Below are positions 1 to 64,000 of a stretch of 64,000 nt of DNA, one piece after another. The notes below the pieces were generated by a model. That model worked only from the letters and a program-made list of their open reading frames with translations, searched no databases and was not told where the DNA came from. Each line of letters begins with the position of its first letter. Positions within the stretch are counted from its first letter, which is position 1. The stretch spans positions 248,001-312,000 of the forward strand of contig JANBPU010000002.1 in the NCBI GenBank assembly GCA_027575805.1. Reading direction: 5' to 3'. This DNA comes from Mycoemilia scoparia. Taxonomy: Eukaryota; Kickxellomycota; Kickxellomycetes; Kickxellales; Kickxellaceae. The translations under genes were made by a program, and so were the position numbers.

Positions 1-191
1 TAGGGTTTCTGTAAATGTCATAATCTTGAAACCACAAACCACACCCCTGATCCGTGTGATTGGACAATCACAATATCCTAGAGCTGGACCTCTCCATAAG
101 CACAGATTATAATAATTTCGCCCACTTCAGCCATATTCCAAGGCTCTGTTGTCTTTTATTAGCCAAGGTTTATTTTGTACTTTTTAGACTA

Positions 192-3100
192 ATGTTTCAT
201 AAAGCCAGTTGGGGTGCTATTCAACATCGCCCCAGGCAGCTTATGGCTGGCGCCTTCATAAATAGAAATGCATCATTTCCGCTCAATGCGCAAAGGTACC
301 AAACTCCCATAGCAAGCATAACCAATTTTCGAACACGTAGCTACTATGCATTATCGACCAACTACAGCGGAACATTAAACAAATCACCAGAATACATTGC
401 ACAAAAAACAACGCCCCAAAATGTCCATATATTCACTAAAAAGATCTCACTGCGGCATTTGTCGCTGAAACCCCTTTCAATGAGACCGTTTATCCATAGG
501 TCTAGTGGTATTATATCTAAAAGATATATTGCTGGTGCCACCTTAAACACATACCTTTCCAACGATCCAACGAGACTAATTATGCGTGGGATACATGGCA
601 GGTCTTTTGGCTCTGCTATCAAAGTGATGTTTGGTATTCTTGGGAAGTCAATGAGGCTACCTCTTGCCCTACTCACAGCAATGATTGGTGGTCTTGCCTA
701 TATCGAGTATAAACTACAGCAGCTGTCAGCTCCGTCATGGATGACTACTTCCATTTCCAGCGCAAGAGAATGGTTGGAAGATATGAAAAACAGCCGGTGG
801 TTTAAACAGCCCGAGAGAGATGAATCTGGTGATGAAAAGGTTGTAGAATTTAGCGGATTTGAGAATCGTGCGGGGCTGGCATCAAGTAGCGATAAGGGGT
901 CTTCTACACAAGGTAGTAATGGTAATGGTGGGGGGAATGGTTCTGGCTACTACTACTCCGATGCCCAGGATGACAGCAATTCTGCCAAGGATTCTTCATC
1001 AGATCACTTTAGTACAGCAAATGGCGAAAACGTGCTACTAGACTTGACAAAAAAGCTACTCGAGATTCAAACTATCCTCAAAGGCATAGATCCCGCTCCT
1101 TCGACCAATTTGCAATTGCCCAACATTGTGGTTATAGGGTCTCAAAGTTCCGGAAAAAGCTCTGTTCTTGAGGCAATAGTTGGGTCCGAATTCCTCCCCA
1201 AGGGCTCAAACATGGTCACCCGTCGCCCCATCGAGTTAACCCTTATCAACACACCTCACTCACCCGATGTTTATGGCGAGTTTCCCCAACTTGGCTTGGA
1301 CAGGATTCGAGATTTCTCGCAGATCCAAAGGACCCTGTTTGACCTCAACATGTCTGTATCCGAGGTTGAATGTGTTTCTGACAAGCCCATTGAGCTACGC
1401 ATATATTCACCTAACATTCCGGACCTACGTTTAGTTGATCTTCCAGGATATATACAAATAACCAATAGCGACCAGCCGCCAGAACTCAAGAAGCGCATCC
1501 ATGGGCTCTGTGAGAAGTATTTGAAGGAACCAAACATTATATTGGCAATATCTGCCGCTGATGTTGATCTGGCCAACTCCGAAGCTTTGTTGGCTGGTCG
1601 CCGCAATGATCCACTTGGCCTTCGAACTATTGGAATAATAACTAAAGTAGATAAAGCAACACCGTCAGCTGCAGTCCAAGTTGTTACTAAAAACAATTAC
1701 CCTCTCCACCTGGGGTATGTTGGTGTTATCTGCAAACCACCATCTGCTTCTGATGGGTCGGACTCTAAAGCTTTAACTGAAGCACAATACTACAATCAAC
1801 ATCCCGAGTTCCACCAGGCAGAAGGCAAATTTGGCGTTGGTACTCTAAGACGCAAGCTCGTGAAGACACTGGAAGAAAGCATGAGCCGCAACCTCAGCCG
1901 TCTTACTGATGCGGTTCAATCTGAGCTTGAAGAGACCAAATACCAGATCAAGGTCCAATACAATGACCAACGCATAACTGCAGAATCATACATTGCTGAT
2001 GTCCTTGATTCTGTCAAACAAAAGTTCAAGCAGTTCAAGGAAGAATTTGGAAAGCCTCAGGTGCGCACCGAGGTACGTGACATACTTGAAAGTCGCGTTC
2101 TTGATATATGTGCTGAGCTTTACTGGAATGATCCCAAAATCAACGAATTCAGCGACCAGGCAATTCAGTCCAAAACTCCAAGCTGGATATCCTCTCTAGC
2201 TACCAACGTGAAATCAACGCTAAATAGTGTGGCATCTTTTGCACATATTATAGTGTCAGATGGAAAATCAGATGATCCCCCTTCCACTGTTCTTAGATCC
2301 GCAACTGGCGCTAGTTCAAGCAACACGATGAACGGAAGTCCTCGCCCAAACATGAAGGCAGGAGATGCTGGCCCCAATAAAACGGGGGACCAATGGGACG
2401 AAGACAAGATCCTATACTGGGAGCACCGCCTTGATAGAGCATCTTCTGTACTTACAAAGAGCGGGGTTGGCCGTTGGACGACCCAAAGGATTGTTGATAT
2501 ACTGATGGATAAGGTTGAGTCAATGATCAACGGGGACCCATTTACAAACCACCCAGATGCCCAGAAGAGCATAGTTGGCTTTAGCCACGAAATTCTCCGG
2601 GCCAAGTACCATTCTACAATTGACCAAGTCGAAAACACAATTAAGCCATTCAAATATGAGATTGAGGTAGAGCCCTTCGAGTGGGAGAAAGCAACTGATC
2701 GCACCAAAAAGCTGATAGACAATGAGATATCACTCTGTCGCAAAGCACTTCAAAGCATCAGGTCCTCAACTTCCAAGAAACGACTTAATGCTGCAATAAA
2801 GTACGTCAACTCAAAACAAATACCCACAACTCCCAAACAGCATCCGACAGAAAGGGCAGCAGATATAAGCCAGGTAGGCGACACCAGCGACAGCAGCCAT
2901 CTATCTGCACATTCAGACACAACAGCCACAAGCGAAGAGGATCAAATAGTATCCTATCCACATTTCTCCCCGCAAATTTTGAGGAAGGCACAAACCATGG
3001 TGTCTCTACGCGATCGGCTTGCTATTCTCTACATGAGAAGACAGGCAATAAATAGCACTGTGTGCAAATCGTCAGACAACAAGCTTTTGTGCCCAGAAAT

Positions 3101-3392
3101 ATTCTTGGACGTAGTTGCAGAGAAGCTAACATACAATGCTGCTCTGTTCATCAATTTTGAACTGTTGCATGAGTTCTTTTTCCAGTTCCCTAGAGCTCTA
3201 GACTCGCAGCTTTACTACACTCAGTCGAGAAATGAGGCCAGGGAGTTTGCTGACCAAAATCCTAATGTAAAACAGCACTTGAATCTTCTTGATCGTCGAA
3301 GCAAGCTTGAAGAGGCACTTGCCAGGCTTCGGAATCTAGCATTGCTTCAGGAAAGCCTCAATGATTCAAAGACGCGTCGCAGATTTATTTAG
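192..3392 (+). CDS. MGM1: Mitochondrial dynamin-like GTPase (MGM1/OPA1 family)
   Basis: Single-exon gene, 1066 aa from the first real ATG at 192; the frame is open upstream to about 60 but without ATG. It drives inner-membrane fusion and cristae shaping. The N-terminus is basic and hydroxylated, like a matrix-targeting presequence. A hydrophobic segment near residues 144-172 fits the inner-membrane anchor. A Ser/Gly/Asp-rich linker follows. The GTPase domain shows G1 GSQSSGKSS (from residue 316), G3 DLPGY (about 416) and G4 TKVD (about 484). Middle and GED-like helical regions fill the C-terminal half, interrupted by Ser/Thr-rich insertions around 2250-2400 and 2810-2950. It is longer than yeast Mgm1 (about 900 aa), mostly because of these insertions. 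The family role is established; the rhomboid-processed isoform model was not checked here. Confidence 0.95.
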   Translation: MFHKASWGAIQHRPRQLMAGAFINRNASFPLNAQRYQTPIASITNFRTRSYYALSTNYSGTLNKSPEYIAQKTTPQNVHIFTKKISLRHLSLKPLSMRPFIHRSSGIISKRYIAGATLNTYLSNDPTRLIMRGIHGRSFGSAIKVMFGILGKSMRLPLALLTAMIGGLAYIEYKLQQLSAPSWMTTSISSAREWLEDMKNSRWFKQPERDESGDEKVVEFSGFENRAGLASSSDKGSSTQGSNGNGGGNGSGYYYSDAQDDSNSAKDSSSDHFSTANGENVLLDLTKKLLEIQTILKGIDPAPSTNLQLPNIVVIGSQSSGKSSVLEAIVGSEFLPKGSNMVTRRPIELTLINTPHSPDVYGEFPQLGLDRIRDFSQIQRTLFDLNMSVSEVECVSDKPIELRIYSPNIPDLRLVDLPGYIQITNSDQPPELKKRIHGLCEKYLKEPNIILAISAADVDLANSEALLAGRRNDPLGLRTIGIITKVDKATPSAAVQVVTKNNYPLHLGYVGVICKPPSASDGSDSKALTEAQYYNQHPEFHQAEGKFGVGTLRRKLVKTLEESMSRNLSRLTDAVQSELEETKYQIKVQYNDQRITAESYIADVLDSVKQKFKQFKEEFGKPQVRTEVRDILESRVLDICAELYWNDPKINEFSDQAIQSKTPSWISSLATNVKSTLNSVASFAHIIVSDGKSDDPPSTVLRSATGASSSNTMNGSPRPNMKAGDAGPNKTGDQWDEDKILYWEHRLDRASSVLTKSGVGRWTTQRIVDILMDKVESMINGDPFTNHPDAQKSIVGFSHEILRAKYHSTIDQVENTIKPFKYEIEVEPFEWEKATDRTKKLIDNEISLCRKALQSIRSSTSKKRLNAAIKYVNSKQIPTTPKQHPTERAADISQVGDTSDSSHLSAHSDTTATSEEDQIVSYPHFSPQILRKAQTMVSLRDRLAILYMRRQAINSTVCKSSDNKLLCPEIFLDVVAEKLTYNAALFINFELLHEFFFQFPRALDSQLYYTQSRNEAREFADQNPNVKQHLNLLDRRSKLEEALARLRNLALLQESLNDSKTRRRFI

Positions 3393-3738
3393 TGTATTCT
3401 GATCTTGTTCTATTTGTTTTAGTTTGTTTTTCTGCCTTCGTTATTTTCTCCCATCCTATCAACTGGCATCCATTTCTTAATGTCCTGTGTGTTCACGCAT
3501 ATGCAAATAGCTTGAGTGGCACCTATTTTGATGAAATAGAAATCCAAACAAAGCAAAAGTTCAGCCAATAGCCAGTCGATCAAAATTTAATCAAAGGGCA
3601 AGTTTTCTAGTTTTCTATGTTTGAGCACCATGGAGCAGCTTAAACTAGCTGGATATTGTCGCATCCATTTTGCATCCAAAACACATCTTTTTCATACCTT
3701 TCTTTACTCATTTGTAAATCCATACCCTCGATCTCAAA
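3393..3738. other. Intergenic, MGM1-TCTP
   Basis: No gene seen. Holds the MGM1 3' flank and the promoter/5' leader of the TCTP gene; no repeat copy recognised. Confidence 0.6.
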
Positions 3739-4369
3739 ATGTTGGTTTTCAACGATATCATCTCTGGTATGTTAGTTGTAAATAATCCAAAAACATATAT
3801 ATTGAGACAACATCAAATCTTGCCCTTCATCATGGGACATGACCAAGCATTTTCACTACAATTGTGAGCATTTGCATCTAATTATAGGTGACGAGCTTTT
3901 CTCCGATGCTTACCCCCTAAAGGAGATCAATGACATCGTTTATGAGGTTGACTGCAAACTGGTTCAGGTCAAGGAGGGTGTTGATGTTGATATTGGCGCC
4001 AACCCTTCCGCCGAGGGTGGTGATGATGACTTGGACGAAGCTGGTGTTAGCACCGTCAACAACGTAGTCCACAGCTTTGGTCTCCAGTCTACCCAGTTTG
4101 ACAAGAAGACCTACATGACCTACATCAAGGGTTACATGAAGTCTATCGAGAAGCACCTCAAAGAGGAGAACCCCGACCGCGTCGACAAGTTCAAGGCTGG
4201 TGCTAGTGCTGTCATCAAGAAGATCCTTGGCAACATCAAGGACTACGAATTCTACACCGGCGGTTCCATGAACCCCGATGGTATGGTTGCCCTTCTTAAC
4301 TACCGCGAGGACGGCATCACACCCTACTTCACTTTCTTCAAGGATGGTGTTAAGGCTATCAAGTGCTAG
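3739..4369 (+). CDS. TMA19: Translationally controlled tumour protein (TCTP)
   Basis: Two exons, 3739-3766 and 3888-4369, joined across a GTATGT...TATAG intron in phase 1, giving 169 aa (usual family length about 167-172). The join creates the family start MLVFNDIISGDELFSDAY. The acidic loop and the C-terminal FFKDGVKAIKC are typical. TCTP is an abundant cytosolic protein associated with ribosomes and growth control; yeast calls it Tma19. Exon 1 codes only nine residues plus one base, so the longest open frame misses the true start. Codon use in exon 2 is C-ending and GC-richer than in the neighbours (GTC, AAC, AAG), as expected for a highly expressed gene. Confidence 0.96.
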
Positions 4370-4773
4370 TTACTCCACCCATTTTTCTATCAAGGCATAT
4401 CAATGCTTGTCATACTGGCTGCTTGTTATTGCAGGCCGCTTTTTAGATAATTACTATAAGCCTTTTCAATAATATAGTCTCTCTATTTAACTTCAAACTA
4501 TGAGCATTAGTGTGGAATTATCTAGAAATGCATGACATTTTGTTTATCATGATATCTGAGAAGTTTTGAACTACAACAAGGAATTGTGCATGCATGGTCA
4601 TTATTTCATGAAAACATAGCTGTCTTGTTATTTTAAATAGTTTGAATAGAACCATAATTCCAAAATACTGAGTCTTTTTTGTAGGCTCAGAATTTTGAGT
4701 TAAAATCATTGAAAACGAAGTTGCCTAAAGCCAAAACTATTTCCAAAGACGTCACTTGTGAAGAGCAAAAATA
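4370..4773. other. Intergenic, TCTP-DNMT2
   Basis: AT-rich; no gene or repeat recognised. Must contain the DNMT2 promoter. Confidence 0.5.
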
Positions 4774-6864
4774 ATGTCAGATAAGTTAAAAGTAGCAGAG
4801 TTTTATAGCGGTATAGGTAAAGCATTGATATTATCTGGGTACATGTGATTTGAGATTCGAAGGTGATTGTGGTTATTATATACACTGACATCTGTTCGTT
4901 TATATCTTCCCTTGTTTTTTTTTTCAAGGCGGAATGGTATGAATGGATTTTAGGCTAACGGGTATCAGAACCCACAAAAAGATTATTGCTGCCACAGTTA
5001 AAGTTTATATGAACACATCTATAGCACTATGCATTGAGATCAGCAGGAATTGAGAGCGATGTCCTAGCCGCCTTTGACATAAATGATATAGCGAACATAG
5101 TTTACAGGCATAATTTTCCAGATGTTAAAATCAGGCAGGCAAGTATAATGTTTGTACCGAATAGTGTTGCTTTGTCTCCCCATTGGTGAGTGTATTAAAA
5201 TAATATTTGATGTTTGATCAATTAGCGAAATATCGAGGCGATGCCACAATCTTTTTTTGATGCCTTGAAAGCAGACATGTGGACGATGTCACCACCATGC
5301 CAACCAGTAAGAACCATCAATAATTAGTTTTAATAATGGTGTTGAGTTCCTGTGGTCTTACTTGTAAATACATCACCACAGTACACGCGCCAAGGGAAGC
5401 AAATGGGTTCAGACGATCCTCGTGCCAAAAGCTTTCTGTTTCTTATCGATGGGCTAGCCAAACTAGCTGTAAAGCCCAAATATCTTTTAATGGAGAACGT
5501 GGCAGGATTTGAAGTAAGACATAGCTATGAAGAAAGCAAGGTACTAAACATTGCTCACGTAGATTTAAAAATCAAGTTGATACATTTCTTGCTTTATGTA
5601 GAAATCAAGTACGAGAAACATTTTAGTAAATCAGATAGCAAAACTTGGGTATTCGTTTGAAGAATACATTCTAAATCCGATACAGATTGGGTATCCAAAT
5701 TCTCGCACTAGATATTATTTTTTGGTAAGTGCATTTATATAAGGTTAGAGAGATGCCATCTACTCACTTTTAATGAAAAATTAAACGACCAGCTTTATTT
5801 AATTATATAGGCAAAGCTCAAGAATGGTCCCCAAAGCCAAGATCATGTTGCTTCGGATGATTTGTATACTAACCCAGCACCAAAATTTAAATATGTCATT
5901 CCCGGTGTCAATATGGACGCACCGGAAATTGGAGAAAGCGATGAAGTGCCCAATTTTGAAAAGAGCGTATGGAATGACAGCCATGTGCGGTCTATCAGCG
6001 AGTTTATGGAAAGTGATCTTGACGTGAGCAAGTCCAACAGTGACAAAAAGCCATGGGGAGACTATTCTATTGATTCAAAGGCAAGTACTGAATCTGAACT
6101 TTTGCTTTTCATTTACAATAATGGCTTGTAGATGAATGATGATATTGAAGCTATTAGTCATACCTATAAAAACTCCTGGATTGTTATACTATGTTGTAGC
6201 TCCTAGAAAAGCGTGGATGGGTGTTTGGTAAGTTCAATATTGACTACAATCGTAATGAATATAATACATTATATAATATTTTTACTTCGTCGATTTGTCT
6301 GGCTAATATATACTCGCATGAAAATGGCATAGATGTTGTCGGTCCAGAGTCCAAACGCTCCTGCTGCTTCACAAAAAGTTATTCCAAGTATGCAGAAGGA
6401 ACAGGCAAGTAAATATGGATCAATATTTTTGAAGGGCTACTAATTCTTACTAGTAGGCCAGTTTTATCATAAATATTGGCCCGTCTATATCACCATTGAT
6501 AAATGCTTTGTCATGAGAAGTACACATTTAACCCTTCAAAAATAATATCCCGCATGCGAGCATACTTTTGCAGCGCTTTAATACCTTTTTCTGTCTCTCA
6601 GAAATATTAATTTTGCATTTTTTCTAATGACATCTTCAAATAGGATCTGTTTTGCAAATGGAAGGCAAGATTGAGCCTGGTGCTCAGACAATAACAAATA
6701 CGAGATACTTCACAGAGAGAGAGGTGGCTAACTTGATGGGATTTCCAGCGGATTTTCAATTCCCAAGCAATGTTTCTTTAGCTCAAAGATACAAGCTGTT
6801 AGGAAACAGTCTCAACGTATCAGTTGTTGCCAAGCTAATGGCATACATGGTGGGACGAATGTAG
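4774..6864 (+). CDS. TRDMT1: DNMT2-family tRNA (cytosine-5) methyltransferase, 10 exons
   Basis: Exons 4774-4816, 4929-4936, 5025-5138, 5226-5306, 5382-5513, 5602-5724, 5811-6080, 6200-6227, 6333-6404 and 6644-6864 give 363 aa with every phase consistent. DNMT2 methylates C38 of tRNAs such as tRNA-Asp using SAM. Visible motifs are YSGIGGMHYAL (SAM site), MSPPCQPYTRQGKQ (catalytic Cys loop), MENVAGFE (motif VI), the DNMT2-specific SCCFTKSY, and a C-terminal [13 protein letters not shown]...LLGNSLNV. Exon 2 is an 8-nt microexon encoding part of GGM. Introns 3, 7 and 9 start with GCAAGT instead of GT. A MITE-like element sits in intron 9. In S. pombe the homologue is pmt1. The protein is probably active, since all catalytic motifs are intact. 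Confidence 0.93.
6413..6555 (+). mobile_element. MITE-like element copy 1 (subfamily II), inside DNMT2 intron 9
   Basis: Starts ATATGGATC..TTTTTGAAGGGCT and ends AACCCTTCAAAAATAAT..CCCG. The interior (ACTAGTAGGCCAG, CCATTGATAAATG) matches the copy at 17164. It occupies over half of the 239-bp intron. Confidence 0.75.
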
Positions 6865-7290
6865 CAACTTTTTTCTTCATAGTAGAAAACGGTTCATATC
6901 TAATATCATTATCAAAGATTTTATTAAAGTCGATATATAAATATAAACATCAAAGAGAAATGGAAAAGGACAAATATAGTATAATCATATATTTGAGTTT
7001 CAAATTTAATACATACATGGTTTCTAAAATAACATGTTCTTCTCTTATTTTTAATTCGGTCCCTTATAAACATCCTCCTGAATGATGCGTAGAACCAAAT
7101 ATATTTTAATTTTGAGTAACCTTGAATGATAGCAAATAAGTCGCAGAAATATCTATGCTATAAATGAACTATTATGGATGAGATATCATGGATAACTGTG
7201 CTAGATGGGCACACATACAGTGTTTAAAACAAAAGGCTTGTAAAACTTAATGTGAGGTGAATATCGATGCTGTGACTACTTTATATTAAA
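6865..7290. other. Intergenic, between convergent DNMT2 and F-box-like genes
   Basis: AT-rich spacer between two 3' ends. No gene seen. Confidence 0.5.
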
Positions 7291-10200
7291 TCATTCTTTA
7301 TTTGCAGCTTTCTGTTGGCGCCTCGCCTTTTTACGCTCCAGCTTGCTAATGATAAGCGATTTTAGTCCAGCTGAGAGATCCATCATCTTGTATTTTTGAC
7401 AAAACTGGTTTGCAAGCAGCTCAGGATCATCATGCTCTGCAACACGCAGAATCTGTCTTCCAAACTCCTGTGTTTCGACACTCAATTCCAGCAGCGTCTT
7501 GTTTTTGTGTTGCCTTGGCTGTTTGGAAGACCCGGATGGTGTTTGGTTCTGGCTGCTTGCATTGCTGGTCTCTAGGAGATGGCTCGCTGTAGGCAGTTTT
7601 GGTGTGGGGACATGCTCCGCTGGCAGGCTGTTGCGCATGGGCTCTTCAGCGGCAGCAGTTGTCGTAGTGGGTGCTTTTTCACGCTGTTTATCGCTACGAT
7701 TGGACAGGTTGGGGAAAATAGGTGTGTTGAGTAGCCTGCTGTTGGCGGAGTTGGTAACTCCAAGGCCATTGTTGCTACTACTACCATGCGAAAAAAGCTC
7801 CCTTTGAGGTGATAATACAGGATCCATGTCTCCTGGTGTAATTGGCGACATAGTCTCAACAGATTCTCTTCTATAAATCTCCCCTCCATTAAAATTTCCA
7901 TTGCCAGCAGCAACTGTATCGGCTGCAGCTTCATATTGAGCCGAGGATGTGCCAGGCAATGAGATTGGTGGTACATTGTTTTGAGAGTGAGATTGTATAG
8001 TGGAGGCAATGGTTGGAGAAGTAATGTCAGGTATGGAGTCAAATATACCACTGTCTCTATTTGGACGTTCATTATTGCTTTGGTTCCTAGGGCGTGGCTG
8101 GGGTTGGTTATTAAATGCTATGGGCTGTGAGCGAGGGGATGAGGCTGAGACACCTGGCGATGGATCAATGAGGACTGCTTGTCCACTTTGGAATGGTCTT
8201 GGGGAGTTGTCGCGATATCCAACACTTGCACGGCTAAGTGGCCGCTCAAATGGGTTGTTGCTGCTACTACCGAGATTTCTCCTTTGTGCTTCATAGTCTC
8301 TGACAGCATCTTCATGGCTGTCAGTAATGTAAGACGATTGTACTCTTGGTGGTGTATTAACAAATGCACCAGGGAACTTCTGCGCAGGTGTGCCTTGATT
8401 TGCAAATCCATCTGAAGGCACCTCATGAGAGCTATCGTTTTGTATTGACTCTGGTTTCTGGCCAGCGCTATCATCTTGGTTGAGTGGAGGTTGAGACAGA
8501 GGCTCTTTCCCTTTTTGCAAAGTACTAAAGGTGTTGGTTGGACTGCTATTAGCAGCGGGTTGGCTTGGAACTATAGGTTGTTGCTGTTCTTCAATTGCAG
8601 CCTCAGGGGATGTTGTAGCTGCATTATGTTGATCAATGGGGGGCTCTGATAGATTCTTCTGGTCCACTTTGTCATCGTTTGTTTCTTTGGTAATATCGCG
8701 GACATAGCTTTCTTCAATTTCTTTGGTATTCTCGATGGGACGAGCTGATGCCCCATTGCCAACTGAACTCGATGGTATTGAGCCAGGACTTTTAGGTGCC
8801 GGGTCATCCATTTTCCCGGGAGGAGGCAGACCTTGACTTGGGTGTGCGGTATCTTCTAACTGGGCCTCAGGCTCGGTATGTAGTGGCTCTTGCTGAGAAT
8901 CCAGAGCGTATACCTTCTCTCCAGTATGGTTTAATGGGATTGCAGATTGAGATAAACTACCTGAGTGTTCCTGAAATCCACCATTTTCCAGTTGTCCCGG
9001 TGATGGATTTGAGTGTCCATTCGTTTGCTGTGCAGCTGGAGGAGAATCTGATGCTTGAATCGATCTCTCTTGCTGATCCACAATCGATACGGCATCTTGT
9101 ACATGTTCGTTAGTGGGCTTAGGGAATGATGTGATCGGAACATCATTTCCCCCTTGCTCTACAGAAGTTGGGAAGACACCAGAATCGTCGCTAGAAATAT
9201 CTTGAGGATCATCAGAATGTTGTGTATCTTGATCAGTACTTGGGGCCTCATTCTGGATTTCTCTTGATGCATCATTATTTCCTAGTTCATCACTAGTTAG
9301 CTTGGAATCCATGTCCACTGCTGTGGTTTGCTGCTGTGGTGGGTATGTAGATGGCAAAGTATCTTTATGCTCTGGTGCACCAACTGGGCTGAGGGTTTCT
9401 TGCGGTATAGGCACTGGTTCTTGAATCGAGAACTCTTCACCGGCTTCAGGCTGTTGCTGTGCTTCAATATGCATTTTATCTGATAGAGCTTGATCAGGCA
9501 GCCCGTTTTCACCATAAATGACCTGATCCACCCCCATCTTGGTGTCATCAATTTGGTCCAACTGTTGGCTGAAGTTAGTCTGCTCAGTCGCTTTATTTAC
9601 TGTAGTTTCTACTGAATCGAGCTTTTGGGATTCTTTAGTGTTATTTTCAGCCTGAATAGGTACCCGGTTTGAAGGCTCCTGATCTTTTTCCTCCACGATT
9701 TGTGATACATTGGGATGTTCAGCTGCTGGATCTCCTTCACTAGCAGCAATAGGATTTTCGGTTATTTGTAAAAGGGATTCTACAGCTTCAGCATTAAGTC
9801 CTCTAGATTCGGCATTTTCATTATTCTCAGCACTGTTGTTGTCTTCAGCCTTTATATTATCGATAGCAATTATTGGAGATGGCTCAGGCGGTTGAGACTG
9901 CTGCTGAGTAGAGGTGATATCTATTCCTGGTTCCAGATTATTCTGGTATTCTTCTTTAGACTTTAAAATATCATATCCAGTAATTGGGCGCTGAACATTA
10001 TCACTGCTCTCTCCATGGTTCTCTCCAACTGCAAGTGAGCTGGCAGTCCGCTTTCTACCACCACCTAACCCTCTTTCCCCAGATGGAGTATGTGAGTGAT
10101 GCCGACGAGGAGAGATGGTCTTGAAAAAATCGATCCATTTCTGTGTGTGTCTACGGCTCCCATGGTGCTGTGATGCAGTCATGGGACGAGTAGGCGGATC

Positions 10201-11940
10201 ACTAAACATTGATGACGATGATATTGTGCGACCAAGTGCTGGACCAGACTGATTTATATCGATATTATCTGTTGTAGATTCTGTGTATTTTGCTTCATTT
10301 GATAGTGGGTGGCCGGCTGGGAAATTGGCTTGGAAGCTAGTACTAATTGGTATATTCTCCGGTGTTTGCTCTTTTTTGGCCAGGCTTGGTCCAAGTGAAT
10401 ACTGGAAATGATGGGGGATCATTTCCGTTCCTGAGACGTGGACAATAGACAACTTGGATAAGGAATTCACACACCTATGAACAGGGACAGCAGAAGTGAA
10501 CTGACATCCTTGGATATGAAGGACCTCCAATGTTTCCTTATGAGGCAGTGATTCGCTAGTCAAAGGGTCAAGTATGGAATCAGAAATCTGTGGGCAGTCA
10601 ACAATGCGGAGACCCTTGAAACCCAATTTCATGTTTTGAGAGGAAAGGAGGGCAATAATGGCTTCTGTTGTCACACTGTGTATTTCGGTCAGGCTGAGCT
10701 TATTAAGCTGTAGCTGATCCAGCTGACTAAGCTTGTGGAATAGTACATCCTCAACTGAGAATCCTCTGAGAATGAGGCTCTCCAAGCGCCTGGAAACTAT
10801 TGCATGATTGGCAAATAAAGCACCAGAAGATTCATCCATTCCCTCATTAGTACTGGCTGATGTACGAATAACTTCAAGGTGCCTTAGTTTAGGACACCCA
10901 CTAAGGGCAGCAAATACTGGGACACTTGTCAGACCACTGCCATAAAGTGCCAAAAATTCCAGATCTGGGTTGTTCTTTATCACATCTAAGGCAACATTGT
11001 CATCAATCTCGAGCCTATCTGTTCCAACAATGCGAAGATCCTGAAGGCTGCGACAAGCTCCAAGAATAGGGCCAATTTCAGCACCCGAAACTGCTGGAAC
11101 ATGAATGTCTAGCTTTGTCAGTCTATCAGCACGTATTTGCAAACCACGCCATAGAGCATCTCCCCCACCTGGCTGCTGAGAAATAACTGAATCCAAAATT
11201 ATGCTTATAGATCTTATGTCAGTCAATGCACGGAAGAATGGTAACAGTGTACGAGGTGGCTCACTTGGAAGCCCAATAATCTGCAGTTCATTTAGAGTTC
11301 TAGCATGACGGGCAAGGTGAACAAAGTCTCTATCAACAACTTTATAACCATAAAATGCCAACTTCTGTATTTGCTCGGTATTGCGGATTATTTCAATAAG
11401 TAGCTTGTGATCACCCAATGAAGTTTTGGCAATTGAACGGTGCTCCTGAACCATCCCTGAGTTTGAAAGCCACTCCAGGACAGTAGCCGTAGCTAAAGCA
11501 GATTCATCGGTGGTAGAGAAACTTGGTCCAGAGGCTGAACCTTCTCTGAGGGTAAGGTCCAGGCTACGAATGTGTTGCATCCTGGCTGGGTTGACACGCG
11601 CCTCTCTCAAAAACTTGTAGAAAGCCTCTGGGGATGAAAATTCAGGCTCTTGCCAAAGCACCTCAAGGCCAAACCTCGACCAGTTAGGATGGACCAGTGT
11701 AAACTGCAGACGATCATATGGAGTTTTGAGGTTTTGCGCAATCCCTCGCAGAATTTGTGAGGGCCAATTAGGCGGCCAAGTGTCAAGAAAGTGCAGGTCA
11801 CTAATATCTACTATCTCGCTTTCAGAGTAGTAGAAATCATCGTCGTCACTGTTTATTTCAGCAAAAGGCTGCTGATAACCAGAATTTTTGTTTTGGGCCC
11901 CATCAAAAGTCTCTGGATTTTTGGTCTCCAGTTGGTCCAT
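7291..11940 (-). CDS. Large F-box/leucine-rich-repeat-like protein with long disordered region
   Basis: Single open frame of 1549 aa. After an acidic N-terminus (DDDDFYYSESE) comes an F-box-like stretch near residues 50-115 (LDTWPPNWPSQILRGIAQNL...VHPNW...LWQEP). Irregular leucine-rich repeats run to about residue 530, as in SCF substrate receptors. About 900 residues then are low-complexity and rich in Q, S, P, N and E, including an SR/H-rich patch (GSRRHTQKW...SPRRHHSH). The last 70 residues are conserved-looking: LLELSVETQEFGRQILRV, then DDPELLANQFCQKY, then a basic tail KLERKKARRQQK. A similar Ddp-LA-F-C pattern ends many fungal proteins; its role is unknown to me. Substrate unknown. The F-box call rests on weak similarity and could be wrong. 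Confidence 0.6.
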   Translation of the reverse strand: MDQLETKNPETFDGAQNKNSGYQQPFAEINSDDDDFYYSESEIVDISDLHFLDTWPPNWPSQILRGIAQNLKTPYDRLQFTLVHPNWSRFGLEVLWQEPEFSSPEAFYKFLREARVNPARMQHIRSLDLTLREGSASGPSFSTTDESALATATVLEWLSNSGMVQEHRSIAKTSLGDHKLLIEIIRNTEQIQKLAFYGYKVVDRDFVHLARHARTLNELQIIGLPSEPPRTLLPFFRALTDIRSISIILDSVISQQPGGGDALWRGLQIRADRLTKLDIHVPAVSGAEIGPILGACRSLQDLRIVGTDRLEIDDNVALDVIKNNPDLEFLALYGSGLTSVPVFAALSGCPKLRHLEVIRTSASTNEGMDESSGALFANHAIVSRRLESLILRGFSVEDVLFHKLSQLDQLQLNKLSLTEIHSVTTEAIIALLSSQNMKLGFKGLRIVDCPQISDSILDPLTSESLPHKETLEVLHIQGCQFTSAVPVHRCVNSLSKLSIVHVSGTEMIPHHFQYSLGPSLAKKEQTPENIPISTSFQANFPAGHPLSNEAKYTESTTDNIDINQSGPALGRTISSSSMFSDPPTRPMTASQHHGSRRHTQKWIDFFKTISPRRHHSHTPSGERGLGGGRKRTASSLAVGENHGESSDNVQRPITGYDILKSKEEYQNNLEPGIDITSTQQQSQPPEPSPIIAIDNIKAEDNNSAENNENAESRGLNAEAVESLLQITENPIAASEGDPAAEHPNVSQIVEEKDQEPSNRVPIQAENNTKESQKLDSVETTVNKATEQTNFSQQLDQIDDTKMGVDQVIYGENGLPDQALSDKMHIEAQQQPEAGEEFSIQEPVPIPQETLSPVGAPEHKDTLPSTYPPQQQTTAVDMDSKLTSDELGNNDASREIQNEAPSTDQDTQHSDDPQDISSDDSGVFPTSVEQGGNDVPITSFPKPTNEHVQDAVSIVDQQERSIQASDSPPAAQQTNGHSNPSPGQLENGGFQEHSGSLSQSAIPLNHTGEKVYALDSQQEPLHTEPEAQLEDTAHPSQGLPPPGKMDDPAPKSPGSIPSSSVGNGASARPIENTKEIEESYVRDITKETNDDKVDQKNLSEPPIDQHNAATTSPEAAIEEQQQPIVPSQPAANSSPTNTFSTLQKGKEPLSQPPLNQDDSAGQKPESIQNDSSHEVPSDGFANQGTPAQKFPGAFVNTPPRVQSSYITDSHEDAVRDYEAQRRNLGSSSNNPFERPLSRASVGYRDNSPRPFQSGQAVLIDPSPGVSASSPRSQPIAFNNQPQPRPRNQSNNERPNRDSGIFDSIPDITSPTIASTIQSHSQNNVPPISLPGTSSAQYEAAADTVAAGNGNFNGGEIYRRESVETMSPITPGDMDPVLSPQRELFSHGSSSNNGLGVTNSANSRLLNTPIFPNLSNRSDKQREKAPTTTTAAAEEPMRNSLPAEHVPTPKLPTASHLLETSNASSQNQTPSGSSKQPRQHKNKTLLELSVETQEFGRQILRVAEHDDPELLANQFCQKYKMMDLSAGLKSLIISKLERKKARRQQKAANKE

Positions 11941-12757
11941 TATCTATTTGAGCAACCAGTGTTTATCTATATTATGTAAAAATATGGCAGCTACCCTTGG
12001 CAAAAAACGATAGTTGTGAATATGGATGTGTATATAAATTGGATGATAAACAGTATGCAAAATGGTAACAGAAGAATAAGGAGAAGAAATAAGAGTCCTG
12101 AGAAATGATATCAAATGGCGGCTTTATAGAGAGGCGTCAGACACATAAGTATATACACACGCACGCAGCAGCCTGCATAAGAAGACTACAACGGAGATTG
12201 TCCGTGTCAAAAAACCATTTTGTAAAATAAACAAAGCGAGGGTCAAAAGCACAAATACCTGCTAAAAGCCGATTCAAAGTACAGGGACAAATAGCTTGAG
12301 GTTATTCTATAGGCACACACTTCTCCCCTCTTTCTTCAAGTATACCCCGAAGCAGAAGACTGAAAGGACTTTACAACAGACTAAAAATGAAATGTATTTA
12401 AAAGGGCTTATTATCGAATAGGTCAATATTAAAATCCCAAACCTACAAATAACCCAAGCCCTACTGCATGGATCCCACTTTTATTCCCATCTTGTAATGA
12501 TATACCTGTGCGAAAGATGTTGTCCCTAAAAAACCAACTTGAGGGACCTTGGTTTTTACCGACCATTATCAATGGGAATTTTTTGCAAAATTTAAAAGGG
12601 TATCTACACACTTACTACCAAGAGCCCTACTAATTGCCACAAAGAATGCAAATCTTTGGTTCAATATTCTTTTTAGTTTAAACATAAAACCAAGCAAACA
12701 TAAGAATACATCTAAAAACGATTAATATACATGGATAACTGAATAGAGATTCACTCT
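11941..12757. other. Intergenic, upstream of the F-box-like gene
   Basis: Holds the promoter of the F-box-like gene and the 3' flank of the membrane-protein gene (both minus strand). No convincing gene or repeat seen. Confidence 0.5.
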
Positions 12758-14794
12758 TCATTCAAAATCCAGAGTAACAAGAGCAAATAGGATATTTTGG
12801 AGAACATGTATGGAGACCAGGATCATCGCAGGAATCATGTTTGGATATCTCATGAAATCTCTGACAACTGAATTTGATATACTATGGCTATAAATCAAAC
12901 GCACAATGACTCTGACAACTCTGCTTGCCACAATCTCGCTCAGCCATACAAGAGCCGATGCCATCATCGTGAGCTCATATGAGTAGTGGTTGTTGGGATC
13001 ATCATACTTTTGATTGAACTGGAAATATGGGTAGGCCTTCTTGTTTGGGCCGAAATGGAGGATACTAACCCAGCACAGAAACCCCAGCATTGTTACGTTT
13101 TCAGCAACATTTCTTAGGAAAAATACTCGGCTCAGGGACCTGACATATTCATCATAGGTAGTATCGAATCCAAAGACACGACAAAGTAACCTGTGGACCC
13201 ATCTGGCCATACGAAATGGGAAAATAAAGACCACCCATAGAGAGGAGCCCAGCTGGACAAGCACAACCTGGCTTGGTGTTCGCAGGCGAGCAAAAAGGTT
13301 TCGATAGAATATAAAGTAGGTGATGGAGAAATAGAGTTGGTAAATATACAAAAGTGGCCATGACTGCACTTTGACTGTTATTATCCATGCAGTGATAGCA
13401 TCCAAGATATAAATGATGCCTATCCACGAATATACATATTGAAGCCCAACGAAGCTACTGTGGGGGAGCGTAGAGGTATATTCATATGCCAGATATTCAC
13501 CAGCAGTCAGACCAATATACCACAGGAGGAATGTTGAGCAGAACCAGAGGAAACGTCTATAGGAAGCGGGGACACGCCACTCAACAGATGAGGAGAAAAT
13601 TTGCTGGTATTCATTCATACTTTGGCGACGAATTGACTTTTGGTGGTGGCGTTGGATGAGACTAAACGACATCATCACTGGAAAGAGCAGTGTAAAAAGG
13701 GTTATCCCGGTCCATGTAAACGGTTCGTGGGCCCATCCCCAGTCGCTTAGATAAGCAGCAGATCCTAGAACCATGGCCACCATCCACGATATAGCATTGG
13801 CTGTAAAGCCGGACATCGACTTTGGCCACCAATTTAGCGAATACAGCCGGAATATCTGGGTGACTAGCAAAAGGGCGACTGCACTGTATATCCCGTAGTA
13901 AAAGAACAGGAAGAACCAAAAATTCATGGCAATGGCCTGGTTCCCATCATTGTTTTTTATTGTAGTCATTGGAATTGGCACAGAGCACCAGGCCACAACA
14001 CAGAGTGCTGGAAATATTACCATTAGAAGAATACGGCGCCAGGCTGACTGTACCCATGGAAGTAATCTATTTCCCAGTGCTGAGCCAGAATCGTAATCTT
14101 GGTTGTATACTGAATCTTCGGTCTGGGACCATGTTCTTTCCCGTGGAATGCGGACATCGGTTTGGCGAAAAGTTAGCATATCATTCCAGTTGGGATTAAA
14201 CTGGGCAAGTATATCTTCTCTCCGCTCCTGATCTTCGCCATCATTTGAAATAATAGTATTCCTGGCTGTCTCTGTTGGAATACCACAATACCCGTTCCCC
14301 AACCAGCCAAATGTATCGCTGGATGTGTTGGGGTTGCGGTAAATGTTCGATTCTGGGAATTTTCCTATGGATGTGTTTTCTTTAAAGGGCCCGCTGGCTC
14401 TAGGAAGAGTATCAAAGGGGCTCTGCGACATGTCTGTATACAGTGAGAGCGGATCATTAAAGGGCAATGTTGCGATATGCCTTGGCAACTCACGAATTCG
14501 TGCATGGAAGCCCCATGATGCATCTATTGTTTCTGGTGGCTCCCTTGATAACAGGCCAGGGGAGGATTCTGGACAAGTATCAGAGCCACTGTCCCCGCCC
14601 TGATGTTTCTTGCTTGGGGTACTAATATTACTGCTATATCCTCGTGTCAGCGTGCTGAAGGGACTAGACGGGCCTGGCTCTATGGCTCTGTATGAGCCGT
14701 ATACGATCCTAGTGCTTCCTTTTGGGCTCTCATGGTCTATCAGCCTGGAAGTTTCCACGCTTATACCGCTGTTGTTTAGTTCTGGGCCCGACAT
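12758..14794 (-). CDS. Unrecognised multi-pass membrane protein
   Basis: Single open frame, 678 aa. Residues 1-250 are hydrophilic, Ser/Pro-rich and probably cytosolic. From about 250 to the end I count roughly ten hydrophobic segments, for example LLMVIFPALCVVAW, FWFFLFFYYGIYSAVALLLV, ISWMVAMVLGSAAYL, and a C-terminal MIPAMILVSIHVLQNILFAL. Charged loops carry RRHHQKSIRRQSMNEY and DDPNNHYSYE. No transporter or enzyme signature that I know is visible, so no function is given. The ATG at 14794 follows an A-rich leader and the frame has no upstream extension of note. It is expressed away from no obvious partner; its neighbours on the same strand are spaced too far apart to be linked. Confidence 0.75.
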   Translation of the reverse strand: MSGPELNNSGISVETSRLIDHESPKGSTRIVYGSYRAIEPGPSSPFSTLTRGYSSNISTPSKKHQGGDSGSDTCPESSPGLLSREPPETIDASWGFHARIRELPRHIATLPFNDPLSLYTDMSQSPFDTLPRASGPFKENTSIGKFPESNIYRNPNTSSDTFGWLGNGYCGIPTETARNTIISNDGEDQERREDILAQFNPNWNDMLTFRQTDVRIPRERTWSQTEDSVYNQDYDSGSALGNRLLPWVQSAWRRILLMVIFPALCVVAWCSVPIPMTTIKNNDGNQAIAMNFWFFLFFYYGIYSAVALLLVTQIFRLYSLNWWPKSMSGFTANAISWMVAMVLGSAAYLSDWGWAHEPFTWTGITLFTLLFPVMMSFSLIQRHHQKSIRRQSMNEYQQIFSSSVEWRVPASYRRFLWFCSTFLLWYIGLTAGEYLAYEYTSTLPHSSFVGLQYVYSWIGIIYILDAITAWIITVKVQSWPLLYIYQLYFSITYFIFYRNLFARLRTPSQVVLVQLGSSLWVVFIFPFRMARWVHRLLCRVFGFDTTYDEYVRSLSRVFFLRNVAENVTMLGFLCWVSILHFGPNKKAYPYFQFNQKYDDPNNHYSYELTMMASALVWLSEIVASRVVRVIVRLIYSHSISNSVVRDFMRYPNMIPAMILVSIHVLQNILFALVTLDFE

Positions 14795-17717
14795 ATCTTT
14801 TTCTTGGTTCTAGTTCAGCATGGGTTAATAAATCCTTTGGCGAGTATACTTAAAAATACAAAGTTTGGTCAATAGTGAGAAAGAAAAATGCAAACAAACA
14901 AAAACAAGGAACCCCGATGTCAGCAGCCAATGTGCTTCCACCTTGTGCTTGATTGAAAAGTGTCAGTTATACAGAGTGTGCTGTGCAAGACAATTTATAC
15001 TCAAATAGCAGGAATCAGCGGCTTTTTATTATTATCCAACAAAAATAAAGCAACAGTATGGCATTTACGTCTTTCAGCCTCTCTAATCCCCCACTTTCTT
15101 CATTTCTGCAAGGCATGGCGAATATGGCATTATCACCTGCATCATATTTCTTTTTGGTGTCTCTGTTTGGCGGCATATGATACTTTTCCAAGTCCATAAA
15201 CTCAACTGCTCCATAAGGCATCCAGACTCGCATTTCAGCTTGAAAGTGTTGAAGTGCAAATAGAGATCTCAAACTTTAGTTCACATACGCTATTAGCAGA
15301 GTTGCTGATATTACGGGAGCAAAGCTAACCCTGGGGCTCTTCACTACTATAGTTGGCTACAAAGTATAGCAAACCGAGTATTTGTATCGATGGTGTTTTT
15401 TGGTGCATTCTGACTAGTTTATTGGCTTATCTCTGAAAGCAACAATACACCAGAAGTTTGGGATCTTTTCCACGATGGTGATTTGGCCTACATACATGAC
15501 TAAACAAGACAAAAGATATCATAAAGAAACAGTCTAGTGTTATCTAACAGCTCTGAAAAAACTGGATGAGTTTGACAGTAGCGGTCCACACATAATCCAT
15601 AAGCCACACACTTCATGCTGTTATTGGAGAGATTATTCTGGTACACTTTTAGAGGAAACCTTCCTACATTTAAAGATGCGATTAAAAGAATTTTGGATAA
15701 CGAATGGCTTGGCCTAGTCTTTATAGCTAGTCTGTAGATTGCGGGCAATGACGAGATTTAATGCCTTGCCCCTTCGAAAGGCAATGCTGATGAAGAGAAC
15801 AATAAAGTGTAGAAGTGGTTTGCCTGGCGTTTAGATGTGTCAGTGCATTCATACTAAACGCACTGCTAGGAAAATCCCAAGAACAAGTCTCCAACGACCT
15901 TTGCATATGAGAGATTAGCTTCATAGATGGGCACTGAGATCATTGTCACCATTATCTACGAGGAGGTTTGCTTCTACACCAGAGTCCAAAGATTTTGGCA
16001 AACTGTATCACTAATGTTGCGACCAATTGACCTACTTGGTAAATCTAATATCAAGGGGAAAACATCCGTCTGCAGATCTGCAATAACTATGACACATCTT
16101 GCCAACATGTAAACTACTCAAGGGAAGTGGAACATAACAAAAAGATGGGTTGAACATAGTCTAAGGAATGCACCCCACCTTTCTAAAAGTATGGACTGTG
16201 CACAGGGCTTTGTGGCAGCGAAGTACACTCATGGTAAGCTGTATTGAAATATGAACAAGATTGATCATTATTCAACCAGCTAGTGTCGGACACATGGGAT
16301 ATGACAAGCAATGCACTATGAAGAAGATCAGCGCATGGCCCTTGATGGACTTAGCAAGAATGGCTAACTGTATTCCCAAAACTTTGGGTTTTCTAAAAAT
16401 AGGGGTTCACTTTTTGCTCAAATTAAAACATTATTGTAGCATAGACCGAGATAGTTAATGACATCTCACTGCTGCTCTTCCCTGGCTAAAATTAGAACGC
16501 TAAATAGATCGCTTGCAGTTGGAAAATTGAAATGTATGAATTTCTTTTCAATGGATCGTTGCCAGTCAATGCACACCACTTGTGTTGTATTTTGGTGTTG
16601 TGGAGTTTCATTGCCCTTTAACTGAAAAGCAGTATCTCCAGTGGTCCTTGTAGAGGATAGTAAACTACCAGTTAGGCACGCACTTTGATCCCAAGGGCAA
16701 GTGCGTACTCTGCCGGTAGTTTCCTGTATTCTTTTGGAGTTCCTTTCTGCCTATGGTCTGTGGCGAAACTGACATCCAGAGCCCCATACCCTAAAACCAT
16801 TGTAGTCTGTAGCAGGAGATCTTCAGTCCTACGATTGATTTATTTTTCAAGTGTACAGCACATAGTGAAAAGGCTCATTATCAACTGATGTTCTGCCATG
16901 TTAATATAAACCAAGGGCTAAAATGCTTTAGAGAATGGCGCTGCGGTTGGTGTTTAACAAAAACATACACCATTTTGACGCTACACACCCAGAGATTTTT
17001 GGGCCTAAAGAGGAAATTTTTTGATCAGCTCGTATGGCTGTCCAAAAACGGAAGCTGATGTTACTGGGACCCATCAGCCAAAAACGAGTTGATGTTGTAT
17101 AGGCATGGGTGGAGCTTTTACTTGTAAAAGCCTGAGAATTGCAGCACATACACGCCTGTCCATGCGGATCATTCTTTTTGAAGGACTGATTTTTGCTAGC
17201 AGGCCAGCTTTGTCATGCATATTGGTCAGCCTATACTACCATTGATAAATGTAGTCTGCTTTAGCCCTTCAAAAATAATCACACATGTGTTTGTGCATGT
17301 ATTGTGTGGATGGACATGGCCGAAAACAATACCCAACTGGCGGATTTAGATATATAAACACAGCTGTGGTCCATAATCCGTCTTCAGACCCTCCTTCCAT
17401 ATTACCAAAGATAAATTCACGACTTACAAAGCTGGGTTCCCCCAGTCTGTTACTTTTAATTTTGTGGCTCCGCTTTGTATCATTTATTTTAGTCTCTTTA
17501 CTGCTTGGCAAACAGCCAAATCCAAATAAGGGTTCATTTTTCCACCTACATACAAACATGCACATACATATCGATGCAAGTACCAAGAAGACATAGTATA
17601 TCTGTAGATTTAAGATTCGTCTCAAGCACTCAACCGCCTGTTTTCGCATCTCTTGTAATTATATACATATATCCGTATCACATTACCACAAAGACATAGT
17701 CGATATACTTACATTCC
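14795..17717. other. Gene-poor region of 2.9 kb
   Basis: No supported gene; short frames on both strands break quickly. Contains one MITE-like copy (17164-17286) and a weak match to repeat family B near 15610-15670. The stretch 16900-17160 has short inverted segments and may be an eroded transposable element, but I cannot identify it. The last 430 bp must hold the promoter of the Clp-like gene. Confidence 0.5.
17164..17286 (+). mobile_element. MITE-like element copy 2 (subfamily II)
   Basis: TTTTTGAAGGACT at the left and GCCCTTCAAAAATAAT at the right form the terminal inverted repeat. The interior (CTAGCAGGCCAG, CCATTGATAAATG) matches copy 1. Confidence 0.75.
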
Positions 17718-20138
17718 ATGTTTACCAATAACCTTCAATCCAGCATATATCGTCTTCAAGACGACTTTTTAAATACCACAGAGCAGGCCAGGCGGAAGGC
17801 TCGGGAATCTGGGTCACAATATATGACAATATACCACATCCTCAATGCGATGTGGCATCACCCAGACCAATACTTGGTGTCTGTAGTAATGGAAGCAAAA
17901 GGTGACTGCCAGCAGTTCATCGACAGAGTTGACGATACAATTGAGCAGTCATTTCAAAAATCATTAATTCTGCAACCACTAAAAGCCCTGAATAGATTAA
18001 AGCGGCATTTGTCTCCACAGTCCTATCCCGAACAACTAAATGAAGATACTTTTAATGGACCAGTATTCGACAAAACGTGCCTGGATATTTTCAACAAGAT
18101 TATCAGCCATGGCTACTATGGAGAGATCCACATAAACAGTGAGGTCTTTCTTTGGGAACTAGTTCAAGACAAAAAACTCGACCGAATTCTAAAAGGCTGT
18201 GGAGCCACTGCCGAATCTATGCGGTCAGCAATTAGAAACTACACCGATAATCCCTGGCTCAGAACTTACATGGTGTCTACTATAATAGACAGTGGTGAAA
18301 GCACGTTCGATGGCGTTGGGAGAATGGACAGATCCACAGGTGCCGATGACAAGAGCCAGTACATAACCAATTTATCAAGAAGCATTTCTCGTAACGAAGT
18401 TGCTCAAGTAATAGGTCGTGATTTGGAAATACAGACAGTGATGACGATGATACTATCGCCAGAAAAAAAGAGTCTATTGATTGTAGGACCCCAGGGTACA
18501 GGAAAGAGCTCAATAATCAGAGGTGTCGCTCACCACTTCTACGGAAAAAATAAGACGCACAGGATAAGTCTGCAAGCAAGCATCAGCTCTGATAGATTCT
18601 CAACACGCTCATTATTATACACCAGGAAGGGTTCTCCCGATCCACCAAAAAGAACATCCTTTACGCTGCTAAATATGAGACACCAGTCACATCCTAGCTC
18701 TAGCGAACCCATGATACCACAGATATATCATCTACATCTTCGAAAGATGCTTTCTCGCATCTGGACTACTGACACATTTATAAAGAAGCTAAAGGCCCTG
18801 GCCCAGCATGCAATGGCTCGAAATGCTGTACTCTGGATAGAAGATTTTAATCTGGTACTAAGCCGCACTTCCACAACAAAGCTTGCAGCCATGCGCGAGT
18901 ATCTGAAGCCGCTAATGATACTTGGAAAACTTCGGTGCATTGGCACCTTAACCCTGTCTGAGTATACCGAATTAATAGCAGATGACCCTTTTTTAATACA
19001 CACATTTGTCACTGTACCGGTCCCCGAGATGCTCTCAGATGATGCCGAAAAAGTCCTCTATGTAGCCCGCGATCAATTGGAAGCAAAATATGGTATACTA
19101 ATCAAGGATGAAGCATTAAGGGCAGCCATCGATCTAAGTGAGCACTATGCAAAGAAAACTGCCTTACCGGGCCGAGCCTGGCTGCTGTTGGAAAATACAT
19201 GTGCCCGGTTACATGACCAGCTCTGTCTTGGGTTCCTGCGTCTTCAATGGCTTGAAAGTCGCATGCTATATCTGGCGGTCGGAAACGACCCAAGCTCGCC
19301 GCTCAAATCCATCGACCCCGTTCAACATAAGGAGCTGCTTGATGAATTCTGTTTATACCAGAGGTGGGAGATTATCAATAAGCCTCTCATTGGTAAAATC
19401 AAAGAGGTTTCACAGTTAATGGAAAAGGACCGCTCGTCAAAAAGTATCGCGGAAACCAGCAGCGGGACTAGTGCATCTGGCACAACAATACCATCAGAAA
19501 CCACAACGCCAACGGCCGTCAGATTTTTCAATAGAATCGAGAATGATTGGGTAGACATGTCAACTAAGGACATGGGCAGCTCATGTAGCGCTAGTACAGC
19601 CAGCCAGCTCCCCATAATCTGGGTTGATAGCACCAGTACTGAAAGCAACAGGTACAGTATGGGCTCATATCAAAGCACGTCAGTATCTGAATGGACACAG
19701 AGGACTGCAGAGCGTCTCGAATTCTTTAAAAGCTCTCCCTCTTTCTCTATACTATCAGAGTCCCTAACTCAACAGATATCCAAAAGCGTCAAATTTACGC
19801 ACTCGGCTGCGATGGGTCAATCGCCACATTTCCCAACAACCCATGCGCCAATATTGCCCAACACAAGCAGATATACAAGTGACTTTAGAAAAAGTACTGT
19901 AGCATCATCTCCATATGAAATACTCAATCCTATTGATACTGTTGCCACTGATGGCTGTGACATGAAAAAAGTCGACAGCAAGGCTATTGAGCAATTGATA
20001 TACCAAAAGGAAGGGCCAACACTCATTAACGATGAATACCCTGATTATAAGGCACATACCAAAATTATCGAACATATGCCTGAACCCGAGCAACCACCAT
20101 TACCACCAGCATTCCATGATTACAATCGATGCTATTAG
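17718..20138 (+). CDS. Degenerate Clp/Hsp104-like AAA protein, single ring
   Basis: Single exon, 806 aa. Residues about 15-90 resemble a Clp N-domain (ARRKARESGSQYMTIYHIL). A first AAA module follows: Walker A GPQGTGKSS at 257-265, then VLWIEDFNLVL near 371 where ClpB/Hsp104 has LFIDEIHTVL, then LKPLMILGKLRCIGTLTLSEY and PDKA-like LPGRAWLLLENTCARL, all collinear with Hsp104 nucleotide domain 1. The Walker B Asp-Glu order is changed to Glu-Asp, and the arginine-finger ERRF segment reads LIHTF. There is no second AAA ring; a Ser/Thr-rich, probably disordered tail of about 250 residues replaces it. It most likely binds ATP without hydrolysing it and may act as an adaptor or regulator. Family membership is confident; function is inference. 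Confidence 0.8.
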   Translation: MFTNNLQSSIYRLQDDFLNTTEQARRKARESGSQYMTIYHILNAMWHHPDQYLVSVVMEAKGDCQQFIDRVDDTIEQSFQKSLILQPLKALNRLKRHLSPQSYPEQLNEDTFNGPVFDKTCLDIFNKIISHGYYGEIHINSEVFLWELVQDKKLDRILKGCGATAESMRSAIRNYTDNPWLRTYMVSTIIDSGESTFDGVGRMDRSTGADDKSQYITNLSRSISRNEVAQVIGRDLEIQTVMTMILSPEKKSLLIVGPQGTGKSSIIRGVAHHFYGKNKTHRISLQASISSDRFSTRSLLYTRKGSPDPPKRTSFTLLNMRHQSHPSSSEPMIPQIYHLHLRKMLSRIWTTDTFIKKLKALAQHAMARNAVLWIEDFNLVLSRTSTTKLAAMREYLKPLMILGKLRCIGTLTLSEYTELIADDPFLIHTFVTVPVPEMLSDDAEKVLYVARDQLEAKYGILIKDEALRAAIDLSEHYAKKTALPGRAWLLLENTCARLHDQLCLGFLRLQWLESRMLYLAVGNDPSSPLKSIDPVQHKELLDEFCLYQRWEIINKPLIGKIKEVSQLMEKDRSSKSIAETSSGTSASGTTIPSETTTPTAVRFFNRIENDWVDMSTKDMGSSCSASTASQLPIIWVDSTSTESNRYSMGSYQSTSVSEWTQRTAERLEFFKSSPSFSILSESLTQQISKSVKFTHSAAMGQSPHFPTTHAPILPNTSRYTSDFRKSTVASSPYEILNPIDTVATDGCDMKKVDSKAIEQLIYQKEGPTLINDEYPDYKAHTKIIEHMPEPEQPPLPPAFHDYNRCY

Positions 20139-20324
20139 TTGATAGTCTCCATTAAATAATATTATTGCTACCAAGTTTTAAATAGAACTAGCGTTAACTT
20201 TAAATAATGACTTGCATTTTGTAATTCCATGACCTTCCCTATCCAATTTTTAGATTTCTGATAAATATATTATTATACTAATGCTTATTATAATAACATT
20301 GTATTTTTTTAAGTGAGGTCTGGC

Positions 20325-20430
20325 CATTTGGGCGATAACTTTTGAAGGGTACCTTTTGGTAGCAAACAATTATAAGGGCAATCACAGCCAAATGGGTGTC
20401 CAGTTTTACTAGTAAACTTTCACCCTATAG
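20325..20430 (-). mobile_element. MITE-like element copy 3 (subfamily I, reverse)
   Basis: CTTTTGAAGGGTACCTTTTGG on the left; interior CAGCCAAATGGGTGTCCAG and TTTACTAGTAAAC read as the reverse complement of the copies at 22949 and 50990. The right end is eroded (TTTCACCCTATAG). It lies 187 bp past the Clp-like stop codon. Confidence 0.7.
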
Positions 20431-20483
20431 AGAAAAAAATCCTCTATAAACCAATAAATAAGCAGAAAAATGCCTAAAATAGA

Positions 20484-20606
20484 ATATGGGTAGTTATTTT
20501 TGAAGGGTTGACCATTTGCTAATAGGCTGTGATCACGCATTTGGCTGTAGTTTCCCCTTTAATCGTTGGCCACCAAAAGTCACCCTTCAAAAATAATCAC
20601 CCATAT
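20484..20606 (+). mobile_element. MITE-like element copy 4 (subfamily I variant)
   Basis: The best-preserved ends: ATATGGGTAGTTATTTTTGA on the left mirrors TTCAAAAATAATCACCCATA on the right. The interior GACCATTTGCTAATAGGC and GTGATCACGCATTTGGCTG defines a variant shared with copy 5. Confidence 0.85.
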
Positions 20607-20825
20607 TTATTGGTCAATTTGGATTTTTTTTGCAATAGTGTATGCTGATGATTAATTATTTTATTACTCCTATGGAGGTAGCTGTATGCCACTTTGCAAT
20701 AGTGTATGCTGACATAACCATATGTTACGTCACACCCATAACTACCATTTCTTTCTAAGCAACTGCCACTTCAGGAGGCTATTCACCCAATTTAGAGTAT
20801 ATCGCTATCATTGTTTTCAAAAGAA

Positions 20826-22322
20826 ATGTTTAGAGTTTTAAGTAATATACGTCCACAGGTTGTCTCCCGGTGCTCAGGCTTGTTTAACAAGCCAGGTGTA
20901 TGGACAAGACCCAGTGTAAGATTCTATAGGAAGGATCAATATAATCGCTTCAAATCTGCAGGTACAAAAAAGATATGTATATGTGTATAAATGCATAGAT
21001 AGTTTTGATTTGTGATAAATACATATATACATTCTAGAACAACAAATAGATATATAAAACTAATTGGAAAAGTGTGGGGGTTATGTTTTTACATGTATAT
21101 ATACTAGAAACCCAAAGTGTCTTTAAATCGGAGAAATTCTGGTATGTGACTGGAGCCTTGGGTGTCGGAATATTTGCGTATTACCAATACCATACGGAGT
21201 CCGTGCCCATTACAGGTAAGAAATGTATAGCAGCAAACCATTGAGTGACCCAAATTGTGAGAACCATATACTAATAAAAGAATATTGGTTTAGGAAGGAA
21301 GCGTTTTATAACCATCACGCCGCAAGAAGAGATAGAAATTGGAAATCAAAGTATAAGGATGCTGATGAGAAAATATCGAAGTAAAATATTGCCTCAGAAT
21401 CATCCATCAACCAAACTAGTACGCAAAGTATCTGAGAAGATAATAAAAGCGGCAGGAATGACAGACATGGATTGGGAATTTTATGTGATCAATGCATCTA
21501 CGGTAAACGCATTCGTTAGCCCAGGTGGAAAGGTCTTTGTGTTTGCCGGACTCCTCCCTGTGGCTGAGAATGAAGATGGATTAGCTACGGTTTTGTCCCA
21601 TGAAATTGCTCATCAATTTGCCAGACACACAGGTGAAAAGCTGTCAAGCCAAAGTTTGCTTTCTATCATTGAATTCATTTTGGTCTTGACTGGGTTTCAT
21701 TTAGATATCTTTAGTGCACTATTTGCAAAATTCGCCCTTGAGTTGCCTCACAGCAGATCATGCGAATCCGAGGCAGATCATGTAAGTTGATAACCATTAT
21801 ATCGTTTGCGTATATTATATATATGAACCCGTACGTTTGATGCTTATATCTCATGAACATTAAATTTTGTAAAACAATCTTATGAAATGTTTATAGCTAG
21901 GGTAAGAAGCAGACAACCAGAAACATTTGCAAAGTAAAAAGATAAATACATAGTAGTACTGACATTCCAAAATCCACCATATAAAATCGTAGGCTTCTTT
22001 TTATGTCTCAAGCATGCTTTAACCCCAATGAAGCAGTTAGATTTTGGGAGGTAAGTTCTAAACACAATAACTGTGGTGGGGATCATATTATAACAATAGC
22101 ATGAACATCCCGAGTTAAAATTGAATGTACTCTTGACTTTTTTAGCGTATGGATCGTGCGGCAGGCTCAGGCTCACTAGAATTCCTTAGTACCCATCCAT
22201 CAGGTGCCACCAGAATAGATAACATTAGAAGTTGGCTTCCAGAGGCAGAGTTGAGGCGAGAGGCAGCAGGATGTATACAAGGTAGTAGCAGCAACAATAA
22301 TACTATGATTATACCCTACTAA
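20826..22322 (+). CDS. OMA1: Mitochondrial metalloprotease OMA1, 6 exons including a 5-nt microexon
   Basis: Exons 20826-20961, 21108-21215, 21294-21781, 21897-21901, 21993-22050 and 22146-22322 give 323 aa. OMA1 is an M48-family zinc protease of the mitochondrial inner membrane that cleaves stress substrates, including dynamin Mgm1/OPA1 in other species. The N-terminus is basic and Arg-rich (mitochondrial presequence). One hydrophobic segment (FWYVTGALGVGIFAYY) is the membrane anchor. The zinc site is HEIAH at residues 184-188, with the distal ligand in SCESEAD. Exon 4 is only CTAGG; it is needed to join CAT (phase 0) to exon 5 (phase 2) and yields EADHLGLLFMSQACFNP, the expected motif. The C-terminal HPSGATRIDNIRSWLPEA is typical. 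Length is usual for fungal OMA1. Confidence 0.93.
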
Positions 22323-22570
22323 TTATTTTTAACACGCATTCCACGAAAGAAAGTTAAATGGTATTGTTTTTGGATATAGCAAACCAATTTATTGATACAT
22401 TCCGTCACAAAGATTGGGCTAGATGGTGATCTTCAGAACAATCATGATAAGTCCTAAACAAATTTATATTGAAGTTTCTCGACATCTTAAACTGTATCAG
22501 AAAAGCAATTAAAATCGAGAGCCAAACCTTTATTACAAAAAAGCAACCACGATACTAAAATAAACAAATA

Positions 22571-22680
22571 GATCATAATTTTTGAAGGGTGACTTTTGGT
22601 GGCCACTGATTATAGGGTCAATCCCAGCCAAATGCATGATCACAGTCTATTAGCAAATGGTCACCCTTCAAAAATAACTA
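22571..22680 (-). mobile_element. MITE-like element copy 5 (subfamily I variant, reverse)
   Basis: AATTTTTGAAGGGTGAC on the left and TCACCCTTCAAAAATAACT on the right. The interior TGATCACAGTCTATTAGC is the reverse complement of the copy 4 variant. Located 249 bp past the OMA1 stop. Confidence 0.8.
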
Positions 22681-22948
22681 TTTAATAGTTAACTGTAAGC
22701 GTAGATTAATAATAAGCTCTAGGTGCTAAATAGCCTATAGATTTTTAATTATAACTATTTTTGTGCCAAAAGCTTGGCCACAGCAATTCAAAATGTTAAA
22801 AGAAACACTTTGTTAAGAGTTTATTAATAAACTAAATATATGGGTAGGGTGTGGGTATAAGTAAATATATATATATATATTAATGAAAATTTGTTATTAT
22901 TGTTTTTTGTAATTTTACTAATGTTTGTGATTGTATAAATAAAATATT

Positions 22949-23069
22949 ATATGGGCAATAATTTTTGAAGGGTGAATTTTTACTAGTAAAACTGGACACT
23001 CATTTGGCTATGATTGTGTCTATAATCATTGACCACCAAAAGACACACTTCAAAAATTATTGCCCATGT
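22949..23069 (+). mobile_element. MITE-like element copy 6 (subfamily I)
   Basis: ATATGGGCAATAATTTTTGA on the left mirrors TTCAAAAATTATTGCCCATG on the right. Interior TTTTACTAGTAAAACTGG and TATAATCATTGACCACC. Confidence 0.85.
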
Positions 23070-24112
23070 ATTTAGAAATTCGCATTTCTGCCTGTGCAGT
23101 GCAGCGCAGGCTCATAAAATCGATATTGAAGGTTGGAACGAACCTCAAAGTAGTTCGATAATCATCGCTATTCATAGTGATTCGTTACTATATGTTTATA
23201 TTTAAATCTAATAATTTACTGAATTTGCGTTGGTATTTGTGAGTTCATATTCTTGACAGCCAATTTAGTGGATTGCTGTGACTGTGATAAAGAAAACTGA
23301 TATCAAACAGTTATTTTTGGTTGACTTGCTATGCAAAAATATATGTACCAGGAGTCACCAAGCTGGCTCTTGTGTAGCATTCTATGTGTAAGAGCAAGAG
23401 ACCCAGGATACCACTTGGTATTGTTCTTTACTACATTGCTTTAGTGACATGGCTTGTGATTCAAATAGAAACCCAACCAAGTTGAAATATAAATATTTTG
23501 AGTGTGGTATGACGGCTTCAAATACCACCAACATAGTCATCCAATGCCAAATTAATATTGATGAGTCTAACACACAGAGAAAGCAGTGGTGCATCGCACT
23601 TGGTTGTTGGCCTTTTTTTCTGCTCGTCAAAAAATGCAATGCAAAAGGCCTTTTGACCCATGTTTTATTACTATAATATTTCTCTTATTTTTATGCTTTG
23701 AGTTTATTGAAAAACACAGTACCATTCGTAGTCGCCACCACTCTACCATGGGCATCATTTATTCTACTAAATTTCTCCACTATGTATAAGTAAAAGGTCA
23801 AACCTTTAGAGAGTAGCAATTGATTCTAAAAGACTCAATATTTGATAAATCTATCCGCCAACATCGTTTGTTGTTGATGTCTTGGGCTCAGTAGTTTTTA
23901 CTCAACAATACCAGAAAACTCTTTTCAATATGCTTAATAAACATCAACTACAGCTCTTAAGAAACAAATATAAATAGACCAGGGCTGTTCTACAAAATTC
24001 AAAAGTTTAACTACAACAACCAGTACTACTCTATTTTTGAAATCTTCTTTCTTGAATCTCATCTATCAGCGATGTCTCGACTCATTTTTTTGTGCTAACC
24101 AAGATAACCACC

Positions 24113-24262
24113 ATGACCGTTAACAATACCAGCACTGCAAGCCAAACAAAAATGGATACTTGTTCCAATCATAGGCCTGGGGAATATCAGTGTCCCAGAT
24201 GTAATATGGTTTTGGTCGACCAGTATGATTATTGCGACCATACAAAAAGTTGTTATGAATAA
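24113..24262 (+). CDS. Possible tiny zinc-finger protein, 49 aa
   Basis: Short ATG-to-TAA frame in otherwise gene-poor DNA. Its C-terminal half reads YQCPRCNMVLVDQYDYC, then DHTKSC, that is Cys-x2-Cys followed by Cys-x-His and Cys, resembling a CCHC or UBZ-like zinc finger. The N-terminal half is polar. No splice partner was found, and the length is so small that chance is a serious alternative. No function is assigned. Confidence 0.3.
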   Translation: MTVNNTSTASQTKMDTCSNHRPGEYQCPRCNMVLVDQYDYCDHTKSCYE

Positions 24263-24639
24263 ATGCTCACTGTTGTACTGACGAAATGATGGGGGATTGC
24301 TTGATGCAACAATACAACATCACATTTAGCGGTCAATGACTGTTGGCATGAACACAGCCAAATATGTTCATCCTCCAGAAAACAGCAGCCTGTACTTCCT
24401 TTGCATTTATGTTTGGCTTTTTATTAAATAAAATAAAGACTTTTGTGTGGCTATAAAAAAAGATCAAGGCCCAAAGGGCCTAAAACAAAACTAGTGAATT
24501 TTCCAGGAGTTAGTTGAATATCAAATAGCTTGTGATTGAGCCAAAACCTAAGTAATTATTTTTATCTGCTACACTTTTAATAACTACTATAATTTCATAA
24601 TATATGTATATTTTTTCTTTAGAATTGGTTTATTAGGTA

Positions 24640-24765
24640 TAAAAAAAGATAGAAAGTTAAAGGTAACATAAAAACATTCCTAACTTTCTCTCTTACAATC
24701 AATAGAATGGGGGGAAATAGTATTGTAAGAGCTACTAATACTATTCCATACCTACCTTACCTATA
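24640..24765. repeat. Inverted-repeat cluster
   Basis: CTCTTACAAT at 24690-24699 is a perfect inverted repeat of ATTGTAAGAG at 24722-24731. A second stem (AATAGTATT / AATACTATT) overlaps it, and GAAAGTTA / TAACTTTC pairs just upstream. The stems compete with each other. Origin unknown; could be a small transposon relic. Confidence 0.5.
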
Positions 24766-24998
24766 CCTCAATTCTTGTAATTATTCTCTTTTTATTTATT
24801 TTCCTCTCTTTCCACATTTTGCTTCACTTCATCAAATTCACCTAGTGTAACACTTCTAACCCACAACAATGCAACAAAATCAATCAAAAATAGATAATAG
24901 AGTATGAAAATAAGTGCCAAAGTAGAGTTGGGAGTTCCTAAGTCAATTTTGTACTTATCCTTTTACAAAAGAATAAAAATTCAGTTAGGCATTTGATT

Positions 24999-25119
24999 AT
25001 ATGGGACATTATTTTTAAAGGATGAAAGTTTACTAGTAAAACTGAACACGAATTTCGCTGTGATTGCCCCTATAGTCATTGGTCACCAAAATTTACCCTT
25101 CAAAGATTATGATCCATAT
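24999..25119 (+). mobile_element. MITE-like element copy 7 (subfamily I)
   Basis: ATATGGGACATTATTTTTAA on the left; TACCCTTCAAAGATTATG..CCATAT on the right. Interior GTTTACTAGTAAAACTGAAC. It ends 73 bp downstream of the PPR gene stop (that gene is on the minus strand). Confidence 0.8.
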
Positions 25120-25191
25120 GATTAAAAATTAGATGTGATGGTCATCACAGGAATGGTCTATTTTTTCAAAAATAGTTGTCAGTCATATCCT

Positions 25192-28110
25192 TTAATCATC
25201 AGCCAGTCCTCTATTAGATTCTGCTGACTCACGCTCCAATCTCTTGACTCTAATATTTCTATACATCATTATATTATCTGCAGCTTTAGCTTCTCCACAC
25301 CATTCTAATCCATCCGCCAACATCGCAGTAGTAACCGTACTTGGAACAACACCAAGCTCCAACATCTCTTCATATAGATTCAATGCCACATGGGGTTGCT
25401 TTTGATGTAAAAATGCTCGGATTAATGTAAAGAACGTATTGTTATCAGGCTTAACCTTGATTTCGAATTTCCCAACCATTTTAGCTGCTGTTTCCAATCC
25501 GGCAACAACGTTATCATTGTCACTCAGTTCAATATTCTTTTGGTGACCATCATCTTGACTTCTAGAAGAATTTGTAATACTTTGGTGAGGCTTGACCAAC
25601 AATTGAGGTGAAATGTGCCCAACCATTCGACAATACACATCCAAAGCTTGTCTGACTTGACCAACTCTTGAAAATCCATGTATAATTGAATTATATATTG
25701 CTAAATTGGGTTCAATTCGATTCGTCCGCATAGCTTCAAATACTTTTTCAGCTGACTCGATATCAGATCTTCTCAGGAACATAAATATAAGTAACGCATA
25801 GGTTCGATCATCTGGATCCAAATTTGCAACATTTGTCATATAACTATATGCTGTTTGGACCGATTCAAAATCATGGAATAATGATAAACTTCCTATCATT
25901 GCGTTATACACACTATGTGTAAGTGGTATACACATCTCCATTACCCGCTGTAACACATATTTGGGATGATCTTTTTCATCAAGTAAAGCATTTTGGAATC
26001 TCGATTTTGCAACTATCGAAGACATATGTCCCAGCCTAGTTGCTTGTCTATCTCTGCTTCCTCCTCCTCCACCACCCACAGTATTAGTAGTAGAAGAATA
26101 TCGAACCCCCCTTTGGATTTGTTTACCAACCCGAATATATCCTGCAAACAAACCAGCAAAGGTCACAACATCTGGTTCAACAAGTCCTGCGGGAATCATT
26201 CGATATATCTCCATGGTACTTTCTAAATTGCTGCTATAGGCATAATAGCAAATCAAAATATTATATGGCCGGATATGAGGAGCTAGCTTGCCAATTTTGA
26301 TTAGCGAGATTTGTCGTTTGGCTTCTTGGATATCAGCAATTTTATGGGCCTTTAAAATACTCGACAGAACAATATCATTTGGGTATACGAAATCTTGGCC
26401 CTTCATTATATCATAGTAGGTTGATAGGGCCAGATCAGGGCTGTTGGCTAATACACATCCATGTATCATAACCGAGTATGTAAACATATTTGGTCCTGAT
26501 GATCGATTATGTTGTTGTTGTTGTTGTTGTTGGGCTCGACAATCATTAAATACTTGGTTTGCAATATCCAGCTTTCCGACTGTACAAAAGTGTTTAATAA
26601 ATGAGTTGTAGCTGATAGTATCCAAATAGGCCCACGATTTTTCATTTTCAGTTCTGTCATTATTATTATTGTTGTTGTTACTGTAGCCGTGGTGGTTGGT
26701 GATTGATTTGTAAACTTTTTCGAGCTGACTTCCTGTTGGATCAAGTTTAACTGATTTGCTAAATATCGTAGTAAATGTTATTTTGTCAGGTGGTACTCCC
26801 ATTTCAATCATAGTTGACAATACTTTTTGTGCGGATCCCCAATGTTCAACTTCACATGCCATTCCAAGGAAAGAGTTAAATGTCGAATTTAATCCAGGCA
26901 TCGAATAAATCCCTGCTGGTAAATTTCTTTTTATACAATCTGCTAACTCATCGATAAGCAAATCTAAAAGTTTGTCATCTGGTTTGGCTTGTTTAATTTC
27001 ATTTTGGAACATGATATTATATGTCGTTATATTAGGTGGACAATTCAACGACTCGCCACCATCCTCACGGTTATCATCAGAGATCATTTGGAATAATTTT
27101 TTTGCCTTTTGGTATTGACCTAATCCACAATACGCCGAAATAATATAGTTCATCGTAGTAGTTCCAATAACTTGTTTGGACATAATCTCCGTATTACTTT
27201 TTAGCGACAAAAACGTAATAATCACATCCCGATACCGCTTTTCAAACATCAAGGCTACTAAATATTCATTAAATTGATATCTGTTTGTAAATTTCCACCC
27301 GGCTGCAAGCAGATCTTCAATAACTTGGATTATTCGTTGATTGGAAGTTTCGTTCTCATATCCACCAAGTGTTCTCATGGTACTTAATAGGGCAACAATG
27401 CATGATTCATCTAGTGACAACAACATTTGAGTTTTGTTGGTTTCGTGGGAATTTATTATGGCTTGATAGTGTCGCCAGATATTTTCAAAATCCATTTCAT
27501 CTGCTGGTGATGCGGATATCACTTGCACAACGGATGGTGATGGTGAGGTTCTTTGGCGGATTTGGAGTATACATTTTATTAGGCGTTTTACAAGAGGCAT
27601 ATGCTTGTATTTGTTTCGGTTGTTAGTTCTGGCTAGTTCATAATATGACCATCTGACGGCTTTGTGCCCATATCGTTTTTGAGGTATATGCTTTCGCTGT
27701 TCAGTGATTTCGTAGGCTTGTTCAATTATATCGAACTCATCGAATATTCTTAGCCAAGCAAGTGGACTTGATTCTTTGGTGGCTACATGTTTGGATATTT
27801 GTTTGTTATTTTGGGAAATTGATGTCAATGGTTTAAGATATTTTTCATGCTTTGGGTGTGTGCTGTTCTTTTTGGAATTGGGGTTTGGTACTTGGGTTGA
27901 TAAGTAATTTTGACTTTGTTTTTTGGGAGTTGTTGCTATGGTTTCTATATAGCGATTATGCTTTAAATTAATAGCAATAGGAGAGATATTCAAGTCAACG
28001 CCAAGTAATGCTTTTAAATTTTGTGTAATTGGACTTTTATCGACTATACTCAATGTGGTATACAATTTTGGTGACCTAGTAGCTCGGACATTTCTGGTAA
28101 TTGAATACAT
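25192..28110 (-). CDS. Pentatricopeptide repeat (PPR) protein, probably mitochondrial
   Basis: Single open frame, 972 aa. The N-terminus (MYSITRNVRATRSPKLYTTL) is basic and lacks acids, fitting a mitochondrial presequence. From about residue 330 onward many tandem PPR units are visible, for example TMNYIISAYCGLGQYQKAKK, FTYSVMIHGCVLANSPDLA, and NLAIYNSIIHGFSRVGQVRQ. PPR proteins bind organellar RNA one base per repeat and act in processing or translation of mitochondrial transcripts. The array is interrupted by homopolymer runs (about seven Asn near residue 480 and seven Gln near residue 530) and a Gly run, which are not part of the repeat fold. Closest fungal relatives would be large PPR factors, but I cannot name an orthologue. 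A MITE-like element abuts its 3' end. Confidence 0.88.
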   Translation of the reverse strand: MYSITRNVRATRSPKLYTTLSIVDKSPITQNLKALLGVDLNISPIAINLKHNRYIETIATTPKKQSQNYLSTQVPNPNSKKNSTHPKHEKYLKPLTSISQNNKQISKHVATKESSPLAWLRIFDEFDIIEQAYEITEQRKHIPQKRYGHKAVRWSYYELARTNNRNKYKHMPLVKRLIKCILQIRQRTSPSPSVVQVISASPADEMDFENIWRHYQAIINSHETNKTQMLLSLDESCIVALLSTMRTLGGYENETSNQRIIQVIEDLLAAGWKFTNRYQFNEYLVALMFEKRYRDVIITFLSLKSNTEIMSKQVIGTTTMNYIISAYCGLGQYQKAKKLFQMISDDNREDGGESLNCPPNITTYNIMFQNEIKQAKPDDKLLDLLIDELADCIKRNLPAGIYSMPGLNSTFNSFLGMACEVEHWGSAQKVLSTMIEMGVPPDKITFTTIFSKSVKLDPTGSQLEKVYKSITNHHGYSNNNNNNNDRTENEKSWAYLDTISYNSFIKHFCTVGKLDIANQVFNDCRAQQQQQQQHNRSSGPNMFTYSVMIHGCVLANSPDLALSTYYDIMKGQDFVYPNDIVLSSILKAHKIADIQEAKRQISLIKIGKLAPHIRPYNILICYYAYSSNLESTMEIYRMIPAGLVEPDVVTFAGLFAGYIRVGKQIQRGVRYSSTTNTVGGGGGGSRDRQATRLGHMSSIVAKSRFQNALLDEKDHPKYVLQRVMEMCIPLTHSVYNAMIGSLSLFHDFESVQTAYSYMTNVANLDPDDRTYALLIFMFLRRSDIESAEKVFEAMRTNRIEPNLAIYNSIIHGFSRVGQVRQALDVYCRMVGHISPQLLVKPHQSITNSSRSQDDGHQKNIELSDNDNVVAGLETAAKMVGKFEIKVKPDNNTFFTLIRAFLHQKQPHVALNLYEEMLELGVVPSTVTTAMLADGLEWCGEAKAADNIMMYRNIRVKRLERESAESNRGLADD

Positions 28111-28594
28111 TAATTTGGGTGTGTGGATAGAGGGATACTTGTCAAGAACTTCCCCTAGAGTCTGCTGTATGTTATTATTGATATAGTGCCCTATGCTTTG
28201 TCCTATATCATTTTTTGCTGAATTTCATAAAGTATTGATAGCATAACAATTTTTGGGAGGCTATAATTTATATAGATCAACAATCAAAAAAATGCCAATT
28301 TTTATTATGGGAAAATGTAATTTTTACTAAATAATTCATTTTGGCTTAAGTTTACTTTAGGACCTTTATCCTATAATTTTACCTTTTTCTCTCTCCATTT
28401 TGGTACAGTTTTGAGAGACAAAACTTCTGATGCATGCAAAGTCCACTTGGGTAATACGTGCAGTGGTAGTGTATTGTTACATGATATTCTTGAGTAACAA
28501 TTGACTCAAGGCGTTTAGGTAAGTACTGATGTCAATACTAATACTATTATGATAACTTAGCAACATTCCTTGTACAAACATTTGTAACTATGCT

Positions 28595-28620
28595 ATATGG
28601 GTAATAATTTTAGTCACCCT
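28595..28620. mobile_element. Truncated MITE-like stub (copy 8)
   Basis: ATATGGGTAATAATTTT is followed directly by AGTCACCCT, as if the two terminal repeats were joined by internal deletion. Confidence 0.5.
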
Positions 28621-29439
28621 TTTATCTATTTTTTTTGAAACAAAGCCATTTAGGTACATTTTGCCTACTATAATATAGGAGGGGGGCAGTTGTGGCAGAA
28701 AGAGCAACATCGCCACCGCCATAGCTTTCAAAATAAAATTGATAATTTACATTAAAAAAGGATAGTGTGGTGGCTTTCACTTTCTCAATAGTAAAATTCG
28801 TGAAAAGCAAGACAGGTAGGTAGGTCACTACTGCAAGAATCTGCATCGATATAAATTCTGGCAAAACAACCACTGGCATTGCCACTTGAGAGTTGCAAGT
28901 TTATAGTAGAAGCACACCACACCACGCATCATTATGAACAATAACTTGCAAATTCAAAGACCGTAGCCTTGTTAGTAAATGGATTCTTCTTCATTTATTC
29001 TACCTTACTGCTTTCGGTACTGGGCTCATGTCTGTCGTCACAATGCATGAGCCTGTACCATTTTGTATATATTGGAAAGGGCAAAGGTATACACCACTTT
29101 TATGGAGCTGGCATCTTTGAACTTGCATTTCAAAATAAACGGAAGATCTTTACAAAGATGCAAAAGGAATAGCAACAAGAGTAAAAGTGGTTAAAATTGG
29201 TTTGTGAAAAGGCATTCGATTATACCACAGCACTAAGCCAAAAATGGTGTGAAACCTCCAAAAGAAATATTAAAGGGAAACGACTGCTAAGGACGTCCAT
29301 TTACCACTGAATTAAGGCTAAAAAGTTGCCAAAAAACAACATTACTTAGCCACCTATGCATAATGCAGGGAGAACCGTATTGCATATTGCAAGGTGTGTC
29401 TAAATGGAGCAGACTACTGGTATCCACATACATTCACTA

Positions 29440-29545
29440 CAAATCAACCCATGACTGGTACATACATTTTAGCTGGAATCTGCCAGATTATTGAATACTG
29501 TCCAAGATAAATGCTATTCTGGTACAAATGCCATTGAAGGGGGAG
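29440..29545 (+). repeat. Repeat family B, copy 1
   Basis: Shares ATTTTAGCT, CTGCCAGA, ATTCTGGTACA and GAAGG in the same order and spacing with 53588-53692; about 70% alike by eye. Nature unknown. Confidence 0.55.
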
Positions 29546-30227
29546 ACTCGGCCATATAGCTGACTGTACACACGCTTGAAAATATAATGTTTTAGAGAAT
29601 GTATTGGTAGTGAGTATTTATTTGACTGCTAAGTAATAAAGCAAATAAAAAATCCGTGTATATACGGTCAGAATCCACAAGATCTTGGACAAAAATGGAC
29701 CCCAGAGGTTGCATATGAATTGCCTCATGGCTGGGCCAGAACCTGAGGGCCCACATAAGCCTATCATACATTCAATCTCTAGTGGATTTCGACTATATAG
29801 TGGCAGCGTGATGAATAAAGTAGGTATGTAAGGGTAGATGGAGGCAGATATTAGGAAAGGGAATTACAAAAGTAAATATATAGTAGGTATAGGTAAACAT
29901 AGAAACTGGGGAAGAGAGCGCATGGAGTAGCAGCTGATGCTAGCGCAGCAGCTGTGGGGAGGGAGATAGAGCATTGTAAAGCCAGTACAGAGATTTACAA
30001 CGAGAAGATGAAAGGAGCAAACTGTTTATAGGAATGACCAATGATGCAATGCTTTAAGGTTGTGAGTGTGAATAGTGTTTTATGCCAAGATGTAGTTTTA
30101 GTGTCGGTTGGATTAATAGTAATTTAGCATGGCTGTGGCCACAACGAAAGAGTTTTGGGTTCCAAAAAACCCAAGAGGCGCTCGGAGGCTTGGGTTCTCT
30201 GTGGCATGGATCATGTATAGGCCATCA

Positions 30228-31049
30228 TTAGCGGTTGTGGGCATTAAGCGAGGCATAGAATGGATCCTGAGGAGGCTCCTTGTAGCCAGCGCCAGGGACA
30301 TACGGATAAGTAAAGTCATCAATCTCATAGCGGTTCTTGAGCTTGTGGCGTCTGTACATAAAGAAGGCAACAGCAATAAGAAGCAGGACACCAGCACTGA
30401 CACACGAAGCAATGATAGCAGTGCGGGTGTTGCTGGATTTCTTGGAGTCCTTGCCGTCCTTTGAACCATCGTTGTTGTTGTTGCCACCATCGCTGTCTCC
30501 AGAGGTCTCGCTCTCGGTGCTGCTGTGGGTATCTTGTGGGTCGGTGGGGCCAGAGGTAGGGTCCAGGGTGGGAGAATCTGTTTTTTGTGTAGGGGTCGAC
30601 GTAGGCTTGGTCTTTGTGTGGTCGGATTTTGTGTTCTTGTCAGAGGTTGGTTCATCAGTTGGTTCGTCTGTGGGCTTGTCGCTAGTTTTATCGTCAGAGG
30701 TTGGTTCATCAGTGGGCTCGTCTGTGGACTTGTCTGTGGATTTGTCTTTGCTGGTAGTGTCCTTATCGGTGGACGTAGGGGAGCTCGAGCTTTTGTCCTT
30801 GGAGGATGTTGTCTTTTTGTCGCTGGAGGATGTGGGGCTGTCCGAATCACCGCCACTGTCTTCATCCTTGCCTTTCCCGCCGCCAACGTCATCCAGCCCA
30901 AGGAGCCGGCGAACAAAGTCGTCGCGCCGGACCAAGTTGCCCTTGGCGACCTGATTGGAAGGTGTGTTTTCGGCAGTGGCGGGCATTAATGCCAATGGGC
31001 TGAGTACCAGCAGCCATAATGCCAGTGTAGGCAGCGTGAAGGGCTTCAT
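30228..31049 (-). CDS. Secreted single-pass cell-surface protein, Ser/Thr/Asp-rich
   Basis: 273 aa from ATG at 31049; the upstream in-frame extension starts before a clear signal peptide (PFTLPTLALWLLVLSPLALM, cleavage after ATA), so the internal ATG is preferred. The ectodomain is low-complexity: Ser/Thr/Lys/Asp-rich with an imperfect STDEPTDEPTS repeat around residues 100-150, and would be heavily O-glycosylated. One membrane helix (AIIASCVSAGVLLLIAVAFF) is followed by a short basic then Tyr/Pro-rich tail (MYRRHKLKNRYEIDDFTYPY). The architecture resembles fungal Mid2/Wsc-type wall sensors, though without a WSC cysteine domain. Divergent to the sirtuin gene across a 1.4-kb spacer. A sensor role is inference. 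Confidence 0.75.
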   Translation of the reverse strand: MKPFTLPTLALWLLVLSPLALMPATAENTPSNQVAKGNLVRRDDFVRRLLGLDDVGGGKGKDEDSGGDSDSPTSSSDKKTTSSKDKSSSSPTSTDKDTTSKDKSTDKSTDEPTDEPTSDDKTSDKPTDEPTDEPTSDKNTKSDHTKTKPTSTPTQKTDSPTLDPTSGPTDPQDTHSSTESETSGDSDGGNNNNDGSKDGKDSKKSSNTRTAIIASCVSAGVLLLIAVAFFMYRRHKLKNRYEIDDFTYPYVPGAGYKEPPQDPFYASLNAHNR

Positions 31050-32472
31050 TTTGGAAAAGTCTATATAGGCAGAAATAGAAGGGAGCAAATGAGCAAAGCA
31101 AAATGAGAAAAAATATATAGGGCCAGGCAGAGTGGGTTAAAGAAGGAAAGGAGGTTAGGCTAAGAGAGGAAAAAACAAAGAGCAAGGATCAACATCAAGT
31201 AGATGAAAAGAGAGGCATGACCTGGTTGCGGCTGCCAAGTTGATTGCATTGGCACGGTATCAATGACACGGAGGCGCACACTGCTGACTCGTTTTTTGGG
31301 TTGGCCTTGTGTGGCCGCGATGCGCACAGTAACACGCACAGCTCAAGAGGAATAGCCCCTGCTGCCTTTGCGGATCTTCTTTCCGTTCTCTCTAGACATT
31401 GGCGCTTTGCTTTGCTCCCACTCCTCCATATGAGTTACTGCCGCGCCCTCTCCTTCGGCCCAGTCCACGTATGTGCGCTCCTTCTCTGGCTTCCAACAAA
31501 AAGTCATTGCTGCCACCACTGTTACTGTCCCCCTCCCGCTCTGGTTCCAATCCCTGCCACACTGGCTCCCCCTAGAGCCATAAATTCCAGTTTTCTTCCA
31601 GCCCACCGCCATTTCCTGTATCGTGTTTCTTGAAATAGATTGCTCAACCTCAACAGTAGCAGCGCCCATTTATCTGTTTTCATGTTGATACTCACTGGAA
31701 ACCAATTTCGATATGCGATCACCTCAATGTTTATTGGTGCCGAAAACTCGTTCCAACTTGGCTCTCTGGAACCCCGTTCGTCAAACCACCGCCTGAAGCT
31801 GCTCCTCGCTAATGGTGCGGTGTCATTGCTGTTATCTTGAGCCACAGAAAATGCTATTTTGAGGGTGTTTTTAAATAAAATCTGGTTGGTGTTCAGGTTT
31901 CAACACCTGCTTCTGATGCACCTTTTTTCCACAGAGCGCTTTCCTGACTGGCCCGCTGCTTTGCGTCCAAACTTGCTGAGGGCCCTCTGGGCTTTGTCTC
32001 TTGGGCCTTTATGCAGGTTTTTAGGTGTTCTGGTGGTGCAGGCCTTCAGCCCACAAAAGCCGATGGATGCTTGATCATGCCTGCGCATTCGAGTCAGTGC
32101 TGTAGCCCCACATGCATACAACCCGTGGTTTATAATCCAAAGCCCAGTTTCGCCAGCAGCATTATTATTTTCCAGGCCGCAAGCCTCCTTCTCCCCAAAA
32201 GCCCAAACAAGCTCAAGCTTTTTTCCAACAATCATTACATCATATTTCATCTCTCATAATCTGATCTTTTGATCGAGATCTCTGATCAGACAAGAATGCA
32301 TGTCTATACCTTGACTGCTTGATGCTTGATTTTTAACCGGCGTGACTTTCTATCTCCTATTTGCGTTTCGGGTCTTTGTGTTTTAGACCAGCTATCCCAC
32401 TAAATTTGTCTTGTCCCTTACCTCTTCCTTGCTTTCCGTATAGTTGTATTTAGATTAGTCTGTGCCCTCCCA
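31050..32472. other. Divergent intergenic region, surface protein and sirtuin
   Basis: GC-richer than other spacers and open on both strands in short frames (minus 31343-32250 most notably), but those frames lack ATG starts or recognisable domains. Probably two promoters with long leaders; an unannotated small gene cannot be excluded. Confidence 0.4.
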
Positions 32473-33098
32473 ATGAAAACTATCTCATTAGACAAGCTGA
32501 CCGTGGGTGGGGACTCGCCATATGTTAAAGGAGAGGAAGAATTGCTTGTTGAGTGGTGCAAGGTGGTGCGGGCAATTGAGTCGACCAAGCGTTGTGTTGT
32601 CATTACAGGTACTTACGTCGCTCCCTTTTTGCATGCCCCAGTTGGACTCATGGAATATTAGGCTCGGAATGCCTACCCCCTATGCAAAGCTAAGGCTAAA
32701 CCAACCACTGCCATTGAATTTTGTTGATAGGTGCAGGCATATCGGTTTCTTCTGGTGTCCCTGTAAGTAGTTACCATGCATCTACCATCTCAGTTATGTG
32801 CCCTGCTCCTCACAGCATGTGCCTTGTTACACCAATATCATTATTATTATTATTGAATGCCTTGAATTTGGCATTATTACTGCCATTGTACTCTTTTCCT
32901 TACCTGTGATGAAAATCTAGTATTTTCTGCAGTATTTTAACATTTCCACGCTTTTACTATTTTTCTAGGATTTTCGCTCGCCTGATGGTTTATTCCAAAG
33001 GTTAAAACGGCAGCATCCCAAAGAATTATCCAATGGCAAAGATTTATTCGACGCCCATCTTTTCAAGGTACTTTGCTATTCACGACTTGGAATGTCAC

Positions 33099-33129
<31 letters not shown>

Positions 33130-34736
33130 GCATTGACATACAAGGAATTGTTTTGGAATTTAGAGCGCGACTATGACAGAATTGTTTTATACCTTCATGG
33201 GTGAATTAAGACATATAGTTAGTAACGCCAGCTGTACCCCATCACATGACTTTATCAAGGAATTGGACAAGAAAGGAAAGCTGCTTCGTTGTTATACCCA
33301 GAATATCGATTCACTAGAGAAACGCGCTGGGCTTGAAACATCTCTATATCCACCTGAAGCAGAAAGCAAGGATACCGCAAATGTAGAAGACAAGGTATGC
33401 CAAGCACAACACATTCAGATTATACACTCTTCGTATATTTATTTCTAAGCAATTTGACCTGTGATGACCTCACGTAATTAAATCTATTTTGTAGAACAAA
33501 CCGATTAAAAAGGAAGTGGGCGAGAATAATGATGATAGCATCATCCCTGGAGAAAAGACTGTAATACAGCAGAAATCCCCATTATGCTGTTCATCTTCCG
33601 ATGTGGGGTTAAATGATGAAGAATCCACTGTTTTAATTAAAAATCCAGAGGTTAACCCAGGACATTGCGTTAAAGTTGAGAATTGTCATTCTTCATGCGA
33701 AACAGAAAAGAGCTTTTGTTCATCAGTTGAATCCAACGAGAGTTCAAACGCATCCTCTACCCAGAAAAAATCTGCAAAGAGCAAGCGAGTAACTGTTGTG
33801 GACAAAAAGTATGCAAAAGCAGTTCAGCTACATGGGACTATGGAGCACGTAATCTGCACAGTATGTAACAAGAGGTATGAGTTTTGCGAAAAGATGGCTT
33901 TGGAATTCAAGACCGGGTCTCCGCCGCAGTGCCCAAATTGTCAAGAGATAGATTATGTGAGAGGAATTGCTGGTAAAAGGCAAGTCGGCGTTGGAGTCCT
34001 TCGCCCAGATGTTGTTCTTTATAATGAATCACATCCTCAAGGTGATTGGATAGGCGTTCTAAGCGAGTATGATCTGAATCGTAAACCCGACTGCTTAATT
34101 GTAATTGGAACATCGTTACGGATACCAGGAGTAAAGAGACTAATACGCGAGATGACAAAGGCAGTGCATGCAAGTTCCACAGCAATAAAGCGCAAAGGTT
34201 GTGGGCTTTCCATTTTTGTCAATGTCGACCCGCCTACTCCAGCTGGTGAATGGGGACGTACGTTTGATTACCATATTCAGGGACTATCAGATCAGATGGT
34301 CGAGTTGCTAAAATATAAAGTAACACCAGAAGCAGTCCAAAAGGACAAGCCCAAAAAGCAACGTCAGTGCACTCTTCCTTCAACTTATTCAAAATCTGGA
34401 GCTGATAATGATGATGGTGATAAGTCAGTTGGAAATGCTCGCTCGGGAAAACCGAAATCGACAGGAACTAAAGTAAAAGAACCAAAAGGATCGCCAAAAC
34501 GGAAGAGACTGCAAAGCAACTCGGCTGCAAATAAAGTCAAGTCTACTAAATCCACAAAGTCGGTTACACTCAAAAAGTCATTCAAGTCAACAAAAAATTC
34601 GAGGATGTCTGCTGTTCCTACTAGCAATAAAGGCGTATCAAAACCATCAACTACTTCTGATACGCCAAACATTCAGCCTGACATCCAAATTATCATACCA
34701 CCGATACCAACACCAACAAGCCAAGAATGCTCATAA
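32473..34736 (+). CDS. Sirtuin deacetylase, HST3/HST4 type, 5 exons
   Basis: Exons 32473-32608, 32731-32762, 32969-33067, 33164-33394 and 33495-34736 give 579 aa. Sir2-family enzymes remove acetyl groups from lysines using NAD+; the HST3/4 branch deacetylates histone H3 K56 in the nucleus. Motifs in order: TGAGISVSSGVPDFRSPDGL (NAD site), RCYTQNIDSLEKRAGL, catalytic His in QLHGTMEH, zinc cysteines CTVC and CPNC, then RPDVVLYNESHPQ and DCLIVIGTSLRIPGVKRL, the last typical of HST3/4. An acidic/Ser-rich insertion of about 130 residues (exon 4 end to 33800) splits the catalytic core between NID and the catalytic His. The C-terminal 130 residues are Lys/Ser/Thr-rich with KRKR-like nuclear signals. 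A MITE-like element begins 25 bp past the stop. Confidence 0.93.
33100..33129. repeat. ATT microsatellite in sirtuin intron 3
   Basis: About ten ATT units inside an intron of 96 bp. Shorter ATT/TTA runs occur at 32840, 50090 and 58050, all in introns. Confidence 0.9.
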
Positions 34737-35308
34737 CCTATTTTATGAAGATGGTACTTCATATGGGAGAAAAAATTTAAAGGGTGAGTATGCTTGATAA
34801 TCAACTGCGATTGCGCCTATAATCATTGCCAGACACCAAAAGGTTCCCTTCAAAAATTATTACCCATATATGGCCAATGTAATTAAATGACAGAGCAACA
34901 TTTTGTATTGTGGACAACTATTATTCCAACATTTTTAATATTTATAGCCAGCATTTATTGTAATTTCTTATCTTCCTTTTTGTCTCTCGATTGCATTTTC
35001 ATATTACACATAAACAAATCATGTCAATAGAGATTTTAATTTATGCGATTCCTTTGAGGCGTTTAAAAGGGATAAAAGTATATTTGGGCTGATAAAAATA
35101 GACAAAACAATTACGAAGAAATTACATTAGCCTGCCAATTATATCCACACATGTCTGACAATGCATATTGGCGGGTATTATTATAACAACGTGACATTGG
35201 CTGAAAAGGCGAGAGGAGTGGGTATTGAAAGCCTTGAATCAACCATATTATCCTTGTTATTTCTAACACAGCAACACAGTCTAGATATCTACTAGCTAAC
35301 TGGGCTTT
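34737..35308. other. Intergenic, between convergent sirtuin and PEX11
   Basis: Holds MITE-like copy 9 and AT-rich 3' flanks of two convergent genes. No gene seen. Confidence 0.6.
34761..34869 (+). mobile_element. MITE-like element copy 9 (subfamily I, eroded)
   Basis: ATATGGGAGAAAAAATTTAA then AGGGTGA on the left; TTCAAAAATTATTACCCATA on the right. Interior CTATAATCATTGCC and ACACCAAAAGG retained; the ACTAGT palindrome is deleted. Confidence 0.75.
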
Positions 35309-36427
35309 TTAGAGACTCTTCCACTTTGTGTATGCCTGAGCAGCAGCGGCTATGGTACCAAAGACACCAACCAAGACGTCAGGGAATGTAGAATGGCGCA
35401 GAGACCAGTGGATAGTGAGGGGGAAGTACGAGGCATTGATGATGAGCTGGATGTACCAGTCCTTGTTGGCTTGCTCGATGGTTTCCAATTCCTTCTGTAA
35501 ATCTGTTGCATCCATATCGGTCTTTTCGAAACATGCGCGCTTGCGAGCCTTAAGGATCTGTCTTTCCTTGTATAGGTGGAAGAATTGGACCACGACCCAG
35601 GCGGCCCAGAATCTGCAGGACCAGATTCCAGATGATTCGACCTCCGATTCTGATATCGCGATGATGTTGTGGGCACCGAGCCAGTATATGTGCTCCAGGG
35701 GATAGTAGCAGAGCAGGAGTAGGTTCATAAGGCGATCTGTGTTTTGCAGGGTTCTTGACTGCGAGGGGTTCTGCTCAACATACCTCAAGTATTGGAACAT
35801 GGGAACCAAATCTGTAAGACGAGACATGATGCGGTAGTCGGATATTATTCCAGACAATGTGCCAACTCGCTTGGCCAAACCATGCCTGCGGCGCATAGCA
35901 AACAGGTATCTCAGCACCTTAGTGAAGTACTGAACAAACATCCATACTTTGTCTTGGCCGCTGGATGAGCTGATGAACTTGACCATCCTGTCAAGTGTGG
36001 GGGTGGGGTTTTTGAAGATGCGATAAAACATTATTGCAAGCCAGCTTCTCTTTCCTGAAAATACCTTAGTGCCTGGTTGTACCCGTTCTGGAACTTCTTG
36101 GACAGTCTTCTCGACGACCTCGGGTATTTTAGTAGAGTTGTTTTCCTGCTTGGTCTCCTTGTCGGTATTGTTATCACTGATGCTGTTAATACTAACAACA
36201 TCATTGCCGGGCTGTGTTTCAGCCAGCTCGATAGTTTCGATTTCAGTACTATCACTATGGGAGGAATGGTCCAGCTCGCTCTTTGTGGTGGTGGTATCTT
36301 CTTTCTCTGTTACTGAAGTTAGGTGGCTGTCTACGGCAGCTTTGATGTCTGACTCAGTGTTACCCATGGTGGCAGACGATCTAATATTGTTGTTGGCTTT
36401 GGCAGTGGCAGTGTTGCGCTTAGGCAT
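35309..36427 (-). CDS. PEX11: Peroxisomal membrane biogenesis protein PEX11
   Basis: Single exon, 372 aa. PEX11 proteins bend and elongate the peroxisomal membrane before fission. Residues 1-140 are a Thr/Ser/Glu-rich, probably disordered extension that typical PEX11 (about 230 aa) lacks. The family domain follows: RMVKFISSSSGQDKVWMFVQ, KVLRYLFAMRRRHGLAKRVG, GIISDYRIMSRLTDLVPMF, and the membrane-embedded YYPLEHIYWLGAHNIIAI. A hydrophobic C-terminal stretch (LVGVFGTIAAAAQAY) ends the protein. Two internal Met codons (residues 1 and 21) could serve as start; the first is used. The family call is confident; assignment to a PEX11 subtype (A, B or C) is not. Confidence 0.88.
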   Translation of the reverse strand: MPKRNTATAKANNNIRSSATMGNTESDIKAAVDSHLTSVTEKEDTTTTKSELDHSSHSDSTEIETIELAETQPGNDVVSINSISDNNTDKETKQENNSTKIPEVVEKTVQEVPERVQPGTKVFSGKRSWLAIMFYRIFKNPTPTLDRMVKFISSSSGQDKVWMFVQYFTKVLRYLFAMRRRHGLAKRVGTLSGIISDYRIMSRLTDLVPMFQYLRYVEQNPSQSRTLQNTDRLMNLLLLCYYPLEHIYWLGAHNIIAISESEVESSGIWSCRFWAAWVVVQFFHLYKERQILKARKRACFEKTDMDATDLQKELETIEQANKDWYIQLIINASYFPLTIHWSLRHSTFPDVLVGVFGTIAAAAQAYTKWKSL

Positions 36428-37221
36428 GACGATTTATTAGAATACAAATAATATGCAGAGTAAGGATAAAGTGTGAGACAAGGGTACTTAAATATATATA
36501 TACTGAAATAACTAAAGAAAGGGAATATCAGTCAATAGTGGTAATATATATATACATGGAAGTTTGAAGGGCGGGCAGCCTCCTGGTTTTATTTTCTATA
36601 CAGATGCACACAGTTATTCGGAAAATTGTAGTCTAAAAAGCATTATGCGTGTGCGGGCCAGTTATCAAGTGGTGGTGTATTGTTAACTGCCCGCGGAGAT
36701 AATAAAGTGTCCGCCCTACCCTGGCTATCAACTGATAAAACCTTATCCTTTGACTGTCTGGGATAAATAAACCCATGCTCATGGACAAGGCCCAATAGCG
36801 GTGATTTGATTATCAGAAAAGAATGCGGATTCGTGGATCATCAGCGAAGTCACAGACATAGTAGTAACAATGTGGCTTTTTATTCAAGACCTGCATAGGC
36901 TCACATGCCAATGCAATTAACAGCAAGTGCCACAGGGTATCTAGGCAGGCTTAATAATTGATGCTATCAAAAGGTCGTTCTGATATTATCACAAAAATTC
37001 ATATATATATATATATATATGTATTCCATCTTGAATACCTGACTTTTAAAGAGGTACTTTAGACTTTTACCAGTATAAAGTTTCAATGAACTTATTTTTT
37101 ATATAAACAGTTCAACTATACCAACTATTATCCCATAAACATGCCACTCCAGACATACATTTATTTAATCACATGGATTAATCCCAAAGAACAATGACTT
37201 GAAGCTAAATTTTCTGGAAAG
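36428..37221. other. Divergent intergenic region, PEX11 and PRP2
   Basis: Two promoters expected. Contains TA microsatellites at about 36492-36500 and 37003-37020. No gene or MITE-like copy seen. Confidence 0.5.
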
Positions 37222-40200
37222 ATGAGCCTTCGTACATGGGTTTCTGATAACCTCTTGAAGATACTGGGGGTATCACAGCGGGATATTGTTGATTTTGTTA
37301 TCAATATAGGTATGTACACTCCAAGTCGGAATTATAAATATTAAAGTGCAAAAGTATATAAATAGATAAAACCTTTGCTTATGCTAAAAAGTACTATATC
37401 TATTACAACCAATTATAGCCGAGACATCAAACTCCCCCGATGAGCTATTGAAGCAGTTGGAGTCGATAGATGTTCCGGTAAATGATGTAACGAAAAAGTT
37501 TGCATCAGAATTGTATAACAGAGTTCCCCATGCATCATCGCTATCTGGTTCAAAAGATAAAAAGGTATGGTATGATAGTGAATAGAAACATATATTGTAT
37601 AGTAGTGATTTCTAATTAATGTTACATAGTGTGCTACCAAGACAGTTCTAACAACAGATATAATAATCATTTTATTACAGAGCAAAAGCAAATCGAAGTC
37701 CAAAAAAGAAAAAATTGATGACTTAGAACAAAGCTCCGCCGTCTCGATTTCTGATACACATGATGCAGAAGAAAAGAAAGAAGTACCCCAGAATTCAAAA
37801 GATAAGACGAAAGAATCAGCACCCAAGCCTAAAAGCAAGCAAAGAAAGAGATTGCACGGCGTAAATTCATGGGAGGAAGGCGAAGAGGAAAAGTTAGAGC
37901 GCGAAGAAAAGATCAAGAAAATCAAAAGGGGTTATCTTGAGGAAGAGCATGATAAAGGCAAGGGAGCAGTTGCTGATGATGCCGAAGAAGAATTTGCCAA
38001 GGAAGAAGAGGAGTTGGATAAGGATATCCAGGAGCGCAAAGAATTCGAAGAGAGACTGAAACAGAAAGACAAGGACAAAACTAAGAAGCTCGTGGAGGAC
38101 AGATCATCTATTGGTGAATCTGAGGCCCAAAAGAGGCGGAATCTTGCTGATGATCGAGACGCTCGCAGAAAGGTTCTTCCCGAAATGCGTGAGAGATCGC
38201 GTCAACAATATTTAAAGCTGCGAGAAGAGCAAAGGCTTGAGCTGTTGAAACAGGAAATTGCTGAAGAGGAGTCTCTATTTGCCGGAGAAAAATTGACAGA
38301 AAGAGAAAGGAAAGATTTGGAGTACAAGAAACAAATATTAAGGCTGGCAGAAGAGAGGCTTAAAGAAGACGGCGATGTCAATGAATATACTCTACCAGAA
38401 GACTATATCACAGAGAAAGGGCGCATTGACCGCAAAAAGAAGGAAGAGGCGCTGTATAAGCGCTATGTTGACCCAGAAGCCAAAGGCGAGCACATTGTAA
38501 ATGAACAAGAGCGCTGGGAGCAACAGCAGATTCATAAAAGCTCCCTCAAGGTTGGTGCCGCAGATAAGGGAGATAGTGCGGATAAAAAAGATTATGACTA
38601 TGTCCTAGATATGGACGAGATTGACTTTGTTCTAGAAAAAACAGAATTTGAGCAACGGGAAGATGATGAGAAGCAAAAAGTTATTAGTGAGGCAGAGCGG
38701 AGGACATATACCATACAAAAGGTCAGGGAGTCCCTGCCCATTTACCAGTATCGTGAGCAACTTCTTGATGCCATAGACCAATTCCAGATCATCATTATTG
38801 TTGGTGAAACTGGGTCCGGAAAGACAACCCAGATAACACAATATTTGCGCGAAGCAGGGTATACCAAGGATGGCAAAAAGATTGGATGCACTCAACCACG
38901 CAGGGTTGCAGCCATGAGTGTTGCAGCTCGTGTCGCCGAAGAAGTTGGTACCAAGGTTGGACACGAGGTTGGATATGCCATCCGTTTTGAGGACTGCACT
39001 TCGGACAAAACCGAAATAAAATATATGACAGACGGAACATTGCTGAGAGAATTCATGTCTGAGCCTGATCTGGCATCTTATTCGTGCCTGATGATTGACG
39101 AAGCCCACGAGCGTACTTTGCACACCGACATCCTATTTGCTCTTGTTAAGGATATTGCAAGATTCCGTCCTGATCTTAAACTTCTAATCTCCAGTGCTAC
39201 TATGGATGCCCAAAAGTTTTCAGGGTATTTCGACGATGCGCCCATCTTCAAAATACCTGGAAGACCATTCCCAGTAGAGTGCTACTACACAACAGTGCCA
39301 GAATCCAACTACATCACGGCATCAGTTACTACCGTCATGCAAATACACGCATCCCAACCACGAGGCGACATCTTGGTGTTCTTGGCTGGTCAAAATGAAA
39401 TCGAAGAAGTTCAAGAAGAGCTGCAGCAGATATGCCGCACCCTAGGTGACAAGATCGGAGAGCTGATTATATGCCCTATATACGCAAACTTGCCTTCTGA
39501 TCTCCAGGCCAAGATATTTGAACCAACGCCGGAAGGTGCTCGAAAAGTCGTCTTGGCAACAAACATTGCTGAAACATCGATCACTATCGATGGTGTCTCC
39601 TATGTAATTGATCCAGGCTTTGTTAAACAGAATTGCTATAATCCACGATCAGGAATGGAGTCTTTGCAAGTTGTTCCTTGCTCTCGTGCTTCTGCAAACC
39701 AGAGGATGGGCAGAGCTGGCCGTGTTGGCCCTGGCAAATGCTTCCGTCTATACACACGGTACGCATTCCTCAATGAGCTCGACGACAACACTACCCCAGA
39801 AATACAAAGAGTCAATCTGAACACAGTTGTCCTTGGACTGAAATGTCTTGGAATACACAACCTTATAGAGTTTGATTTTATGGATCCCCCTTCGCCAGAG
39901 CTCCTCAAGCTTTCTCTAGAACAGTTATATGCACTTGGTGCACTAAATAACCGTGGTGAGCTCACCAAACTTGGAAGACGAATGGCGGAGTTTCCACTTG
40001 ATCCGATGATGGCAAAGACCCTTATAATCTCTGAAAAGTATCGCTGCTCAGAAGAGATTGCTTCCATTTGCTCGATGTTATCTGTATCCAGTGCCATATT
40101 CTATCGCCCTAAGGATAAAAAGGTCTATGCCGATAGGGCACTTGCGAACCTGGTAAGGCCGGGGGGAGACCACCTTACCCTACTCAATGTGTGGAACCAG

Positions 40201-40665
40201 TGGGTTGAAACTGGATATTCGATGCAATGGTGCCATGAAAACTTCATTCAGCACAGATCACTTAGCAGAGCTCGAGACGTAAGAGATCAGATCATTAACC
40301 TTATGGAGCGTGTTGAAATCACCCCCGAAAAGAACCCTAATCCGCTAGATACAGCACCGATACGCAAAGCCTTGACAGCCGGCTTCTTTTACAATGTTGC
40401 CAGGCTTCAAAAGTCTGGGGACTGCTATTCAACTATCAAGAAGCGGCAGACTGTTTATACTCATCCATCGAGTTCTCTGGTTGAATCAAAGCCAAAGTGG
40501 GTCGTGTACTTTGAATTGGTGTTAACATCCCGCGAGTTCATGCGCCAAGTATCTGAAATTGATCCTAAATGGCTTCTAGAAGTTGCACCACACTACTTTA
40601 AACCTAGTGAAGTGGATGATGACACTAAAAAGAAGCTCCCCAAGCCAATTGCTGTGCCATCATAG
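37222..40665 (+). CDS. PRP2: DEAH-box spliceosomal RNA helicase PRP2/DHX16, 3 exons
   Basis: Exons 37222-37309, 37419-37564 and 37681-40665 give 1072 aa (human DHX16 1041). Prp2 remodels the spliceosome before the first splicing step. The N-terminus (LRTWVSDNLLKILGVSQRDI) matches DHX16. Residues about 80-380 are highly charged coiled-coil/Lys-Glu-rich sequence. The helicase core has GETGSGKTTQ (453), TQPRRVAAMS, DEAH (551), SAT (583), NIAETSITIDGV (about 706) and QRMGRAGRVGPGKC (753), then winged-helix, ratchet and OB-fold regions ending near VVYFELVLTSREFMRQVSEI. All catalytic motifs are intact. That a spliceosome activator sits in a genome with microexons and GC donors is coincidental as far as the sequence shows. 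Confidence 0.95.
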
Positions 40666-40861
40666 TGCAGTACTTTTTTAGATTGTGCTTATATTATCTA
40701 TTATTAATTGACGGCCATTGCAAAATCTAAAATAAGTGGCAAATAATAAGACTGTTGGTTGATTCTAAGGTTACATGATGCGGGGTAGGAGTGGGTAGTG
40801 GATGTGTAAGTGTATAGAATTGTTTTTTGGTTGCTGAGGAGTTTCATGAGATTTGAATATA

Positions 40862-42408
40862 TTACGTTCTGGAGGCCCAGGCGTTTATGGCTATAAGTAG
40901 CTGCTTTATGTTAGACAAGGTCTGCTTTCGATCAAACACTTGAATTCCATACATTGACAAGAGTCGTTCTAGGTTGGTTTCAAGCAGTTGAACAGCATAT
41001 TCATAGCGCGGTTTGTCAACTCCTCTAGTTGGGAATAATGGGAATTTCCTATGAGAAAGTTCATGAATATTGGAGTTAATGTCTGAGCAAGTGGCTATAT
41101 TACTGAACATTTGTTTTGAAGGAAATTCTTACGGTGTCATGCGATAGGATAGCACCGCTGGGTTATATATGAAAGGCTCGGATGGATGTGGTTGAATAGG
41201 GTTTTGCAAATGAAGATCAAGGTATCTTGACAGAAATGTAATTAAATATGATACCATTCCGAATGCAGCTCCAACTTCTGCGCCTTCCCGTCCTAAAATT
41301 ATGATATATAAATGTATTGTTAACCATTATCGCGATAACATTTTGACAATAAAGCGTTATACCCAAGTGTAAAAGAGCATTATTAGTTTACTTTTTACGA
41401 TAGGATGGGCCTTGCAAGATAATCCATATATTCCCCATTCCGAATTCTCTGCATCGATCTATTTAATTGGTTTTAAGCCCATAAATTATTTTAAGCGAAT
41501 TGCATCAGTCAAAGCTGTAGCATTGGCATAGAGATATAATAATCTTACCAGGTTTATGGGGAAAATGTCTGAGAGATCCAATACAAGAACCGATCTTCGC
41601 CTGTCCAACGAATCTTGCGAATCTTGGAGGATTATCCGCGACTGCGAAACAATTACTTCAACTTCCCCCAGATATTTGGGGATACAATTGATGTGTTTTT
41701 TTACTTTTTCGATTTTAATCTTGCGGGACTCGTTCTCACGCCGCTTTTTATCGATATATTGTATGACTGTTTTTACAATGAATATACCACCTTGTTATAT
41801 TTGTGTTCAAACCGATAGTGAAAGATATAGCAATCAAGCTTACCTTCACCATAATTCCTCTGCAATCTCAAAAGCTTTGCCTCTTTTAATTTCACCAAAT
41901 GCTCTAACTTATCGATCATATTTCTCTAGATACATAAAACAATCAGAAAAAGATGTAGTTTATTGTGATGTTTATATGTTGTGTGACGTAGAATTGACGT
42001 TAGCTTACTGCTTCAGTGTATCGTCGTCGTCTCTCAACAGCCTCATTGATTGTGTCTATCTTTATGGCCACCCCATTTAATAGTTGGATTGTAGACGATT
42101 CAGATGTGCATAGCCTATATATGAAACAATTACCCTGCCTTAGTACAACCTATAATGAATTCAGCTTATATTGATAAATATATGCATATTCGTACCTTAA
42201 CAACATTTCGGTGTTGTATGATTCTTCTGTGATCTGGGGCCATAAACGCAATGAGTAATATGTAGTTGTAATTAGCTGCTTATTTATACAATCATGAGGG
42301 TAAATACAACTGAGAGTAGTATTATCGGTTTGGACATACCGTTGGTAACCCATTTTGCAGATCAATATTCTTGCCATTTTTGACTATTGGTGTTGAATTC
42401 TCAGCCAT
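40862..42408 (-). CDS. UVRAG/Vps38/Atg14-family subunit of the PI3-kinase complex, 8 exons
   Basis: Exons (minus strand) 42408-42340, 42233-42196, 42114-42009, 41925-41844, 41766-41549, 41458-41392, 41292-41133 and 41048-40862 give 308 aa with all phases matched. The family organises Vps34 lipid-kinase complexes for autophagy or endosomal sorting. A long coiled coil occupies residues about 50-150. The signature core follows: VLVLDLSDIFPINL, REGAEVGAAFGMVSYLITFL, SRYLDLHLQNPI, and FPLFPTRGVDKPRYEYAVQL, closing with NIKQLLIAINAW. No N-terminal C2 domain or Atg14-type cysteine pairs are seen, so it is short for the family and either a reduced Vps38 or missing upstream exons. Which paralogue it is remains open. 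Confidence 0.8.
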
Positions 42409-44037
42409 TACTTTAAAACTATCTACAACTAGCCAAAATGTTGCGTGATCTTAGTGAGCTTGAGCTTTAAAGAATTTCTTATAAGTATGTGACGTGTCCC
42501 TGGCGTTTTGGGAGTATTCTGGATTCGTATCTGTGATATTTGTTGTGATACTAACCTCCTGCTATTTTGTACTTTGTCACCTACATTAATAATAGCGAGA
42601 GATCAACTACGCGGTAATAGCGGACCTGAAAAATAGTAGCTAATTCTGTTTTCATTTTCTTGTTGCATAATTTCATGCAAACGGCCAAAGTAATTCCTGA
42701 TACAACTAGCTACTGTTATGGGACGCCCAAGATCTATGGAACTTGGCCCCGAAAATTTATCACAAGTTCTTTGAGAGGTGGTCATTATAGAGAAGTAGAC
42801 AAGTATACATTCCATTTGTTATCATACTTTACAAGTGCACAACAAATTACTCTACAGAATAAAATACTGGATTTCATTCTGGATTAAACCGAGAATAGCA
42901 GACGCAGCTGTATGCCGTTTGCACTCTCATCCAATGTATTATTATTATTATTATCCTTATTATGAAGAGAGATTCAACCAAATTGTCGATGAATGCCACT
43001 AGATTAGGATTGTTCAGTTTGTTTGTGCCTTAAAATGACATGGCTGGCATTGATGTCACTATAATAAAGATCGCGATCTATAAAGGCTGAATTGTAGTAT
43101 AGATGTCTATAGATTTATGAATAAATTTCATCACCTATCCATGGTGATAAGATTCCCCATGTCCTGGTAAAGGCTGGATGCCATGATGGAGGTGGGAAAA
43201 GATACTTGAAGCCACATCATTTGGGACAAGATCCAAACCATAGCCCAACAGATCGCCTTGAGTCTGTAGCTACTGTTCGCCCTTGTTGCTGCTTTATCCG
43301 CTTTACTGTCCATCATCACGACAACTATTTCATTTTACTGCGTATATTATAGCAAGCGTTTGAGTCACCAGAAATACGTTAAAAAACCAATTAATTTATT
43401 ATTGCCCCAATTGTGAATATTGTTTGTGTTATTCAATGCGTCGACTTATTTTCAACATTCAGATTCCAAGTTCCAAATATCGTTTAAAATTATAGACAAG
43501 ACTAAAAAGCGCATAGTTGAGGCCTGGTGGCGCTTGCGAAGTGCATGCTGTATGTATCACAATGACCTTCCGATTTTATTATTAGAGAAACTCGCCTAGC
43601 GAACAATCGTATCATTCATGCCAGACAGAGAGGGCACACAGAAGACAGATAAATATCCCGTTTTACAAGTAAACTGCGAAGCAGCCAGTCAGAGAGATAA
43701 ATAAATTTATCAGTAGTGATGTTTGTTGAATAAAAGGGTGCTGGCTTAGCATGTTTTGGGTCCACCACATGCAGATGAGAATGCATAAACATAGAGGCAT
43801 TATAATGGCTGGACTTTTCTTGTCTCAGCCACTTTACTAAATGGTAGCTCAAAATGGCACACCCACAACTAGCTCACGCCCAGAAAATAAACATCTTTGG
43901 ACAGATATAAAAAGCCAAGTGGCCAGATAGGTTGATCCACTCAAGATCCCACCAATACGCACTTTTTCTTCGCTTTTTTGCCATCTTATTACAATACACA
44001 CATATTATACGGGATTATCTACCATAGTCTAAACGCC
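42409..44037. other. Intergenic, UVRAG-family to decarboxylase
   Basis: Unresolved frames exist: plus 42675-42887 and minus 43131-43316 (with a hydrophobic segment) and 42603-42815. None matches a family I know and no exon chain could be built. Includes the decarboxylase promoter at its right end. Confidence 0.4.
43905..43916 (+). promoter_or_regulatory. TATA-like box of the decarboxylase gene
   Basis: GATATAAAAAGC about 125 bp before the ATG, followed by a pyrimidine-rich leader (TTTTTCTTCGCTTTTTTGCC). Position and sequence fit a core promoter; not tested. Confidence 0.45.
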
Positions 44038-45772
44038 ATGGATGTCAACGAGTTCAGAAAACGCGGAAAGGAGATTATCGATCTCATGGCCGATTACTAC
44101 GAGAACATCAACACATATCCACCTCTGTCTGCCGTCGAGCGGGGGTACCTTTCGAAACTTCTTCCTACTGAGGCCCCACAGAAGCCTGAATCTTTCGAGG
44201 ACCTGATCAAGGACTTCAACGGAAAGATCCTTCCTGGGGTTACCCACTGGCAATCGGGAAACTTCTTCGCCTGGTATTCCAGCACTGCTTCTTTCCCATC
44301 TCTCCTTGGTGATATGCTTAGCGGCATGATAAATTGCGTCGGCTTCAACGTAGGTTCGATGAAAATTGCCCTATATTTGCGGCTTATATTGCTATAATGA
44401 GTTTGTGTGACTAAACTTGGGTTTTTGACTTTAATGCTTTACACAGTGGATTTGTAGTCCTGCATGTACCGAGCTCGAGACAATTGTTTTGGATTGGCTC
44501 GCAAAAGCCTTTGGTATAGATGATGGTTTCTTGGCTACCAGAGGTGACGGATCTAAAGGTAAAGGCGGTGGCGTTATCCAGGGAAGCGCTAGTGAAGCAC
44601 ACATTGTTGTTATGCTTGCCGCTCGCGAGAAGATGTTGAATCGCCTCCGTGAGCAGGGCATGAGCGAAGAAGAAGTCGCAAGTGCTTCGACTCGCCTTAT
44701 CGCCTATGGTTCTGATCAGGTAGGGAAATGCAATACCATCCTTAATGTGTATATATGTGCTATGGATCGTACTTGGGTTTCTGTAAAATCAGCATGGCAA
44801 CTAAATCTCCTACTGCTTGTTAATGTATAACATCTATAGACACACTCATCAGGACAGAAGGCTTCAATGGTCATTGGATGCAAATTCTTCTCTATTCCAA
44901 GCAACGAAGATATGATTCTCACCAAGGAAAATCTTGAAAAGCAAATCGAGAAGGATAGAAAGGAGGGATTAATTCCATTCTTTGTCTGCGGAACCTTTGG
45001 AACTACCAACACATGTGCCATAGACGATTTTGTTGGAATCGGAGAAGTTGCAAAGAAAGAGGACTTGTGGTTCCATGTCGATGCTGCCTACGCTGGCTGT
45101 GCTCTCGTATGCCCAGAATACCGTCACCTTATCAAGGGCACTGAAATAAGCGATTCCTTCAATGTCAACCCCAACAAATTCTTGCTCGTCAACTTTGACT
45201 TTTCGGCCTTGTGGGTCAAGAACTCCCGTTACTTGCGCGATGCATTGAGCTGCGATCGTGAATACTATAGAAACGATGCATCTGATAGTGGAGATGTCAA
45301 GGACTACCGTGACTGGCAGCTCCCACTTGGCCGTCGCTTCCGTTCTCTGAAGCTTTGGTTTGTTATGCGTCTGTACGGTATCGAGGGGCTCCAGCAACAC
45401 ATCCAGAGAGCAATCAACCTCGGAAATTGGTTTGAGAAAAAGCTTCTCGAAGATGGTCGCTTCGAGATTGTCACCCCGGTTGCCTTTGGGCTGGTTGTAT
45501 TCCGTATAAAGGAATCCGCTCTTGATTTGGGCAACGAGACCACTGACCCCAAAGCCATCTTTGAGCATCAGAACGACATCAACGACAAGCTTCTCAAAGT
45601 TATGCTCAGCGATGGCAGAGTATTTTTGAGCGGATCCAAGGTCAAGGGCAAGGCCGTTGTCCGCGCCGTGTTTGGTGGAACCAACGTTAATCAGGAAACT
45701 GCCGAGACTCTCCTTAATGTCACTCTCGAGAGCACAAATAGGCTTTTGGGATCAAGCGATGGCCAAAATTAA
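44038..45772 (+). CDS. Aromatic-L-amino-acid decarboxylase-like PLP enzyme, 3 exons
   Basis: Exons 44038-44349, 44447-44719 and 44840-45772 give 505 aa. Group II PLP decarboxylases convert DOPA, tyrosine, tryptophan or 5-HTP to amines. The start MDVNEFRKRGKEIIDLMADY is the family start. Other motifs are LPGVTHWQSGNFFAWYSSTAS, GFNWICSPACTELE, VIQGSASEAHIVVMLAAR, WFHVDAAYAG (Asp pairing with PLP) and DYRDWQLPLGRRFRSLKLWF. The PLP-lysine motif is NPNKFLLVNFD with Lys308, where animal and plant enzymes have NPHKW: both the His before and the Trp after the lysine differ. The catalytic-loop Tyr appears kept (DREYYRND), which argues for decarboxylase rather than aldehyde synthase. Exact substrate cannot be read from sequence. 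Confidence 0.9.
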
Positions 45773-46412
45773 TGATCATCGTCTTTATTTTGACACTTTT
45801 GTGACCAAATGTGCGGTCGATAATTTATCTAATAATTTTGCTGTGTTACTCTTTCATTTAAATATTACTAACTATGTACACCCTATAATTTGGCAAGATT
45901 TCACTAGTCAACGAATCTATCTATGGAAGGCAGAAATGGATCCCTCAGGTTTTGACCCAAACATCAGCCATTCCATATGCAGCTTCTGGGGACCAATTTT
46001 ACCCAAGCCCTTGTAAACTTTGGCCATTTGGTTAAGAAATTGTCAGTGTGGGCGGATTAAGTGGTGGAAGCCTGATTGCATGTTATGCCTATGATTTTCC
46101 AAGTAGGCGAAATAATAGCATTTTTATTGGTAAAAATAGTCGCTTTAAAATGCTTTAGTAACAAGGAGGAGGGAAGGTTGATTGCTGGTAACAATGCACA
46201 TCAAATTAAGCCAATTTTGTAATAAGGCATTGGACTCAGATTTAAAGGAAAGCGAGTAATAGCCATAATCTAGTTTCGTCTGACGCTATTGTTTGGTTGT
46301 GGTGACTACAGGGCTTTCGCTTTTGCTCAGCATTGTCGTAATCTTTTCGATTTTTTGCTTTCTTCAACTACACTTTACTGCATATCGGTACATAGCCACT
46401 ATTAAATAAACC
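45773..46412. other. Intergenic, decarboxylase to prohibitin
   Basis: No gene or repeat recognised. Right end is the prohibitin promoter. Confidence 0.5.
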
Positions 46413-47603
46413 ATGGCTCAACGCGCACTAGAGAACTTGACTAAGATAGCCATATTCGCTGGCCTTGGTGCTGGTGTTGCTCAAGCCAGCATGTATGACG
46501 GTAAGATCCAAATTGGGGATTTCTACAAGATACTACAAATGCAAACAATTTCCTCAGAGCACTATAAATCAACAATATGCATGGTATTTTATTTGATATA
46601 AACAGTCCGTGGAGGACAGCGTGCAGTCATATTCGATCGTATACAGGGTGTAAAGCAGACGGTAATTGGCGAGGGAACACACTTTTTGGTCCCATGGCTA
46701 CAGAAGGCTGTTATATTCGATATTCGCACCAGACCTCGCAATATCTCAACCACCACAGGATCCCGCGATATGCAAATGGTTAGCCTTACCTTGCGTGTCC
46801 TCCAGAAACCTGATACCGAACGGCTCCCCACTCTTTACCAGAATCTTGGCACTGATTATGATGAGCGTGTGCTTCCCAGTATTGGTAACGAAGTCTTGAA
46901 GGGCATTGTAGCTCAGTTCGATGCCAGTGAACTTATCACCCAGCGCGAAGTGGTAAGTCTTGTGCTTGTTATACAGGCATTTATCAGTTTATTTAAATTT
47001 GATGTTCGTTTTATTTATTAACCGGCGTATGCGTGGGTTTTTAGGTCTCATACCGTATCAGAGAAGAGCTTATTCGCCGTGCTGGCGAATTCTTTATTAA
47101 ACTAGAGGACGTCTCAATTGTAAGCATTTCATTCACTTTCATAAAACTTCCATGCCAGATCCATGCCTTGGCACTAATGACTATTGCCCCCTCTCATAGA
47201 CCCATATGACATTTGGCAAAGAGTTTACTGACGCAGTCGAAAAGAAGCAAATTGGTAAGTAATTATGGAGATCTATTTAATACTGATATCTGTGATGGCT
47301 ACTGACCATTTGATCTCAACAAAAATAGCTCAACAGGAGGCTGAACGCGCCAAGTTTATTGTTGAGCGTGCCGAGCAAGAGAAGCACGCCGCTATCATCA
47401 GAGCAGAGGGCGAGGCCATTGCCGCCCAGCGCATCTCAGAAGCACTCCAAAAGGCAGGACCCGGCCTTGTAAAGCTACGTCGCATCGAGGCCTCTAAGGA
47501 AATCGCCAGAACACTATCCTCATCAAGAGGCGTTACCTACCTTCCAGCCAACGGTAGCGGTGGCAATGGAGCCAACATGCTCCTTAACATCGGATCAGCT
47601 TAA
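46413..47603 (+). CDS. PHB1: Prohibitin 1, 5 exons
   Basis: Exons 46413-46500, 46606-46952, 47045-47119, 47200-47254 and 47329-47603 give 279 aa, the usual length. Prohibitins 1 and 2 form large rings in the mitochondrial inner membrane that scaffold proteases and stabilise respiratory chain subunits. The N-terminal hydrophobic anchor ([17 protein letters not shown]) precedes the SPFH/PHB domain ([40 protein letters not shown]-like [13 protein letters not shown]). A coiled coil ([19 protein letters not shown]) and the conserved [20 protein letters not shown] complete the protein. VLQKP and the short first exon agree with type 1 rather than type 2. Introns are short GT-AG. All motifs are intact. 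Confidence 0.96.
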
Positions 47604-48063
47604 AATATATATATTTGTAATTGACTTGCCTTTGAAGGCCTTGGGTGTTTTAAATACAATACTTTTGATTTGAAATTTTCCATACAATATTAGGCGTAAT
47701 TGATAGTACAAATTCATTCGTACGCTTTATCCTATAGAGAGAGAGAGAAAAGAATCCCCAAATGAAAGCATGCCAGCAAGCCCTTTAATTGAACCCTTTC
47801 AGCAAAGAGGTGTGCTTGTTTGTACCCAGACAGACACAATGGTGGAACATAGCGTGTGACAGTTGAAATCACTAATCAGATTGTGATCACACCACACTCA
47901 CCATCAGAATTCTGTGGTAATGGTGGTGACCATGACCTGGTTCTTGGCAAGAGGCTGCGTGGCACGCCTACAAGGGGGACAGCAATGTCAAATGCCGTAC
48001 CGAACTTCTTTTCCCTTCACCCGCTACCATATATTTGATTTTCATAGGCTATTGTCCTTTGCA
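47604..48063. other. Intergenic, prohibitin to VPS27
   Basis: No gene seen; contains a short GA run near 47738-47750 and the VPS27 promoter. Confidence 0.5.
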
Positions 48064-50842
48064 ATGTCGTTTTTATTTTCGTCTTCAACGCCCAAGGAAA
48101 TAGGTAAGGGAAATGTACTTGCATTTGATATACAATGGAATTGCATAATGGGCATGTTAAGGGGGCTACATGATTGACTACGGCTTGCGCATTAGAAACA
48201 CTGACCGATGAGAACATTCCTGGGCACACTCTCAACCTAAGCCAGGCGCTTGATCTTGCCGACAAAGTCCGTTCAAAAGAATACACGGTAAAAGACGTCG
48301 CGCGTGGGCTAAAGGAGCGCATTTCACATGACAACCCAAATGTTCAGATACTTGCCCTGAATGTAAGTAAGCCTGCATGCTATAGCTGCGTGGGATATCA
48401 AACAGCATGATTTGCGATGCTAATGGCAAGCTTGGACATCAATAGCTTACAGACGTAGTTATCAAGAACGGCGGAGACTTATTTCTAGTCGAAGTATCTT
48501 CAAAAGACTTTGTCGACAACATAACCAATATAGTCAGACACAGTGTAAGTCCAGCAATTGGTGTTTATTGATTTAGTTTTCATTATACCATACCAGCTCC
48601 ACTCTAAACTCTACAATGCTGCACAAATGGTTGAACTAAACAGGGCTACAGCTACGAGCTTCAAAAAGAGCTGTTGAGACTTATCCAGGAATGGGCAACT
48701 CTGTGTTCAGGGAACCCGGAGCTGGCATATATGACCAATGCGTATACACAGCTAACACGCGAGGGTAAGTGTCAATGTATAAATTTTATATGTGGGTGTC
48801 TTCGATGAGTGCCTATGAATCCTGATAACGTGGGTTAATATAGGATACAGCTTTCCCAAGGCCACTACTGTAAGCAGGGCTTTGATCGAAACACATGCGG
48901 TAAGCTCCATAGTAGTTACGTTCAGGAATAAATGCCGAAATTTCAGTCCCAGGTTTCAACCAAAAACACTCAATTCCTTTTAGGCACCCGAGTGGACCGA
49001 TAGCGATGTTTGTATGCGCTGCAGAACTCCATTCACCTTCACAAACAGGAAGCACCATTGCCGCAATTGTGGCAATTGCTTCTGTCAGACCTGCTCAGAA
49101 AACACGCTCCCAATCCCCAAGTTTGCAATATATGATCCTGTCCGTGTTTGCCATGGCTGCTATCTTAGACTAAAGAACATTGTCTCTATCGAGTAAGGAC
49201 TGTAGATATTTTTGGTGGCATTTAGTTCTGCTGGAGTTTGACTCTAACTTTATTAGCTTTGTTCTGGCATAGTGATTCGCAAAAACACTCTTCCCGTTCA
49301 GGCACTGCGACTGCAAGCAAGAAAAAGCCCACGCCAAGCCCGAATTTGTACACTCCGCAGAAGAAGAGCACATCGATCCAGACGCCATCAACTTTGGAGG
49401 ATGAGGATGCGGATCTCAAGCGTGCCATCGAGCTATCTCTCAAAGAATCAAAACTATATGAGGCTACGCACACTCCAGCGAATGTGGTGGCTTCAAACAA
49501 CGAGCCTCACCCGCTGCCACTGCAGGTATGTGCCTAAAAGGGCTCGATGCTGGCAATGATACAATGTCCGTGCTGCTTGGTTACTAAGATGTCCATTTTC
49601 ATTCTTATAGAACGACGATGATGAAGAGGATGATCCGGATATGAAGGCGGCTATTGAGGCATCTTTGCGGGAAATGAGCATATCAAGATCGCCAGAGCAG
49701 AATTATCCGAATATATCACAGCCAACTCCTCCCGAATCAGAGTCAATCCACAATGTAAGTCATTGAGCTGTAGAATTGCCGTAAGTGTCCACTCTTTATA
49801 CAAACTTTTTTATTTATATTTACCCTTTTGTCTTGAATAGTTCATGCCATCAAACACGAATCTTGATACACAACCACACGGAGTAGAAGATCAAGATAGA
49901 GACGAAGACAACCCTCTCACAACCATTGAGCAGGAAAACGTGAATCTCTTTGAATCGCTCTTACAGCGTATCAAGGAGAGCGGCCAAGATATCTCAAATG
50001 ACCAGCAGATTCAGGTATGGCATAATCCCATGAATTAAAATAGGGCATATAATGTAGGAACTTGCTGCTTTGACACACATATATTAATTATTATTATTAT
50101 TATAATACTTCATATGTACTACTAGTTTTTGCACGAGAGTATAAGCGATTTACAGCCCAAAGTAAATGCTGCAATTGATCGTGTAGATGGCAAACACCAA
50201 CAGTTAAGCCAGCTGCTGAAGCGCATTGGTACTGCAACAAAGATTTACGATCAACTATTAGAGCAACGCCTGTCGTTTGCAAAACTTCCGGGATCAACTG
50301 CTCAGCAAAGCAGCAGAATAGACTCTCCAGAAAGGCCCCCATCCACGGCATATTCTTACCACAATATTCAGCCACAGGTTTCGCAGCCATACAATCCCCC
50401 TACCTCAGCGACACCTGGCTTCAACATCACTCCCCAACAGACATTTGCAGCTCAGCAGCCCCCAGCAGTCCCGCCACAACAGCAATCTCAGCTCTATGAT
50501 CAGGGATACAGTCATCCGCCAGACCAACAGTATTATGAGCAGCCTGCCCCTTCGAATTATCACCAGCCATATCCACCCACCACCCAGCAGAACCATGTAC
50601 CCCCTGCCCCTGATCCAAATATAAATTACCAACAGCCTCATCCTCAGTTGCAGCCTCCCCAGAATCCATCAGTAGTTGGCAACCATGCTTCCCCTGCTAT
50701 CACATCCCAGAGCTTGGTTCCTTCGATCCCTCCGTTAATGCCAACGTCAAAGACAGCAAGCGGGCAGCCCAATCAGGAGGCCCCACAAAATGGTCAGAAA
50801 AAGGAAGAGGAGGAGGAAGAGCAACTCCTGATTGAACTTTAG
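48064..50842 (+). CDS. VPS27: ESCRT-0 subunit VPS27/HRS, 10 exons
   Basis: Exons 48064-48103, 48196-48362, 48446-48544, 48644-48764, 48844-48899, 48984-49192, 49273-49525, 49611-49754, 49841-50014 and 50126-50842 give 659 aa. ESCRT-0 recruits ubiquitinated cargo to endosomes for multivesicular body sorting. Domains in order: VHS (about 12-150, with [20 protein letters not shown]), FYVE zinc finger (about 163-230, with [19 protein letters not shown] binding PI3P), two ubiquitin-interacting motifs ([15 protein letters not shown] near 274; [15 protein letters not shown] near 325), a GAT-like coiled region (about 375-450), and a Pro/Gln-rich tail. The protein ends in LLIEL, a clathrin box. The UVRAG-family gene 6 kb away supplies the PI3P pathway that FYVE reads, but linkage is probably chance. 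Confidence 0.94.
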
Positions 50843-51404
50843 ACCCAATAATCTCACAAGCATGATATAAATCCATTTCCTACCAACACTGTATTTGAAT
50901 TTTTCACAAGACTTTTATTGTTTTTTTTGCTACCCCTTAAACACAATGCGTTTAAAATACAGTTGAGTACAATTCCAAAGTGATCAAACATATGGGCAAT
51001 AATTTTTGAAGAGTGAAAGTTTACTAGTAAAACTGGACATCCATTTAGCTGTGATTTCCCCTATAATCACTGGTCCCCAAAATTCACCCTTCAAAAATTA
51101 TGATCCATATGGTTGGCATCACAATGTTACAGATGACAAACACCTCCAATGTTGTGATTCCATCTGGCGATCGTGATAAATAGAACGCCACGTGACCAAG
51201 GCGTGTATGTTATATAATACTTGGATATCAGTCGTCGCACAAATGATGATGATGATGATGATGATGGATCCTGGGCCCAATGCTCCATAATCTTCTCCAT
51301 TCCCTATGAAAAGGCTCCCACATGTACTGTGTGTTGCAAGATTAATGTTACCTCTTTTTTACAAAGAAACCTTTTTGATCATATAAATTTTGCTCTATAT
51401 AACT
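50843..51404. other. Intergenic, VPS27 to questin-oxidase-like gene
   Basis: Contains MITE-like copy 10 and a GAT microsatellite (51244-51267). Promoter of the downstream gene is expected here. Confidence 0.6.
50990..51110 (+). mobile_element. MITE-like element copy 10 (subfamily I)
   Basis: ATATGGGCAATAATTTTTGA at the left and TTCAAAAATTATGATCCATA at the right. Interior GTTTACTAGTAAAACTGGAC, CATTTAGCTGTGATT and CTATAATCACTGG. It lies 148 bp past the VPS27 stop. Confidence 0.85.
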
Positions 51405-53246
51405 ATGCCGACTGATAATCCCAAAAGCCAGGAAAAAGTACGCCTAAAATGCCAGGGGATAACTCCGCATGATTCATGTACGCATGGGAAGCCGCTAACC
51501 AGCGCGAGGTTTCGCCTTCCTAAGTCGCTTGACAGCTTGTGTGGGCTTCACTTTTCTCCGAACTCTATGGTAGTACCTGGCCTGACTAGGCCCCAAATCG
51601 AGATGGCAACGAAGCTGGTAAAAAGAGATATTGAAGATAACCACACGTTTACCAATCGCAAACGAGGTTTCCACAACCACTTCAACCACCACATGCTTGC
51701 CTCGCTTACCTTGGGCGCAAGTGCGGCTAGATTGGAACACATATATAAAAGAGTTCACAGGCCCATGGAGCTACGTAACCTAGGATATGTGCCGGGGATC
51801 CAAATCACGCCAGGAAACATTGACATTTATCGACACAAAGATGCGCTTTACTCTGACTGGCTGCTCTACTATTTGGAAACCATAAAGGCAAACGGCGGAG
51901 ACTGGGCGAAGGTTCTTGAGGAGTATTTTTTCCACCCATCCCTGTTCTCGGGAAATATGTCTGGCGTGTTCCACCCGTTGATCCAAGTCGGCTATGGTGC
52001 TGAGTTTGAGTGCGAGGCAATTGTGGCTCAAGGTCTGGCAATGGGCAGCGTTAGCAAGCCAACTTTCGGATACCTGTTCAATACCAACGGAGATCTTCTG
52101 GGTGATGAATGCGAAGCTGCTGAAAACGGTACAGCTATGGGGTCCGATGCTGGAATGAAAGATATGATGAGCGGATCTATGGAATCCAATGCTGGAATGA
52201 AGGATATGATGAGCGGATCTATGGAATCCAATGCTGGAATGAAGGATATGATGGGCAAATCTATGGAATCCAATGCTGGAATGAAAGATGTGATGAGTGA
52301 ATCTATGGAATCCAATGCTGGAATGAAAGATATGATGGGCAAATCTATGGAATCCGATGCTGGAATGAAAGATATGATGGGCAAATCTATGAACGCAATG
52401 GACGTAAAAACCATGAGTGATAAGATGAATTGTTGCAGATTAGCAAATAATAAAGCCGGGACTAGTCTATTGAGTATCCTCAATCAGGTACAACATGATA
52501 AATCATTTGTGCCCATTGTCGAAAGCTTCACTGGCGGCGATCCGTTCGATGACTTTGTCAAGAAGGCTGGTAGAGAGGTCAGCATCTACGCCTCCAAATG
52601 GAAGATATCACAAGATCCTGATGCCATAAGCCTGAAGACAAAAGAGTTTTATCTTGCCGCTTGCTTGTTATACGCATCTACGCCAAAGAAGGACTTCTTT
52701 TTGGCCCACGGTGTAACATCTGCATACTTCCTTCCCATCCTGCTGCCCTTATTCTCGATTAAGAATCAAATCCGCCTTTTGAGAGCACATTGGGCTGCGC
52801 TGTTGGCATTTTACATAGTCGTTGGGACACCAGAGATCAAGTATCCATCACAGACCACCGATTCACAATCCCAGGAAGGTGAGACAGAAAGATGGAGCAA
52901 GATCTTTGCTGACAGTATTGACAATGACGATGAGCATCTGGCAAAAGTAACTAGAGGGTTATGGAGAGGCTCAACGTTGTTTGCGTATCCACTTAGTCCC
53001 AAGGAAAAGGCATTGCTAAGCCAGTGGCAGAATGATGACACCCAATTTGAATATCCCTGGCCAATAAGTCCACCAGATTGGACATCAGTCGCTGAAGACA
53101 CGCTTAAACAAGTGTACAATGAGAGTTCTGGAAATCCAGCTGGCACATGGGAAAAATACCTTAACCCAAAAACAATGGAGATATTTGAAGAGCAAAGAAA
53201 ATCTGATGCCGCTGCCGCCGCCGCCGCTGCTGCTGCTAAAAAATAG
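51405..53246 (+). CDS. Questin-oxidase-like protein with internal Met-rich repeats
   Basis: Single exon, 613 aa from the first ATG at 51405. The questin oxidase-like family (DUF4243; GedK/AflY relatives) performs Baeyer-Villiger-type oxidations in fungal polyketide pathways and has diverged homologues of unknown substrate. Recognised segments: FNHHMLASLTLGASAARLEH, YKRVHRPM, GDWAKVLEEYFFHPSLFSGN and GVFHPLIQVGYGAEF, then HGVTSAYFLPILLP in the C-terminal half. Between them, residues 250-333 are six tandem copies of a 14-residue unit (GMKDMMSGSMESNA and variants). A run of nine Ala near the C-terminus is followed by KK. No biosynthetic cluster surrounds the gene. The oxidase fold is inferred from these segments; activity is not known. 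Confidence 0.72.
   Translation: MPTDNPKSQEKVRLKCQGITPHDSCTHGKPLTSARFRLPKSLDSLCGLHFSPNSMVVPGLTRPQIEMATKLVKRDIEDNHTFTNRKRGFHNHFNHHMLASLTLGASAARLEHIYKRVHRPMELRNLGYVPGIQITPGNIDIYRHKDALYSDWLLYYLETIKANGGDWAKVLEEYFFHPSLFSGNMSGVFHPLIQVGYGAEFECEAIVAQGLAMGSVSKPTFGYLFNTNGDLLGDECEAAENGTAMGSDAGMKDMMSGSMESNAGMKDMMSGSMESNAGMKDMMGKSMESNAGMKDVMSESMESNAGMKDMMGKSMESDAGMKDMMGKSMNAMDVKTMSDKMNCCRLANNKAGTSLLSILNQVQHDKSFVPIVESFTGGDPFDDFVKKAGREVSIYASKWKISQDPDAISLKTKEFYLAACLLYASTPKKDFFLAHGVTSAYFLPILLPLFSIKNQIRLLRAHWAALLAFYIVVGTPEIKYPSQTTDSQSQEGETERWSKIFADSIDNDDEHLAKVTRGLWRGSTLFAYPLSPKEKALLSQWQNDDTQFEYPWPISPPDWTSVAEDTLKQVYNESSGNPAGTWEKYLNPKTMEIFEEQRKSDAAAAAAAAAAKK
52152..52403 (+). repeat. 42-bp minisatellite, six in-frame units
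   Basis: Units start GGAATGAAAGATATGATG at 52152 and repeat every 42 bp to 52403. Length is a multiple of three so the frame is kept. Units 1-2 and 3, 5, 6 group by AGCGGA versus GGCAAA, which suggests stepwise duplication. Confidence 0.95.
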
Positions 53247-53309
53247 CATTCTCCCACCATCAGCCATTAAATTCCAACTTTTTAAAGTTTATTCGCCTAG
53301 CTAGATGAC

Positions 53310-53427
53310 ATTTGGATCACAATTTTTGAAAGGTAAATTTTGGTGACAATGATTATAGACGCAATCAAAGCCAAATGGATGTCCAGTTTTACTAGTAAAC
53401 ATATACCTTTCAAAATTGTCTCCAATA
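53310..53427 (-). mobile_element. MITE-like element copy 11 (subfamily I, reverse)
   Basis: AATTTTTGAAAGGTAAATTT at the left and ACCTTTCAAAATTG at the right. Interior AGCCAAATGGATGTCCAG and TTTTACTAGTAAAC read in reverse. It begins 63 bp past the preceding stop. Confidence 0.8.
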
Positions 53428-53587
53428 TAACAGCCTTAATGTTACCTTTGCTTGTTTCACTAAATTATTTTCTATATGTATGAACTGCTTATTAAACCCA
53501 CCAACTTTTAGCAGGCATTCTCTCAGCGCCTAATCTAAATGGCAAGTTCTCCATCAAAAGGAAACAGACAAGTGTGCTCATACATAC

Positions 53588-53692
53588 CCTGCAAATCAGC
53601 CCATAGCCCATATATTTTAGCTAGAGCCTGGCAGACTATTGGCTATTATCCAGGGTACTCTTCTGGTACACCTTCAAAGGAGATTCTACCAA
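53588..53692 (+). repeat. Repeat family B, copy 2
   Basis: Collinear with 29440-29545 (ATTTTAGCT, CTGGCAGA, CTTCTGGTACA, AAAGG). A weaker match lies at about 15610-15670. Confidence 0.55.
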
Positions 53693-53943
53693 ATGATTGT
53701 TAATTTTGTATCGTTAATTCGTTCAACCCAACATACTCAATCAAGCATCTCCCCATAATCTTGTTCTTTTTGATAAAACGCCGGTTATGTAAACAACCAT
53801 TGAGGACAACAATCACCATTCTTTTCATCACATTCCTTTCGTCAACTCTATTTTTATAACTTTTATATAAGGTCTTATTTAGCGCAAAGTTAATCAGACA
53901 GAAATGGGGTGAGCTTAATAACAACTATTGCCAAACAGATCAA

Positions 53944-55106
53944 ATGGCCTACCAGCCAAGCTTGCTCAGCAACTTAAATACAAACATATTGAATGATATT
54001 AGACTAGTCAACGGCTTATTTGCATACTTCGGTATGACTATGTTTGCATTGTACGCTGCCAAGCTTGTAGCGATGCTTTTAGACTTCACTGGGGCCTCTG
54101 CAATCAAGATTGAAAGATTTGGAGCCAGAAAGGGATACTGGGCAGGTAGGGACCGCCTTTGAAAACGTTGCCTTATATTCATATATCTGTATATATAAAT
54201 ATCTACAGAAAAATCCATACATAGAGAACCAAAAAGATAGCATATTGTACAAAAGTGACACTAAAAACATGGTGATTTTGTATAGTTGTCACCGGCTGCA
54301 CTGATGGTATTGGTAAGGAGTTGACAAAGCAGCTTGCCAAGAAAAAGTTCAATTTGGTCTTGATTTCTCGTAGCCAGCAAAAGCTTGAGGATTTTGCAAA
54401 AGAGATCGAGGCTGAATATGGCGTTGAGACAAAGATTTATGTTGTCGACTTCACAAAGATTACCCAGAAAAACTACGATGAGATCAAACAGGTCCTGGAC
54501 TCTATCCCTGTTGGCGTTTTGGCTAACAACGTCGGCCTGAGCCATGACCACTCTACACCATTCCTTGAAGAGGATATGGAACGTGTCCGCAACATGATCC
54601 ACATCAATATCAATGGCCTAGTCGAAATGACCAGAATTGTTCTTCCCCAAATGAAGGAGCGCAAGAACGGGCTGATCCTCAACAGTGGCTCATACGCTGG
54701 CTTGATCCCCACTCCGTTCCTCAGCGTTTACTCTGGAACAAAGGCCTTTGTTAAAAACTTTAGCCAAGCTCTTGCCGCCGAGGTTGAAAAGGATGGCATT
54801 GTTGTCCAGCATCTCACCACATACTTTGTTGCAACTGCAATGACCAAGGTCAGACGCGCTACCTTCTTGATCCCAACCGCCGAGTCGTATGCCAAAAACA
54901 TCATCAGGTACTTGGGTTCTCCCTGTGGAACCAACAGCCCCTATACAATGGTCCCACATTTTGGTCACGCCATCTATGTCTTCTTTACCCAGAACATTCT
55001 CTCTGAAAGCTTTGTTGTAAAGAAGTCATACGATCACGGATTGGTATTCTACAAAAGATGGCTCAAGAAGGTTGCTAGAGAAAACGAAAAGGCAAAGGCC
55101 AACTGA
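53944..55106 (+). CDS. IFA38: Very-long-chain 3-oxoacyl-CoA reductase (IFA38/HSD17B12), 2 exons
   Basis: Exons 53944-54145 and 54286-55106 give 340 aa. This short-chain dehydrogenase carries out the second step of microsomal fatty-acid elongation in the ER. An N-terminal membrane helix (FAYFGMTMFALYAAKLVAM) precedes the Rossmann fold: WAVVTGCTDGIGKEL (NADPH site), LANNVG, and catalytic Ser, Tyr and Lys in NSGSYAGLIPTP and YSGTKAF. The C-terminal segment is basic and partly hydrophobic (HFGHAIYVFFTQNIL), as in the family. The intron falls just before the glycine motif. The length and motifs fit Ifa38; steroid substrates as in animals are unlikely in a fungus. Confidence 0.92.
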
Positions 55107-55417
55107 TGCCCCCGAATATTAATTTGTCTATTCCTTTCTATAAAATGAAGGAATATCAGTGAAACGTCATATCCGACTATCCGTTTTGGATCCAACTTTA
55201 AATAAGAACAACAATATCAAATTGATGATGTTAAAAATGTTAATTCTAAAATGGCCACAAGACAAAGCAAGTTGCATTTGATATTTAAACCTGAATTATC
55301 ATAAATATTAGCGAAAATTACTAGTGATTCAAATGTATCCATTCCCAATGATAAAGGCACACGAAAGTGTACTCGGGATTAGTATAAATTAGACCCAAAA
55401 AAAGCCACACTGAGAGG
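55107..55417. other. Intergenic, between convergent reductase and PAN3
   Basis: AT-rich 3' flanks; no gene or repeat. Confidence 0.6.
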
Positions 55418-58400
55418 TTATTTCGATCTACGAGAAGCGTTGATCAAGTCGACATATGCGCTCTCAACACATCTCTTAAGGTCTTGGTATGATACTATGA
55501 GACAAGAGTTTTCATCGCGGGATGTCAACATAATCCTCTCAGAGCATCCAGCATCCAACTGCAAAGAAAATACAGTAAATTAAGCTTAATATAGACGCTA
55601 TATAAACCTCAAGTTCATTCAATCTAAAGACAAACCTACCTTGTTGAGGTTTGTAAATACATGAGCGACATCAATGATAGGCGCACCATTCTCGTTAACT
55701 TGATGGAATACATAGTCGCGGAATAATTTGATCAAATAGCAGTCACCAGTTTCTGCCCATTTGGTGTCATTTTCAAGCCTAATGCAGAAATTTAAAGGGT
55801 TAAGATAAGCCCATCTATGGAGAACTCGCATATTGATAATTGTGTATGTATAAGATCGAAAAACATTCTTACTCTGGCCTCTCCAATATAAAATTTAGTT
55901 TACACATCAGCCTAATGAATCGGCCATTCTCTAGTTCCTTGCCCAGCTCGGTCATGACATGGTCCGAATATCTATATTTCACGATTATTTAAAAAGGCGT
56001 GATAATGGATATTGTATTGAGTTAGTCATAATATATTAGGTATATAGGGGAAAGAGCTCTTACGTTTGAAGGTTCTCAGAGTAATCTGCAATATGCGAAG
56101 CCATTAGACTGACTATATGGTTGATTGTAAGGCCCTGCCCATTAGAATTCAAAAGTGCTACACCCCATATATACAGGTCATCGGAACCACTTTTTATCAT
56201 TTCTAAGGCCTCTCTGCCTTCAATGGCATTTTCCATGTTATTGACTCCCTTAAGCAGAAGAATTAGCTTTCCAAGATCAACGATATCCTGAATCTATAAA
56301 ATGTACCAATTTTTGTATAAATTGTTTCCCTATGAACTACTGGTTCAAATGCCAATATTTCCGGATATTTCGCAAATAGTCCTTTACCTGTAGCCTATGT
56401 GTCTCTGCCACATTGGGGCCATCTATATCAAATATGCCAACGTTTGACAATAGAATCCTACAATCACACCAATTAAGCAAAATTATTATCATGGAATTAA
56501 ACAAGCTGTGTTATAATGAATAACTGGTGACATTTGGCAACACTTGCTTGCTTTTACCGCTGATTAGCACATTTTGGGCATTAAGACAGCGATATGCCAG
56601 ATTGCTTGAGTGTATTCTGCGGAGAGCCAGGACTATCGGGACAACGACCAGCCACAAAAAGTCGTCCCTCTCAACAAAAGAGCCGTACAGAGATGATGTC
56701 TTTTCAGAAAACATGGTGCTCACGCTGACTGCAAGTGGATAGAAATCGTAAACCACGACCATGGCTATATACCAATTATAAATAATGGCGTTGAATGAAA
56801 GTTAATATACACACACACATTGGGTAGTTGATGCAAAAGTAGAATGCAACGTCAGCTTACATTGATCGTAAAATGCTCTGGTGGTAAATGCCTTTTGGAC
56901 ACTGATTAGGTTAGGGTGCCTCACTGCTCTCCACACATTTATCATGGCAAGATTATCTTTTCCAATATCCATATAATCTACAGCAAAATAAAGATGCAGT
57001 TAGCCACCGCGACCTTTAGTTACCTATAGCCCCATATGGGTAGTTATTTTTGAAAGACTAAATGCAGATAGTGCATAATGAGGCATTGGTCAATGAAAAT
57101 ATAGGCCTTGCCTTATGCAGGTTGAAACTGACATACTAGTAGAACTTAGCCCTTCAAAAATAATCACTCATATTAGTCACAATATGAACTATCAGTGCGG
57201 GTGCCTACCTTTAATCCTGTATAGACAGTATGTCTTTCCATCAACAATAGACACGGCTTTATACACTGCAGCACTATACGTCCCAGATGGAAGAGATATG
57301 ATATGATTGCTTCTCAGGGTTGAAACAGAATGGAATGTATCCAATTTGTTTGGCAAATCAGGTTCTGGAATCCATGTTGCACAAAAAAGGAAATAAGACG
57401 CAGGTTTAGCTCAAATTCACATGATCAATAAATAAATTCTACAAACAAATTTAACCCAATTTCGTTTTTATGATATAATTATAGCAAAAGCTCACCTTGT
57501 ATAGAAATCATCGCCATGGCCTTCTTGGAATTCTCATTTCTAATCTCGAAATCCGCAGAAAACGACATTATGTGTCTCTGGTATGTGGGAAGCTTGGCCT
57601 TGATTGGGGGTGGAACATACGGCTATACAATTTTCGGAAAGAATTTCATGTATAATCCTGCAGCAAATAATTGACCACTTTCATTTGTTGGGCTTTGTGT
57701 ATGTGTATGTGTATGTGTGTATGGCAAAGTCTTACATTTTTTGCCACCATACTATCAGCAGGCCTGGGGTCCAGGTTAAGCATCTTTGGGCTGTATGGCA
57801 GCTGGGGCATCGAAAATGGATCTGCTCTTGCTGGAGGCTACATTTCACAAGAAGCACGTTGTAGTCTGGCGTGTGGTATGTGATGTCTCGAAAAATGCTG
57901 CCGCTGCCAAGAGAGTTTTTTCATAGTTGCATTGGCAAAAATGTGCATATACATATACCTCAACAAATGGATTAATAGCTCCTTGTGCGTCAGAGCCGTA
58001 ATTGAAGGATAGTGATGTCATCTTTTGTTCCAGTGACCTACTTAATCCATTTATTATTATTATTATTATTAGCAGAACAATTCATCAATAAACTATACTG
58101 ACTGCATTATTCAAGAAGATACTTTTGAAAGTGACCAAAGTTGTTTGGTATCTCTTTTACCTTGGAGAGCCTGGCTGTGACTTTGGCACTATAGAGATAA
58201 ACAATATGGTATATAATATAGTGTTTAGCTTGATGAAACCTTGATGGGAAATTGAAGGCACATTGCTGTCTCCACACTGCCTCAGGTATTGCGAATACTC
58301 ACTAGCAAATAAAGGCTTGTCCTTGCTTGAAGACTTGCTCAATTGAATTATTCTCGACCCTGGCTGGAATGCAGGGGAGGCGGCGCTCAGCTTTTTCACT

Positions 58401-58907
58401 GGCCTCTTTGCACTTTTTAACATCAAAATATTTCCAAGCATTAGTTAGAGCATACTCTCGTTGTCCTTTCATCTCTCTGGGCCAACTAAAGTTGGGATGG
58501 GTTCACCACCTACTCTTCCTGCGATTGTGCCTGGCCCTAAAGTCAGTTTCAAGCCCACATGTTTAGATAAGTGGTAATAATATTTCCTATGAAGCATGGT
58601 TTCAATTAATGCACGTTTTACCTTGTTTGCCACCCCCTTTTCGCTGCTATTATCTATGTTTCGGTGCATGTATCCCACCACATGGAAAGATTAGCTAGCG
58701 TATTAGCCGCTACATTGGTTATTTAATACCAGAAAAAGCTTTCACTTGTCATTACTTACAGCTATTGTCGGCGATGGCAGCTTTGTCGTCACCGTTCCTG
58801 TTGCTGTCCGCATCTTTATGAGATAGGGGTGACTTAATCTCTATTGCCTTAGAATGTGCGTTTGGTACTACTATTTGGGGATCGGTATCCATTCCCGAAC
58901 CATACAT
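55418..58907 (-). CDS. PAN3: PAN3, pseudokinase subunit of the PAN2-PAN3 deadenylase, 15 exons
   Basis: Exons (minus) 58907-58760, 58653-58622, 58405-58303, 58188-58161, 58037-57959, 57837-57736, 57622-57496, 57364-57209, 56977-56861, 56764-56548, 56457-56388, 56293-56064, 55971-55873, 55778-55640 and 55558-55418 give 595 aa with all phases consistent. PAN3 links poly(A)-binding protein to the PAN2 nuclease for mRNA tail trimming. A PAM2-like motif [12 protein letters not shown] sits near residue 65. The pseudokinase shows [75 protein letters not shown], and [20 protein letters not shown]. The C-terminus [20 protein letters not shown] is diagnostic. Intron 10 uses a GC donor, and intron 8 holds a MITE-like element. 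No N-terminal CCCH zinc finger was found. The first two exons are less certain. Confidence 0.88.
57034..57173 (-). mobile_element. MITE-like element copy 12 (subfamily II), inside PAN3 intron 8
   Basis: ATATGGGTAGTTATTTTTGA at the left mirrors TTCAAAAATAATCACTCATA at the right. The interior matches subfamily II in reverse. It fills most of a 231-bp intron; neighbouring introns without it are mostly under 130 bp. Confidence 0.8.
58047..58069. repeat. ATT microsatellite in PAN3 intron
   Basis: About seven ATT units inside intron 4 of the minus-strand gene. Confidence 0.9.
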
Positions 58908-60353
58908 TTTAACGACCGGGTTTACTTTGGGTAACAGTTTGCATCTAACAGCTGACTTTTCAAGAAAATCGGGCTAGAATTGGCCTTAATCGGTCATGTT
59001 CACATAACTATAAGCCACTATAATATATCTGGTGTGTATTATGGGGAAGCAGATCTCTATGGACTTCTTGTGACATGTTTTACAAATATCATTTAAATAT
59101 GAATAAAATTCATTAAATTGTAGTCATTTGGTATGCCAACAAATTTATATTTGAGTAGACATTAATCCTCAAAATTTGGTTGCAGCTAAAAAGCACATAG
59201 AACTAAAAATAATATGCCTAAATACCTGCAATTAACTGAGAAAAAAAACAACTAGATGTGTGGACAATCACATAGAATATTCTGTTGACAAACAAATAGA
59301 TCCTAAAGGCACAGAAGTCGCAAAACAAACAAAAAAATTGTCACAGTTGCGTTTGGTTTAAACTACAAGAGAAATTTGAGCGGGGGTTATCTCGATCTGC
59401 TGTCATTGGAACGCAACAGCCTGCTCTTGGGGGGAACAAAGAAACAGCAGCAGGGACTATTGCGCCCAATACTTGCGCGACTGTACACAAGTGCGGGATA
59501 AGCTGGCATGCATTTTTGCTTCAGAGATAAAACGCATCCACCCCAAACAACGACTCCCGGTCGATGTTTCTGCCAATTGACAGGGGATGGGCTTCTGGGA
59601 ACGATTGACATTGGTGATATCTCATATGCCCCGGGCGCAGTATAAGCAAATCATCTTTCTACTTCTGGTTTAGCACCACACTGAAGATTCTCTTGCTGAG
59701 CCTAAGCATACCACGAAATGGATGAGATTTATCAAAGACTGTCCCGGCTATCGAAGTGGTGCAAAAAACCTTAAATGTATCAAAAAAGCATTATCCAAAT
59801 GCCCATGAGGATAGTAATCAATCACAAAGGCTGTTCTGCCCTTGATACACAAAACGCTGGCAATAAACACTATTGCCCCTCCCCTGTCCTCCCCTGAACC
59901 ATAAGCCAGCAGACCAGAGATACACTGAACAATGCCTATTCACGAAGAATGAAAAGTGATGCAGCAGGAGCAGCAGCAATGGAAGTAAAGAGCTATTTGA
60001 AAAGGAGGCCTGGTGAGGCCTGGCGATCAGCTGGTTACTAGGGATCTACCAATTGGGTTTGCCCTTGCCTTTTTCACCAGCTCAAACACCACGGTTGTGC
60101 TGTGCACATATTGGTCACAGTAGGGCTCGTGCTTATGCTTGTGTGTGAGGCCGGTGGGAGGCACCATCTTTTCGCCTCTCACCCTGAGGCCTGGGAAAGA
60201 GGGTTCGTGAGCAGCAGACTTTAAAAGAGCTGCATTGGCCACACGCCAGTCCCAGCTCCATAAACAATTTTATCTCCACTTTTTCCTAGTCTTCCTCCAT
60301 ACCAACAACGCACATTAATTTTCGTGCATACACGACTTTAAATATCAAACAGA
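58908..60353. other. Divergent intergenic region, PAN3 and KVSF protein
   Basis: No gene supported; short frames only, mostly without ATG. No MITE-like copy. Right half is GC-richer and likely promoter/leader of the gene at 60354. Confidence 0.5.
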
Positions 60354-61025
60354 ATGTCATACCTGAGGTCTCTGACTAGCCAGGTATCCCTCCCGTTTCC
60401 TCGCGCCCATACCGAAAAGTCGGGCAAGGCATGGATCGCCAACAACGCCTGCCGGGCATCGTCGCCTCTACAAGCCTCTATGGCAAAGCCAGTAGCAACG
60501 AAGCCGTCTATGGAGTCTAGACGCCCGGTCAGCGCTCGGGCCAGCCTTTCTGAGCGCTACATCTCGGGCCCATTCACTTCTTTGGTGCGCATAGCCACTT
60601 TTGGCCACAAACGACCAACTGCGACCAGGGCTACCTCGTTTACTGAAAAGAAGGTCTCGCAGCAACAGAACATCACAATGGCCAATTGCCCACTAGCGCT
60701 AGGAATTCACAGCAACCATGCGGAAGCCACAACACCCAAAAAGCCCAAGAAAAAGGTATCATTTTCCAGTGAATCTGCCGAAGTAATAGAGACTTATAGC
60801 GTCGAAGAGTACGACCGCCAGGCCCCTGATCCATGGTTCGACATGACCCCACTGGAACGCGAGCAGATACGAAAAGAAATCAGGGATTATACAAGCAAGG
60901 ATATGGATCTGCACAACTGCTACACATCTGGCAAGCATACCTGGTGCATGCTATGCTGGCGGAGCTGCTGCAGCTGCCGCATACTGGCTCGTGAGATGTG
61001 GAAGCGTCCAAAACTGATACAATAA
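60354..61025 (+). CDS. Small fungal protein with a KVSF (PP1-docking-like) motif
   Basis: Single exon, 223 aa; I cannot name it. Residues 1-125 are basic, Ser/Arg-rich and almost free of acidic residues, possibly a targeting or disordered region. Residues about 130-140 read PKKPKKKVSFSSESAEVIET, containing KVSF, the canonical RVxF docking form for protein phosphatase 1. Then SVEEYDRQAPDPWFDMTP and REQIRKEIRDY, a pattern I associate with hypothetical proteins in many fungi (VxF...ETYS..EYDR). The tail is cysteine-rich (WCMLCWRSCCSCRIL), which might be palmitoylated or bind metal. PP1 binding is inference only. ATG context is good and the leader is pyrimidine-rich. Confidence 0.65.
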   Translation: MSYLRSLTSQVSLPFPRAHTEKSGKAWIANNACRASSPLQASMAKPVATKPSMESRRPVSARASLSERYISGPFTSLVRIATFGHKRPTATRATSFTEKKVSQQQNITMANCPLALGIHSNHAEATTPKKPKKKVSFSSESAEVIETYSVEEYDRQAPDPWFDMTPLEREQIRKEIRDYTSKDMDLHNCYTSGKHTWCMLCWRSCCSCRILAREMWKRPKLIQ

Positions 61026-61690
61026 AAAGTCACCGTCTTCTTCCTACATTACTACAGCCCAGAGTGTGTGCTGCTGCTGCTGACTAGCCGAACCATCCAT
61101 CCACATTTTTACAACCACATTGCCCCCAACGCCCTCCCCCAAGGTTTCTTCATACACATATACACAGACAAGCTTAATAGAGATATACAGAACAACCTTA
61201 TTAACAGCCCCCGCTGCTGCTGTGGCTTATGTCGACGCCGCCACCACCACCACCACCACTGCACAAGGCATTTTCAACCACTATTATTGACTTGAACTGA
61301 GCCTTTGCTCTCGCCGCTTTCAAAATTTTAATTTTCCTATATTACACCCTTTGCTTTGTAGCTTATTGTATTATTAGTCTCTACATAATCTTCAGATGAG
61401 TTTATTATTTTTCTTCAATATAAACCCAAATAATCAATTCCCTATTTTTGGCCATACATTTCCCAAAAGCTTGTATCGCTACACTACGAGTAGTTAAGTG
61501 CCCCACCACAAAGTCAAGTCAGTCTGGTGGGCAGGCGTGGAACATGGCAATCGACTGATAATATTGCATGCGCTACAATTTGGTCCTGCATTAATGCAGC
61601 CATCAAGCCAATAAAGCAGCCCATTTGAATTGGCAGGAAGGATTTTAGGAGCAAGTATATGGGGCTATTGGAGCGCACTGTCTCAGAGTC
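61026..61690. other. Intergenic, KVSF protein to AAA ATPase
   Basis: 3' flanks of convergent genes. Contains a short CAC/CCA run near 61239-61260; no gene seen. Confidence 0.5.
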
Positions 61691-63897
61691 CTAGGCAGAC
61701 CCGATTGCTAGCTCGACGTGCCCCGGCATGATCTAAAAACGTGATTAGATGGAAAGGGTGATCCACAGCCTTTCGTCAGTACGTGTCAGGACTATCATCA
61801 TTTATGACGCAAAGGGCTGCGAAGAGCCATGACCATTTCTGGCGCCATTTGCGATAATTTGTGTAATGTCTCATGGGAAGGTGATACTTGCCTTTTGGGC
61901 CCTGATAGACTGACGGAGGGCAATTAGGGCAGCCTCCTTGCACATGTTGATAATCTGTGCGCCTACAATTTAACAGCGGTGAAGTCAGTATTCTTCTGTT
62001 GCACTGCGCACCGATTGATGGCATGCTGAACGCGCACCCTCTTCTCCTCAAGCAGCAGAAAGGCCGCTCTCTACGCACACGCACAGAACTACTGGCTCGA
62101 TTGCTCCGGGCATTTCCTCCACCTCAAGAAAAATCTTTACACATACCTGACCAGCCACCAGTGCGATCTACAAGAAATCCCAGAAACGAGTCGTCTACGA
62201 CGGCAGCATCAACAGGCATCTTTGCAAGCTGTCCTTTTAGTATCTTGAGCCGTTGCTAGTAGCAGAAGCAGAGTAAATTCATGTGCAAAAATGTGAGACT
62301 GCCATACACAAAGCACATATATGCAGGGATAAACAAGAAAAACCGGTTTGATCTGCCGCTCGCTTACTGTGGAGTCTGGGAGGTCGATGCTGATGTGAAC
62401 GTCCAGTCGACCGGGCCTGACGATGGCAGGATCAAGCGTCTCCGGCCTATTGGTCACTACACACATGGGTACCCATATTGGCAGAGTCAGGTGACGAGCA
62501 GCAAGGACCAAGTAGCTTCTGCTGGCCCAGTAGCATATTTTTATGCGGCCTCCGAGAAGCGCCACAAGAAAAATAGCCATAAGGCGATTACATAGTCGCT
62601 AATATATGTGGCATGAGAGAACAATGGCTATGTGATGTAGTGCTTACCAGCAACGACTAGCACATCGGCAGTCTGGCGCTGTGCTGCTGTCTCCTTGGCC
62701 TGGAACCCATCCATTTCTATCCAAAGATAGAGTAATATACATAGCACGTTATACTGCTGCTGCTGCTACTGCTAGCCCTTTCCAAGCTGATTTGCCTGCT
62801 TTTCCAGAACCTAGTCTGGATGCACAGATCCTATCACCACACTCACCAATAAGAAGACTTGTCACTATTCTGTCCGAGGTATTTTCTGTGCTACTTCTTG
62901 AGCCACGCCTTGGCGCCAAGTTATCAATCTATAAGTTGTGGATAGGTTGAGGGGTGTATTTTAGTTGACATATCAGATGGTGGCACGAACGGCAGGCAAT
63001 CCCAAACTAAATCTGCTGTTTTAGGGGTTTCATGAGAAGCCAATTGCACACACAAGCATGTGCGAACACTTGCCTGATCAAACACGAGAATACACGGCGC
63101 ACTCTGCCTTGCCTTGGAGAAGATATTTGCAATGGCCTTTTCTGATTCACCAACAAGCATTGATCGCAGCTGCGAGCTTTCGGTAAGAATGACATTCATA
63201 TCTAATTCGTTTGCCAGAGCGCAACAAAGAGCTGATTTTCCAACTCCAGATGGTCCGTATATAAGCACGCCCTTTGGTGGATCAATGCCTGCCTCATATA
63301 TTCCACTGGGGTTTTTGAATGGCTGTACCAGCGTATCCTATATAAACAGGCCGATAAATTAGCATCTGCTGTGATGCACAACAGTATTGGTTTCAGAAAA
63401 TATTAAAATTATTGAGCTGCGTTAAATAGCATTTTAAGTGTACCTTCAATTCTTTAATTTTATCTTCCATGCCAAATAAATCTTGGAAACGGATGGGAGG
63501 GATCTATCAAGAAAAACTTGTGTATTAATTACTTTACCACATGAATTTAGATAGAAGTAATTGCAATTCACTGGATGACTTACTTTAAGATGGTATTCCC
63601 CAAGAGCAGAGGGAGTGATTTTTGTCAATTCGTCTTCAAAACCCTTTAATGTGAGTCCAATTTCCTTTATTTGTATATAAAAATACACAAATCTGTCAAT
63701 AAACCATTATATATATATATATAATTCAATAAAAGTTTTGATATCTCTTTTTACCTCCAAGCTCTTTGAACGACTTGATGATCTAAGGAATGTCCGCATA
63801 CAAAGGTTTTGTAGATCTGCTGGAGAATAACCTTTTGTCCGTTGAGCCAAAATTTGAATAATTTGATTCCTGTCTTCCACACCTTGAAGTGGTATCT
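61691..63897 (-). CDS. Tandem AAA ATPase of the Cdc48/AFG2/SPATA5L1 group (5' end outside window)
   Basis: Ten exons are visible (minus): 63897-63755, 63664-63584, 63503-63444, 63337-63074, 62928-62847, 62716-62648, 62456-62368, 62255-62147, 61962-61892 and 61732-61691; the N-terminus and first ring lie off the right edge. The first exon is a ring-1 lid ([18 protein letters not shown]), followed by [16 protein letters not shown] and [16 protein letters not shown], the linker pattern of Cdc48-like proteins. Ring 2 shows Walker A GPSGVGKS, Walker B CILVFDQID, then [20 protein letters not shown] with sensor and arginine-finger regions. Walker B has Gln where the catalytic Glu normally sits. Two introns (63073-62929 and 61891-61733) have GC donors. 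An alternative end without the last splice would add only six codons. Orthology (AFG2, SPATA5L1 or another) is unresolved. Confidence 0.82.
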
Positions 63898-64000
63898 CTA
63901 TACAAAAGTTTAGGCATTGAATGTCATTCTTTTGCATTTTCGCAACAATCTACGTTATATGTTATCCAAATGAATGTGTATTTACTTTGTAGCATGATTT

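Follow-up and report, generated by a model that had tools for sequence, protein, structure and literature searches.

The 64-kb stretch of DNA analyzed here (the window) carries multiple copies of a short repeat, which we refer to as family A. The original prediction had counted 12 of them; BLAST searches with two copies, representing the types at 20484 and 50989, recovered the repeated family but returned 11 members. Its core repeat, a 14-mer, was found 24 times in the window when up to three mismatches were allowed, compared to a mean of 9.8 in shuffled sequence, and none of 100 shuffles reached 24. The long inverted ends were also borne out, as several copies were listed by a repeat finder (I2 to I6 and I13).

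Both of the interiors described previously are real. The former subfamily I comprises our types I (20484) and II (50989), and the type II copy contains TTTACTAGTAAA, which is missing from the type I copy. Type I copies are located at 20488..20602 (plus strand, with ATAT on both sides) and 22570..22683 (minus strand, flanked by AAAT and AATA). Type II copies with ATAT on both sides are found on the plus strand at 25003..25115 and 50994..51106, and another at 22953..23065 (plus strand) is flanked by ATAT and ATGT; the minus-strand copy at 20326..20424 is missing one outer end, and that at 53314..53423, also on the minus strand, is partly degraded. The former subfamily II corresponds to the type III group, made up of 6413 and 17166 and, as a relative, 57034. 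It includes a long copy at 6417..6551, flanked by ATAT and GCAT, a copy at 17166..17284, flanked by ATGC and ATGT, and the type III copy at 57038..57169, which has ATAT on both sides and is 100% identical over 142 bp to a copy on contig C223. The remaining copy, at 34774..34865 (plus strand), is degraded and has a damaged left end. None of the nine window proteins scanned matched a transposase, in agreement with the earlier statement that none is encoded.

Ends, copy number, and target sites of family A

The element proper extends from GG to CC and is mostly 112 to 115 bp long, with some copies of 131 to 135 bp. It is flanked by direct repeats of up to 4 bp, in most cases ATAT. The ends proposed earlier are real, but of the outer limit ATATGGG the ATAT is the target duplication, and the element begins at GG. 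At this length family A has no room for a transposase gene, and it is short (<∼600 bp) and non-coding, as MITEs are. The inverted ends cover about 20 bp with the pattern GG....T.ATTTTTGAAGG, and the outer 22 bp of the two ends form an inverted repeat with a median identity of 82% (142 copies).

Genome-wide searches, as had been suggested, used one copy per type (I, II, and III) and detected many copies elsewhere. The terminal pattern occurred 5,114 times (2,546 + 2,568), compared to 2 occurrences for the reversed control, and the copy number is roughly at least 2,500 in the 21.2 Mb of this genome, which is Kickxellomycotina-like and so belongs to an early-diverging fungus. By arithmetic, 2,557 copies of ∼118 bp in 21.16 Mb amount to ∼1.4% of the genome. 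Four other type III copies on other contigs, with 98 to 100% identity to the one searched with, point to recent movement, and for 53 of 142 copies there is another with ≥97% identity, in a sample that favors query-like copies.

We then considered the ends in pairs. Among 256 distinct near-intact ends (27 further ends lay too close to the edge of their locus), 244 had an opposite end with at most two mismatches within 260 bp, as opposed to 111 of 3,000 random stretches. This indicates that the repeat is not generally a fragment of a larger element. Four of the 256 had no partner within 260 bp (the best had 5 to 6 mismatches); three of these have a MITE interior, and one (L051) has an unfamiliar interior. 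In a half-element search for type III, the left-end pattern gave 78 matches and the right-end pattern 230, at least 62 of them exact among the 100 listed. We inspected 20 right-end loci, drawn from 26 of the 62 that were picked by eye as having no left-end match, and all 20 close 113 to 132 bp further on.

The check for target-site duplications that had been proposed revealed such duplications, mostly of ATAT. Flanks reading ATAT on both sides were seen in 105 of 142 distinct copies (111 if the ends are allowed one base of slack), and the fifth flanking base agrees in just 22 of the 142. Fifteen copies have ATAT on neither side. Five of these nevertheless match exactly (ATCT, AGTT, AAAT, AAAT, and ACAT), a number reached in 2 of 20,000 shuffles; in the other 10 the flanks differ, with some ends placed one base off and others decayed. 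Element-free paralogous sites were also detected. An insertion in a Tc1-like element gave a gapless match to three element-free copies when one ATCT was counted (those copies read ATCC), and for two insertions in one or two other repeats, the element-free copies were 78 to 80% identical, with 0 to 2 gap positions.

Because of the genome-wide copy number, the direct repeats, and the element-free sites, we conclude that family A is a real non-coding MITE family, the class being assigned at the level of MITEs. The MITE-like reading of a short, non-coding, very abundant repeat with inverted ends thus held up. Family A is very probably a nonautonomous cut-and-paste DNA transposon that lands mostly in ATAT and generates a 4-bp duplication.

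Two other origins were weighed against this one. All matched exceptions begin with A and end with T, so that a duplication of just the two bases between them, in an element that includes the outer T and A, is indistinguishable from a 4-bp duplication. A Tc1/mariner MITE with TA as the true duplication, TGG...CCA as the element, and a strong preference for A-TA-T would fit the central TA of ATAT in 105 of 142 copies and predicts the same element-free site as the 4-bp reading wherever the site is bounded by A and T; moreover, Tc1-like transposases are present in the same genome. However, the five matched duplications named above lack a central TA, and the 10 resident DDE_3 elements compared carry quite different tips, so we regard this origin as unlikely.

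Far less probable still is a family of conserved structured RNA genes or regulatory hairpins that has spread by duplication and not by transposition. As single-stranded DNA, four copies do have better folds than shuffled sequences (z of −2.3 to −7.7), an effect of the inverted ends themselves. When 67 copies with a long ORF nearby were examined, no copy was located inside an ORF, compared to ∼30 expected, and for 32 of them a stop codon was at most 500 bp away, compared to ∼9 for random positions, both backgrounds being uncorrected for noncoding space. Against such a family stand the direct repeats, the element-free sites, and an inner block that recurs with different tips, and no Rfam family was matched at threshold within the window, a conserved RNA gene being one of the two refuting outcomes named with the original prediction.

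For the MITE, we also looked at the bases beyond the duplication. C was found just outside ATAT in 69 of 176 cases and CC in 29 of 176, compared to backgrounds of ∼19% and 4.5%, these counts including flanks that resemble decayed ends of a second family, B (described below). With a stricter filter, which took the tip letters into account as well, the counts were near background (C, 20 of 79; CC, 5 of 79). CC next to ATAT may be mildly favored; a strong preference was downgraded, since it was partly produced by neighboring or decayed elements.

Transposase families in the genome

A full transposon with the same ends, which the original prediction had proposed to look for, was not found: five transposase families were searched (DDE_3, DDE_1, DDE_Tnp_4, piggyBac, and Plavaka), and no match was shown to have A ends. 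DDE_3 gave 15 matches. In the 10 whose ends were compared, seven had TACAGT-like tips, three had other tips, and none had A ends, and Tc1/mariner ends were rejected on this comparison; it left out the DDE_3 matches L061, L070, L071, L074, and L075 and the single DDE_1 match in the genome. DDE_Tnp_4 (PF13359) yielded no matches, with its control positive in one genome. There were no piggyBac (PF13843) matches either, but the control was silent too, and the search for Plavaka detected one degenerate fragment without A ends. Scanning of 81 of the 111 ORFs near copies that have ≥170 codons returned, among the best 25 of 62 families, housekeeping domains and the deliberately included Tc1-type domains (two members).

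PIF/Harbinger (Tourist-like) elements have a 3-bp TWA duplication and a DDE_Tnp_4 transposase, Stowaway elements duplicate TA, and piggyBac elements duplicate TTAA. The ATAT/ANNT flanks and the lack of PF13359 matches rule against PIF/Harbinger, and piggyBac is ruled against by the lack of TTAA among the flanks examined. Duplications of 4 bp occur in the Sola1, Ginger, Chapaev, and Academ superfamilies.

We note that small A copies lie near several DDE_3 loci. At L073, an A copy is present on either side of a DDE_3 element whose own ends are 29 bp; the two were provisionally taken as separate copies.

Neighboring copies and family B

Copies of family A frequently adjoin another copy, as do 54 of 274 distinct flanks. 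Of 29 end-to-end neighbors within 60 bp, 22 are exactly 4 bp apart, that is, they have a single ATAT in common. Genome-wide, a stringent pattern detected 158 such shared-ATAT junctions, and its reversed control detected none; ∼35 would be expected if ATAT were hit randomly (by arithmetic from 931 ATAT in 104 kb and 2,557 copies). The 12 complete neighbor pairs are 64 to 80% identical, with six pairs in direct and six in inverted orientation. This low identity, together with the two orientations, fits separate insertions.

Alternatively, the arrays might have arisen by slippage or duplication of one MITE, as has been proposed for coral CMITE arrays in the account of those elements (PMC2872659), or by multimers moving together, as proposed in the description of pithovirus M1/M2 (PMC10664404). 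Some same-type neighbors do exist (e.g., on C55 and C367). Such an origin is improbable, however, given the divergence and mixed orientation of the 12 pairs, set against the 53 of 142 copies that have a match of ≥97% elsewhere in a sample favoring query-like copies.

The second MITE family, B, has duplications similar to those of family A and adjoins A copies. One B copy in the window lies at 29666..29793 (plus strand; ends counted by hand), with AC instead of CC at its right edge, and another at 45892..46025 (minus strand), between two ATTT (45888-45891 and 46026-46029). We also found one inner block with different tips in different copies.

With separate insertions as the preferred reading, we propose that a transposase acting in trans (not found in our searches) would excise family A, and that reinsertion would occur at AT-rich ANNT sites, mostly ATAT, with a 4-bp duplication. 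The element's own edge would provide CC/ATAT/GG, and new A and B copies would therefore often insert into the duplication beside a resident copy, which would produce arrays with one common ATAT. We infer that A and B might use one transposase in common and that it might target its own ends. As a tentative and rather doubtful extension, A and B could both be satellites of a single, undescribed lineage of DNA transposons that duplicates 4 bp (ANNT). Its transposase would favor sites adjacent to its own ends, which would produce mixed arrays with single target sites in common, and tips would have been shuffled between elements through recombination within the ATTTTTGAAGG block that they share.

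Comparison with known systems

A literature search on three end sequences was empty, consistent with the earlier remark that no described family has these ends, and among the matches listed we found no paper on Kickxellomycotina MITEs. Judged from papers, with Repbase and Dfam outside the scope, family A has to our knowledge not been described before, although it is familiar in type. It supplies many insertions with their target duplication in a compact fungal genome, and it could serve as a natural experiment on whether a transposase inserts preferentially next to its own ends.

The pithovirus M1/M2 elements are described as palindromic noncoding repeats of ∼140 nt whose neighbors share a target dinucleotide, with no annotated transposase in that account (PMC10664404). 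Family A resembles them in having adjoining palindromic noncoding repeats with target bases common to neighbors. By description rather than by sequence, it differs in its mostly ATAT duplication with 4-bp ANNT exceptions, compared to TA, and in forming mixed pairs in a fungal genome, whereas the giant virus arrays are given as (M1-M2)n-M1. The ATAT duplication is also unlike those of Tourist and Stowaway elements (TWA and TA). In rice, 11% of MITEs are in multimers (Jiang and Wessler 2001, as cited in PMC10664404), which parallels the sizeable share of abutting copies seen here. Coral CMITEs likewise form tandem arrays, but in the published account these consist of highly similar units and are linked to piggyBac (PMC2872659), whereas neighbors in family A differ from each other and the piggyBac search of this genome, whose control was silent too, detected no such domain. 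Among fungi, the Mycosphaerella graminicola MITEs are reported to be more common in gene-rich regions, and for 12 of the 13 families the stated duplications are 2, 5 to 6, or 8 to 9 bp, none being 4 bp (PMC4522978). As in family A, that account groups together families that have the same ends and duplication and different interiors.

Abundance and boundaries of family A

We searched the 21.16-Mb assembly (466 contigs, with the window at C112:248001-312000) for family A, a MITE with inverted ends and GG...CC edges. The end pattern (≤2 mismatches) matched 5,114 places genome-wide, compared with 2 for the reversed control; counting both ends per copy, the genome therefore holds roughly 2,500 copies. 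This bears out the original prediction of an abundant repeat, although only 11 of its twelve window copies were located in a sequence search with window copies. The core 14-mer occurs 24 times in the window against a shuffle mean of 9.8, a count reached by none of 100 shuffles. Genome-wide searches, proposed earlier for the type I and type II interiors and run with a single query copy per type (40 candidates scored per search), gave 835, 1,482, and 323 first-look candidates for types I, II, and III, respectively. The type III search recovered four further copies with 98 to 100% identity to the window's copy, and their location on different contigs suggests that family A has recently moved.

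The original prediction had the ends reaching out to ATATGGG. The GG edge stands, but the outermost ATAT is flank and is excluded from the element proper. ATAT borders the GG...CC unit on both sides in 94 of 116 two-ended copies, and among the exceptions both flanks are sometimes identical. In a set of 142 distinct copies, 26 of which stem from 20 loci picked for a common type III inner block, ATAT was present on both sides in 105 (111 if each end is allowed a 1-base shift), on one side in 22, and on neither in 15. Five of these last 15 have exactly matching flanks, a number reached by 2 of 20,000 shuffles. Target-site duplications, an expectation worth checking according to the same prediction, are thus present. 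The next flanking base outward agrees in 22 of the 142 copies, and therefore the direct repeat goes no further. Alternatively, the true duplication may be 2 bp, with the bordering T and A part of the element; consistent with this, every matched exception retains the first A and the last T.

As for the 4-base duplication, three family A insertions lie inside other repeats that have element-free copies: one in a Tc1-like element (L070 versus L066, L067, and L069; 95 to 97% identity, no gaps), one in an anonymous repeat (L079 versus L004, L077, and the window; 79 to 80%), and, as a weaker case, one in an apparent relative of the latter repeat (L078 versus L053 and L004; 78%). When the flanks were joined with a single 4-base copy, they matched across the junction with 0 to 2 gap positions. 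The element-free L066, L067, and L069 show ATCC where the L070 insertion has ATCT. The window repeat at 53534-53699 is common to seven sampled loci, and its kin in L004 and L077 represent the element-free site for the L079 insertion. Further window repeats at 28395-28605 and 29428-29555 are common to four and two sampled loci, respectively.

In flanks without an abutting element, C stood just outside ATAT in 69 of 176 (background ∼19%, an approximately 2-fold excess) and CC in 29 of 176 (background ∼4.5%). Because a harsher filter that also tested the tip left C in 20 and CC in 5 of 79 flanks, with the excess nearly gone, and because some CC flanks resemble decayed ends of family B, a second MITE family, we regard a CC preference as tentative.

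Neighboring copies, family B, and mosaic tips

Most loci in our sample were selected for similarity to window copies, and the following shares apply to this sample rather than genome-wide: 22 of 29 end-to-end neighbors (≤60 bp) were spaced by exactly 4 bp, ATAT in 21 and ACAT in 1 (of the remaining seven, one is a listed junction with its edge read one base out), and of 274 distinct flanks, 42 adjoined the end of a further A copy and 12 that of a B copy, tip letters ignored. Any-ATAT flanks from the window and pieces of contig C1, which include the elements' own ATATs, gave 58 and 5 of 1,858, respectively. Genome-wide, a stringent joint-junction pattern, stricter than that giving the copy number, was found at 158 places and never in the reversed control; ∼35 junctions would be expected if 2,557 copies hit ATAT sites randomly, by arithmetic that ignores gene avoidance. 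Since the 12 complete neighbor pairs are 64 to 80% identical, six direct and six inverted, separate insertions are a better fit than slippage. Same-type neighbors were also present among the type I and type II search matches.

Family B is a repeat of ∼130 bp with ends GGYCARAKTTCAC... and GGYGARATTTCACTAGTGATC... and the same GG...CC edges, present in the window at 29666-29793 and 45892-46025. By eye, and once a one-base overshoot of the search pattern was corrected, 6 of 14 listed copies have matched 4-bp duplications, four ATTT or its complement AAAT and two ATAT (L073, L004 at 1580, L023, L024, L039 at 1786, and window 45892-46025); the other eight lack matching flanks, some owing to an abutting element. 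Outside the window, B copies often adjoin A copies. The A inner block GGTGAAAGTTTACTAGTAAAAC resembles a B end, and the B pattern (≤3 mismatches) catches many A copies. Because the duplications are alike and A-ATAT-B junctions exist, we infer that both families share one transposase.

At the 20 loci selected for one common inner block, the tips were GAGTGATT (9), GGATCATA (2), GGGTAGTT (2), GGGTGATT (2), GGGCAATA (1), and others (4), several of which were also joined to different inner blocks. The simplest reading is that tips may have been exchanged within the common ATTTTTGAAGG block.

Search for an autonomous partner

Sufficient interior sequence was available for 256 distinct near-intact ends, of which 244 had an opposite end (≤2 mismatches) within 260 bp, compared with 111 of 3,000 random stretches. 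Eight others had a 4-mismatch partner and four none better than 5 mismatches; the interior is MITE sequence in three of these four, in one case containing B, and is unfamiliar in the fourth, in L051. This near-intact A end (∼2091-2113) has its ATAT in common with an adjacent copy and an interior unlike the known MITE types. Genome searches returned 15 DDE_3 matches, none found with family A ends, one DDE_1 match, no DDE_Tnp_4, one degenerate Plavaka fragment, and no piggyBac, in this last case without any positive control responding. A full transposon with the same ends, raised in the original prediction, was thus not found across the 256 ends and five transposase families. The family A transposase may be rare, of another family, in unassembled DNA, or lost. 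The DDE_3 (Tc1-like) elements of L062-L069 and L072 have inverted repeats of ∼210 to 230 bp, with TACAGT-like tips in 7 of 9; another, at L073 895-2850, has its own 29-bp ends and a small family A copy on either side.

Genomic setting and known elements

Ordinary genes surround the window copies (MGM1-like dynamin, PPR, PEX11, Sir2, and questin oxidase-like proteins), and those near copies elsewhere include enolase and mitochondrial carriers. One window protein is closest to Spiromyces aspiralis (58% identity over 89%), followed by Coemansia and other Kickxellomycotina, which places the genome in an early-diverging fungal lineage. A long ORF (200 codons) was in reach for 67 of 116 copies, and no copy lay inside one, versus ∼30 expected. 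Copies lay <500 bp from a stop in 32 cases (∼9 at random) and from a start in 11 (∼6.5), much of which mirrors exclusion from genes. The window also encodes an 806-aa AAA protein (17718-20138) with a weak Clp N-terminal match, whose best homologue off its own contig is 21% identical, and a Ser/Thr/Asp-rich repetitive protein (30228-31088) with a hydrophobic segment close to the end, judged by eye, and overlapping ORFs on both strands.

Three family A end sequences had no match in the literature searched. In the consulted portions of the sources, none of the 12 fungal MITE families for which PMC4522978 states a duplication size has one of 4 bp, coral CMITEs build arrays ascribed to slippage (PMC2872659), and shared-target multimers are described for the pithovirus M1/M2 repeats (PMC10664404), which cites multimers as 11% of rice MITEs. 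Within this literature, the kind of element is known, and family A with its mostly ATAT target appears new. Its shared-target neighbors are seen as in pithovirus M1/M2 and rice MITEs.
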